Shown here: positions 1-64,000 of the stretch, in pieces
Layout of the letters: each line of letters begins with the position of its first letter
Numbering within the stretch: position 1 is the stretch's first letter
From: Antedon bifida
Taxonomy: Eukaryota > Echinodermata > Crinoidea > Comatulida > Antedonidae
DNA: 64,000 nucleotides
NCBI GenBank assembly: GCA_963402885.1
Contig: OY727100.1
Span: forward strand, 19,439,665-19,503,664
Direction: 5' to 3'
Notes under the pieces: model-generated
Told to the model about the DNA's origin: nothing
The model's database searches: none
The model's input: only the letters and a program-made list of their open reading frames with translations
Made by a program: the position numbers and the translations under genes

Positions 1-140
1 ATTTCGATTCGTCCAGAGCATAACAAACATTTCCGGAAAAACCCCCGTGTAAGCCTAATAGTTATTTTAGGAAAAACTGGAAATCCCATTTTACCGCCAT
101 CTTTGATGAGGTTTAGCAGGAACTCGACGTTTTTAAATGT
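1..140 (+). other. probable 5' UTR exon of the kinase fusion gene
   Basis: No long reading frame is present. A GTAAGT donor begins at 141. The stretch around 50-140 resembles 19,560-19,678, upstream of the second gene copy, with shared words such as TATTTTA, AAATCCCA and GCCATCTT. That copy has a GTAAGT donor in the same relative place, at 19,679. Conservation of the exon and donor in a paralogue supports a non-coding first exon spliced to an acceptor shortly before the ATG at 532; a T-rich stretch ending in AAG at about 496-513 is a candidate. The 5' boundary and the promoter cannot be seen. No TATA box was recognised. Confidence 0.4.
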
Positions 141-531
141 GTAAGTATAATGTACAGTAATTTGATTGTATCTTAAATAGTTGATTTCAAATTTGTAAGA
201 CATTCTGTGTTTTTCTGCAATGTGTTAAACCGTTACAAATTTAAAAACATAAACATACTATCATATAAGTATAAGGCTAGATTAAAACAGGAACGGATAT
301 TTTCACTTGACAGTTTATAGCTCTGTTATGCGTTGCTAGTTGTTTGCTTTCATTGTTATAGGAAAGGCATTATTATCATACATTTAGGCCTAGTAAAAAC
401 CCTTTACATTTTATTACGGGAAGGCTAGGCCAATTTTAGCATACATCATAGCAGCTTACAAATGAATGCTTTGAAATTTGTTAACATGAATAATTGTTAT
501 TATTTTTTAATAAGGTACCTAATTGTGAAAT

Positions 532-2475
532 ATGGGAGGTAACAACCAGAGTCGTTCACCGAGTCGTTCACAATCAAATGTTTCTCTACAGTCAGTGGCA
601 CAACATCAGGGGTTCCCGTACGATTTAGGCGACAAAATTGGAGAAGGTAATTTTGGTACTGTACATAAAGGAAAACATCAGCAAACAAACGAAATAGTTG
701 CCATTAAGAAATTGAAAAAAGTCAATCCAAGAGAAGCAGAAACATTGAAAAAGGCTAATCATAAAAACATAGTAAGATTGATTGAATTTCACGAAGATTC
801 TGAAATGACATTCATAGTTCTAGAATTCTGTGAACATGGATCCTTGGATAATTACTTACAGAATATGCAGCCAACGACTGAGGTACGCAAGAAATTTATC
901 AAGGATATGTCAGCGGGATTAGCGTATCTTCATAGAATTCCAATCATACATCGAGATCTAAAACCAGCAAATATCCTAGTTGGTAGAGACGGTGTTGCTA
1001 AGATAGCAGATTTTGGACAAGCTAAACTGGTGGCAGGACCTGACAGTGAAGTAAACGTTGATAAAATATACATGGGTACAACAGGTGGCACTCTTGCCTA
1101 TATGGCTCCAGAAGTAATGCAACGACACTACAACTTACAGGCTGATATTTTCAGTCTGGGGTTACTCTTTTGTGCAACGTTAAGTGATGAATTGAAACGA
1201 AAAATTGGAGCGCAATGTACAGCTATGATGGTTAGTAAAGGTGACCATTGTTTGCCCTTAAGTGATTTAGGCGATGACTTCATGAAAAAGCTAATTACAA
1301 ACATGCTGAAAGAAGATTACCACGAAAGACCAAAAGCACGCGTTGTCTATCGTCAAATCATGCAACATGATGGTCCGGTAAGTGTTTTAACAATAAAATG
1401 ATAACATTTCATTTTTCTTGTGTGGTGTAGTGTATAAAATGAATTGTAAATATTGGTCACATGGGTAATTTATAACTTCTATTCACAGGTAAAATCACCA
1501 AACCTATCATCAGTAGAACTTGTGGCAGCTGGAATTGAGGCTTGTACAGGGGTCGAAGTTTTGCTTCCGGGAGAAGCTGCCAAATTACCAGGCCATCCTA
1601 ACGTCAGGAAAATCACAATCCATGATTTCTTTCACTTCACAAATCCAGCAATGAGCTTTAATGAAAAACGACAAACGGATGATGTCGACGAAAATCTTAT
1701 CGAAATATTCGTTAAAAGTCAAGGTGGTTCTACAGGTGTATTTGGAATTTCAAGTGACGCCACTGTATCCGATCTGCGGAAACTAATTGCCTTAAATTCC
1801 CACCTTCCCGATGACTATCTAGAGTTTTTTCACCGAGCCTGTAGAATTGAGGACGAGACACCGATTCGACAAGAAGGTATCAAACATGGGTCAGTAGTCC
1901 ACGCTCACTCTGTTGGTTCAGGTCAAGTAGTGTACGAAATGGATGAATCCCTTCTTGACCCTAGATATAACTACGATTTCAAAAAGAATGATGGTAATAC
2001 GCAGTATTTCAGAGGTGAACACAAGTATCAGAGACCATGTGGTTGGTACAGACATGCACTCAAGGTTAAAGGTCAATACGAAGATGATATTTGGCTGGGA
2101 GAGCTAAAAGGTAGAACAGAGTCGTCACCGAATGAATGGCCTGTAAGCTACCATGGGTCAAAGATGAGAAACAACAGCATTGTACATGGCAGTATTGCGA
2201 CGAACGAACCCATACAAGGCGTTCTCACCACCCCTTCTCTTGACATTGTTGCCGATAAGTTTGCTGAGACATTCTATTTCGAAGGACACACCTACCAAAT
2301 TGCTCTACAGAATCGGGTTAATCCGGATAAGAACAATGGAAACATGGTAGTGATTCCAGGAGAAGGTTCAGAAGAATCCGTTGAATATTGGCTTTCATCA
2401 AAAGGCTATTTAGAGAATGGGTTTTCAGATGTCAGGCCATATGGTATCATTGTTCGCTTGGTAAATGATGACTAA
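532..2475 (+). CDS. protein kinase / ubiquitin-like / ART-like fusion protein, join(532..1377,1489..2475)
   Basis: Two exons joined in phase 0 encode 610 residues. Residues 30-276 form a complete kinase domain: GEGNFG loop 37-42, VAIK lysine 59, helix-C glutamate 68 or 70, HRDLKPAN 140-147, DFG 160-162, APE 192-194. The LKPAN form indicates Ser/Thr specificity. The activation segment and the ADIFSLG region recall STK35/PDIK1L kinases. Residues 283-350 are an unassigned linker. Residues 352-424 resemble ubiquitin, opening with IEIFVKSQGG. Residues 460-610 hold RPCGW (464), EWPVSYHGS (498-506), QNRVNP (556-561) and RPYG, which mark an uncharacterised animal and fungal domain. Its YHG motif, followed by a short helix and a GxxxTP strand, suggests a PARP/ART-like fold; this is inference. 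The Tyr expected in that strand is Leu528. The start is MGGNNQS, a weak N-myristoylation context. Kinase activity looks intact; ADP-ribosyltransferase activity is doubtful. The substrate is unknown. Confidence 0.88.
1378..1488 (+). other. intron of the kinase fusion gene
   Basis: The donor GTAAGT at 1378-1383 follows codon 282. The acceptor ATTCACAG ends at 1488 and the reading frame resumes with V-K-S-P. The 111-bp intron is phase 0 and contains in-frame stops, the first a few codons after the donor. It separates the kinase from the ubiquitin-like/ART-like half, so the domain fusion depends on this splice. Confidence 0.85.
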
Positions 2476-2649
2476 ATGACTAAACAATTTGAACATATAC
2501 GAGGACTATGTACAACTCGTCCCTTTAGTCGTTTACCTGAACATACCTTCGAAAGCTTTCATAAAATATTCAGTAAGACTCGTATAAGAAATTACAAGCA
2601 ATAGTAATACAAAGTAGTGCTCAGAATGGTATTTGGACACGTAGATCAA

Positions 2650-3002
2650 TTAAAGATGTATTGTCCCCCAAAATCATAAAAAATAAAGATTTTTAAAATC
2701 GGACTTTGAATAGGCCATTTTGCCGTTTTAATGAAGTTGTTCACTTCCATAAGAAAAAAAACGGGGGAAAAAAATTATTTCACCTATAAAAAGACAAAAT
2801 AAACAGTTAAATTACCCAAAAACTCATTGTCTTCCAGACAATTTGACCATTTTTTGCTTTAAATTACATTTTTCTCAGGTAAATAAATTTTTTTCAGACC
2901 CAATTTTTTGTGAGAGTGAATAACTATTATGTGACATTAAAATAACATATTCAACAAAAAAATTAAAAAAAATATTTTTTTAGGGGGACAATATATCTTT
3001 AA
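2650..3002 (+). mobile_element. TTAA-flanked MITE, copy 1
   Basis: Both ends carry TTAA (2650-2653 and 2999-3002). The inner terminal inverted repeats are AGATGTATTGTCCCCC on the left and GGGGGACAATATATCT on the right. The body is about 345 bp, AT-rich, with no reading frame. TTAA duplications and short inverted repeats are typical of piggyBac-type non-autonomous elements. A second full-length copy lies at 53,824-54,164 in the opposite orientation, and a fragment lies at 56,259-56,345. Confidence 0.85.
2682..2687 (+). terminator. AATAAA polyadenylation signal candidate
   Basis: An AATAAA hexamer lies 207 bp after the stop codon at 2473-2475. It falls inside the left part of a MITE (2650-3002), so the gene may use an element-derived poly(A) signal. 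No other AATAAA was noticed between the stop and this site. Confidence 0.45.
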
Positions 3003-4159
3003 GATGAGATATACTATAATGAAATAGCAAAGGAAATACTTTTATATTCTATCGTGGCACTATCTTGTATTTATAATAACGTTTAGCATGTAGGCGGTTT
3101 GAATGCGTGTCTTTACCGCGTTCACAGTTTACATGCAAATATTGTTACCAATACCCCATGTGGGTATTGGCGGGACGCGATATGTTATCATTTTCAAACA
3201 TAATTTGTCATCAACCGCGAAAACACTGTATTTTATTCTATAACTATTTAATCAAGAAGTCCACCAATATTTAAAAATAGAGGGCGTCAAATATATTTTT
3301 GTCGAATAGCCATAATCGTTTAATGGTTTATGAGTAATATAAATGTATGTTTAATGTAAATACAGTATTCATAATTTTAAAATTGTCAATACATTGTATA
3401 GTACATAGTTAGAAGATTTGCAATACGATATAATATATCCATGTATATTTACAGTAGTGATGACGGTGTGAGGAAAGTACGGTCGGTTGTAAATTATTTT
3501 AATGTTTTATTACACCTGAACAAACAATATAAATAATAATCGGGGTTCGTAAATGTTTCAAAGAATACGCAATTAGAATTAGTTTATCGTAACTATTTTA
3601 TTTTCATTTTTTCCATATTTAGGCTAGGCCTGGCTAGCTAAGCCTAGGCTAGGCCTTATCGGCTGCAAACAATATCGTTGGGAGTTTCGCGATGTTCGCG
3701 CGCCATTTATTTTCGCGATCGTTGTTCAATTTTGGGCTATACAGTAATCGGTATAATGTTTGTCGGAGAAAGATAATTCATTTTTTTTGGTGGGGGGGGG
3801 GGGGGGGGTTATTTTCTGTGTATATAATCTGTAATATAGTTTTAATTTCTTACAGTACATTATGCATGCAAAAATTGTCATATTCTTTAAGTACTGCGTG
3901 TGATATATCAAGCTCTTACAGATTCGTACCTTTAAAAAAATAATAATAAAACAGAATTAATATCTCATTTAGCTTCCTTAATTTTAATTTCCTCCAACCC
4001 CCGCACCCAGCCGCCTCCTCACATTTGTCAAACTTTCATATACCGTAACAAAATTAGCCATGATAGTGATTAGCTACATGGTATTAACTTTTACAAACAA
4101 ATAAATCATACTTCTTTTAAAATAATGACGAATCTACTTTACAAAGCCCGCTGTGTTAA
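3003..4159. other. non-coding 3' flank, partly duplicated at 32.4-33.8 kb
   Basis: No gene is recognised. The part around 3,240-3,345 (ATAGAGGGCGT and following) matches 32,370-32,460, and the pyrimidine-rich patch near 3,960-4,020 matches 33,720-33,775. These matches show that the gene and its 3' flank were duplicated together. A G17 homopolymer lies at 3792-3808 directly after a T8 tract, and GGCCTAGGCTAGGCC-type words lie at 3,620-3,655. Confidence 0.55.
3792..3808 (+). repeat. G17 homopolymer
   Basis: Seventeen consecutive G follow TTTTTTTTGGT. A tract of this length can form a G-quadruplex and is also error-prone in sequencing, so its exact length is uncertain. Two short reading frames span it on opposite strands and appear spurious. 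Confidence 0.9.
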
Positions 4160-4179
4160 ATGAACTCCGCAAAGCAAGT

Positions 4180-4560
4180 CCACAACAGACGTAAAAAAAA
4201 ACCCACTGATGCTCACGGTGACATTGTTGGTTTGCTTAGAAGTGTCGGCGGCTCAATTTATATCCATTCCATTAAAAAGGATCAAAAGGGGACGGTACAC
4301 TACGAAATGGATAACGATCTCTTAGATCCGAAATGTTTTCGATTTTACAAGAATAAATGATGGCGACAAGGAATTTATTCGAGAAAGGCATCAGTATCTT
4401 TGGGTGGTTTAGACATGCACATAAGTCAAAGCTTAATACAATGGAGATGTATCTCAATTTGAAGGTACTGTAACACATTAAATAGCTCTTCAGAATCGGA
4501 TAACCAGACTCATAGCAACATGGTAATTATCTCAGATAATAGAAGCTGATGTTGTACCAA
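4180..4560 (+). pseudogene. decayed copy of the UBL/ART-like exon
   Basis: Short matches to exon 2 of the kinase fusion gene occur in the correct order. A YEMDNDLLDPK segment at about 4,303-4,334 corresponds to YEMDESLLDPR. NDGD...FIRERHQY follows after a one-base shift, then a GWFRHA-like word. CTTCAGAATCGGATAACC near 4,488 corresponds to the QNRVNP coding region. Frameshifts and stops break it, the middle (the YHGS and GVLTTP region) is deleted, and no kinase part is present. It is far more diverged from the intact gene than the copy at 19.7 kb, so it is an older duplicate. Confidence 0.75.
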
Positions 4561-5195
4561 AAAGATAACCATTCCTGGAAGTTCAAATAAACATAATAAC
4601 CAAACAAACATGTTTGTCTCCTATATTCAGATATTATATCTAATGTGTTTAGGCCTATATATCTCTCTGAGATATCATTTGGAAAAAAAATCACATTGCG
4701 AAAGAAAGGTTAATACCAAAATATATTTGGTAGGCCAAATACATATTGTACAATTCTACTCTAAAGCTTGGCTTTAGAATGCAATCCCATGCATTACACA
4801 TGCAACCAATTCATTGTGTTGCGCGTAGGCCTACTTAAAACCCGTAAATAATGAAACCAGGGAGGTATAACAATATGTTATTTATGTTATTATATCCCCG
4901 ATGAAACATATTACTACTAAAATGCGTTACTACTGAGATATAACCTACGGAAAACTTCCCCTCCTCTTATGTTCATTTTTCCGTGAACCATCCACGGTAC
5001 AGAATAGTTTATGTAAATTTAAGGTCATGACGAATACTATCTCTATATCTACCTTATGACCCGTATAGCCTTTGGAATCAATATAATACTTATCAGGCTT
5101 AGACTGCATGCAGTTATTGACATTCTAACAACAAAAAGACAGACATAGAACATACAGTAAATCAATAACAATTTAATTAACAATGTCAATTTGAA
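4561..5195. other. non-coding stretch
   Basis: AT-rich DNA between the decayed gene copy and the left Helitron array. I see no reading frame, RNA gene or clear repeat in it. Confidence 0.5.
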
Positions 5196-6711
5196 CTAGA
5201 ATTTAATTCGTCACTTTGACGAATTATAGGTGATCATTTTTATCATTTTAATGAAATTAAAACTTTTTAAACATGCACGTACGTTAACATACGATCGTAA
5301 AAAGTTGATGTATGCCATTCTATGACATGATGCATACGCTTATAGTACTGAGTTGTGCATGCCATATACAATATGTACAGTATATACTGTATATCTATAT
5401 ACAGTGTAGCATAGGTGAAATTACGGGACACACATCATGTTCTAATTTTTTGGTATGATGGAATTATCAAAATAAACTCAAAGATGACAATTTCGAAAGA
5501 TAATGAATTGAGCAAATAAATATAAGAATTGCAAGAGAATCTGGCATGTAGAAGCGCTGTGCGCGCTGTTTGAAATTTGTATAACTTTGACGAAAAAGAT
5601 GAAAAAACTACTTTTTAACTTCATCTGGCCATATGTTAACGTCACAACATCCGATAGGCTTAGTTTTTATATGAATTCATATCTACATTTCATCAGCTTT
5701 CATAATAAATTATAATCATCAAGGTAACCTTCAATTCTGAAGAGCTGTAAGATATTCAAATTTACGGCAAAGGTGAAATTACACGACCTACGTTATTCAA
5801 GTTTTTACGCGTGATGACGTCATCAAAATGAAAACACTGACAACTTATGATAAAGATAAATAATTAAGCAAGCACACACTGAAATTTGTGCGAAAATCGA
5901 GCTCAAATAGCGGAGATGCGCTCTATTGAATGTGATAACCTACACAAAACGGAAAAAAATCCTAATTTTTTAATTCAAGTGGCCATTTGATGACGTAATA
6001 CCATTTTGTACGTCTAATGTGTATATACATTTATATCTACAACTCAATGGCTTCCCGAATAAGTTAAAAAACTTAGGGGTCATCGTGCATTCTGAAGAAT
6101 TATTTTCATTTTAAAAATGCCTTATTTTTCATCATTTTCAGCACTTTAATGCAATTAATGTGCGCATTTTGTCATTTTTAACATGCTCGTATAGCGTTAT
6201 TTTAAGTCGGAACGGACTCAAATTTGGTGAATGTACTAAGGATGGTGAGTAGAATGCGATTTCTACAAAAAATTCGTATTTTTACGCTTTTTAAGAATTG
6301 CGCGCGCAAAAACGCATTTTTGCGCAGTAATTTTTTGAAACACGCAAATAGCCTAATTCATGCTCTAAATTGATCAAAACTTAATTTTGAGCTTTTTAAA
6401 TTTTTTACGCGCGATTTCACGCGTATGACCCTACGTGCGCGTGCCTTTTATTGGTTAATATATTTACCTTTTACCTGAAGTTTACGTATTGTGAATTTTA
6501 TTGATATGTGATAAAGAGTTATGGCGATATGATTGATAATGTGATTTAACAAAATGGCGTATAAATGACGTCACGGTTGAGTGATCACGCTGAAAAGCTT
6601 ATTAGGATTAAGTTACAGTATTTGAAAGATATTGTGAAAATTTTGTCATCTTCAACATTCAACTTTTTGAGATAATTGTTACACAAAATCTGTACAGAGA
6701 GAAATAAAGAA

Positions 6712-8236
6712 CTAGACATGTAACTCGTCACTTTGACGAGTTTGGTTTTCCGCTGCGCAAGTGGTGCAACATTAACATTAAGGGGATAGGTTGAGGACAA
6801 AAGGAAGTGTTCACGTTGGCATTATGACCTGAACTGAAGAATATGATATGTTTTTATTGCTGAATTCTATTATTTTGATTCATATATAGTATACACAGTA
6901 TAATCTGTATCCATATCACATACAGTGTAGAATAGGTGAAATTACGGGACCCGCTACTTATTGCAATTTTTAACATGGCGACGGCATCAAAATGAAATAC
7001 AAAGATAGCAATTTCGGAAGGATATTATCTCAGCAACAACATATTAACGTGCAAAAGAAATTTGAATACGTGAAATATTGATGCGCGCTCTTTTAAATGC
7101 AATGAATTATGACGCAAAAGATGAAAATACGACTTTTTTCATTTAACTGGCCATATGATGACGTCACAACATCCGATTGGCAAAATTTTCACATGATTTC
7201 GTATCTACAATCCAATAGCTTCCATAAAACGTTTTAATCGTGATTATCAAATTTTATTCTTACGAGCTATAACAGATTAAAATTTAATGTAAAGATGAAA
7301 TTAATGCCACACGTAATTTAAATTTTTAGGAATGATGACGTCAAAAAAATTAAAATATTTCTAATTCATGCGAAAGACAGTTGATTGACCTAGACAATAT
7401 CAAAATTTGGGTGAAAATGGAAAACGGATAAGTGGAGATGCGCTCTATTAAATGTGATGAGCTATGACGAAAGATACAAAAATCCTAAATTTTATATTAG
7501 CGTGGCCATACGATGACATCACAATGTCCGGTTAGCCATATTAATACATGATCCGATATCTACAACTCATTAACTTCCAGAAAATGTCATCCACAAAAAG
7601 TTGACCGTGCAGTTTAGAAATTACGACTGTTTAAAAAAAGGCATAATTTTGACGAATTTTTTAACCTTTTCAACAAAAACTCGCGCAAATTGTCCAATTC
7701 CACGTGCTCGTATGACGTTACTTTAAGTCGAAATTGTTTAAAAGTTGGTAAAATTACTAGAAAAGGCTGGAAAAACATAAATCACGCGAAAAAAATATGT
7801 TTTTAATGCTACGTGCGCACCGCACACGTAAAAATTTGCGCACGCGTGGGAATTTTTTACATGCTTAAAACGACATGAAACGCGTAGAAAGTTGATTAGA
7901 AATTAATTTTGCGCATTTTGAAATTTTAAATGCGCGTGCGCGCGTAACTTTGTGTAAAACACGCAATTTTTGTTCAACAGAAAGTTAGCGCATGATATAA
8001 ATTAAATTTGTGCAAAGTTTCAATATAAAATGTTATTTGGTTTTTGACCTATGTTAAATACGAGAAAATCGTTAAATCGCGCGTACGTCACGTTGCGCAA
8101 TTGTAAACATCATGAAAAGCTTCGCTTGACGACGTTACATAAATGTCAAAATGTTAACATAGTTCACAAAATGTTATGTTTGCAAGTTTCAGAGAAAAGC
8201 GATACACAAAAATCATACAGAAAGAAAGAAGATAAA
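6712..8236 (-). mobile_element. Helitron-like copy E2 (type B, 5' end missing)
   Basis: The terminal CTAG is at 6712-6715, then the arms AACTCGTCA/TGACGAGTT, then the type B word TTGGTTTTCCGC. E2 is inserted in E1 after AAATAAAGAA. It is interrupted at 8236 by E3. Its 5' remnant is not found at the expected place near 19,491, so this is the only unpaired end in the array. Confidence 0.75.
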
Positions 8237-9829
8237 CTAGACATGAAACTCATCACTTTGACGAGTTAGTTATCCGCACCACGACAAACGCCACGTGCAC
8301 GTCATACGTTGGAATATTGCACACAGATAAAGATTATGGCATTATGACAAGAACTGAAGAATATGACATGCTGTTAGTGCTGAATTTTGTGTCATATAGT
8401 ATATACATGCAAACAGTATAAGCTGTATACATATTACATACAGTGTAGAATAGGTGAAATTACGGGACCCGCCATTTATTCCAATTTTTAACATGGCGAC
8501 GGTATCAAAATGAAACACTTAGATAGCAATTTCAGAAGGAAATTATCTCAGGAACAACATATTAACGTGTAGAAGAAATTTGAATACGTAAAATATAGAT
8601 GCGCACCCTTTTAAATGTGATGAACTATTACGCAAAATATCAAAATACGACTTTTTTTATTCAACTGGCCATATGATGACGTCACAACATCCGATTGGCA
8701 AAATGTTTACATGAATTCGTATCTACAATCCAATAGCTTCCAGAAAACGTTTTAATCGTGATTATCACATTTTATTCTTACGAGCTATAACAGATTAAAA
8801 TTTACTGTACAGATGAAATTAATGCCACACGTAATTTAAATTTTTAGGCATGATGACGTCAAAAAAATTAAAATATTTTTAACTCATGCGAAAGATAGTT
8901 GATTGACCTAGACAATATCAAAATCGGGGTGAAAATGGAAAACGGATAAGTGGAGATGCGCTCTATTAAATGTGATGAGCTATGATGAAAGATACAAAAA
9001 TCCTAAATTTTATATTCGCGTGGCCATACGATGACGTCACAATGTCCGGTTAGCCATATTGATACATGATCCTATATCTACAACTCATCAACTTCCAGAA
9101 TATGTCATCCACAAAAAGTTGACCGTGCAGTTTAGAAACTACGTCTGTTTAAAAAAAGGCATAATTTTGACGATTTTCTGAACTTTTTCATCAAAAACGC
9201 GCGCAAATTGACCAATTCGACGTGCTCGTATGACGTAACCTTAAGCCCAAATTGTTTAAAAGTTGGTAAAATTACTAGAAGAGGCTGGAAAAACATAAAT
9301 CACGCGGAAAATATATGTTTTCAATGCTACGTGCGCACCGCACACGTAAAAATTTGCGCACGCGTGGGAATTTTTGACATGCTTAAAATGACATGAAACG
9401 CGTAGAAAGTTGATTAGAAAATAATTTAGCGCATTTTGAAATTTTAAATGCGCGTGCGCGCGTAACTTTGTGTAAAACACGCAATTTTTGTTCAACAGAA
9501 AGTTAGCGCATGATATAAATTAAATTTGTGCAAAGTTTCAATTTAAAATGTTATTTGGTTTTTGACCTATGTTAAATACGAGAAAATCGTTAAATCGCGC
9601 GTACGTCACATTGCGCAATTGTAAACATCATGAAAAGCTTCGCTTGACGACGTTACATAAATGTCAAAATGTTAACATAGTTCACAAAATGTTATGTTTG
9701 CAAGTTTCAGAGAAAAGCGTTACACAAAAATCATACAGAAAGAAAGAAGAGAAATAAAAAGATGATGTTGATGTTGATGATTTCGTACAATCACAAGAGG
9801 TTATCAGCAACTTCGTTGCGGATAACCAA
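8237..9829 (-). mobile_element. Helitron-like copy E3 (type C 3' end, type D 5' end)
   Basis: The 3' end is type C (AGTTATCCGC after the hairpin, 8237 onward). The body and 5' subterminal region resemble type B copies. The 5' hairpin is the variant GGTTATC...GGATAACC (9,799-9,829). Both hairpin arms changed relative to type B, and the change makes the 5' word nearly complementary to its type C partner. About 1.59 kb. Confidence 0.75.
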
Positions 9830-11453
9830 CTAGACATGTAACTCGTCACTTTGACGAGTTTGGTTTTCCGCCGCGCAAGTGGTGCAACATGAACGTGTAA
9901 CGACGTACCTTACCGTACCGAACATTAAGGGGATAGGTTGAGGACAAAAGGAAGTGTCCACGTTGGCATTATGACCTGAACTGAAGAATATGATATGTTT
10001 TTATTGCTGAATTCTATTATTTTGATTCATATATAGTATACACAGTATAATCTGTATCCATATCACATACAGTGTAGAATAGGTGAAATTACGGGACCCG
10101 CTATTTATTGCAATTTTTAACATGTTGACGGTTTTAAAATGAAACGCGAAGGTAGCATTTCCGAAAAGAAATTATCTCAGCAACAACGTATTAGCGTGTA
10201 GAAGAAATTTGAATACGTGAAATATTGATGCGCGCTCTTTTAAATGCAATGAATTATGACGCAAAAGATGAAAATACGACTTTTTTCATTTAACTGGCCA
10301 TATGATGACGTCACAACATCCGATTGGCAAAATTTTCACATGATTTCGTATCTAAAATCCAATAGCTTCCAGAAAACGTTTTAATCGTGATTATCAAATT
10401 TTATTCTTACGAGCTATAACAGATTAAAATTTACTGTAAAGATGAAATTAATGCCACACGTAATTTAAATTTTTAGGAATGATGACGTCAAAAAAATTAA
10501 AATATTTATAATTCATGCGAAAGACAGTTGATTGACCTAGACAATATCAAAATTTGGGTGAAAATGGAAAACGGATAAGTGGAGATGCGCTCTATTAAAT
10601 GTGATGAGCTATGACGAAAGATACAAAAATCCTAAATTTTATATTAGCGTGGCAATACGATGACGTCACAATGTCCGGTTAGCCATATTAATATATGATC
10701 CGATATCTACAACTCATTAACTTCCAGAAAATGTCATCCACAAAAAGTTGACCGTCTAGTTTAGAAATTACGACTGTTTAAAAAAAGGCATATTTTAAAC
10801 GAATTTTTTAACCTTTTCATAAAAAACGCGCGCAAATTGTCCAATTCGACGTGCTCGTATGACGTATCTTTAAGTCGAAATTGTTTAAAATTTGGTAAAA
10901 TTACTAGAAAAGGCTGGAAAAACATAAATCACGCGAAAAAAATACGTTTTCAATGCTACGTGCGCACCGCACACGTAAAAATTTGCGCACGCGTGGGAAT
11001 TTTTGACATGCTTAAAACGAAATGAAACGCGTAGAAAGTTGATTATAAATTAATTTTGCGCATTTTGAAATTTTAAATGCGCGTGCGCGCGTAACTTTGT
11101 GTAAAACACGCAATTTTTTTTCCACAGAAAGTTAGCGCATAATATAAATTAAACTTTTGCAAAGTTTCAAGTTGAAATGTTATTTGGTTGTCGAGCTATG
11201 TTAAATACGAGAAAATCGTTAAATCGCGCGTACGTCACGTTGCGCAATTGTAAGCATCATGAAAAGCTTCGCTTGACGACGTTACATAAATGTCAAAATG
11301 TCAACATAGTTAAAAAAATGTTATGTTTGCAAGTTTTAGAGAAAAGCGTTACACAAAAATCATACAGAAAGAAAGAAGATGAAAAAAAAGATGATGATGA
11401 TGATTTCGTACAATCACAAGAGGTTTTCCTGCAACTTCGTTGCGGAAAACCAA
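9830..11453 (-). mobile_element. Helitron-like copy E4 (type B, complete, 1,624 bp)
   Basis: CTAG lies at 9830-9833 directly against the 5' end of E3. The 3' hairpin is followed by TTGGTTTTCCGC. The 5' end is the hairpin GGTTTTCC...GGAAAACCAA, ending at 11,453. It is uninterrupted and serves as the reference for the type B body. Its subterminal A8 plus GATGATGATGATG tract is the site that is interrupted in E5 and E6. Confidence 0.8.
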
Positions 11454-14400
11454 CTAGACATGTAACTCGTCACTTTGACGAGTTTGGTTTTCCGCCGCGC
11501 AAGTGGTGCAACATGAACGTGTAACGACGTACCTTTTAACATTAAGGGATAGGTTGAGGACAAAAGGAAGTGTTCACGTTGGCATTATGACCTGAACTGA
11601 AGAATATGATATGTTGTTATTGCTGAATTCTATTATTTCGATTCATATATAGTATACACAGTATAATCTGTATCCATATCACACAGTGTAGAATAGGTGA
11701 AATTACGGGACCCGCTATTTATTGCAAATTTTAACATGTTGACGGTTTTAAAATGAAATGCGAAGGTAGCAATTTCGGAAGGAAATTATCTCAGCAACAA
11801 CATATTAACGTCTAGAAGAAATTTGAATACGTGAAATATTGATGCGCGCTCTTTTAAATGTAATGAATTATGACGCAAAAGATGAAAATACGACTTTTTT
11901 CATTTAACTGGCCATATGATGACGTCACAACATCCGATTGGCAAAATTTTCACATGATTTCGTATCTACAATCCAATAGCTTCCATAAAACGTTTTAATC
12001 GTGATTATCAAATTTTATTCTTACGAGCTATAACAGATTAAAATTTACTGTAAAGATGAAATTAATGCCACACGTAATTTAAATTTTTAGGAATGATGAC
12101 GTCAAAAAAATTAAAATATTTCTAATTCATGCGAAAGACAGTTGATTGACCTAGACAATATCAAAATTTGGGTGAAAATGGAAAACGGATAAGTGGAGAT
12201 GCGCTCTATTAAATGTGATGAGCTATGACGAAAGATACAAAAATCCTAAATTTTATATTAGCGTGGCCATACGATGACGTCACAATGTCCGGTTAGCCAT
12301 ATTAATACATGATCCGATATCTACAACTCATTAACTTCCAGAAAATGTCATCCACAAAAAGTTGACCGTGCAGTTTAGAAATTACGACTGTTTAAAAAAA
12401 GGCATAATTTTGACGAATTTTTTAACTTTTTCAACAAAAACTCGCGCAAATTGTCCAATTCCACGTGCTCGTATGACGTTAATGTAAGTCGAAATTGTTT
12501 AAAAGTTGGTAAAATTACTAGAAAAGGCTGGAAAAACATAAATCACGCGAAAAAAATATGTTTTTAATGCTACGTGCGCACCGCACACGTAAAAATTTGC
12601 GCACGCGTGGAAATTTTTTACATGCTTAAAACGACATGAAACGCGTAGAAAGTTGATTAGAAATTAATTTTGCGCATTTTGAAATTTTAAATGCGCGTGC
12701 ACGCGTAACTTTGTGTAAAACACGCAATTTTTGTTCAACAGAAAGTTAGCGCATGATATAAATTAAACTTGTGCAAAGTTTCAATTTAAAATGTTATTTG
12801 GTTTTTGACCTATGTTAAATACGAGAAAATCGTTAAATCGCGCGTACGTCACGTTGCGCAATTGTAAACATCATGAAAAGCTTCGCTTGACGACGTTACA
12901 TAAATGTCAAAATGTTAACATAGTTCACAAAATGTTATGTTTGCAAGTTTCAGAGAAAAGCGTTACACAAAAATCATACAGAAAGAAAGAAGATGACAAA
13001 AAAGATGACTAGACATGTAACTCGTCACTTTGACGAGTTTGGTTTTCCGCCGCGCAAGTGGTGCAACATGAACGTGTAACGACGTACCTTACCGTACCGA
13101 ACATTAAGGGGATAGGTTGAGGACAAAAGGAAGTGTCCACGTTGGCATTATGACCTGAACTGAAGAATATGATATGTTTTTATTGCTGAATTCTATTATT
13201 TTGATTCATATATAGTATACACAGTATAATCTGTATCCATATCACATACAGTGTAGAATAGGTGAAATTACGGGACCCGCTATTTATTGCAATTTTTAAC
13301 ATGTTGACGGTTTTAAAATGAAACGCGAAGGTAGCATTTCCGAAAAGAAATTATCTCAGCAACAACGTATTAGCGTGTAGAAGAAATTTGAATACGTGAA
13401 ATATTGATGCGCGCTCTTTTAAATGCAATGAATTATGACGCAAAAGATGAAAATACGACTTTTTTCATTTAACTGGCCATATGATGACGTCACAACATCC
13501 GATTGGCAAAATTTTCACATGATTTCGTATCTAAAATCCAATAGCTTCCAGAAAACGTTTTAATCGTGGTTATCAAATTTTATTCTTACGAGCTATAACA
13601 GATTAAAATTTACTGTAAAGATGAAATTAATGCCACACGTAATTTAAATTTTTAGGAATGATGACGTCAAAAAAATTAAAATATTTATAATTCATGCGAA
13701 AGACAGTTGATTGACCTAGACAATATCAAAATTTGGGTGAAAATGGAAAACGGATAAGTGGAGATGCGCTCTATTAAATGTGATGAGCTATGACGAAAGA
13801 TACAAAAATCCTAAATTTTATATTAGCGTGGCAATACGATGACATCACAATGTCCGGTTAGCCATATTAATATATGATCCGATATCTACAACTCATTAAC
13901 TTCCAGAAAATGTCATCCACAAAAAGTTGACCGTCTAGTTTAGAAATTACGACTGTTTAAAAAAAGGCATATTTTAAACGAATTTTTTAACCTTTTCATA
14001 AAAAACGCGCGCAAATTGTCCAATTCGACGTGCTCGTATGACGTATCTTTAAGTCGAAATTGTTTAAAATTTGGTAAAATTACTAGAAAAGGATGGAAAA
14101 ACATAAATCACGCGAAAAAAATACGTTTTCAATGCTACGTGCGCACCGCACACGTAAAAATGTGCGCACGCGTGGGAATTTTTGACATGCTTAAAACGAC
14201 ATGAAACGCGTAGAAAGTTGATTATAAATTAATTTTGCGCATTTTGAAATTTTAAATGCGCGTGCGCGCGTAACTTTGTGTAAAACACGCAATTTTTTTT
14301 CCACAGAAAGTTAGCGCATAATATAAATTAAACTTTTGCAAAGTTTCAAGTTGAAATGTTATTTGGTTGTCGAGCTATGTTAAATACGAGAAAATCGTTA

Positions 14401-14563
14401 AATCGCGCGTACGTCACGTTGCGCAATTGTAAGCATCATGAAAAGCTTCGCTTGACGACGTTACATAAATGTCAAAATGTCAACATAGTTAAAAAAATGT
14501 TATGTTTGCAAGTTTTAGAGAAAAGCGTTACACAAAAATCATACAGAAAGAAAGAAGATGAAA

Positions 14564-16166
14564 CTAGACATGAAACTCGTCACTTTGACGAGTTAGTTAT
14601 CCGCACCACGACAAACGCCATGTGCACGTAATACGTTGGAATATTGCACACAGATAAAGATTATGGCATTATGACAAGAACTGAAAAATATGATATGCTG
14701 TTAGTGCTGAATTCTGTCAATTTTGTGTCATATAGTATATACATGCAAACAGTATAATCTGTATACATATTACATACAGTGTAGAATAGGTGAAATTACG
14801 GGACCCGCCATTTATTCCAATTTTTAACATGGCGACGGTATCAAAATGAAACACTTAGATAGCAATTTCAGAAGAAAATTATCTCAGGAACAACATATTA
14901 ACGTGTAGAAGAAATTTGAATACGTAAAATATAGATGCGCACCCTTTTAAATGTGATGAACTATTACGCAAAATATGAAAATACGTCTTTTTTTATTCAA
15001 CTGGCCATATGATGACGTCACAACGTCCGATTGGCAAAATGTTTACATGAATTCGTATCTACAATCCAATAGCTTCCAGAAAACGTTTTGATCATGATTA
15101 TCACGTTTTATTCTGACGAGCTATAACAGATTGAAATTTCCTGTAAAGATAAAATTAATGACCCAGGTAATTAAAATTTTTAGGCATGATGACGTCATAA
15201 AAATGAAAATATTTTTAACTCATGCGGAAGATAGTTGATTGACCTAGATAATATAAAAATCGGGGTAAAAATGGAAAACAGATAATTGGAGATGCGCTCT
15301 ATTAAATGTCATGCGCTATGATGAAAGATACAAAAATCCTATATTTTATATTCGCGTGGCAATACGGTGACGTCACAATGTCCGGTTAGCCATATTTATG
15401 CATGATCCAAAATCTACAACTCATCAACTTCCAGAATGTGTAATAAAAATAACTTTCACCGTTTAGTTTAGGAACTACGAATGTTTAAAAAAGGGCATAA
15501 TTTTGACAAATTTTGACGATTTTTTGAACTTTTTCATCAAAAATGCACGTAAATTATCCAATTCGAAGTGCCCGTATGACGTAATTTTAAGTCGAAATTG
15601 TTCAAAAGTTGGTAAAATTACTAGAAAAGGATGGAAAAACATAAATCACGTGAAAAAAATTGTTTTCAACGCTACGTGCGCACCACGCGCGTAAAAAAAT
15701 GCGCGCACGTGGGAATTTTTTACATGCTCAAAATGACATGAAACGCGTAGAAAGTTGATTAGAAATTAATTTTTCGCATTATAAAATTTTAAACCCGCGT
15801 GCGCGCGTAACTTCGTGTGAAACATGCCATTTTTTTTTCACAGTCAGTTAGCGCAAGATATAACTTAAACTTTTGTTAAGTTTCAATTTAAATTGTTATA
15901 TGGTTTTTGATCTACGTTAAATACGCGAAATTCGTAAAAACGCGCGTAAGTCATGTTACGCAACTCTGACGTCATTTACAATAGCAGGTGCACAACTTCA
16001 CGTGAACGCTCATATGTTGACAAAGTTATGAAATGTTATGTTAACACGTTTTAGAGATACGCTCTGCACAAAAATGACAGAAAGAAAGAAGAATACAGAA
16101 AAAAAAAAAAAAAGATGATGAAACAGGACAGTTACAAGGAGTTATCCGCTGAATGCGGATAACTAA
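14564..16166 (-). mobile_element. Helitron-like copy E7 (type C, complete)
   Basis: CTAG at 14,564. The 3' hairpin is followed by AGTTATCCGC. The 5' hairpin GTTATCCGC/GCGGATAAC ends at 16,166. Length is about 1,603 bp. It is nearly identical to E9 and to the F4 copy in the right array. Confidence 0.8.
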
Positions 16167-17761
16167 CTAGATTTGAACTCGTCACTTTGACGAGTTAGTT
16201 ATCCGCACGACAAACGCCACGCGCACGTCATACGTTGGAATTTTGCACACGGAAAAAGATTATGGCATTATGACCTGAACTGAAGAATATCATATGCTGT
16301 TAGTGCTGGATTCTGTCAATTTTGAGTCATATAGCATATACAGTGCAAACGGTATAATCTGTATACATGTTACACACAGTGTAGAATAGGTGAAATTACG
16401 GGACCCCCCGTTTATTCTTATTTTTAACATGGCGACGGTATCAAAATGAAAAACTAAGATAGCAATTTCGGAAGGATATTATCTCAGCAGCAACATGTTA
16501 ACGTGAAAAAGAAATTTGGATACGTAAAATATAGATGCGCGCTCTTTTAAATGTGATGAACTATGACGCAAAATATGAAAATACGACTTTTTTTATTAAA
16601 CTGGCCATGTAATGACGTCACAACGTCGTATTGGAAAAAAGTTCACATGAATTCGTATCTACAATCCAATAGCTTCCAGGAAACGTTTTAATCATGATTA
16701 TCACTTTTTATTCTGACGAGCTATAACAGATTGAAATTTACTGTAAAGATGAAAATAAGTGACCCACGTTATTTACGTTTTTAGACATGATGACGTAATA
16801 AAAATTAAAATATTTTTAACTCATGCGAAAGATAGTTGATTGACCTAGACACTATCAAAATCGGGGTGAAAATGGAAAACGGATAAGTAGAGATGCGCTC
16901 TATTAAATGTGATGAGCTATGACGAAAGATACAAAAATCCTAAATTTTATATTCGCGTGGCCATACGATGACGTCACAATGTCCGGTTAGCCATATTAAT
17001 ACATGATCCGATATCTATAACTCATCAACTTCAAGAATATGTCATCCACAAAAAGTTGACCGTCCAGTTTAGAAATTACGACTGTTTAAAAAAAGGCATA
17101 ATTTTGACAAATTTTGACGAATTTTTAAACTTTTTCATCAAAAACTCGCGAAAATTATCCAATTCTACGTGCCCGTATGACGTGATTTTAAGTCTAAATA
17201 GTTTAAAAGTTTGTAAAATTACTAGAAAAAGCTGGAAAAACATAAATCACGCGAAAAAAAAAGTTTTTTTGCGCTACGTGCGCACACGTGCGTAAAAAAA
17301 ATGCGCGCGCCTGGGAATTTTTGACATGCTTAAAATGACATGAAACGCGTAGAAAGTTGATTAGAAATTAATTTTTCGCATTTTGAAATTTTAAACGCGC
17401 GTGCGCGCGTAACTTTGTGTGAAACATGTCATTTTTTTTACACAGAAAATTAGCGCATGATATAAATTAAACTTTTGCTAAGTTTCATTTAAAATTGTTA
17501 TATGGTTTTCGATCTATGTTAAATACGCAAAAAACGTAAAAACGCGCGTAAGTCACGTTGCGTAACTCTGTCGTCATTCACAATAAGAGGGGCACAACTT
17601 CACGTGAATGCCCATATGTTGACAAAGTTATGAAATGTTATGTTTACATGTTTTAGAGATACGCTCTGCACAAAAATGACAGAAAGAAAGAAGAATACAG
17701 AAAAAAAAGAAGATGAAACAGGACAGTTACAAGGAGTTATCCGCTGAATGCGGATAACTAA
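16167..17761 (-). mobile_element. Helitron-like copy E8 (type C, complete)
   Basis: It abuts E7 head to tail with no spacer. The 3' CTAG is at 16,167 and the 5' hairpin GTTATCCGC/GCGGATAAC ends at 17,761. It is more diverged from E7 and E9 than they are from each other, which argues against simple recent tandem duplication of neighbours. Confidence 0.78.
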
Positions 17762-19363
17762 CTAGACATGAAACTCGTCACTTTGACGAGTTAGTTATCC
17801 GCACCACGACAAACGCCATGTGCACGTAATACGTTGGAATATTGCACACAGATAAAGATTATGGCATTATGACAAGAACTGAAAAATATGATATGCTGTT
17901 AGTGCTGAATTCTGTCAATTTTGTGTCATATAGTATATACATGCAAACAGTATAATCTGTATACATATTACATACAGTGTAGAATAGGTGAAATTACGGG
18001 ACCCGCCATTTATTCCAATTTTTAACATGGCGACGGTATCAAAATGAAACACTTAGATAGCAATTTCAGAAGAAAATTATCTCAGGAACAACATATTAAC
18101 GTGTAGAAGAAATTTGAATACGTAAAATATAGATGCGCACCCTTTTAAATGTGATGAACTATTACGCAAAATATGAAAATACGTCTTTTTTTATTCAACT
18201 GGCCATATGATGACGTCACAACGTCCGATTGGCAAAATGTTTACATGAATTCGTATCTACAATCCAATAGCTTCCAGAAAACGTTTTGATCATGATTATC
18301 ACGTTTTATTCTGACGAGCTATAACAGATTGAAATTTCCTGTAAAGATAAAATTAATGACCCACGTAATTAAAATTTTTAGGCATGATGACGTCATAAAA
18401 ATGAAAATATTTTTAACTCATGCGGAAGATAGTTGATTGACCTAGATAATATAAAAATCGGGGTAAAAATGGAAAACAGATAATTGGAGATGCGCTCTAT
18501 TAAATGTCATGCGCTATGATGAAAGATACAAAAATCCTATATTTTATATTCGCGTGGCAATACGGTGACGTCACAATGTCCGGTTAGCCATATTAATGCA
18601 TGATCCAAAATCTACAACTCATCAACTTCCAGAATGTGTAATAAAAATAACTTTCACCGTTTAGTTTAGGAACTACGAATGTTTAAAAAAGGGCATAATT
18701 TTGACAAATTTTGACGATTTTTTGAACTTTTTCATCAAAAATGCACGTAAATTATCCAATTCGAAGTGCCCGTATGACGTAATTTTAAGTCGAAATTGTT
18801 CAAAAGTTGGTAAAATTACTAGAAAAGGATGGAAAAACATAAATCACGTGAAAAAAATTGTTTTCAACGCTACGTGCGCACCACGCGCGTAAAAAAATGC
18901 GCGCACCTGGGAATTTTTTACATGCTCAAAATGACATGAAACGCGTAGAAAGTTGATTAGAAATTAATTTTTCGCATTATAAAATTTTAAACCCGCGTGC
19001 GCGCGTAACTTCGTGTGAAACATGCCATTTTTTTTTCACAGTCAGTTAGCGCAAGATATAACTTAAACTTTTGTTAAGTTTCAATTTAAATTGTTATATG
19101 GTTTTTGATCTACGTTAAATACGCGAAATTCGTAAAAACGCGCGTAAGTCATGTTACGCAACTCTGACGTCATTTACAATAGCAGGTGCACAACTTCACG
19201 TGAACGCTCATATGTTGACAAAGTTATGAAATGTTATGTTAACACGTTTTAGAGATACGCTCTGCACAAAAATGACAGAAAGAAAGAAGAATACAGAAAA
19301 AAAAAAAAAAGATGATGAAACAGGACAGTTACAAGGAGTTATCCGCTGAATGCGGATAACTAA
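17762..19363 (-). mobile_element. Helitron-like copy E9 (type C, complete)
   Basis: It abuts E8 head to tail. CTAG is at 17,762 and the 5' terminus GCGGATAACTAA ends at 19,363. Immediately after it come the stranded 5' ends of E6, E5 and E1, in that order, as expected for nested insertions. Confidence 0.8.
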
Positions 19364-19564
19364 AAAAAGATGATGATGATGATTTCGTACAATCACAAGA
19401 GGTTTTCCTGCAACTTCGTTGCGGAAAACCAATGATGATGATTTCGTACAATCACAAGAGGTTTTCCTGCAACTTCGTTGCGGAAAACCAATAAAGATTT
19501 CATACAATAACAATAGGTGATCATTTTATTCTAAATGATCACCTAATAATAACAACCATAAAAT

Positions 19565-19678
19565 ACCCCTGGAAGAAGACTAGCTATTTTAAGAAAAGAA
19601 AATCCCAACACGGCCATCTTGCAGTATATCTGATTGAATTTAGTCAGCAAGTCGTCCTGCTAAAACTAATTTGTATTT
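19565..19678 (+). other. relic 5' UTR exon of gene copy B
   Basis: This stretch resembles 50-140 upstream of the intact gene (TAGCTATTTTAAGAAAAG, AAATCCCA, GGCCATCTT) and ends at a GTAAGT donor (19,679-19,684) in the same relative position. It shows that copy B began as a duplication of the whole locus, including the 5' non-coding exon. Confidence 0.45.
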
Positions 19679-19732
19679 GTAAGTAATTCTGTTTCGTTTT
19701 AAACCAAAATTACTAAATTAACTTGAACTGTA

Positions 19733-20342
19733 GGACTTGGTTTGTATCAAACATGGGTCAGTTGTCCACGCTCATTCTGTTGGTTCAAGACAAGTAGTGT
19801 ACGAAATGGATGAATCCCTTCTTGATCCAGGATTTAACTACGATTTCACAAAATTGGATGATGGTCAAACGCAGTACTTCAGAGGTGACCACACGTATCA
19901 GAGACCATGTGGTTGGTACAGACATGCACTCAAGGTTAAAGGTCAATACGAAGATGATATTTGGCTGGGAGAGTTAAGAAGTAGAACAGAGTCTTCGGCG
20001 AATGAATGGCCTGTAAGCTACCATGGGTCAAAGATGAGAAACAACAGCATTGTACATGGCAGTATTGCGACGAACGAACCCATACAAGGCGTTCTTACCA
20101 CCCCTTCTCTTGACATTGTTGCCGATAAGTTTGCTGATACATTCAATTTCGAAGGACACACCTACCAAATTGCTCTATAGAATCGGGTTAATCCAGATAA
20201 GAAAAATGGAAACATGAAAGTGATTCCAGGAGAAGGTTCAGAAGAATCGGTTGAATATTGGCTTTCATCAAAAGGTTATTTAGAGAATGGGTTTTCAGAT
20301 GTCAGGCCATATGGTATCATTATTCGCTTGGTAGATGAATAA
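19733..20342 (+). pseudogene. gene copy B: ART-like domain without kinase, one nonsense codon
   Basis: It is closely similar to exon 2 of the intact gene from residue 413 (IKHGSVVHAHSV) to the end. The kinase, linker and most of the ubiquitin-like domain are absent. A CTGTAG acceptor-like site precedes 19,733, so splicing from the relic 5' UTR exon is conceivable. The first in-frame ATG is at 19,806 (MDESLLDP). The CAG for Gln556 has become TAG at 20,178-20,180. The frame then stays open for 53 more codons to TAA at 20,340-20,342, without indels. It keeps RPCGW, YHGS and GVLTTP. It is either a young pseudogene or a short ART-like fragment gene; I favour pseudogene. Confidence 0.8.
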
Positions 20343-20632
20343 TATTATTTAAAACAATTTTAACATATGAGGTTACCTGAACATACACCTTCACAAGCTT
20401 GCAAACGTCTTCATACCTCGTATAATGTACAAGAATGTGTAATGTAATGTAGTTATTCGGACACTCAGATATATCACGTTTTGCTGATATAAAACATGCT
20501 ATGCCTACATATGTGACACGTAAACTTACATAAATTATGATTTTCAAACATGATTTGTCATAAACCGGGTAAAAAACATTAAACAGTTGGTAATTTTGTA
20601 GTTTCATTTATAAATATCGTATATTATATATA
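20343..20632. other. 3' flank of gene copy B, interrupted by the right array
   Basis: This matches the 3' flank of the intact gene (CCTGAACATAC near 2,537; TTTTCAAACATGATTTGTCAT near 3,190) but lacks the MITE at 2650-3002, so that MITE inserted after the duplication or was lost here. The flank continues at 32,362 after the Helitron array. Confidence 0.6.
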
Positions 20633-20706
20633 TTTGGTTTTCCGCAACGAAGTTGCAGGAAAACCTCTTGTGATTGTACGAAATCATCATCATCAACAAC
20701 TTTTTA

Positions 20707-22296
20707 TTAGTTATCCGCATTTAGCGGATAACTCCTTGTAACTGTCCTGTTTCATCATCTTTTTTTTTTTTTTTTTTTTTTTTCTGTATTCTTCTTTCTT
20801 TCTGTCATTTTTGTGCAGAGCGTATCTCTAAAACGTGTTAACATAACATTTCATAACTTTGTCAACATGTGAGCGTTCACGTGAAGTTGTGCACCTGCTA
20901 TTGTGAATGACGTCAGAGTTGCGCAACATGACTTACACGCGTTTTTACGAATTTCGCGTATTTAACGTAGATCAAAAACCATATAACAATTTAAATTGAA
21001 ACTTAACAAAAGTTTAAGTTATATCTTGCGCTAACTGACTGTAAAAAAAAAATGGCATGTTTCACACGAAGTTACGCGCGCACGCGCGTTTAAAATTTTA
21101 TAATGCGAAAAATTAATTTCTAATCAACTTTCTGCGCGTTTCATGTCATTTTGAGCATGTAAAAAATTCCCACATGCGCGCATTTTTTTACGCGCGCGGT
21201 GCGCACGTAGCGTTGAAAACAATTTTTTTCACGTGATTTATGTCTTTCCAGCCTTTTCTAGTAATTTTACCAATTTTTGAACAATTTCGACTTAAAATTA
21301 CGTCATACGGGCACGTTGAATTGGATAACTTACGTGTGTTTTTGATGAAAAAGTTACAAAAATCGTCAAAATTATGCCTTTTTTTAAACAGTCGTAATTT
21401 CTAAACTGCACGGTCAACTTTTTGTGGATGACATATTATGGAAGTTGATGAGTTGTAGATATCAGATCATGTATTAATATGGCTAACCGGACATTGTGAC
21501 GTCATCGTATGGCCACGCGAATATAAAATTTATGATTTTTGTATCTTTCGTCATAGCTCATCACATTTAATAGAGCGCATCTCCACTTATCCGTTTTCTA
21601 TTTTCACCCCGATTTCGATATTGTCTAGGTCAATCAACTATCTTTCGCATGATTTAAAAATATTTTAATTTTTATGACGTCATCATGCCTAAAAATTAAA
21701 ATTACGTCTGGCATTAATTTCATCTTTATAGTAAATTTTAATCTGTTATAGCTCGTAAGAATAAAATGTGATAATCACGATTAAAACGTTTTCTGGAAGC
21801 TATTGGATTGTAGATACGAAATCATGTGAACATTTTGCCAATCGGATGTTGTGACGTCATCATATGGCCAGTTAAATAAAAAATGTCGTATTTTCATCTT
21901 TTGCGTCATAATTCATTACATTTAAATGAGCGCGCATCAATATTTCACGTATTCAAATTTCTTCTACACGTTAATATGTTGTTGCTGAGATAATTTCCTT
22001 CTGAAATTGCTACCTTCGCGTTTCATTTTAAAACCGTCAACATGTTAAAAATTGCAATAAATGGCAGGTCCCATAATTTCACTTATTCTACACTTATGTA
22101 ATATGTATACATATTATACTATATATACTATACGACACAAAATTGACAGAAATCAGCACTAACAACATATCATATTCTTCAGTTCAGGTCATAATGCCAT
22201 AATCTTTTTCTGTGTGCAATATTCCAACGTATGACGTGCACGTAGCGTTTGTCGTGCGGATAACTAACTCGTCAAAGTGACGAGTTACATGTCTAG
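20707..22296 (+). mobile_element. Helitron-like copy F2 (type C)
   Basis: It starts TTAGTTATCCGC after an A and ends CTAG at 22,296, with GCGGATAACTAA before the 3' hairpin. It is inserted 73 bp from the 5' end of F1. About 1,590 bp. The body mixes B-like and C-like stretches. Confidence 0.78.
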
Positions 22297-23898
22297 TTAG
22301 TTATCCGCATTCAGCGGATAACTCCTTGTAACTGTCCTGTTTCATCATCTTTTTTTTTTTTTCTGTATTCTTCTTTCTTTCTGTCATTTTTGTGCAGAGC
22401 GTATCTCTAAAATGTGCAAAGTTAACATTTCATAACTTTGTCAACATATGCGCATTCACGTGAAGTTGTGCACCCAATATTTTTTAATGACGTCAGAGAT
22501 GCGCAACGTGACTTACGCGCGTTTTTATGAATTTCGCGTATTTAACATAGATCGATAACCATATAACAATTTAAATTAAAACTTAACAAAAGTTTAAGTT
22601 ATATCTTGCGGTAACTGACTGTGTAAAAAAAATGGCATGTTTCACACGAAGTTACGCGCGCATGCGCGTTTAAAATTTTAAAACGCGAAAAATCAATTTC
22701 TAATCAACTTTCTACGCGTTTCATGTCATTTTGAGCAGGTAAAAAATTCACACGCGCGCGCATTTTTTTACGCGCGTGGTGCGCACGTATCGTTGAAAAC
22801 AATTTTTTTCGCGTGATTTATGTTTTTCCAGCCTTTTCTAGTGATTTTACCAACTTTTAAACGATTTCGACTTAAAATTACGTCATACGGGCACGTCGAA
22901 TTGGATAATTTACGTGCATTTTTGATGAAAAAGTTCAAAAAATCGTCAAAATTTGTCAAAATTATGCCCTTTTTTAAACAGTCATAGTTCCTAAACTAAA
23001 CGGTGAAAGTTATTTTTATTGCACATTCTGGAAGTTGATGAGTTGTAGATTTAGGATCATGCATTAATATGGCTAACCAGACATTGTGACGTCACCGTAT
23101 GGCCACGCGAATATAAAATATAGGATTTTTGTATCTTTCATCATAGCGCATGACATTTAATAGAGCGCATCTCCAATTATCTGTTTTCCAATTTTACCCC
23201 GATTTTTATATTATCTAGGTCAATCAACTATTTTCCGCATGAGTTAAAAATATTTTAATTTTTATGACGTCATCATGTCTAAAAATGTAAATAACGTGGG
23301 TCACTTATTTTCATCTTTACAGGAAATTTCAATCTGTTATAGCTCGTCAGAATAAAACGTGATAATCATGATTAAAACGTTTTCTGGAAGCTATTGGATT
23401 GTAGATACGAATTCATGTAAACATTTTGCCAATCGGACGTTGTGACGTCATCATATGGCCAGTTGAATAAAAAAAGTCGTATTTTCATATTTTGCGTAAT
23501 AGTTCATCACATTTAAAAGGGCGCGCATCTATATTTTACGTATTCAAATTTCTTCTACACGTTAACATGTGGTTGCTGAGATAATTTCCTTCCGAAATTG
23601 CTATCTTAGTGTTTCATTTTGATACCGTCGCCATGTTAAAAATAGGAATAAACGGGGGGGTCCCGTAATTTCACCTATTCTACACTGTAAGTAACATGTA
23701 TACAGATTATACCGTCTGCACTGTATATACTATATGACACAAAATTAACAGAATTCAGCACTAACAGCATATGATATTCTTCAGTTCAGGTCATAATGCC
23801 ATAATCTTTTTCCGTGTGCAAAATTCCAACGTATGACGTGCGCGTGGCGTTTGTCGTGCGGATAACTAACTCGTCAAAGTGACGAGTTTCATGTCTAG
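22297..23898 (+). mobile_element. Helitron-like copy F3 (type C)
   Basis: It abuts F2 head to tail. TTAGTTATCCGC at 22,297, CTAG at 23,895-23,898, about 1,602 bp. The 5' and 3' terminal words are complementary. Confidence 0.78.
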
Positions 23899-23965
23899 TT
23901 AGTTATCCGCATTCAGCGGATAACTCCTTGTAACTGTCCTGTTTCATCATCTTTTTTTTTTTTTT

Positions 23966-25206
23966 TTAGTTATCCGCATTCAGCGGATAACTCCTTGTAA
24001 CTGTCCTGTTTCATCATCTTTTTTTTTTTTTTTTTCTGTATTCTTCTTTCTTTCTGTCATTTTTGTGTCACACGTAACTCAAAAACGTGTAAACATAACA
24101 TTTTATAACTTTGTCAACATGTGGGCATTCACGTGAAGTTGTGCACCTGCTATTGTGAATGACGTCAGAGTTGCGCAACGTGACTTACGCGCGTTTTTAT
24201 GAATTTCGCGTATTTAACATAGATCGAAAACCATATAACATTTTAATTTGAAACTTAGAAAAAGTTTAAGTTATATATTGCGCTAACTGACTGTGGGAAA
24301 AAAATGACATGTTTCACACAAAGTTACGCGTGCACGCGCGTTTGAAATTTCAAAATGCGAAAAATCAATTTCTAATCAACTTTCTACGTGTTTCATGTCA
24401 TTTTGAGCATGTAAAAAATTCCCACGCGCGCGCATTTTTTTACGCGCGCAGTGCGCACGTAGCGTTGAAAACAATTTTTTTCCCGTGATTTATGTTTTTC
24501 CAGCCTTTTCTAGTAATTTTACCAACTTTTGAACAATTTCGATATAAAATTACGTCATACGGGCACGTCGAATTGGATAATTTACGTGCATTTTTTATTA
24601 AAAAGTTCAAAAAATCGTCAAAATTTGTCAAAATTATGCCCTTTTTTAAACAGTCGTAGTTCCTAAACTAAACGGTGAAAGTTATTTTTTTTGCATATTC
24701 TGGAAGTTGATGAGTTGTAGATTTTGGATCATGCGTTAATATGGCTAACCGGACATTGTGACGTTACCGTATGGCCACGCGAATATAAAATATAGGATTT
24801 TTGTATCTTTCATCATAGCGCATGACATTTAATAGAGCGCATCTCCAATTATCTGTTTTCCATTTTTACCCAAATTTTTATATTATCTAGGTCAATCAAC
24901 TATCTTTCGCATGAGTTAAAAATATTTTAATTTTTATGACGTCATCATGTCTAAAAATGTAAATAATGTGGGTCACTTATTTTCATCTTTACAGTAAATT
25001 TCAATCTGTTATAGCTCGTCAGAATAAAACGTGATAATCATGATTAAAACGTTTTCTGGAAGCTATTGGATTGTAGATACGAATTCATGTGAACATTTTG
25101 CCAATCGGATGTTGTGACGTCATCATATGGCCAGTTGAATAAAAAAAGTCGTATTTTCATATTTTGCGTAATAGTTCATCACATTTAAAAGGGCGCGCAT
25201 CTATAT
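23966..25206 (+). mobile_element. truncated Helitron-like copy F5 (1,241 bp)
   Basis: It has a type C 5' end but stops at a CATCTATATT word about 350 bp before the usual 3' end, with no 3' hairpin or CTAG. The next 5' end follows at once. It appears essentially identical to F6. Confidence 0.75.
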
Positions 25207-26447
25207 TTAGTTATCCGCATTCAGCGGATAACTCCTTGTAACTGTCCTGTTTCATCATCTTTTTTTTTTTTTTTTTCTGTATTCTTCTTTCTTTCTGTCA
25301 TTTTTGTGTCACACGTAACTCAAAAACGTGTAAACATAACATTTTATAACTTTGTCAACATGTGGGCATTCACGTGAAGTTGTGCACCTGCTATTGTGAA
25401 TGACGTCAGAGTTGCGCAACGTGACTTACGCGCGTTTTTATGAATTTCGCGTATTTAACATAGATCGAAAACCATATAACATTTTAATTTGAAACTTAGA
25501 AAAAGTTTAAGTTATATATTGCGCTAACTGACTGTGGGAAAAAAATGACATGTTTCACACAAAGTTACGCGTGCACGCGCGTTTGAAATTTCAAAATGCG
25601 AAAAATCAATTTCTAATCAACTTTCTACGTGTTTCATGTCATTTTGAGCATGTAAAAAATTCCCACGCGCGCGCATTTTTTTACGCGCGCAGTGCGCACG
25701 TAGCGTTGAAAACAATTTTTTTCCCGTGATTTATGTTTTTCCAGCCTTTTCTAGTAATTTTACCAACTTTTGAACAATTTCGATATAAAATTACGTCATA
25801 CGGGCACGTCGAATTGGATAATTTACGTGCATTTTTTATTAAAAAGTTCAAAAAATCGTCAAAATTTGTCAAAATTATGCCCTTTTTTAAACAGTCGTAG
25901 TTCCTAAACTAAACGGTGAAAGTTATTTTTTTTGCATATTCTGGAAGTTGATGAGTTGTAGATTTTGGATCATGCGTTAATATGGCTAACCGGACATTGT
26001 GACGTTACCGTATGGCCACGCGAATATAAAATATAGGATTTTTGTATCTTTCATCATAGCGCATGACATTTAATAGAGCGCATCTCCAATTATCTGTTTT
26101 CCATTTTTACCCAAATTTTTATATTATCTAGGTCAATCAACTATCTTTCGCATGAGTTAAAAATATTTTAATTTTTATGACGTCATCATGTCTAAAAATG
26201 TAAATAATGTGGGTCACTTATTTTCATCTTTACAGTAAATTTCAATCTGTTATAGCTCGTCAGAATAAAACGTGATAATCATGATTAAAACGTTTTCTGG
26301 AAGCTATTGGATTGTAGATACGAATTCATGTGAACATTTTGCCAATCGGATGTTGTGACGTCATCATATGGCCAGTTGAATAAAAAAAGTCGTATTTTCA
26401 TATTTTGCGTAATAGTTCATCACATTTAAAAGGGCGCGCATCTATAT
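25207..26447 (+). mobile_element. truncated Helitron-like copy F6 (1,241 bp)
   Basis: Second unit of an exact-period 1,241-bp tandem pair with F5, truncated at the same word and followed by the 5' end of F7. The shared truncation point shows that one was copied from the other or from a concatemer. Confidence 0.75.
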
Positions 26448-29266
26448 TTAGTTATCCGCACTCAGCGGATAACTCCTTGTAACTGTCCTGTTTCATCATC
26501 TTTTTTTGGTTATCCGCACTTGGCGGATAACCCCTTGTTATTGTCAGGATCTTTTTTTTTTTTTTTTTTTTTTTCTATGTTATTCTTCTTTCTTTCCCAG
26601 AATTTTGTGTCACGTGTATCTCAAATTCTGATCAACATTACATCGTATAACTTTGTCAGAAGATTTACCTCTATCTGTAGAAGTGCAGGACAGTTCGTTT
26701 TTTTACTTTAGAGTCGCGCAGCGTAAGCTACGCGCGATTTTATGAATTTTGCGTATTTAACATAGACTAAAAACCAAAAGTCATTTTGTAATGACACTTG
26801 GTGAACATTTAAGTCATATCAAGTGCAAACTTTCTATGGATTAAAAATGGCATGTTTCACAGAAAGTTACGCGCGCACGCGCGTTTAAAATTTCAGAATG
26901 CGTAAAATCAATTTCTAATCAACTTTCTACGCGTTTCAGGTCATTTTGAGCATTTCAAAAATTCCCACGCGTGCGCAATATTTTTACGCGCACGTGCGCA
27001 CGTAGCGCAAAAACATCTTTTTTTTGCTTGATTTTTGTTTTTTCAGCCTTTTCTAGTAAATTTACCAATTTTCAATCAATTTCGACTTAAAATCACGTCA
27101 TACGAGCACGTAGAATTAAACAATTTGCGCGCGTTTTTAATGAAAAAGTTAAAAAATTTGTCAAAATTTTGCCTTTTTTAAAACAGTCATAGATTGTAAA
27201 CTACGTGGTGAACTTTTTTAAAATTGCATATTCTGGAAGTTGATGAGTTGTAGATATCGAATCATGCATCGATATGGCTAACCAGACATTGTGACGTCAT
27301 CGTATGGCCACTCGAATATAAAATATAGGATTTTTGTCTCTTTCGCATAGCTCATCACATTTAATAGAGCGCATCTCCACTTATCCGTATTCCATTTCCT
27401 CCCATTTTGTTATATTGTCTAGGCCAATCAATTATCTTTCGCATAATCTACCATTTTTTAAATTGTGATGACGTCATCATGTCCAAAAGCGTCAATAACT
27501 TGGGTCCCTTATTTTCACCTATTCTGCACTGTATGTAGTACGTATACAGAATATAGTGTATACCGTATATACTTTGACGTGACGCAAAATAGAGAGCGCA
27601 CTAACATTTTTACAATGGCATAATCGTTTTTCTGCGCGCAATATTCTAACGTATGACGTGCACGTGGCTTTTGCGCTGCGGATAACCTAACTCGTCCGTA
27701 GTGACGAGTTCAAATCTAGTTTTTTTTTTTTTTCTGTATTCTTCTTTCTTTCTGTCATTTTTGTGTCACACGTAACTCAAAAACGTGTAAACATAACATT
27801 TTATAACTTTGTCAACATGTGGGCATTCACGTGAAGTTGTGCACCTGCTATTGTGAATGACGTCAGAGTTGCGCAACGTGACTTACGCGCGTTTTTATGA
27901 ATTTCGCGTATTTAACATAGATCGAAAACCATATAACATTTTAATTTGAAACTTAGAAAAAATTTAAGTTATATCTTGCGCTAACTGACTGTGGGAAAAA
28001 AATGACATGTTTTACACAAAGTTACGCGTGCACGCGCGTTTGAAATTTCAAAATGCGAAAAATCAATTTCTAATCAACTTTCTACGTGTTTCATGTCATT
28101 TTGAGCATGTAAAAAATTCCCACGCGCGCGCATTTTTTTACGCGCGCGGTGCGCACGTAGCGTTGAAAACAATTTTTTTCCCGTGATTTATGTTTTTCCA
28201 GCCTTTTCTAGTAATTTTACCAACTTTTGAACAATTTCGATATAAAATTACGTCATACGGGCACGTCGAATTGGATAATTTACGTGCATTTTTTATTAAA
28301 AAGTTCAAAAAATCGTCAACATTTGTCAAAATTATGCCCTTTTTTAAACAGTCGTAGTTCCTAAACTAAACGGTGAAAGTTATTTTTTTTGCATATTCTG
28401 GAAGTTGATAAGTTGTAGATTTTGGATCATGCGTTAATATGGCTAACCGGACATTGTGACGTCACCGTATGGCCACGCGAATATAAAATATATGATTTTT
28501 GTATCTTTCATCATAGCGCATGACATTTAATAGAGCGCATCTCCAATTATCTGTTTTCCATTTTTACCCAAATTTTTATATTATCTAGGTCAATCAACTA
28601 TCTTTCGCATGAGTTAAAAATATTTTAATTTTTATGACGTCATCATGTCTAAAAATGTAAATAATGTGGGTCACTTATTTTCATCTTTACAGTAAATTTC
28701 AATCTGTTATAGCTCGTCAGAATAAAACGTGATAATCATGATTAAAACGTTTTCTGGAAGCTATTGGATTGTAGATACGAATTCATGTGAACATTTTGCC
28801 AATTGGATGTTGTGACGTCATCATATGGCCAGTTGAATAAAAAAAGTCGTATTTTCATATTTTGCGTAATAGTTCATCACATTTAAAAGGGCGCGCATCT
28901 ATATTTTACGTATTCAAATTTCTTCTACACGGTAATATGTGGTTGCTGAGATAATGTCCTTCAGAAATTGCTGTCTTAGTTTTTCATTTTGATACCGTCG
29001 CCATGTTAAAAATAGGAATAACCGGGGGTCCCGTAATTTCACCTATTCTACACTGTATGTAATATGTATACAGATTATACTGTTTATACTGTATATACTA
29101 TATGACACAAAATTGACAGAATTCAGCACTAACAACATATCATATTCTTCAGATCAGGTCATAATGCCATAATCTTTTTCTGTGTGCAAAAGTCTAACGT
29201 ATGACGTGCACGTGGCGTTTGTCGTGCGGATAACTAACTCGTCAAAGTGACGAGTTACATGTCTAG
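26448..29266 (+). mobile_element. Helitron-like copy F7 (type C, split by F8)
   Basis: The 5' part is 26,448-26,505 (58 bp) and the 3' part is 27,720-29,266, about 1,605 bp joined. It is the full-length counterpart of F5 and F6, and continues past their truncation point with TACGTATTCAAATTTC. Confidence 0.78.
26506..27719 (+). mobile_element. Helitron-like copy F8 (terminal type E, diverged)
   Basis: The 5' word TTGGTTATCCGC with its hairpin GGTTATCCGC/GCGGATAACC matches the 3' word GCGGATAACC before the hairpin arms AACTCGTCC and TGACGAGTT. The terminus is AAATCTAG. At 1,214 bp it is shorter than the others because it lacks part of the internal duplication. Its body is clearly more diverged. 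It sits inside the poly-T tract of F7. Confidence 0.75.
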
Positions 29267-32200
29267 TTTTTTCTGTATTCTTCTTTCTTTCTGTCATTTT
29301 TGTGCAGAGCGTATCTCTAAAACGTGTTAACATAACATTTCATAACTTTGTCAACATATGAGCGTTCACGTGAAGTTGTGCACCTGCTATTGTAAATGAC
29401 GTCAGAGTTGCGTAACATGACTTACGCGCGTTTTTACGAATTTCGCGTATTTAACGTAGATCAAAAACCATATAACAATTTAAATTGAAACTTAACAAAA
29501 GTTTAAGTTATATCTTGCGCTAACTGACTGTGAAAAAAAAATGGCATGTTTCACACGAAGTTACGCGCGCACGCGGGTTTAAAATTTTATAATGCGAAAA
29601 ATTAATTTCTAATCAACTTTCTACGCGTTTCATGTCATTTTGAGCATGTAAAAAATTCCCACGTGCGCGCATTTTTTTACGCGCGTGGTGCGCACGTAGC
29701 GTTGAAAACAATTTTTTTCACGTGATTTATGTTTTTCCATCCTTTTCTAGTAATTTTACCAACTTTTGAACAATTTCGACTTAAAATTACGTCATACGGG
29801 CACTTCGAATTGGATAATTTACGTGCATTTTTGATGAAAAAGTTCAAAAAATCGTCAAAATTTGTCAAAATTATGCCCTTTTTTAAACATTCGTAGTTCC
29901 TAAACTAAACGGTGAAAGTTATTTTTATTACACATTCTGGAAGTTGATGAGTTGTAGATTTTGGATCATGCATAAATATGGCTAACCGGACATTGTGACG
30001 TCACCGTATTGCCACGCGAATATAAAATATAGGATTTTTGTATCTTTCATCATAGCGCATGACATTTAATAGAGCGCATCTCCAATTATCTGTTTTCCAT
30101 TTTTACCCCGATTTTTATATTATCTAGGTCAATCAACTATCTTCCGCATGAGTTAAAAATATTTTCATTTTTATGACGTCATCATGCCTAAAAATTTTAA
30201 TTACCTGGGTCATTAATTTTATCTTTACAGGAAATTTCAATCTGTTATAGCTCGTCAGAATAAAACGTGATAATCATGATCAAAACGTTTTCTGGAAGCT
30301 ATTGGATTGTAGATACGAATTCATGTAAACATTTTGCCAATCGGACGTTGTGACGTCATCATATGGCCAGTTGAATAAAAAAAGACGTATTTTCATATTT
30401 TGCGTAATAGTTCATCACATTTAAAAGGGTGCGCATCTATATTTTACGTATTCAAATTTCTTCTACACGTTAATATGTTGTTCCTGAGATAATTTTCTTC
30501 TGAAATTGCTATCTAAGTGTTTCATTTTGATACCGTCGCCATGTTAAAAATTGGAATAAATGGCGGGTCCCGTAATTTCACCTATTCTACACTGTATGTA
30601 ATATGTATACAGATTATACTGTTTGCATGTATATACTATATGACACAAAATTGACAGAATTCAGCACTAACAGCATATCATATTTTTCAGTTCTTGTCAT
30701 AATGCCATAATCTTTATCTGTGTGCAATATTCCAACGTATTACGTGCACATGGCGTTTGTCGTGGTGCGGATAACTAACTCGTCAAAGTGACGAGTTTCA
30801 TGTCTAGTTTATCTTCTTTCTTTCTGTATGATTTTTGTGTATCGCTTTTCTCTGAAACTTGCAAACATAACATTTTGTGAACTATGTTAACATTTTGACA
30901 TTTATGTAACGTCGTCAAGCGAAGCTTTTCATGGTGTTTACAATTGCGCAACGTGACGTACGCGCGATTTAACGATTTTCTCGTATTTAACATAGGTCAA
31001 AAACCAAATAACATTTTATATTGAAACTTTGCACAAATTTAATTTATATCATGCGCTAACTTTCTGTCGAACCAAAATTGCGTGTTTTACACAAAGTTAC
31101 GCGCGCACGCGCATTTAAAATTTCAAAATGCGCTAAATTATTTTCTAATCAAGTTTCTACGCGTTTCATGTCGTTTTAAGCATGTAAAAAATTCCCACGC
31201 GTGCGCAAATTTTTACGTGTGCGGTGCGCACGTAGCATTAAAAACATATTTTTTTCGCGTGATTTATGTTTTTCCAGCCTTTTCTAGTAATTTTACCAAC
31301 TTTTAAACAATTTCGACTTAAAGTAACGTCATACGAGCACGTGGAATTGGACAATTTGTGCGAGTTTTTGTTGAAAAAGTTAAAAAAAATGTCAAAATTA
31401 TGCCTTTTTTTAAACAGTCGTAATTTCTAAACTGCACGGTCAACTTTTTGTGGATGACATTTTCTGGAAGTTAATGAGTTGTAGATATCGGATCATATAT
31501 TAATATGGCTAACCGGACATTGTGACGTCATCGTATGGCCACGCTAATATAAAATTTAAGATTTTTGTATCTTTCGTCATAGCTCATCACATTTAATAGA
31601 GCGCATCTCCACTTATCCGTTTTCCATTTTCACCCAAATTTTGATATTGTCTAGGTCAATCAACTGTCTTTCGCATGAATTATAAATATTTTAATTGTTT
31701 TGACGTCATCATTCCTAAAAATTTAAATTACGTGTGGCATTAATTTCATCTTTACAGTAAATTTTAATCTGTTATAGCTCGTAAGAATAAAATTTGATAA
31801 TCACGATTAAAACGTTTTCTGGAAGCTATTGGATTTTAGATACGAAATCATGTGAAAATTTTGCCAATCGGATGTTGTGACGTCATCATATGGCCAGTTA
31901 AATGAAAAAAGTCGTATTTTCATCTTTTGCGTCATAATTCATTGCATTTAAAAGAGCGCGCATCAATATTTCACGTATTCAAATTTCTTTTGCACGTTAA
32001 TATGTTGTTGCTGAGATAATATCCTTCCGAAATTGCTATCTTTGTATTTCATTTTGATGCCGTCGCCATGTTAAAAATTGCAATAAATAGCGGGTCCCGT
32101 AATTTCACCTATTCTACACTGTATGTGATATGGATACAGATTATACTGTGTATACTATATATGAATCAAAATAATAGAATTCAGCAATAAAAACATATCA

Positions 32201-32361
32201 TATTCTTCAGTTCAGGTCATAATGCCAACGTGGACACTTCCTTTTGTCCTCAACCTATCCCCTTAATGTTCGGTACGGTAAGGTACGTCGTTACACGTTC
32301 ATGTTGCACCACTTGCGCGGCGGAAAACCAAACTCGTCAAAGTGACGAGTTACATGTCTAG

Positions 32362-33900
32362 TATGTAAGAAGAAGTCTACAAATAATGTTGAAATAGAGG
32401 GCGTAATAGTCATTACCGTTTCATGGATTATGAGCAGTATGTATATTTCTATATACATAATAATATAATATAATTTTCCGTACACGCATATATAGATGGT
32501 TTGGTCGAACGGAAGCACCGACCTACAAAAGTGGGATTATAATTATACCAAATTCCTGTGATATAGGCCTATCGAGCTTGACAAATTCGTAAAAACATAA
32601 TAATATAACAGAATCCTACTAGCAGTTACTTTTTTGCCTTAATATGTGGTTATATACTAATTCGCATGGGACGAGTAAGTATAATAAAGGCGCACTCTTC
32701 CCTGATAAAAGTACTCTGACAAATTATATTTTTTTAAAAATAATAAGTAGATGAGAGGGACATGCACGTTAAAGTATGTCAATCAGTTGGCAGTTTAAAA
32801 CATGTCAACGATAAAATATGAATTGCTGATTTGTAGAAATAAGATATGAACTATTGAAATAATAAAACTACTGCGTAGCTGCTTACGGACTTTAATTAGA
32901 TGATGCGCGCGGACGAAAGTATAAAGTACAAAATTGAAATCGATTGAAAAATACGTTGTTGCGGAAACACGACCTAAATCATGCAAATTACCTAATATTG
33001 CTCACACTTGTTATAATTAATTGTTTTCCGTAATGTTGGTGGTAAGTTGTTTTTATGTTCAACAAAATATAAAACCACTAGGATTCATTTTGTTTGTGTG
33101 TGTTTATTTTTATTCATTTACATTTATTTTTCAATTGTTTTGACATTTTGCAATTATTTTGTGGGAGCTTTTCTATCTTTTTTGCTAGTTTTGTAATTAC
33201 ATTGTGGTCTACTTTTAATGTGTCGCTTTAAGCGGTGATACTTATTATTTACACATTTCGCGGATTTCAACTGGACTGTACTGAGCATTGATATCAATGG
33301 CCACGGCGTTTTACTCACTGAGCTCACCGTGAATTACAAAATACATAATTAAAACTCCAACGATGCGATCAATCGATACGGTTTGGTGGCTGCCGAGACT
33401 AAACATTGTTTTAATTTGGCGGCCCGGCATGGTATTTGCAGATCCGGACATTGTGGTACAGAACAGAGGAGGTTACGTGCGAAACGTAACAACTCGCGAA
33501 ACATGGCCGATGAGACGTCAAATTATTGTTATTTTTTGCCTTTTTGGGTGTTCAGAAATGTGATATAGGCCTAGCCTATCGTGTGCGACCCATCAAGAAA
33601 CACAAAATGTGAGCACGTACCATTTAACAGTAACACAATACAAAATACGCGACCATTTTAGTAGCATTATTATATAGATTGATGATGATTGATTGATTGA
33701 TCGATGATGATGACTGATCATATTATCTCATTTCTCCCCTTAATCCCCGCACTCCGCCGCCTCTCAAAAGCGCACCACATCCGCTAGGATTTTATCTACG
33801 TAACCAACTTAGAAATGATCGTGGGTAGGTCATAACACTTTACGAAAAAAAATATTTTAAACATCTATAAGATAATCAATGAAAATTTTCATCTTAGTAT
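32362..33900. other. continuation of the duplicated 3' flank of gene copy B
   Basis: Matches to 3,250-4,100 include ATAGAGGGCGT (32,395) and the CCCCGCACTCCGCCGCCTC patch near 33,745. No gene is recognised. Two overlapping short frames at 33,363-33,568 lie in a locally GC-richer patch but match nothing I know. A GATT/GATG simple-repeat patch occupies about 33,679-33,713. Confidence 0.5.
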
Positions 33901-35739
33901 CATGAAGATGAGAAACATGCAAAATTGTACTGTTTTACTCCTTGCAAACAAAGTCTTCCGTTTACTTTTTTCTCTAATAGAAATTACGGTAAATAGAAAT
34001 TACTGAAAATATAGTATACTGTATATATACATATTAAGTTACATCATCTAGTCCCGCGATTTAATTTTGTAGCTTTTGGCTACAACATGATAATCTGACG
34101 TCGATTAATTCATTATCCGCTTCTTTTATCATTAATAACTAAACACTTTGCGATCTTTGATCGTTTCTAAAGGCTTACATAATCATTACCATTAAGTCTC
34201 TTAGCATGATACGTGCTTTTATACTTTCCTTACAACAGTAATGAGTTACTTAATTACTGGGTAACTATAAAGAGGTTACATTACTACGCAACGAATTTAC
34301 CATGATGGATACTCGCATATGTAATGTTTAGCGTTTTATACGATAATATTATATAATATAATTATCTGATAAAAATAGATAGGCCTGGATATAAAACTAT
34401 ATCGGTCTAAAAATGACTGCCTTCGTCACTATGTAGCCTATTTGAGGTCTATAGGCCTAAGTAGATTGAGAATCGGTGATCTCAAACGTGTAGCGGCGTA
34501 TCCTAGTAATTGAGGTTAACAGTGTAGATTCACATTTAAAATAACATCTGCAGTATAGGCTTACATGAATTAACCTGGCCATATTCCTTGAAATACAAGT
34601 CTCCACTTTATAACTATGCAAAGGATCAGCTGTGCATTGTTACAATGTTGGGAGGGGAGTGGCTGTTACTGATAATGACAAAACACCCTCCAGAGTTAGG
34701 GCCACGTGTTATAATGTCTAGGTTATGGAATAAAGTTCCGATTTGTGATAATGTAAGTAGGGTAGTAGGAACTATGTAGTGTTAATTCATTGTGTGCACG
34801 CAGAACGGACACTGGTCGACTTGCTTCTTCATATGATTCATTTACAGTTTTTGGCGGAATCTAGTTCCAGCGCCGACGACCAACAGAATATACATATTTC
34901 CTGGGTTGTCTCAAATCGAAATCTCCTCTGGCACTTGCACAGCACATTTTCAAAGTAGAAATGTCGATATGACATTCAATCGAAAGTCGGTCGTGATGGG
35001 ATGGATGTTACTGGATCATCTTATCGTAAACACGCACCCTTCTTTAAACAGTCGCCAATGAATAAAGAAAAGTGAATACTGAGTACCGGTGTTAGGCCTA
35101 TAATGAAAATATAACATTTAATTCGTATCACTGGGGTATCATCGCCACGATAAATTTTCTTTTTTTATAGAACGCGCTAAAAGCTAAAATGTTTTATTTA
35201 ATGTAGCCGCAGCATCACATATTTATTTTGTTTGTTTGTCTACAGACATCGTGGCATTTTGCGGTATACGGTACCGATGGGGAGTCGTTACAGATGATGC
35301 TCTTTAGGCTGGTTTTAAACTTAAAATTTAACAGCGAATTTACAATCAGCACATTACTTAGGCCGTAACAAATATTTTCTTTCAGTTTTTATGTGTACGT
35401 AAAATATTTATAACGTAATTTGGTCCTTGTTTTTTTTCTTTGGGGTTAAATCGACACCGTGTGTACTATGTACAAGGAATTTTGACACAACAGCAGCAAC
35501 AAATATAATGGTTTTACTGCTGAAATCCCATGTTACCCTCTATAGTGTTAAAAATCGACGCTGTGAACTGTCCACGTAAGTTACTAGTGGTCACCAGCAT
35601 AAGACATTACATAACATATAGTACTGTAGCCATGAGTATCTTATCCATGTATTTATTGAAGTAAATTTGCTTGAACACAATTGTTTACATCACTAGCGCC
35701 CTCAAACTACCTTACCAAGCTAGTGGCCGAAAACCGTCA
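33901..35739. other. non-coding stretch
   Basis: AT-rich DNA with no gene, RNA or clear repeat that I can support. Short frames here have no recognisable domain. Confidence 0.45.
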
Positions 35740-35888
35740 CACATTACTGTTTGTTTCGCTCATTGATCATGGTACCTCGCAACTGCTTTAAAACTATACA
35801 TGTAGCCTATACATTACATGTATAATGTGAAGTTTTGAAGCAGTCGCAGGGAACCATGATCAAAGAGCGAAACAAAAATAGCAATGTG
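35740..35888. repeat. foldback (imperfect inverted repeat)
   Basis: CACATTACTGTTTGTTTCGC at the left is matched in inverse by GCGAAACAAAAATAGCAATG at the right. Pairing continues inward through GATCATGG/CCATGATC and CTGCTTTAAAACT/AGTTTTGAAGCAG. Arms are about 60 bp around a short loop. It may be a small foldback transposon. No flanking duplication was identified. Confidence 0.75.
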
Positions 35889-35953
35889 GGAATCTAGCGG
35901 TTATTCGAACTTAAATCGAGAGACTAATACGAAACTAATATAATCTAATATCT

Positions 35954-36668
35954 CGAATAAGCATGTCGATATAGCTAGCACCGTGTATTGTCGAACAGGC
36001 ACCACGTAGCCTACTGACGAATAAGCACACTTTCGAAAAAGCACGTACTGTCGAATAAACAATACTGTCGAATAAGCACACTGTTGCGAACAAGCACATC
36101 TGTGGAATAAGAACCACCCTTGTCGAATAAGCACCACGTACTGTCGAATAAGCACACTGTTGCGAACAGGCACATCTGTGGAATAAGAAGCACATCTGTG
36201 GAATAATCACCACGTACTGTCGAATAAGCACATCTGTGGAATAAGAACCACCCTTGTCGAATAAGCACCACGTACTGTCGAATAAGCACACTGTTGCGAA
36301 CAAGCACATCTGTGGAATAAGAACCACCCTTGTCGAATAAGAACCACCCTTGTCGAATAAGCACACTGTTGCGAACAGGCACATCTGTGGAATAAGAAGC
36401 ACATCTGTGGAATAAGCACCACGTACTGTCGAATAAGCACATCTGTGGAATAAGAACCACCCTTGTCGAATAAGCACCACGTACTGTCGAATAAGCACAC
36501 TGTTGCGAACAAGCACATCTGTGGAATAAGAAGCACATCTGTGGAATAACAAGCACATCTGTGGAATAAGAAGCACATCCTGTGGAATAAGAACCACCTT
36601 TGTCGAATAAGCATCACGTACTTGTCGAATAAGCACCAAATTGTTGAATAAGTATCCATGTCGAATGA
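35954..36668. repeat. minisatellite of 17-21-bp monomers
   Basis: About 35 monomers share the core GAATAAGCA and fall into a few types: ending CCACGTACTGTC (21 bp), CACTGTTGC (18), CATCTGTG (17) and ACCACCCTTGTC (20). They recur in the same order as a roughly 76-bp higher-order unit. Monomers at the 35,954 end are degenerate. Because the monomers lack stops in several frames, long minus-strand frames of 174-234 codons overlap here. They are low-complexity artefacts, not genes. Confidence 0.9.
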
Positions 36669-37741
36669 TATCTTGTTACACACTTTCAACATTATATAAT
36701 TAATGTGTAAGATTACACTCCACGTAAGCAAAAGGTTAATTTTATAATGGTAATTGCGTTATGGATATCGAAAAAGGAAGAAATCTGTAATAAATAGATA
36801 GAAACTTTTAAACTATGGATTACTTACAAAAAGTTTACTGTATAACAAAATAACACAATTATATTACTGTTCTATGGTAAAATTTTTATTACTTCTATAT
36901 TATGAGAGCATAATTTAATCAGCTGTTTCTACAATTCTTTCTGTGGTACCGCGCATAACATGAAACCGCCGAATTTCGATCAAATACTACAAATAGTATA
37001 GGGTACATCAATAATTAAATAAACACATTGAACATTTCTTGGGAGTCATGTAATTATATACAGCTGTTGCTAGCACATTTGCATACATCAAAATCAAACC
37101 AATTTAATTTAGGTTTGGAGGGAAGACATTTGAGTGTAAAGGCCTATTTATACGAGATACACAAGGTATTGAACGAAGATAAATAGATAACTATACATTA
37201 TTCCTACAGAAAACAAACGAAATTTTTAAAAACGAAATAGACAAATGTCCATCGTATTTGTATAACAAAATCTTTTTTCAGATAAAATTTACTTATGTGA
37301 TTGAAAAAAAGTAACGCAGACGACCATGCGTTTCCCCGGTTACCATACCGAATACGGGCTTGGTGTGAACAAAGCTTTAAGCTGAAAACAGCGGTGATAG
37401 CGTCATAATATAAATTAAATCGATTGAAAAAAAATCAAAGTCCATATGAATGTTATAGTTATTGATTGTTCATTTATATGAATATAATTATCAGTATTAA
37501 CACTGATTAATTATGGATGACTCTCATCAATCACTTCTCACTATTTATATAGTAAAGCAGATGGTTTATACTATGTCAATGTAATTAAATTATAATAGTA
37601 GTTGGTGAAATGAATACAACCATGATGATACCAAGGCAATCTAACAACGGGACACTGAGCTCGCCTTTCCAAGACTCGTAACCGTCATTTGAGCTTATGT
37701 CTGGCTGCGACAAATACCAATATACCTAATGTACTCTCTGC
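36669..37741. other. non-coding stretch
   Basis: AT-rich DNA without recognisable genes or repeats. Confidence 0.45.
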
Positions 37742-37872
37742 GGAGCTTGGTTCCCAAAAGCAAGGACGTAGACGCAAAGCAAGCGAGTGGATGAATGACA
37801 AGCGACTGTTCGAATAATCCATCGCTTGCGTTACGTAATTGCGCTGCGTCTTTAGTGGGAACCAAGCTTTAG
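37742..37872. mobile_element. MITE of the GGTTCCCACTAG family, copy 1
   Basis: Inverted ends: AGCTTGGTTCCCA on the left and TGGGAACCAAGCTTTA on the right. The inside has the family words AAGCGAGT, GACAAGCGAC, AATAATCCATCGCTTG and GCGTTACGT. The element is 131 bp, with no reading frame. Relatives lie at 41.8, 45.1-45.3, 47.7-48.0, 49.8 and 60.8 kb. Confidence 0.75.
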
Positions 37873-38895
37873 GGACGTAAAACAGATCGTGTCGCAGCCA
37901 CAGATAACCCATTTATCTTCAGAGCTCATACGGCAATGGTGATTTGCTCAGTATCTTCGGAATAATCATTCGGTAATCAGCATCTCATAAAGGTCACATG
38001 TGAAACACGTGTGATACTGTATTATCGACCATTCCTATGATACTGGAGACATATTGAGAATCGGGTGGTGTAATGGGTTTTAGCAAATTATTGTATTGAT
38101 ATTATTTTTATGCTTTTAAACTGCGACTGACCTTGAGCATATAAATTAGCATATAACCAACAATAAATCATTATTAAATTTAAACGATTTAATCGCAAAC
38201 AGTAGCAGTAGCAATATTGATTATCTTTTTCGCGCATTTCAAAAGGAAACTCTTAGAATTAAGATAATACAATGTTAAATGCATGTATGTTAAATCTATT
38301 TATTCTTGGTGCTCAAGTTTTAACTGAAATTGTAAACTTCTATTTTGCTACTACTACATAACGATAACTGTTTTTCGGTAGCGAGGGCAATTAGGACTAA
38401 AAACACTACTGCACAACAATAAGCTTTTCCATTATAAACTCTTCATCTACAATCAATATTATGTTTATTATTAGTGACGATAGGAACATTTTATTTGGTA
38501 TTTAATTTCACGGGAAACGAGTTCTCATTATAAGGTATGTATTTGATGATGTAATAAATATGTCGAGAGAAATTGATCATGGGTATCTGTATCATCTATC
38601 TTTCAGTTAGCAATAACATGATGCAGCCGGTTCTCGTACTGTATCATATCTAGTGACGATAAACATTATGCCGTATCGTGTCTGCTGTCAGCGAGATCCA
38701 TGTCATAGCATAACATACATATTAACTTAAACTAACCTATAATCGGTGACTCGACTATATGAAAAAGGCCATATACAGTTACGTTCTCAAATGTGAGTTA
38801 GTGTTTATCGACCTACCGACCAACCGACCGACATAGTGAGCTGTAGAGTCGCGACTAAATTGAAACGTCCACGTTGGGATTTGAACTGGAAAACC
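37873..38895. other. non-coding stretch
   Basis: Nothing gene-like is seen. A CACATGTGAAACACGTGTG word and following sequence at 37,992-38,065 recur at 49.93 kb and 56.5 kb. Confidence 0.45.
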
Positions 38896-39055
38896 GAAGC
38901 ACTAAGAGCCGAAGCACTAAGAGCCGAAGCACTAAGAGCCGAATCACTAAGAGCCGAAGCACTAAGAGCCGAAACACTAAGAGCCGAAACACTAACAGCC
39001 GAAGCACTAACAGCCGAAGCACTAAGAGCCGACGCACTAAGAGCCGAACAACTGG
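38896..39055. repeat. 15-bp minisatellite, ten units plus a partial one
   Basis: Consensus GAAGCACTAAGAGCC, with single-base variants. The period is a multiple of three and most frames lack stops, which produces Ala/Ser/Leu-rich or Lys/Ser/Arg-rich frames on both strands. There is no supporting start, domain or splice evidence for coding. Confidence 0.9.
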
Positions 39056-39523
39056 ATGGCAACTGAAGAAGTGACTATACTGTATGTCAGGGCATGGAGG
39101 AAATATACAGGGAAATATACATGGTCAGGGCATGTAACAGATGGAATCAATTTGCTGTAAGAAGACACGCACTGTTTACTGTCTCTAGACATGATACAAT
39201 GGAACATTACCGTGGAGCACAGCAATTACAAATCTTGCGTTATACTGAATCGTATTTAAAGCACCGTTCTCTTGCATCTTGATGTGACAACTTGGCCTTA
39301 ACTCAAGTGATTCTAATTTCAGGTAAATGAATGATAACATCGACGATTTAATAACTACACGATCCAATTAATCGAAAACATATTAACATTACATTATTAT
39401 AACAAGAATGAAAATAGAACATTGTCGGTCATTTGACGGTCATTTTTACATGCTCTTTATTTCTTGGAAACGGATAAAATTAGGAAACTATTCTAATTTA
39501 CACAGACGCAGATATGTATATCC

Positions 39524-39645
39524 TGAGCGGAAACCGCCCGTCCGTCCGCATTTTGTGTCACATTGACTTAAATAATGTATATCTTGAGCGGAAACCGCCC
39601 GTCCGTCCGCATTTTGTGTCAGATTGAATTAAATGACTAATGTGT
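39524..39645. repeat. 61-bp direct duplication
   Basis: TGAGCGGAAACCGCCCGTCC begins at 39,524 and again at 39,585, each followed by GTCCGCATTTTGTGTCA and a similar tail. Two units only. GC-richer than the surroundings. Confidence 0.85.
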
Positions 39646-41780
39646 TACAGAATAGCTTCAATGTTTCTATGGTTGAGATTGATTGGTTATTCCAAATTAA
39701 ACTATGTGGTTGCTGCATCCCACTAAGTACTGTACTGTAAACCAAACAACAACAATATCGAAATACCTAATAAACGAGCATAATATTAATAATCCCCAAC
39801 GATGACAGACTGCATTTCTCTTCACTTGAAATCTAAGCCCCGCCCACGATCAGACGATAAATGTGTAACGCATGCACAGATGGGTTTGATCACATACTTT
39901 ACTGAGTTTGTCGTTGTATAACAGATGTACAGCGAGTCTAATCATAAGTATTATATAAAGTTAAAGCTTGTTGAAGCGACCAATTTAAAGGCAGAATATT
40001 AAATATACACATCATACAGGTAAGTAAGCAATTATTATTAACATTTTAAAATAATTTTTTTGTCTTATACAAGGAATGGGATAGGACAACGAACACGATA
40101 AGTGAAGCAAGTAGTCTGTAGGCCCTAATGATTCGAATAGATATAAAAGTATCACATGGTTAGCTAGGTAGAGTGCATACAGATTTAACAACCCTCACAT
40201 TTTAATTGGTCATCGGTTTATCCAATTATCGTGCACGAAATTGCGCAGCGCAATTCTGTGCATGAGGTTATACAACATGCGACCGGCGCATGAAATTGGC
40301 AAATACCGTATAAAATTTCCAACGGCTTTTGCATGATTTAGGACTACTGTATCTGTTGATATGCTGATATGACAACAACAGCAATATGATCCGGCAAAGT
40401 GACAAATGTGTTCGGAATGGTTTAACGTTGTTTTTTTCATATAAAGACATGAAATAAAAAGAATAGGTCGATAATGTAACCGTACATACGTATCGGCCAA
40501 GGTATGAGCACTACGGTACTTTAATGCTATACGACATTGGTTCTCAAAGGAATAACATAAATTGTCATGAATGCAGACGACAAGCAAATAAAGACATTAC
40601 GAATTGCAATAAAAGAAATCATCTTAGCTGGATCATGGATAAAGTACGGACAATTCCGTACATACCGAACGATAAAAATGGGCCAAATTATGAACGGTTC
40701 CTATTATTATTCGATATTGGTTATCAAAAGACTAATAATTAAAAATCGGACGTTATTACATAAATCAATAAACCAGAGCTTCCCCAATCATCAACCTGTT
40801 ACGGTAACCTCCCTGCATTTTTTTTCGATTGCGCTTTTAAGTTTTGGGCGCATCGACTTTTAATTTACTGCTGTGGCTGCTAACATAATTTGGTTACGCA
40901 TGCCAATAATATTATTCCAACTGATCTAGGTATAGCTGAAATGGTCGTGAAAATAAAAATAGGCCTAGATGCTCAAATGTAATTCTTGGAGGTTTAAACC
41001 AAGCCGTAGATTGAATAATATAAATAGGATATATAATCTGTTTTAGATTAGTAGTACATTTTAATTTCACTCTTGTTCTAGAGTAGGTTTCACTCTTTTA
41101 AGTGTGAATATTTTTTTACACACAAAACGAGTGCATCCACTTGCATTACTCTCTTAGGAGTCTCCTCGAAATATTCACCATAACTATAAATAGAATAGAT
41201 ATATTGTCTCCTCTTTTATTCGATATTATTATACAGGGTATCAATAGGCCTAACAGGATTTGATTACGATAATAAGTACATCCACAAAATACTAAAACAA
41301 TTAGAAAAATACATACATTTATTTTTAATGTTTTCTTTTTGTAGCATATTTTTTTAAATGTATCTCTATGCAGCGTTTTAATCGTTAAGCCTGTTTTCCA
41401 GAAAACAGTCGCGACAATCGGATATTCCTGAGCTCTGATTTCTTGCAAATGTTTACGCGTTTCAAAAATTACAAATGGAAATAATATAAACATGAATCAG
41501 CGTGAATACATTCGAAAACAAGCTTTATGTCTAAGGAATTAAGACAATAAGTATCATTTTTCTAATTTTTTTTTGCCAATTATCATAAGACGGTATAAAC
41601 TCTGTAAACTACGTCAGATGAATATGTGTTTGTTTGTTATTTCATTTCATTTATGTATTTGACCACAAACCATATCAAATATACAGAGAGGAATTGGTCT
41701 GGGACTACTAAAGTAAATACGATTACTATAACTACAGGATTCAGCAGCCTGTTACTGTTTTAAAGAATAATTATATTCCA
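39646..41780. other. non-coding stretch
   Basis: Several frames of 60-125 codons occur around 40.2-41.5 kb. None shows a recognisable domain, a plausible splice partner or biased codon use. I treat this as intergenic or intronic DNA. Confidence 0.4.
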
Positions 41781-41893
41781 TAAAGCTCGGTTCCCACTGG
41801 AGACAAAGAAAGTAGAGGCAAGTGACAGTTCAAATAATCCATCGATTATGATTGGTCAAATCATGTTGCGTCACATGATTTGTGACGCAATTT
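41781..41893. mobile_element. GGTTCCCACTAG-family MITE, partial
   Basis: Left end TAAAGCTCGGTTCCCACTGG and internal AATAATCCATCGATTATGAT are present. The right inverted end is missing. Confidence 0.6.
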
Positions 41894-43804
41894 ATTTGGT
41901 TTTCTCATCAATGTTGACATCAAAAGTCAATTTCAAAGTATTGTCGGTGTCGAAGTGAAATCTCTAGATGACATGTTTAAATTGTTTATACTTAGGAAAA
42001 TTAACTCAATTATACAAGACTCAACCCATCCATTACACTCATATATTATTATTAGCAGATGAGAAAGAGCTAGACTGACACAGAAAACAATTTCCACAAA
42101 CCATTTCAAATTTTCAACACTGTACATGGCATGCAATTTATTTAATCAAAACTTTAAAAGATAGTAACTTGTATTCATTTATTTAAATATGTATCACTTG
42201 TATTATTTAATGATCTACTATAGTACAAAACATGTCTCAAAATTGTAAATAGTTGACAATAAAGTAGGCTTGTATCTGTAGTGATAACCAGGCATAACTT
42301 GCAGACACTTTCAGCAACACCGTGCGCTGACTTAATAATGTATACAATTCCTAGAACAATAATGGTAATCTTAAGTGCTGATTTTTAATAAAGTGATATA
42401 CCTCATGATTAAGCTATGCCACCCGGGATTGCCGTTTCGTTATACTAATCAAACAAATTACAGAAAGTCGCCATTTCCATTTAGCATTCAAAGTGATCAG
42501 TCTAAATAATTCCTTGTTTTACCAATCTGTGCAACTTTATGCAAATTGTAGTTTTTTTTCAAATCTTTTTTTCAATATCACTAATACGATTATAAAACCC
42601 AATTTTTATCTAATGAAAATACAGTTTGGAACGTGATCTTGATAATAATTACCATCATTTTAGCATTCTATGTGATTTGGAGATGGTTAAGATCATTTTA
42701 TTCATAATTTACGATAATGAGAATTTAATTTATTCTGTTCCATATTTGCAATAATTCACGTTTCTTGGATATTGATATTGATTCAATTTTTTGATCTTTT
42801 TTAAATTATGAAGCCTTCAAGTTTAGAGTTAATAAACGCATTTACATAATAGACCGTTGGGTAATAATGAATGTGTGTGTGCGTAATTGTGTTAAACAGA
42901 GTTATTGACTAACATGGTCACCAATCTCGGACCTGAGCTGGCGACTATAAACATTTAGATGTTGACCGTTCTATCGCTGCGTTTAGACAATGGAAAACCG
43001 TTTGAAGAGTTATGAAAGTGTAAATGTATGTTCCCTGTCATACGTTCTACCAGGCTCCATTTAATAAATCGATTAAAATGACATAGTTATGATACCTCAC
43101 ATGCTGAGAAACCATTCGTAAATCTATCCTATGTTGGGCCTACGGACGGTTCACACCATTTCATATTTCAAAAAATTAAAAATCAAACCAATTTAAGAAT
43201 AAGCCACACGAATTAACAACATGACGTAAGCACACGTTATTTTAATTCACATGCATTTTGTAACGTGACGTTGCATTAAACGCGCTTAGTTCAGTGGAAT
43301 GGAAATAAAGAAAAACAAAAAGAAAATCATAGGCCTAGCCTAGCCTAAAAAATCCCCTGAACTACCACGGATCGACTCGTGCAGTTTGTTACCGACTATT
43401 TACTGTAGGCTTGTAAAATCCGATAATCATTATACATAACAAAATAACTACAGTAATACTTAATAACATGAGGAATATCAAATATGATTTTTAAAAACAC
43501 TTAAAGATTTCATATTATTACTGAAAAATCAGTTAATATCGAGGGGTTTTTTTGGCTTGTCGTATTGCTCTTGACAATAATTTAATTTCAAAACAAACCG
43601 ATTCTGAAGGCCATTAGCAAACGTGTATTGATGCTTGAGGAAAATAATACCCCTCAACACATCAATTTACAGTGTTATTGAATTGTATAAAACCATGCTA
43701 TAACTCGTAAGAAGCATCGATGCGCAAAGCATGCAGATCCTTTTTTTACATGAAGATAATACATTTTAAGATAAGATTATACGGCGCATCTCTTGGTATC
43801 TGTT
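41894..43804. other. non-coding stretch
   Basis: AT-rich DNA. I see no gene, RNA or clear element. Confidence 0.4.
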
Positions 43805-44076
43805 TTAAGCCTTGTCTACACTATCAAACTTTATGTGACAAAAAAAATGTGATGTGCCTATATATGGAGACGATGACATCATATCACTGCCATATTTGGC
43901 CATATCATTACCATATTTAAGCAATTTTTTGGCCAAACCTGGGAAGAGTGAAATTACAATTAATTTCAGTAGACAATGGTAGATAATGTCATATCACTAC
44001 CATATTTGGGAATATCACTACCTTATTTGGGCACTTTTTTTGTCAAAATGATTTGATAGTGTAGACGGAGCTTTAA
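43805..44076. mobile_element. TTAA-flanked MITE of the TCTACACTATCAAA family
   Basis: Inverted ends: GTCTACACTATCAAA on the left and TTTGATAGTGTAGAC on the right, both flanked by TTAA (43,805 and 44,073). The interior holds repeated CATATCACTACCATATTTGG words. No reading frame. A weak relic of the same end type (GACAGTGTACAGACAGAGCT) lies near 57,880-57,903. Confidence 0.8.
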
Positions 44077-45087
44077 ATAAGAACACGTTTGGATTATTGA
44101 GCGCTTTAATGTTTCATGTGTTGTCGTTTGATCGCATTGTTTTGTATATTAATACACAATCCGCTAGACTCAACGACATTAATAATACTTGCAATCGTAA
44201 GAAGAGCTCTTACTTAACCGATTCACACTTACAATACAACATGGTTACATGGATATCTACCCGAGATAATTTTACTGTAATTTATTGTAATCGCCGTGTA
44301 AAAAAAAAAGATCTGTGTTTATCTCTATTCATACTTCTTCATTTTCAACGTTGTTTGTGCTTTGATATTTTATTCGGACCCCAATGGAAACTAATTCTTT
44401 TATAGGATTAATTGGGTTGTCCTGAATTCATCATCAAATGTTTTTCCTTTTTTTTTTTCATTTTACTGTTTTTATGTATGATATGTATGGTGTATGGATT
44501 CAAAATAAAAACAAACAAACAGCTTCCAAACGTTCGTACCAAGGTGCTACCAGTGTTATAACACTTATGTTACATTTTTTACGCGTGAATTTGGGCGGTA
44601 AGCCTATATCACTATTTATGTCGGCATAAGCATACCTTTAGAATACTGAATTGTGGTAAAAGTGGTAGATTCAAATGACGTTTGTGACATGGACATGTAG
44701 GCCATATACCATTACCAGGAAAATGATGTTTGGGACAATCTTTTGATTGTATATAAGCGCTATATAAATCGAACAACATTACATTACATGCAAAGTGGAC
44801 CGCATTTTCCTATAACTTAATTTCAACCACTGTTTTGTATGCATCTCATACACGTGATATCAAGGGAATTTGTTGGTATATTAAAAATAATTACGTCTCA
44901 GAGAAACGTCATTCGATGAGTTTAAAAGATATAAAATGGACGAATGAGAGTCATTATGTTCTAAGTGACTTATTTTTATGGATAAAATGCTCTTTCAGAT
45001 TACAAAATGTGGTAACAATATCAGTAATGTAAAAATTATACAATGGCGTAAGCGCAATGGAAGATATTTTGTGATGGATTATCTCTC
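44077..45087. other. non-coding stretch with a possible retroelement tail
   Basis: The word GTATATAAGCGCTATATAAA near 44,748-44,770 resembles the 3' tail shared by L2-like LINEs and their SINEs in many animals. No upstream LINE coding sequence is recognised. The rest shows nothing. Confidence 0.35.
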
Positions 45088-45330
45088 AACTGTCGCTTGT
45101 CATTGGTCAGCTCACTTGTGTTGCGTGCGCTACACTACGTCTTTGCGTTGGGTCCTAGTGGAAACTAAAGCTTGGTTCCCACTAGGACCCAACGCAAGGA
45201 CGTAAACGCAACGCAAGCGTGTTGACTAATGGGAAGCGTCAGTTTGAATAATCCATCGCTTGTCATTGGTCAACTAACTTACGTTGCGTTACGTCCTTGT
45301 GTTGCGTCTCTAGTGGGAACCAATCTTTAA
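45088..45330. mobile_element. GGTTCCCACTAG-family MITE (45,166-45,330) beside a half element (45,088-45,170)
   Basis: The full copy has ends TAAAGCTTGGTTCCCACTAG and TAGTGGGAACCAATCTTTA, with internal GCAACGCAAG and CTTGTCATTGGTCAAC. Directly left is the right half of another copy (CGCTTGTCATTGGTCAGC ... GGTCCTAGTGGAAACTAAAG). Confidence 0.78.
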
Positions 45331-47404
45331 AGGTAAAATATGAGGTACCGGTAGTGGATCGGGACACCCTACTTTATCTATAGCACGTGAGTGCACGGAC
45401 ATTCTGCAATGAATACACCGCTACAAGCGCGTAGGCCTACATGGCTTGGTGGCTGTCAATCAATTCAAGTTCATATTTAGTCAAGAAAAAGCAAAATCAG
45501 CATAGATTTTACAAAAGTAAAAGACATTATCCGTGATTGTAAGTCCAATTACAAAATAGCAAAACGTGAAACGTACAAGACGACAACGTACTTAAAACAC
45601 ATTTTAAAAATACATACGGTATTTATACAAACTTCAGTTGAATAGTACAGAATATTAGAATATTTTAACTTTAATAAATAATGCAATGTATATATTATAA
45701 ACGAGGCTAGGTTAACATAACCCAATTAATTTTGGCGCAGGGGCTTCCAAGTACTGTATACTTATATGGTCAATACATTAGGTATTTGTAATCTATTTGC
45801 GTTAATAAAGAACATGAAGCGGAATATATAATCATAATTAACTGATATAATTAATGGATAAGATGAATAATAATCCTTTATACCCCCAGAGGGACTTGAT
45901 TATGTAAAGCAACTTATACCCAGAGGGGTGAATTGTTATGTAACACAATATTATTGATTGAAGCAGCAGGAAAGGATATTTAATCTTAAATAGGAAATTA
46001 TTTATTATGCAACAGTTCGTCTGATTGGTCAACAAGAGGGCGAGGAACTCGACGATATAAGTACGCCAAGTTATAAATGTTCATAAACGCTTCAATATAG
46101 TATACCAACACTGCAGTTGTCAATTCCTTATAGCAGCCTATACAATACAAACAAAACACCTGATGCCCACGTGTGTATTATCGCAGGTGTCGTACTGCGA
46201 CTTCCATTAGGCAGTACAGATTTCTGAGGCCAGCCTATTCGACGTAACTAAATAGAAGGGTGGACAAGGGTCCACGTGGTAGCCTAGTCATAGGCCTTAA
46301 TAGTTCACGCACCCCTATAACATAATAAAACAAAAATATATAACAAATCAAAATCAGGACTAACCAATTATTTATTTATGCAAATACGGAAATCGACTGA
46401 ACAAATTTCGAAATAAACGTAGAGTAGCCTACTCTTCTAATGTGAATGGTTACCGGGGTGACGTGGTTTCATAGAAGTTTAAGCGAATAAAAATGAATGC
46501 TATTAGTGCTTTTTTGATATACAATCGAGGAACTATATTTTAATCTTATATATTATTACTCGATCATGAGTATACTGTTTACATCGATATTAAAGAGCTC
46601 ATTATAAGACATTTGATGACGAATGTATTTTTTTTTTCAAGAGAAAATAATTTACATTTCAAGATACATTACAAGGAACAAGTGTTTAATTGACTTTTGA
46701 ATGGGATTGAGGAGCTTTGTGATTATTCGAACAAGAATGTTGCCGCGCAACCCCCGCACGCACTTGAACTTGAACACCTCATATAGTTGATTACTGTGTG
46801 TGGGTGGTATTACGCTTCATTTGCGCTTAGGTTTGAAATGTAATTATTTCATTGTTTTATTCTTAATTGCATGTTTGTTTATTGTTTTAATTTTCAAATA
46901 GACAAGGAACATTACCGTGACATCGAATGGGAGTCTTCACACTAACGTGAAAATTCAGTTCATTATATTGCAAAAAGAGCGTTCATTTACCTCATATATG
47001 TTCTTCTAAATTGTTTCTACTTTACCTTTCTGCTTTTTAAATACCAATTAAAAACGCAATAAGGTTTCACAATGTGCGCACCCAAGTGTAAATTTAATTA
47101 TTATTTAACATATAGTAAGCTAATATGGAAAGCTGAATTAGAACAGTCATTGGGTATAAGGTAATACATTAATAAAATGTAGGAACACAGGGTTAATAGT
47201 AATACAGGCACGTTCGTATTAACACACTGCATAATAAATACCCTGTTAATATAGAAATGCGTATTTTCCTGAGACAAATCAACAGTATCTAATGAACTAA
47301 GTACACACACGATCTAAATTATGTTTTTCATTTTACTTGTGCAAACAAAAACAAATTTGGAGATAATCTTAAACAATATACTTTCAGGACATGTTTACGT
47401 TTAG
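45331..47404. other. non-coding stretch
   Basis: No gene, RNA or clear element is recognised. Short frames lack domains. Confidence 0.4.
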
Positions 47405-47525
47405 TCTAGTGGAATGATCGAGCGGTTAATAAATCGAGGGCGCCGTACACCATAGCTAACATCGACACCATAAGCCCAAAGCTCTCCCTGGACCATTTAC
47501 TTCTGGTGGTAGAACAAGTCGATTT
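47405..47525 (+). repeat. possible tRNA-derived SINE remnant, copy 1
   Basis: ATCGAGCGGTTA resembles the A box of tRNA-Ser/Leu-like promoters. The following sequence (GGGCGCCG, CATAGC, CAAAGCTCTC, GGTGGTAGAACA) recurs in the same order on the minus strand at 52,287-52,385. No clear B box is seen, so SINE status is tentative. Confidence 0.45.
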
Positions 47526-47687
47526 GGATCGTGTGCACCACACCCAGTGCACCTTTTGTTCTGTACTGAACTGGTTCATCTCCTCCCTGTCGCTGTTGAC
47601 CAGCAGACGACAGAGCACCGTCTCCACACAAAGCCTAGGCGGCCACTTGACGCGACGCAAACAGGTCCAAATTGTCGCAAGCAATAA

Positions 47688-47959
47688 ACTTTCGCTTGTC
47701 ATTGGTCAGTGCGTTGTGTCTACGTCGTTGCGTTCGGAGCCAGACTTTAAAGCGCGGTTTCCACTAGCGACACAATGTAACGCAATCTACGCAACGTAAG
47801 AAAATGCCCTTCCAATAATTGTGTTTGCCCCCGCGCGTGAAATCAAACCTGCGATGTTTGCAGCACTGTTGCGTCGTCGGTTCCCACTTGTGATTACGCA
47901 ATACAGCACTTTGCGTCGATACGTTGCTGCGTTGCGTTCTAGTGGGAACCACACTTTAG
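47688..47959. mobile_element. GGTTCCCACTAG-family MITE (47,747-47,959) beside a half element
   Basis: Ends TTAAAGCGCGGTTTCCACTAG and CTAGTGGGAACCACACTTTA, with an enlarged interior. To its left a right-half copy (47,688-47,750) repeats the arrangement seen at 45.1 kb. Confidence 0.7.
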
Positions 47960-49275
47960 GGAGATAAAAGTCATAATGTTTCACAGCGCTTTCGGGCGAT
48001 TATTATGCGAATCCATGGTCCGTTATATAACTTGCAGGGGTTGTGTTATGTTTTTTAACCATTTAATATAAAGATAGACATAAATTTCAGTGAAAATGGT
48101 TTTTCAACACGTAGCCAACATATAACTATATAAGGTAGAAATTTAGAGAAATTGAGGATAAATTACATTTTTCCCCTAAATATTTAAATTAATTCATTTA
48201 TTTTAAGAAAGGACTGTCTAGAATAAAAATGTTATTCAACATATGTAATATGGGCCGAAGGAGAAAGAATCATTCTCGTAGTTGAAAGCCTTTATGAAAC
48301 CCATATTTAAGAACGCAGAATTATAGTATTATGTTACAAATAAAGGTACATAATTTCATTTAAATCACTATCAATTGTTATTGTAATATTGTAATCTTAT
48401 ATTCCTATTGTATACACAACCAACTATTGATTGGTACTTTAACAGGTCTATAAATCTAAATGAAAAGAGACACGCAATGTATCAACATCAAAAATGTAAC
48501 AATGCTAGAGATATATTTGTTGTTATTCATTTCTAATGGGATACGTTAATTGTAATCCGGCCTGCTCATCTCAAGTATTATCAGCCTAACATTTTAATTT
48601 ACGTAATGTCATCTTCAACTTGTTTTTCCAATTATCTTGCAAACTTCTCATCGCAAAAGTCGTTTACATAATGTTTTAATCAATGCACTTTGTAGAAAAT
48701 AATGGAGAAAGCTCGTAAAATATACAATGCATTATTTTTATAATCATCTTCGTGTCGTACACCTTTGTACACATTAAATTGACCCTATTAAGTTATGGCA
48801 AAAACGCACTGAAATGAAGAATTTAAATTGTTGGAAATTGATTGTGTCTTATTGATCAATCTATATAGCCGATTACTACATACGATGCATGAAGACGAAC
48901 ATGTTGAGATGATACTGTACACAATACACATGGTACCCAAAGTGAAATCCTCATCGGTATTGGATTCAAAGAAGATTACGGTTTTGAAAGTCAATAACGG
49001 GTTTTGGAAGCCAGTATACTTACTGATTTCAAAGAGGCTTACTGAAAGCCAAGGACAGTAATGAAATCAATGGTGGCGAGTAGGCCTACAGTCTAGTACC
49101 CACAAGCAGTTATTGGCATCAAGAATGGTATAGCCTATTGAAGAAGGACGGGTAGCAAAACAATGTAAATTTAATTTTAATCGTCATGAAACTGATGAAA
49201 TTCGGACCCACGTCAGCCACTCAGATCAGGAAAGGTGGAGACAATTTTCGATTCAAATACAGTACAAAGTGTTAA
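47960..49275. other. non-coding stretch
   Basis: AT-rich. A 77-codon frame at 48,828-49,061 has no recognisable domain. Nothing else stands out. Confidence 0.4.
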
Positions 49276-49318
49276 CAATCACAAGAGGTTATCCTGCAAC
49301 TTCGTTGCGGATAACCAA
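49276..49318 (-). mobile_element. solo 5' end of the Helitron-like family (type D)
   Basis: CAATCACAAGAGG precedes a hairpin GGTTATCC...GGATAACCAA with inner arms GCAAC/GTTGC. It matches the 5' end of E3 (9,789-9,829) but has no element body or 3' end attached. It shows the family is dispersed and that type D ends exist elsewhere. Confidence 0.8.
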
Positions 49319-52286
49319 TAATATTGACATCTAAAGACAAGTACAGTAAATATAACAACTCCACTCCTAGGAAAGAATTCGCTTCATCATTTTGTCTAAA
49401 GTATTTATTAAGGGAATACAAGTTGTGATAAATCATTGTCCATATAATCCATAGAGCATTTCAATCATACTGTATAAACACATTGAATAGATATATCAAG
49501 TATATACAACAATTCTCCATGGAGACCTTTGGTATTGATAATCATGTTGTGCTGTTATGCTTTGATTCATCTATCTTAAAACCATGTAGTATCGTAATAA
49601 GTATTTCAAATGAAACGTTCAAATTCCATGAACATAGTCAGTTAGTGGCTTTGGGGAATTTTAACAACTGTCTACTATATTAACTGTCATAAACACTTTA
49701 AAAGACTATAAAAAAACATTCCAAATTCCATGTATCAATTCATTCAGGCACGTAATCGGAATTCTCCCATACTAGCTGGACGTAACCCGGCGACGTAAGC
49801 GCAACGCAAGCGAGTTGACCAATGACAAGCGACATTTCTGATTGCGCAGAGTAGGAAAAAGGTAGGCCTACAAGAGAAAGTTCAAAGGCAAAAAAAGAGT
49901 AATAAAACATCCTATGGACATCAAGGCGTCACATGTGAAACACATAGTATATGCCGTATCACGGAATTTGCCTGTTACCGCACTGAGAATCGGCTGTTTG
50001 ATCATTTTATCTTTTCCGGCCAATAAGTGTAATTGGGCGATTCATTAATTTGAAGAAAGGACGACAAAAATAAATAGGTTCAATCCAAACCATACACGCA
50101 CAATAACAGCATCTAAAATTACACATCATGGACAAATTGTATATGCCTAAATCAGTATAAATTAAACATTTAACTATTCCGAGATTTGTTTTCAATCTTT
50201 AATTCGGCGAAAAACAATTAACCAATATCATCTTTGTCGCCTCCAACTGTCTCTCAATCTGAATCCGTGTCAGCTAGGGATTGTGCTCTGGTAATTCGAT
50301 AGAAAAGATATTGATGTCTGATATCAAAAAAGACAATTTTTAATACGTTCCAATATTATTAACAACGAAAATTAGCTACTGCAGTATATTAAAAGAAAAA
50401 CTCAAAACAAAACATCTAGACGACGGTGGTGAGTTGAGAAACAGTTCAGGGTCTAACCTAGTTAGGCACATTGTATAGAAATCACTTTAATTGACTTTTA
50501 ATGAATATTGGAATTAACGTATTTAGGCCTATTATTGCACACTATTCACAGTGACACACGTGTGATGTCGATGGGCATGTTACCGTCGCTTGGCAAGAAA
50601 CAGTATCGCAGTTTCTTATTGTTAGACATGACAACTTACGAGAATCGACTGTTAATGTACGATACGAATGACATGATTCGATAGGTCTGAACAGATACTT
50701 AAGGTACATGAGTAGTTTACCTTGGCTATTTTATTGCATTATTTTATATACATTATCGACCTTGTTTTATATCTTGTGTATTGTGGTTAAAAGGTAAAAT
50801 GTATAATCATCACAAGGACTCAATACAATACATTTCTATATTGATGTAAAAGTAGACGAGAAATGATAGTGAAAATGCTTGTCTAACAACCTTCAATATA
50901 ATAACATTTTATTGTATAATAGGAGGCACATAAGGCATCCATAATTGAATTACGCCATGTACACGTCGACGTTTGCTTAAGATCAATCCAACGCGTAGTC
51001 ATTGGACTGATGTCATGGATAGTCCTATGCTACAGGTACTACACATGGCTCAAGGCCCTCCTCGACAATTGTAGTTGTGATTATAGAACGGATATTTGGA
51101 CTCAAAACTGGATGTTCATATCATCCGCGAAAGAATAATTATGTTGGTCTATCTGTTGTGGACAGGGGAATGATGTTTTGTAGCAGCTCATGAAGTGACC
51201 TTTATGGGAGAGGGTATTTGTTATCTGTTTAATCCTCTAGTCTAAAACAACTACAATCTAAATTCATTCGTACTTTATTTACAACTGGCTTGTTACAGTA
51301 GCATGCCGCATCACCGAACGAAGCAGTGAACGAAGAATATCCGTTTATGCATACGTCATTCAATCATTTATTATTCAATCACCCAAAACGGATTGTAACT
51401 AGCGCCATCATTTCATATCACTATGCTCTGTATGTACGTGAAGAGCGCATTAATAACATTGTGAAGCGTTTTGATAAAATTAGCTTCCTAGAATGATATA
51501 TGATATGGTGCTTGTGACAAATTACATGCTTACAAATTTAAAGCAGGTACAAATAATGCATCCGATATCTTAACTGTTTTGTTTAGTAATTTGTAAATTT
51601 GTAACATTATCTTCAAACAGATCATACGAATCTCTAGGTAATCTAATATCAAATCAGAAGTAAATTCTATTTCTTCAGGTGGTTTAATACGCATATAAAA
51701 CACTCTACCTATGATTAACCCATATAAAGTGGGCTAACCAACTAGGCCACTGAGTATAGGAATGTATGCATGGTTTGTCATGTGTACGGACGATCGTGGT
51801 TGCGTAGGTTTTCTATACTATAGCTAATCGCACACTGTTACTTGAGCTACCACCTTTAATTGAACGTTTATGCAGTCACGTCTAATTAGTCACGTATTAG
51901 TTGACGCTCGCGGAAATTATCTCCTAACACCCAAGGCTTGTTTTCATCTCAAGAACACAATTATGTACTGCAGTTGCATCTGACCAGGTTTACAATAATC
52001 AGACGCTTCTCCGCTCAACCGAACAGTAACAGAATGTAACACACTTGAACAAACACTACAATACATGATGAATTCATATTTAAAATGCGTTTTATAAAAT
52101 TGTCTTAAAGCGCAGTGGACAGAATGCTACACAACAATATAACTCAAACTGCGCTCATTCGTCTTTCCACGACAGGCGCTTTCCGAAAGCACCGGTGCCG
52201 AAAGATGCACTAGAGTGCACATGGGCACGCGAGCTGATGTACGGTACTGAATGGACCTCCAGTTTTAAGATTTACTTACCTAGAAA
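49319..52286. other. non-coding stretch with a MITE fragment
   Basis: A half copy of the GGTTCCCACTAG-family MITE lies at about 49,771-49,834 (GCGCAACGCAAGCGAGTTGA). A word shared with 38.0 and 56.5 kb lies at 49,928-49,994. No gene is recognised. Confidence 0.4.
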
Positions 52287-52385
52287 ACATGTTCTACCAC
52301 CATAGCTATGGCGGATGAGAGCTTTGTGCCTATGATGATATTGTGGCTATAGTTTGCGGCGCCCCAGTGCCCTGACCGCTCCATC
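52287..52385 (-). repeat. possible tRNA-derived SINE remnant, copy 2
   Basis: On the minus strand it reads GGAGCGGTCAGGGCACTGG, then GGCGCCG, ATAGCC, CAAAGCTCTC and GGTGGTAGAACA, parallel to 47,405-47,525. The first word resembles a tRNA A box. No B box was found. Confidence 0.45.
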
Positions 52386-53823
52386 ACTTATAGTATTGTG
52401 TTTGAATTGCAATGAAGTGTGTATGAACACCTTGTCCCCGCAAGGATCTGGTTATAATATTCATTAGTTTTTTCGATTAATTTTGTTTGATTACTTGTCA
52501 GTCGTTATGTGTAATTAACCATCAGTTACACCATCTGTTAATCATTCTCCAGCATTTCATATTTTATACAGAGGAATTAATAGTTTTAAAACATTTTGAT
52601 CATTACGTGTTTATGTTATGCCGTTTGAATGTTAACATCCACAAAATATCCTTTTAAAGTGCTTTAACAATATAAGTGCTTCTATAAACAGAATATTTAG
52701 TGATCTTTTAATTCAAAGAATAAGGAATGAAAAATAACAATTGACATTGGCGAATGGCAACAAATTATTTTAAGAGCTATACACTCGGTATGACGGAATT
52801 ATCGTGTCAATGTTCCGGTTGTCGTAATTATTGTTTGTGATATAACATGGTTAACTCTACCGGACGAGACGTTGAACCGTCTACAAAGAAGAGGGTACAC
52901 GATTGAAACGGAATCCAATTATTTTTATTATCCGAATTTCTCTTTGGTAAATCCATAAGCAAATTGAGAATTAGTTTAAAACATACATATTTTATTTACG
53001 AAATGTACCATGTTATTTATACGTAAATTATTCCAAATAATGACAACGCTAATTTTCTTAATGTATGCAATTTAAAGATCGATTGATTATACAACACAAC
53101 TTTAATTATACTTCTGAACATAAAAGGTCTCCTTGCAAACAAGAGCAAGAGCACTTGACGTTTTGTCGTAAATACGTCAGAAAATAGCCGCGGTAATTTT
53201 GTCAAAAGTCAACTCCTGACGTCAAAGCTCTAAAATTATCCGTATGTCTCGTTGTAACTGATTAATTGATAGATTATTGATAAGGTGCGAAAAGGCACCT
53301 GTTGTTAGAATAACGATAGTAGTTAATTTGTATGCCAGACTTATAATTAATCACAAATACATCTTTACATGGTGTATACGTAACGACAAACATTATATTA
53401 TTCTTTACAATTAATTAGTGAGACTTGTCAAAACGTGAGGTTGAACATACTTACTGTAGGAAATGAGATGCATCATCTATATATATATATATTTATATAT
53501 GACTCTTTCGACTTAGTTTATAAGCATGATCAGGGAAGAGTGAAATTTCACGATGCACGATGAATTATATAATATTTATCCATCCTTTAATTGGCCAGCA
53601 GTTTGTACTCGCTGTTTGATGCGTATGAAATTTTGGTAAATTTGCATTGCGAAAAAGTCCCGCAGCACTAAGGAACTTAATTTACAACGCAAAGTTCATG
53701 CTTCACCGCTGTCGAAAATAAGACGTGGAGTTATTACTACGGTACTGTAATGCTGTTGCACAAACGTTGTTAAAATGAACAATATTAAATTCTAAATCCC
53801 TTTAAATGCTTTTATTTATTACA
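52386..53823. other. non-coding stretch
   Basis: Nothing gene-like. A short TA-repeat patch lies near 53,479-53,500. Confidence 0.4.
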
Positions 53824-54164
53824 TTATTGAATTATTGTCCCCCTGAAAAATTTAGTTTCATATTATCTTTTTGTTTTTGTTGAATAAGTAATTTTAATGC
53901 CACAACAGTTATTCACTTCACAAAAATTTACCTGAATAAACTGCAATGCAATTTAAAGCAAAAAAATATTCAAATTGACTGGAATTCAATGGGTTTTTGG
54001 TTGAATTTAACCGTTTATTTTGTATTTTTATAAGTGAAAACAGTATTATTTTGTTAATTTTTTTTATACGGAAGTGACTAACTTTATGAAAACTGCAAAA
54101 TGGTCTATTCATTTTTTTTTTAAATCTTCTTTTTTCATGTGTTTGGAGGACAATACATCTTTAA
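53824..54164 (-). mobile_element. TTAA-flanked MITE, copy 2
   Basis: In the minus orientation it aligns along its whole length with 2650-3002, with shared words such as GAATAGACCATTTTGC, CACTTCC and AAAATACAAAATAAACGG. One terminus is intact (GACAATACATCT then TTAA at 54,161-54,164). The other is partly eroded (ATTATTGTCCCCCTG). Confidence 0.82.
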
Positions 54165-56258
54165 CTGTAATACATATATATATATATATTTGGGACAACA
54201 TTTTGTTTTCAATAAACAATTATTTGTATTTGATTTGATTATTGAATTCCGAAAATGAAGCGTGAAAGTTCCATTTAGGAGAAACCTCTCAGTTATTGGA
54301 AACAATTTAAATCAAATAATACAATTAGCCTATTATGGGAAATAATATTTATATAACATAATGCTGAATGATGCACAGAAAGTGTTTTGCCAAGACGATA
54401 TCATACGTTCTGGGGGGTAAGCTATGTCAGTGGAATAAATCAATGAAATAACTCCACGATTTCAACAACATAGTACTTAATTTAAAGAAGTTAGCGATAC
54501 GCAGAAACATTCAAACACAATTTCTCTTATCCAGCTGGCCCTGTGTGTCTCATAAGAATTTGACGGATGGAAAAACATCACTTATGTAAATATGTGTATT
54601 CGTTGCACGAGTTTTATATGAAACATACAGTAAGGTATCAAAATATACATGCGAGTATTTCTGGCATTTGTAGGGGTATCGAATTCACATCAAATGTGAG
54701 AATACAATTATTTACCACTTGAACAAGCAATTTCGACGAAATAAAATCGACGGCAATCAATGCATCGCGTACATTTTTTGTTAGATTTCACGAGCGTCGT
54801 TTCGTCCAACTGATCAATCAACAGAAGAATGATAGATTACATACACAAGTTTATTAGCGGCGCTGCAGATTGAATGTGAAAACACAACTAAACTCAAACA
54901 ATGGTCGTCGCTGGGAATTTACGGATTGTTATCTGAATTCGCTTGATTGTCTGATAAATTTAGCAAAGGAGAGTTATTAGATAAGATACTTATACCACAC
55001 CAGGCAGTGATAGTTCAAATAGACATAGAGCAGCCAATCGGGTCACGATTTCGTTTTCGTTGGGGACTCCTAAAAGAACTCTACTTTCTAAATATAACTT
55101 AACCTAACCCTCTAAATATACAAAAAATATAAAAGAAAAATCGCAACCAACCGAGCTTCGTTGCGTCTAGTGTGAACCGAAGCGGCCTTTAGATAGCAAT
55201 TTCCTGCAATCACCAGCAATCACCAATAATCAACGTTACATAATTTTTGCAAATCATTATTTACCATAAAAAATATGAATTATCTTAAAATATTATTAGT
55301 ATGCACAAAGTCTGAAAAGTAGCCTACAATTGATGTACAAAATGGAAATTTTGAAAGAGAGCCATATTGATGAATAAATTTATCTTATACTAACAATCAA
55401 CAATCAATCATTATTATTTTTTTTATTACGAGTTAAGTCCTATTGATTAATAATTCAGACAGCGTCGGTGGTCGCGTTATTTATTTTTTAGAAAGAGACC
55501 GCGCTCATCCAGTGTCATTGCAAAGCTTTAACTCATAACTAGGAATCATGTCACCAACTTGCATGAGTAAACGAGTGAAACTAAGCCGTAAGGTAGTTCA
55601 ATATAAAAGGAAGTATGTTACGTCGAACTTTCATTCAACTCCGTAATAATCATCGCACTTTGTAAATTCACAACAAACGTTCATAGCCACTTGTACTTTC
55701 GTTAGCAAATTTATTCGCGAGAATCAAAGCGTAGCTTATGCGTATAATTATGTTAATTTTTCATATACCCTTTTCAGCGAATTCAAATAATAGTTTCTAT
55801 ATTTTATGAAGCCAAAAATTGAGCAACCAATCAGAGCTCAGAAACTTAGTTATGACGCGTGCATAACCACTCATGCAAATAGAACAGAACTCGGAGAGAG
55901 ACACGTGAGTTGACAGTTATTCGCTCTGTCACTGTGAGTGTGACGCTGGATTCCAGCAAATAATTCGTCAAGTGGATAAAAGACTTTAGGCGAGATAGAA
56001 GTAGAACTACAAAGCAATGTAATGTATTCAGCCACGCTCCAATTAATGTCGTTTTTAAAATATTAGGTTAAATTCTTGATTTTGTATTATGTTATAAATC
56101 AATATAATTATATGGGGCGACTTTTTCTCATTCTCACAGATTTCCTCATCTTATCGTTTCAAATTAATTAATTAAATTTCAGTATATCACCGGGCGGTTT
56201 AGAATGTATTCTTTGCCTGTGATGTTTATATAACATCATTGTTATTTCAACAAAATAT
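54165..56258. other. non-coding stretch
   Basis: AT-rich DNA. A degenerate GGTTCCCACTAG-family right end may lie near 55,148-55,192. No gene is recognised. Confidence 0.35.
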
Positions 56259-56345
56259 TTAAGATTTATTGTCCTTCAAAAACATAAAACATAAAAAGTT
56301 TAATACAATTACACTTTGAATAGACCATTTTCAGGAGGAAATATA
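56259..56345 (+). mobile_element. TTAA-flanked MITE, fragment (copy 3)
   Basis: TTAA then AGATTTATTGTCC, followed by CATAAAACATAAAAAG and CACTTTGAATAGACCATTTT, matching the left third of the copy at 2650. The rest is missing. Confidence 0.7.
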
Positions 56346-58613
56346 ATTTATTTTGTGAACTATTGTTTCTTTTTTCTGATGTTTTTGCCTGCCGCTATGA
56401 TTATATTATTTATGAAAGATATATAAATCCAGTATCGGTCAAATTGTCATACCGTGTCGCACATGTGCATTAGGTTAAAAAGTTAAGAGTGTTATAGGCC
56501 CACACACATGTGACACGTGTGTTACAGAATTTTCCTCTCACAGTACCGAAAATCGGCTAATGGAAATGAAAAAATATAATGCAATATTTTAAACAATGCT
56601 ATATTGTAACATACATTGAAATCACCTCTCGGGGCATTAGATGATGACCTTAATGGTAAAACTAATAATTAATCCCAAGAAATGATATCGTCAGATTGAA
56701 ATGACTGTTTCTATATATATCTACTATTCTGCTGCACGAATTCCCAATTCATTAGACAAGGCTAAAATGTTGTTTGTTTTTTACAACTTTTTAAGCAATC
56801 GGAGTAATCACCTATTATCATAATATTCTCCAATCCATTAAGACGCCGAAACTGTTGCTTGATGTCAATTCATCAATGTTTCTTTTTTACCCAAGAGTCT
56901 ACGGGAGCACTTACCCAATTAACTGTTGACGCAATTTAACTGTTAGGGAAAAAAATGTTGTAATCAAATCATGTACCGTAGTACTAGAGTTTTTACATGA
57001 CCTTCTGACTGGCCGATTTTAAGATACAAAGATTGCAGAAACAAGATCTCAATTTTGGGAAGACACTTTTGAGTTTCCGTACTATTAACATCAATATATA
57101 TACGATTATTATCACCATTGCATTACGAAAAACAATTTTCTCTAATTTTAAATTTCTTTTAAATAAATAATAAAACAATACTGTTGGCCTACGGAAGCTA
57201 CAGTACATAAGACAGTAGAATGTATACTTGCATGACAATACTTTCCTCTAAACATTAAAAGACAGTCATTGTAAATGAACGAAAGATATTATATTATTAC
57301 ACATTATTAAACTTTTCACATTCAATGGTTAAACTATATCTAAAGAATAGGTAAACAGGGTTTTTGTTAAGACAATTACGCGGCTTTTGGTTTTGGTCTT
57401 GGTCTCAAGATACTTTTGAGTCTAGGCTCAAGCTTCCTTGAATTGCGCATACAGTACCGCCGGATATTCCAGGGCGATGCGCTTGGGGCCTGCGCTCCCC
57501 CTTTTGATAGCTATTACAATGATGAACTGAATGAGGAACTACATTGATCTGTTTTTTTTTATAAAAATGTTCAACTCGGAGCTATAGACTTCAAGTGAGG
57601 CAATGAATATTTTGTTCATTGTGTTGCTCAAGGCGCTTACCGTGCGTGTCAACAAAGTTGACAACACGTACTCAGTCCCGTGTCGACATAAAATCAAATA
57701 AGAGAGCTATGAACTTAATAATAGTAACTACTAACAACGTTATAAAATATTGACAGAAAAAAAAACAAATAGATAATTTAAATAATAATAAATAATAATA
57801 AACTAGTTTGAATTGTGATATGTCATAGTCATCATGTCTACATGGGCACATCACATTTATTTTTCACATAAAGTGTCACATGACAGTGTACAGACAGAGC
57901 TTTAGCTAACATTTTTAAGTGAATGAAAACTGAGACCAAATCCGCGTTAAAAGCTGAATGCAAATGTTAACTCATTTGCAAATACAGTACATATAAATAT
58001 TTTCTACAACGCATACCGTAACCATTGGCAACGAACGCTCGTAAAAAACTGCTGTATTTCAGTAATTTCCGCTCGCCTGTAATTTTGACATTTGTATTAT
58101 GGTTTTGGACGTGTCATTGTTTACGGTTTCCGATATTTCTTTTGAAAAAATAACATCGCATTGATCTTCCCTTTCTTTACAAAATGGTGAACTTTTAGGT
58201 CTTCACCTAACGCAACTTTTTATATTCACGGTCGATACAAAAAGCACGCTTTTGTGGTTTTTAGAAAAGATAATTATTCTCGTATTATTTGTTTGTTTCC
58301 TGTTGACATAAACCAGCTTAAATCTGGCACTATTTTCATCTACAATCTATAAAAGATGACGTATAACATTTAATGATGTTACAAAATATATCAGCTATGT
58401 GTGTGTACGCAAGAAGCATGGTCCATATCTTACATACGCCCCGCTGCATTACTCTTCCCGACATAACCACCTCCCAAACATGCCCTTCCTCTACATTCAT
58501 CCTCACCTACCTGTCTCTTATTATAGACTTACGTGCTATAGGCCTATTACCACTCGCACTTTGACTACTTTCCCTTGTCCATGAGAACCAACCTTTAAGC
58601 CGAATTTCCACTA
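56346..58613. other. non-coding stretch
   Basis: No gene is recognised. It includes a dispersed word (56,503-56,557) shared with 38.0 and 49.9 kb, and a weak MITE-end relic near 57,880-57,903. Confidence 0.35.
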
Positions 58614-58740
58614 GGCGAATTTGTTTGTGCGAATGAAAAGCGTTAGCTTATACACACATGCGTATTCATGTTTCCATCCCGAATCCCTCTCTACACATGC
58701 GTATAAGCTTACGCTGTCGATTCGCGCGAACAGATTCGCC
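58614..58740. repeat. foldback element, 127 bp
   Basis: The left arm begins GGCGAATTTGTTTGTGCGAA and the right arm ends in its imperfect reverse complement (TTCGCGCGAACAGATTCGCC). Pairing continues through AGCGTTAGCTTATAC/GTATAAGCTTACGCT. It lies directly after a CTTTAAGCCGAATTTCCACTAG stretch resembling the GGTTCCCACTAG MITE end. Confidence 0.75.
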
Positions 58741-59582
58741 AATCAGCTTTAGTCTTAATCATTCTTATAGACAAGAACTATACTTTTATAGTTCTTCGTA
58801 ACGTTTTAATATTATGTTCATTGTAGTCCTTTGGGTCTTGTGTGACCTTTGTGACCTTTGTGATCCTTTTGTGATCAATATTGTATTGCAAAATATAATA
58901 ATATAATATAATAAAAACATAATAATAGATAATAAGTATAAACGATTGACTCTCCTCCGTACTCTTGCGAAATGTCATTGGCTACATGAAATGTTGAATT
59001 TTGACATTTATAAATCGCTATGATTCTGAAACATTATATGGGTCACTAGATTGAACTATACACGTCACCGGATTTCACGAAGAATAGCAAAAAACTGTAT
59101 TAAGAAAAACTTTATTTCAGGTATGAATGTTTGTGACGGAAGTACGGCATATTCTTCTCGATGCCTTTAGACATATGCATATGAGTGCCTATGAGTTTGT
59201 ATTTTTAGACCAAGACATTAGAATCATTATACTACAGTTATAACACTCCTGGGAAACCCTTACTAAAGGGACACGTCTATTGAAGTGCCTCTCAGGGCAC
59301 AGTAAAATGTATTCGCAACTTAAAATCGTTCATAATGTTTAATTCTGTAAATCGAAATATACAATGATTATAAGAGCTTCTGTTTTCAGTTTCGTTTCAA
59401 TAAAAGGTTTCGTCTTCTCTTTTACATGATAAAATATTACCTTGAACATTATAATGACGTCAAAAATGGATCGAATTTCTATATGATGACGCGTTTCAAT
59501 ATAGATAAGTCGCCACATGTTAACGCGTCAACTCGATCCAAAATAGTATTACCAGTCTGTTATTGTGCACTTGTAACGCATT
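58741..59582. other. non-coding stretch
   Basis: Nothing gene-like or repeated was identified. Confidence 0.35.
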
Positions 59583-60225
59583 TGAACATTTAGAATTTAA
59601 CCCAGTTAACACACTTATCACGTCGTGATTCCTCATTTTTTTTTACTAACGTTGCGCTGATAAGAACCAAGCCTTATGGGATAATGTATTATGTATAAGT
59701 AATTAAATTTGTATCCGTTTTTGTCGACAGGACCACAATGCAAAACAAGTATATTTCTACTTGATTGTGTATAATCCTGTATAAATATGTTGTTAAATGA
59801 ATAAATAAATTAATTAATTAATATTAAGGGACCTTTTGTATTATTTTAAGGTGTCCCCTTAATTTGAACATTTAGAATTTCTTCAGTTAACGTATGTTAT
59901 AATTTAACCCAATTAACCCACTTATCACGTCGTGATTCCTAATTTTTTTTACCAACGTTGCGCTGATGAGAATCAAGCCTTATGGGACAAAATAATATTA
60001 AGGGTCCTTTTGTATTGTTTTAAGGTGTCCCCTTAATTTGAACATTTAGAATTTCTTTGGTTAACGCATGTTATAATTTAACCCAGTTAACCCACTTATC
60101 ACGTCGTGATTCCTCATTTTTTTTACTAGTAAGAACCTATACTGATTACTGATAAGAACCAAGTCTTATGGGACAAAATAATATTAAGGGACCTTTTGTA
60201 TTGTTTTAAGGTGTCCCAATAATAG
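59583..60225. repeat. irregular tandem repeat, three units
   Basis: Units contain TTGAACATTTAGAATTT, ACTTATCACGTCGTGATTCC, a GATAAGAACCAAGCCTTATG word and TATTAAGGGACCTTTTGTAT. The last two units are about 176 bp apart. The first two are about 306 bp apart because of an insertion near 59,680-59,820. AAGGGACC and GGTGTCCC words form short inverted ends within each unit, so the unit may be a tandemly repeated small transposon. Confidence 0.75.
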
Positions 60226-62998
60226 AGGTTCTACTGTACACCTACAACAAGATGTTATAGTTATGTGCTATAACTCCAAAATACTACCGGTGCTACAGCA
60301 CGACTACGGTATAATATAATGTAACAATAATATTATCATTATGCTGTAATACTAAAAATTATTGCTATAATAATAATAATTAATGTTATTTTAAACCGCA
60401 CGCTTTATTACTACTTATTAATACTGTATTGTATGATATACTATATATTAAAGTTATTCTACTGTATATTTGCCAAACATAGAGATAGATACAGATACAG
60501 CAACACTGAATTAATCGCGTTCATTAATGTTCCAGATACTATTTACTCAGGAACAATCACCATCGCTAAATTCACTTTAGTCTCAAATACATAATTTAAT
60601 TCAATCGCGGTATTAAAGAAAACGCCGTATTGTATACATATTTATGAGACATAAATTGATAATAATACCAGCCGCATAACCAGGTTTGGCGTTTCCCTAC
60701 AATATGTTTGCACGTACGTGCGAATATTGATTACATATTATAATACAAAAAGCCGGATTGTAAGTCATTTTATTTTATAACAGAATAGACATAAGCTTGG
60801 TTCCAAGGACGCAACGTAATGACGGAAGGAGGAAGCACAACAGAAAGATTCGTTGCGTTTCCATCTTGAACGTTGGCATTGGGACGCAAAACAAAGGGAA
60901 CAAATTTAACAAGCGTAACGGTTATTTCGAGACACATAGCAACGGCGCTCATCCCCTCCTGACTAGTCCGCAGACCATGTACATGTGGACTTGGTGGGGC
61001 GTGTTTGAACGGTTTCTGCGTTAGTGAAATCACGCTATATGATACCGTTGGCCTAGTGAAATGTTTTAGTTAATTTTTATTGTTGAAAAGTTTCAAAGTG
61101 AGGTAATAAAACTTTGCTCCATCTAGGACCGAACTTTAAATCGACGAAAGATAGTTCCGATAAAAATATATAATTGTTTTTATTTATTCCACATTTATTT
61201 AAATATAGGCCTAGGCCTATTTATATATCATTACTGGTCTTTGTGCAAATACTATAATATATAATAATAATATGTATGAATTATCGTATCCTCCCACCTA
61301 CCGTCCCCTATAATACCGTCTAATGTTGAAGGCAGACGGAATGCTTGGTCATTCAAACTTTGAGTCACAAGCACCTGCCGGCATGGTTACGTTTCCTTGC
61401 TGCGCGTTGAAACAAAGCTAGCTGGTTGATCTTCGAACGAGCAACTACTAACTGCCTTTCCGCACAATTCTAAAATTATTTATAAAAAGCTAAACGTGCA
61501 ATAGACCATTAAATAGAACGAATTTAAATAGAACTACTAACATGCAGTAGAACTAACGAAACGTGGTACGAGATTAACTAATCAGATAGTAATGATACAC
61601 CTTGGCGTGTAGAATCGATTGAGTAAAAAGAGTCAGGGTACAAACAAGAGTCTATACAGTAAAACTGAATATACAACTTTATAAATTTAAAATAGAACTT
61701 TCCATGTAGATTAGAACTAATAATCAATGACACGTGATATGAATTAACCAATCAAATCAGAATAACATCAAACAACAAGCGACTACTACTACCGCGTCAA
61801 TTTGCAATATAACATGTTTTTGATGGTGATAATAAATAAAACAAGAGAATCAGAGAGTTGCAACCTCCACCAGGAGTAAAACGAGAAAAAGGATCAAGAA
61901 CCGTGATAAAGATTCGTCTTGCAGTTTTCCTGCACGGCCTAAGTAAAATAATAAAAAGCGGTCCGGATTTTCTCCAAAATTGCATGGAGTCGCCCGTGAC
62001 CACATATCTATCAGTGGTTATAATATGATGCTTAGTCTTTACGTACGGCCTAAGTGTAATAATAAAAAGTCCAGAAATGAAAGAGAAAGAAATTGGTCAG
62101 GGTTGCCTCCAAAATTGTATTAAATTTGGTAAAGATCCGTCTTTTAGTTTTGACAATATTCTGCTAACCAATACACCCACGTACCCAAATCTCAGACAAA
62201 ATTATATCCTCCTAGGTAATAATGACGCACGAAACATGGTTGTCGCTCTTAATAGGGCCTCAGATTTATAGGTGACGTTTTAAAGATGACCACAATCAAA
62301 TGAATATAAACGCGCTGTAATTAAGGTATTGTGTTTATTCTGTTTGTAAAATATAAACTCATAAACTTTAATTTGTATTTGTCATTTAGATATAATTAAG
62401 TATTGCTATTAAACTGGGACATAAATCGTATTTGGGTATCTGTGACATTTTTATTGTATAGTTTCACCTCTAGCAACAGTTTATTGTGGTTCAGTTTCCA
62501 TTTAAGTAAACTAATTTTATCATAATGAATAGAATTCATTATACTTACATTCGTCTTGTATCGCTTTTCTTCGTTTGCGAAATGGATGCATTGTCGTTAT
62601 CATACAGTTAAAGGAGTAGCCCCGGGTTCTAAACCTGTTATTTTTTATATAAAAATATACCTTTGCAACGTTGTTATTCCACCACATCGGTGAACCAAGA
62701 TGAAAGAGAAATAACCACCTCTTTAAAAATGTGGTGCTATAGGCCTAGGGCTTGTTTGTATGTTTTAAGGTAGGACGTTCACTAAGATTGACTAATTTAA
62801 GTACAAACATAAAAAGAACATTCACATTTTGATTTTTTTTAAACAGAATTCCATTGGTTTAAGAATATTATGTTTATCTTTCAGATTCCATTTAAACGGA
62901 CACGAAGATGTGAATGGCGATTTCGTCATGTTTCATGTTTGTCGAAAACTATAACTCATAGCGCAAAGTGTGTATACCTCTTCTAAAACAAAACAAAA
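60226..62998. other. non-coding stretch upstream of the receptor gene
   Basis: It contains a GGTTCCCACTAG-family MITE end at about 60,792-60,825, AT-rich simple sequence near 60,300-60,450, and two related words ACGGCCTAAGT...AATAATAAAAAG at 61,934 and 62,044. T-rich stretches ending in CAG at about 62,845 and 62,884 could be splice acceptors for a 5' UTR exon of the receptor. Confidence 0.4.
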
Positions 62999-64000
62999 AT
63001 GGAGGATGAAGAGGATTTTGACTATGACGATGAAAACAGTGCACATTATATTGTGTTGATGACGTGTACGTTTGTGGTTATAGCTATCGTTGGATTGATT
63101 GGCAATGTGCTAATATTACTCACTGTGCTGCTAAACGCGTCAATGAGAACGGCTCCAAATGTCTTGCTAACGAACTTAGCCGTTGGTGACTTACTCATTA
63201 TAGTATTCTGGCTCCCGAACCAGTTTGCCAAAACTATTCACGGACATGAAAACGCGTTGTCGCATTCATCTATGTTCATGTGTTTAGCTTCGGAATCTTG
63301 TCAAGTAATATCACAAAGTGTCAGCGCTCTTACTTTGACAGTTCTAAGCCTCGATCGGTACGTGGTCATCACTAGTACGACGGGACGACTTGTCAGTTCA
63401 CTGCTCAAATTCTACGTCTACGTTGTCATTTTAATATGGTTGCTCGGGATCAGTTTTGCAATACCAATCGTGCAGTTTGCAGAGTATTATCACCTGTTTG
63501 ACGTCATTAATACAAGTTATTTGACCGAGGAAGATTTTGAAATTCATGCAGACAGTTACATATGTGATCGTATGCCACCAGCGGCGATGAGTAGTATCAT
63601 CTACGAAAGTTTACGCGTGGCGTTGCTTTACTGTATCCCAGTTTTGATTATCGGGACGTCATATTCCATGATGGCGCGGAAATTGATAGCTAGCCTGAAA
63701 AATGTTCGCCGTTTGTCGTCAAGAACGACCAGTCGTAGTCAGCAGACAAAAACACGTAAACGACTGGCGATCGCCGTTCTTGTGATTGCAATCATGTTTG
63801 CTCTTTGCTGGTTGCCAGAGATGGTGTTTAACATAATGAGAAGCATTGACTCTGCTCGCGTGTTTGTTTTGGATAACAACGCTGTCCAAGAGTTTGGCCC
63901 TTTGCTTGTCTATATCAACTGCTGTGCAAATCCTATTGCGTTGGGATTCACTAGCCTAACATTTCGCAGACATTTTAAGCGTTATCTATTACTTGAGTTT
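62999..64000 (+). CDS. class A peptide GPCR, bombesin/endothelin/CCHamide-receptor-like (3' end outside window)
   Basis: An open frame of 334 codons runs from ATG in a good context (AAAAATGG) to the window edge. A short acidic extracellular N terminus (MEDEEDFDYDDENS) precedes seven hydrophobic segments with class A landmarks: GNVLIL in TM1, NLAVGDLL in TM2, Cys at the TM3 start (MFMCL), DRY in LSLDRYVVIT, Trp in TM4 (IWLLG), Cys in loop 2 (SYICDR), IPVLII in TM5, CWLP in TM6, and NPIALGF in TM7. Replacement of NPxxY by NPxAL is characteristic of the bombesin, endothelin and CCHamide receptor group, so a neuropeptide ligand coupled to G proteins at the plasma membrane is likely. The third loop has basic residues and the frame enters helix 8 (RRHFKRYL). 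The whole transmembrane core lies in one exon. Ligand identity cannot be set from sequence alone. Confidence 0.9.
   Translation, partial: MEDEEDFDYDDENSAHYIVLMTCTFVVIAIVGLIGNVLILLTVLLNASMRTAPNVLLTNLAVGDLLIIVFWLPNQFAKTIHGHENALSHSSMFMCLASESCQVISQSVSALTLTVLSLDRYVVITSTTGRLVSSLLKFYVYVVILIWLLGISFAIPIVQFAEYYHLFDVINTSYLTEEDFEIHADSYICDRMPPAAMSSIIYESLRVALLYCIPVLIIGTSYSMMARKLIASLKNVRRLSSRTTSRSQQTKTRKRLAIAVLVIAIMFALCWLPEMVFNIMRSIDSARVFVLDNNAVQEFGPLLVYINCCANPIALGFTSLTFRRHFKRYLLLEF

Follow-up and report, generated by a model that had tools for sequence, protein, structure and literature searches.

The window analysed here, a 64,000-nt stretch of the genome of the crinoid Antedon bifida (contig OY727100.1, assembly GCA_963402885.1), contains two arrays of mobile-element copies that point opposite ways around a 1.09-kb central piece (Table 1). 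The founder of the left array is the type A element E1 and that of the right array the type B element R8, and the outer flank of each is without a recognised relative. The central piece includes a 628-bp stretch that duplicates part of the gene at 529-2475 with 93% identity. A Pfam search of the central fragment returned 0 families, and comparison of the central piece with the outer flanks revealed no empty site of the founders.

Table 1. Members of the left array (5196-19546, minus strand) and the right array (20634-32361, plus strand), in window coordinates.
Feature	Position	Strand	Remarks
E1 (type A) remainder and 3' end	5196..6711	-	3' hairpin, CTAG; 5' tip at 19492-19546
E2 (type B) remainder, without 5' tip	6712..8236	-	aligns to E4 from base 71
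E3, complete: D-type 5' end, C-type 3' end	8237..9829	-	stem and subterminal repeat agree at 9/10
E4, complete type B, 1,624 bp	9830..11453	-	adjoins E3 with zero gap
E5 (type B) remainder	11454..13008	-	begins at E4 base 60
E6 (type B) remainder	13009..14563	-	begins at E4 base 70; 99.7% to E4
E7, complete type C	14564..16166	-	tip with 15 T
E8, complete type C, distinct variant	16167..17761	-	adjoins E7 and E9; 89.5-89.8% to E7/E9
E9, complete type C	17762..19363	-	99.75% to E7
E6 stranded 5' tip	19364..19432	-	hairpin and CAT/T tract; = E4 1-69
E5 stranded 5' tip	19433..19491	-	= E4 1-59
E1 stranded 5' tip (type A)	19492..19546	-	
R8 (type B) stranded 5' tip	20634..20706	+	outer end of array
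R1, complete type C	20707..22296	+	
R2, complete type C	22297..23898	+	adjoins R1
R7 (type C) stranded 5' tip	23899..23965	+	= E7 1-67
R4, 3'-truncated type C, 1,241 bp	23966..25206	+	100% to R5; 99.1% to R6 remainder
R5, 3'-truncated type C, 1,241 bp	25207..26447	+	100% to R4
R6 (type C) stranded 5' tip	26448..26505	+	
RE, complete type E, nested in R6	26506..27719	+	5' hairpin and 3' end seen directly in the sequence
R6 remainder and 3' end	27720..29266	+	
R7 (type C) remainder	29267..30807	+	100% to E7 over 1,541 bp
R8 (type B) remainder and 3' end	30808..32361	+	

A sequence-only reading had described these copies as nested like matched parentheses. Its order for the left array, A( B( C( D) B( B) B( B( C( C) C( C) C( C) B) B) A), in which from left to right a 3' end opens a bracket and a 5' end closes it, was reproduced, as was its order for the right array: a type B tip, two complete type C copies, a stranded type C tip, two truncated copies, a type C copy split by type E, and the type C and B remainders. 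E2 is indeed unpaired; its 5' tip was most simply lost by slippage between adjacent near-identical tips of ~60 bp, and a read-through unit of E3 plus E2 is a possible alternative. Two of the joins are exact, with tip and remainder meeting on E4 between bases 59 and 60 in E5 and between bases 69 and 70 in E6 (69 + 1555 = 1624), and swapping the partners produces a 10-nt gap or duplication. Excision of the nested DNA thus restores both elements to the base, E6 at the full length of E4, as had been proposed, and no target duplication is visible at the joins. Elsewhere, the R6 and R7 joins lie in T-runs and are a few bases off, and in R8, 62 of the 73 nt of the tip align to E4, while the remainder begins at E4 base 71. 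Nesting reaches only four levels in each array (left, E1 > E5 > E6 > C; right, R8 > R7 > R6 > RE). Because several members simply abut, nesting does not fix their mutual order, and the proposed insertion record holds as a partial one, in one of many such arrays in the genome.

The elements share a plan consisting of TT, a 5' hairpin, a T-rich or CAT tract, a non-coding body of ~1.5 kb, a 3' copy of the 5' stem, a 3' hairpin and CTAG. The stem of 10-13 bp directly follows the TT, within the 0-4 nt of the 5' end expected of Helitron2/HINE elements, and the 5' hairpin has DNA folding z-scores of -5.2 (type B), -7.6 (type C) and -6.9 (type A). The inverted repeat of the 5' stem just before the 3' hairpin is identical over 10 nt in 17 of the 18 complete units compared (type C accounts for 13), E3 being the exception. 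The 3' hairpin, AACTCGTCAAAGTGACGAGTT, sits 9-10 nt before the element end and folds with z-scores of -4.3 and -3.8 at two 3' ends. The terminal CTAG, read directly on the window's 3' ends, agrees with the CTRR that follows the hairpin in Helitron1, but a canonical Helitron1 begins with TC and lacks a 5' hairpin, whereas TT and a hairpin are present here. The CAT and T tracts represent the microsatellite found near the 5' end of HINEs, and the T-rich or TT target is likewise found, in 100 sampled ends, as is the lack of target duplication, in the exact joins. The base preceding 46 non-abutting tips is A in 25, T in 20 (two of these being truncated-copy junctions) and G in one. Neither array holds a stop-to-stop open reading frame (ORF) of at least 150 aa, and an Rfam search gave 0 matches. 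The array elements are non-coding rolling-circle elements of Helitron2/HINE-type anatomy and not canonical Helitrons; the earlier label "Helitron-like" stands, refined to Helitron2/HINE ends (5' TT, 5' hairpin, subterminal repeat) rather than Helitron1 despite the CTAG.

The same joints recur across the genome, all counts being from one assembly. A pattern search that required CTAG found 4,180 exact 3' ends, and at least 671 of these meet the 5' end of a relative in the same orientation, either directly (430) or just inside the 5' tract (241). Reversed-pattern controls gave 0 both for the 430 gapless 3'-to-5' joints and for the 241 joints, which lie just before a same-strand pyrimidine stretch near 5' ends. 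Two genome-wide patterns for opposite orientation also gave 0 but carry no weight in the conclusions, as their power is low: one sees only insertions beyond the pyrimidine stretch, and the other detects 3' ends only when they lie no more than 16 nt apart. Neighbouring ends no more than 2 kb apart share a strand in 28 of 29 cases, and stranded type C tips (102) are as numerous as uninterrupted ones (100).

Targets were examined for 100 ends sampled from contig C1, within its first 14 Mb. BLAST against relatives, with both strands searched, gave 35 matches, and dropping three weak ones left 32 nested ends, which are not independent (all eight ACATG ends trace to three arrays). All 32 face the same way as their host, and 31 lie in its first ~110 nt, a stretch accounting for 5.2% of W^TT sites; L155, the remaining one, sits farther into its relative. 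The other 68 ends are outside recognised relatives. From these results, the arrays appear to be caused by many new copies entering at or just inside the 5' ends of relatives, in the same orientation.

It is likely that the arrays grow mainly by oriented insertion on a pad that each copy carries, its 5' pad acting as the landing site. A founder such as E1 or R8 would insert at W^TT in relative-free DNA and bring with it the landing pad, a 5' stretch of ~110 nt comprising the hairpin and then the T-rich or CAT tract. Later copies would enter this pad at N^T, mostly W^TT, in the orientation of the resident and without target duplication, or would use the exact 5' boundary of the resident, which also starts with TT. 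Insertion into the tract would strand the host tip upstream and leave the remainder downstream, and insertion at the boundary would produce a gapless tandem. Because each newcomer would supply a fresh pad, stacks could keep growing in a bracket-like manner.

A preference for T-rich DNA alone, with no recognition of relatives, is the strongest competing explanation, as the tracts of relatives are T-rich on the right strand and this asymmetry would itself yield orientation. The base after CTAG is T in all 100 sampled ends and TT follows in 92, while targets outside relatives are also T-rich (of 67, 52 have T at +8 and 48 have it at +14). Furthermore, a model of target composition weights the E7 tract highly, placing by itself 60% of within-element insertions in the T-rich pad. 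However, the same model, which is based on the 68 targets outside recognised relatives, expects only 0.6-1.6% of insertions in the 5' tracts of relatives, against 31 of 100 observed. Runs of exactly ten T number 33,936 in the genome; poly-T alone is therefore not scarce, yet only two of the 68 other insertions (L089 and L115) precede eight or more T. Composition alone is thus an unlikely cause.

Copies selected by their own 5' tip provide a further argument against it. The best 12 full-length matches of E7 elsewhere in the genome (11 at 100% identity and one at 99%) include 11 that are nested, but candidate ranking probably biased this set towards arrays, and so the conclusion rests on a set picked by tip. 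Among the 100 uninterrupted type C tips, 43 have exactly 15 T; setting aside the 13 already known (the 12 loci and E7 of the window) left 30, and the set consists of the 20 that come first in the list. Nineteen of these 20 are nested, with varied flanks, two loop variants (9 ATTC and 11 TTAG) and three kinds of terminus (18 TCATG, one ACATG and one CAAA). In contrast, among 35 sampled copies that have the 41-nt 3' end of E7, 24 are not nested and 11 are, against one non-nested copy in the tip-picked 20, a contrast between variants that rests on three copies with 5' ends read and for which a region effect could account. These three copies, which have the 41-nt 3' end in common, also begin with the same 12 nt. 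The preference for 5' ends may be stronger in some variants than in others whose ends are the same. More tentatively, and with the balance slightly against it, one lineage could have given up general T-rich targets for insertion that is near-obligate and orientation-locked at the 5' ends of relatives, becoming a site-specific parasite of the founders. If so, copies that share the 41-nt 3' end would remain general in their targeting, and target choice would rest on internal sequence, another transposase, or the time or region in which the variant spread.

Wide insertion followed by persistence mainly in harmless sites, such as earlier copies, is improbable. The gapless joints listed on C1 do fall within 6.0-27.4 Mb of its 33.2 Mb, many of them at 20-21.4 Mb, a pattern that retention of arrays in particular regions would give, but an element body would be as harmless as its 5' end, which leaves the single orientation and the concentration of 31 of 32 ends in the first ~110 nt unexplained.

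Tandem clusters in bats and silkworm have been put down to a bypassed terminator, a missed 3' stop making several copies in one go (Thomas et al., 2014, PMC4067079); the part of that account drawn on here does not mention one-orientation insertion at the 5' ends of relatives. Rolling-circle concatemers do not fit most of the joints read because abutting neighbours differ by 4-11%: the five abutting pairs in the window are 89-96% alike (E7/E8 89.5%, E8/E9 89.8%, E3/E4 91.5%, E4/E5 remainder 95.8%, R1/R2 89.0%), R4/R5 being excepted. In addition, at least four gapless joints pair a type A 3' end with a non-A tip, and bypass is unable to split a host tract, making it a very improbable source of the arrays. 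Segmental duplication, unequal crossing-over or homologous integration of element circles is slightly less probable still. R4/R5 resemble a tandem duplication, and the E2 and R8 remainders, 98.6% alike over 1463 bp, end at the same site; however, E7 matches elsewhere end to end without chimaeras, the flanks of the 20 tip-picked copies vary, and one crossover would not account for tips stranded within tracts. The end-to-end matches and the neighbour identities led to the rejection of duplication and circle integration for most of the joints read. Although 1.6-kb repeats are difficult to assemble, an assembly artefact is hardly credible when joints of these types recur at hundreds of sites and two joins are exact to the base.

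Under oriented insertion on a carried pad, the mobilising Rep-helicase or its endonuclease may be drawn to resident 5' ends. Rep-helicase-endonuclease ORFs occur in the genome, and one long frame has Helitron_like_N in one piece and PIF1 plus Exo_endo_phos in the next. This frame, a 3,152-aa ORF (L069), has no 3' end of the array type on its own strand within 7 kb downstream, and a Helitron_like_N ORF of another family has none within 5 kb downstream with up to 6 mismatches allowed. On the downstream sides of these two ORFs, neither an autonomous partner nor a Helentron with the ends of the array elements was identified.

Several known systems resemble these elements, as judged from the passages of the published accounts drawn on here. 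HINE/DINE-1 elements, which are non-autonomous Helentrons, are likewise non-coding, with a 3' palindrome, a microsatellite and subterminal repeats that are palindromic and begin a few nt in from the 5' end; they target TT within T-rich DNA, make no target duplication and occur in clusters (PMC4067079). The array elements differ in ending in CTAG, and the outer edge of their 3' repeat lies ~31 nt from the end, compared to 38-60 in mite families (PMC4067079). Similarly, Helitron2 has T at its 5' end and a 5' hairpin, its terminal inverted repeats are asymmetric, and a 3' repeat immediately precedes the 3' hairpin, but in Chlamydomonas it inserts after TTTT (Bao and Jurka, 2013, PMC3627910), whereas insertion here is mostly at W^TT and often on relatives. 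Fusarium FoHeli also has Helitron2-type ends and stacked 5' termini put down to self-insertion, one copy having inserted 2 bp upstream of the 5' end of another; those self-insertions are few (PMC5148889), in contrast to the hundreds of joints with position and orientation counts here. Maize Helitrons are reported to insert preferentially near one another and their multi-terminus copies have been put down to nesting, but strict 5'-end targeting, present here, is absent from the description drawn on (PMC3288121). TE dimers also form tandem copies via target preference (McGurk and Barbash, as cited in PMC12628747), although they concern other elements and that citing account describes no carried landing pad. 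A literature search, mostly outside subscription journals, found no report of near-obligate same-facing insertion at the 5' ends of relatives.

Nested and tandem Helitrons are already known, and the newer part is the extent of self-targeting. Tandem Helitron arrays have hitherto been ascribed to a missed replication stop, while the joins, orientation and position described here point to targeted insertion. Stacks of tips are one route to satellite-like repeats. The arrays are also partly self-dating and supply copies with the same 3' ends and different targets, and as such could reveal how a rolling-circle transposase picks its target.

The Antedon bifida genome (315.6 Mb, 27 contigs, with the window on C13) contains related 1.2-1.6-kb elements, non-coding Helitron2/HINE-type rolling-circle transposons, which form two arrays in the window. 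Left-array elements lie on the minus strand and right-array elements on the plus strand, so that the 5' ends of both arrays point to the centre. In element orientation, a copy consists of TT, a 5' hairpin, a CAT and/or T tract, a pyrimidine stretch and a body of ~1.5 kb without long ORFs, after which come the 5' stem repeated in inverted form, the hairpin AACTCGTCAAAGTGACGAGTT and 9-10 nt ending in CTAG. Among the classes of ends, the left arm of the 5' hairpin is AGGTGATCATTT in type A, GGTTTTCCGC in type B, AGTTATCCGC in type C and GGTTATCCGC in types D and E. These hairpins show strong DNA folding (z -5.2, -7.6 and -6.9), and the 5' stem and 3' repeat match over 10 nt in 17 of the 18 complete units read in the window and at 30 fetched loci, a set with 13 type C units and no complete type A.

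Re-reading the ends recovered both bracket-like orders described in the sequence-only reading. Stranded 5' ends (tips) are paired with the rest of the interrupted copies (remainders) by sequence, with exact joins on the bases of left-array member E4: the E5 tip stops at base 59 and its remainder begins at 60, and for E6 the join falls between 69 and 70. In the left array, E1 holds the E2 remainder, E3, E4 and E5, E5 holds E6, and E6 holds E7, E8 and E9; in the right array, R8 holds R1, R2 and R7, R7 holds R4, R5 and R6, and R6 holds RE. The proposed insertion order stands where one copy interrupts another, but not for side-by-side copies, for which either sequence is possible. E2 is unpaired as reported, having no 5' tip. 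The stranded tips form a 59-bp tandem repeat, and slippage loss of one unit is the simplest cause of this absence; a read-through unit of E3 and E2 is a possible alternative. Elsewhere in the window, a tip of ~45 nt stands alone, no body having been found next to it; it looks like the product of an insertion that stopped early.

Features of the window and of one fetched locus
Feature	Position	Strand	Description
Both arrays	5196-32361		Left array minus, right array plus
E6 tip	19364-19432	minus	Left array
E5 tip	19433-19491	minus	Left array
R4 and R5	23966-26447	plus	Right array, truncated copies
Lone 5' tip	about 49275-49318	minus	No body beside it
Gene part	1877-2498		Part of a neighbouring gene with kinase and ubiquitin-like domains
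Gene-part copy	19744-20368		Between arrays; 628 bp, 93% identical to gene part; frame broken by a stop
Complex minisatellite	36012-36652		Repeat units of about 20, 134 and 209 bp; three overlapping frames on the minus strand are open
Tip stack	2505-2940 of locus L070		At least six stranded 5' tips, probably seven, within about 430 bp

An origin as rolling-circle concatemers does not fit the 4-11% divergence between abutting neighbours in the window (identities: E4/E5 remainder 95.8%, E3/E4 91.5%, E8/E9 89.8%, E7/E8 89.5%, R1/R2 89.0%). E7, by contrast, matches E9 (99.75%) and the R7 remainder (100%), and has full-length matches at 12 other places, 11 printed at 100% and one at 99%. R4 and R5, each 1,241 bp and mutually 100% identical, stand in tandem upstream of a full copy with their 3' truncation at a CTATAT/TTT site; they look like a duplication of one truncated unit.

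Genome-wide, 4,180 exact 3' ends were found (2,110 + 2,070; reversed-pattern control 0). Among these, 430 directly abut a 5' hairpin of type B, C, D or E, recognised by TT plus its outer arm (control 0). Since the outer arm is the one preceded by TT in the types examined, this pattern is to that extent specific for orientation. Another 241 ends, of the CATG kind, have a same-strand 5'-end pyrimidine stretch within the next 16 nt (control 0), with no overlap between the two patterns among the 100 rows listed of these 241. As such, at least 671 of 4,180 3' ends (16%) lie on a relative's 5' end. Two genome-wide patterns for opposite-facing insertions gave 0 matches each; both are weak, one detecting only insertions past the pyrimidine stretch and the other only 3' ends ≤16 nt apart.

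The first 100 3' ends listed on contig C1 (0.25-14.2 Mb) were sampled with 95 nt downstream of each. Neighbour gaps of ≤2 kb numbered 29 versus 1.4 expected, 28 of them on the same strand. Downstream flanks matched known copies in 35 cases (BLAST, both strands); once three matches that were short or of low complexity (L085, L089 and L129; two of them minus-strand, 22-25 nt) had been excluded, 32 ends were nested, that is, inserted at or inside a relative, and all 32 were same-facing. The position was the boundary or first ~110 nt of the relative in 31, and deeper in L155. The other 68 had no recognised relative in a reference of window copies and 12 loci, which may miss distant relatives. W^TT sites are spread along whole elements and the first ~110 nt holds 5.2% of them (both strands), giving P about 6e-39 for 31 of 32 under independence, although the ends come from roughly a dozen arrays and are not independent. 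A weight model built from the 68 other targets and applied to 4,180-12,000 tracts expects 0.6-1.6% of insertions in relatives' tracts, versus 31/100 observed. Within elements, the share that it assigns to the tract averages 21%, with 60% in E7; T-richness therefore plays a part. Outside relatives, 67 distinct flanks (from L071-L170) carry an excess of T at +1, +2, +7 to +9 and +14, with T at +8 in 52 and at +14 in 48; the peaks at about +2, +8 and +14 have a ~six-base spacing. The base preceding 46 non-abutting tips is A in 25, T in 20 (two being truncated-copy junctions) and G in one.

Insertion into the tract would split the host and strand its tip from its remainder, insertion at the boundary would yield a gapless tandem, and every newcomer would carry a fresh pad (the ~110-nt 5' stretch of hairpin and T-rich/CAT tract). 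This model gives the bracket order with no further assumptions. We infer that a Rep-helicase or endonuclease is drawn to resident 5' ends. The genome has 39 Helitron_like_N matches, and this domain, PIF1 and an endonuclease domain occur together in one long frame; no ORF bounded by array-type ends was found among the related ORFs examined. The L070 tip stack lies close to an ORF of another family with a Helitron_like_N domain; array-type 3' ends are absent in the 5 kb read. Same-strand Helentron-like ORFs 33-37 kb apart (G000:C10:7512334, 7545862 and 7583191; C11:11231037 and 11264147) suggest large repeated units.

Nested, clustered and tandem Helitrons, as well as T-rich targets, HINE microsatellites and stacked 5' termini, have already been published (PMC4067079, PMC7492417, PMC5148889, PMC3288121, PMC12628747, PMC3627910). 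The literature searched, which took in a minority of subscription journals, yielded no description of copies inserting almost obligately at relatives' 5' ends in the same orientation.

Nesting differs by 3' kind: after the exclusion it was found in 8/8 ACATG ends (from three arrays), 9/12 TCAAA, 11/36 TCATG, 4/40 TAAAT (type A) and 0/4 others; R8 in the window, an ACATG copy, is un-nested. To avoid choice by context, copies were also selected on the sequence of their tip (TTTCATCATC + 15 T + CTGTATTC), taking the first 20 of 30 copies new to the analysis. Nineteen of the 20, which comprise two loop variants (9 and 11 copies), are nested, with a relative's 5' end or tract downstream and a relative's tip or 3' end in the same orientation upstream; only C9:11086459 has no relative in its flanks. 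Stranded tips with TTTCATCATC total 102, against 100 uninterrupted ones, which means that roughly half of these pads have been hit; the patterns used for the two counts are not exactly complementary. The 41-nt 3' end of E7 occurs 1,100 times in the genome and in 35 of the 36 sampled TCATG ends, yet only 11 of those 35 copies are nested. The expected 5' region was read for four un-nested copies: three begin with the same 12 nt, TTAGTTATCCGC, but have a different loop and tract and no relative upstream, and the fourth has no tip at the expected distance. Target choice thus apparently depends on more than the terminal sequences, on a comparison of few copies in sets from different genome parts. 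Possible determinants are internal sequence, another partner, timing and the chromosomal region.
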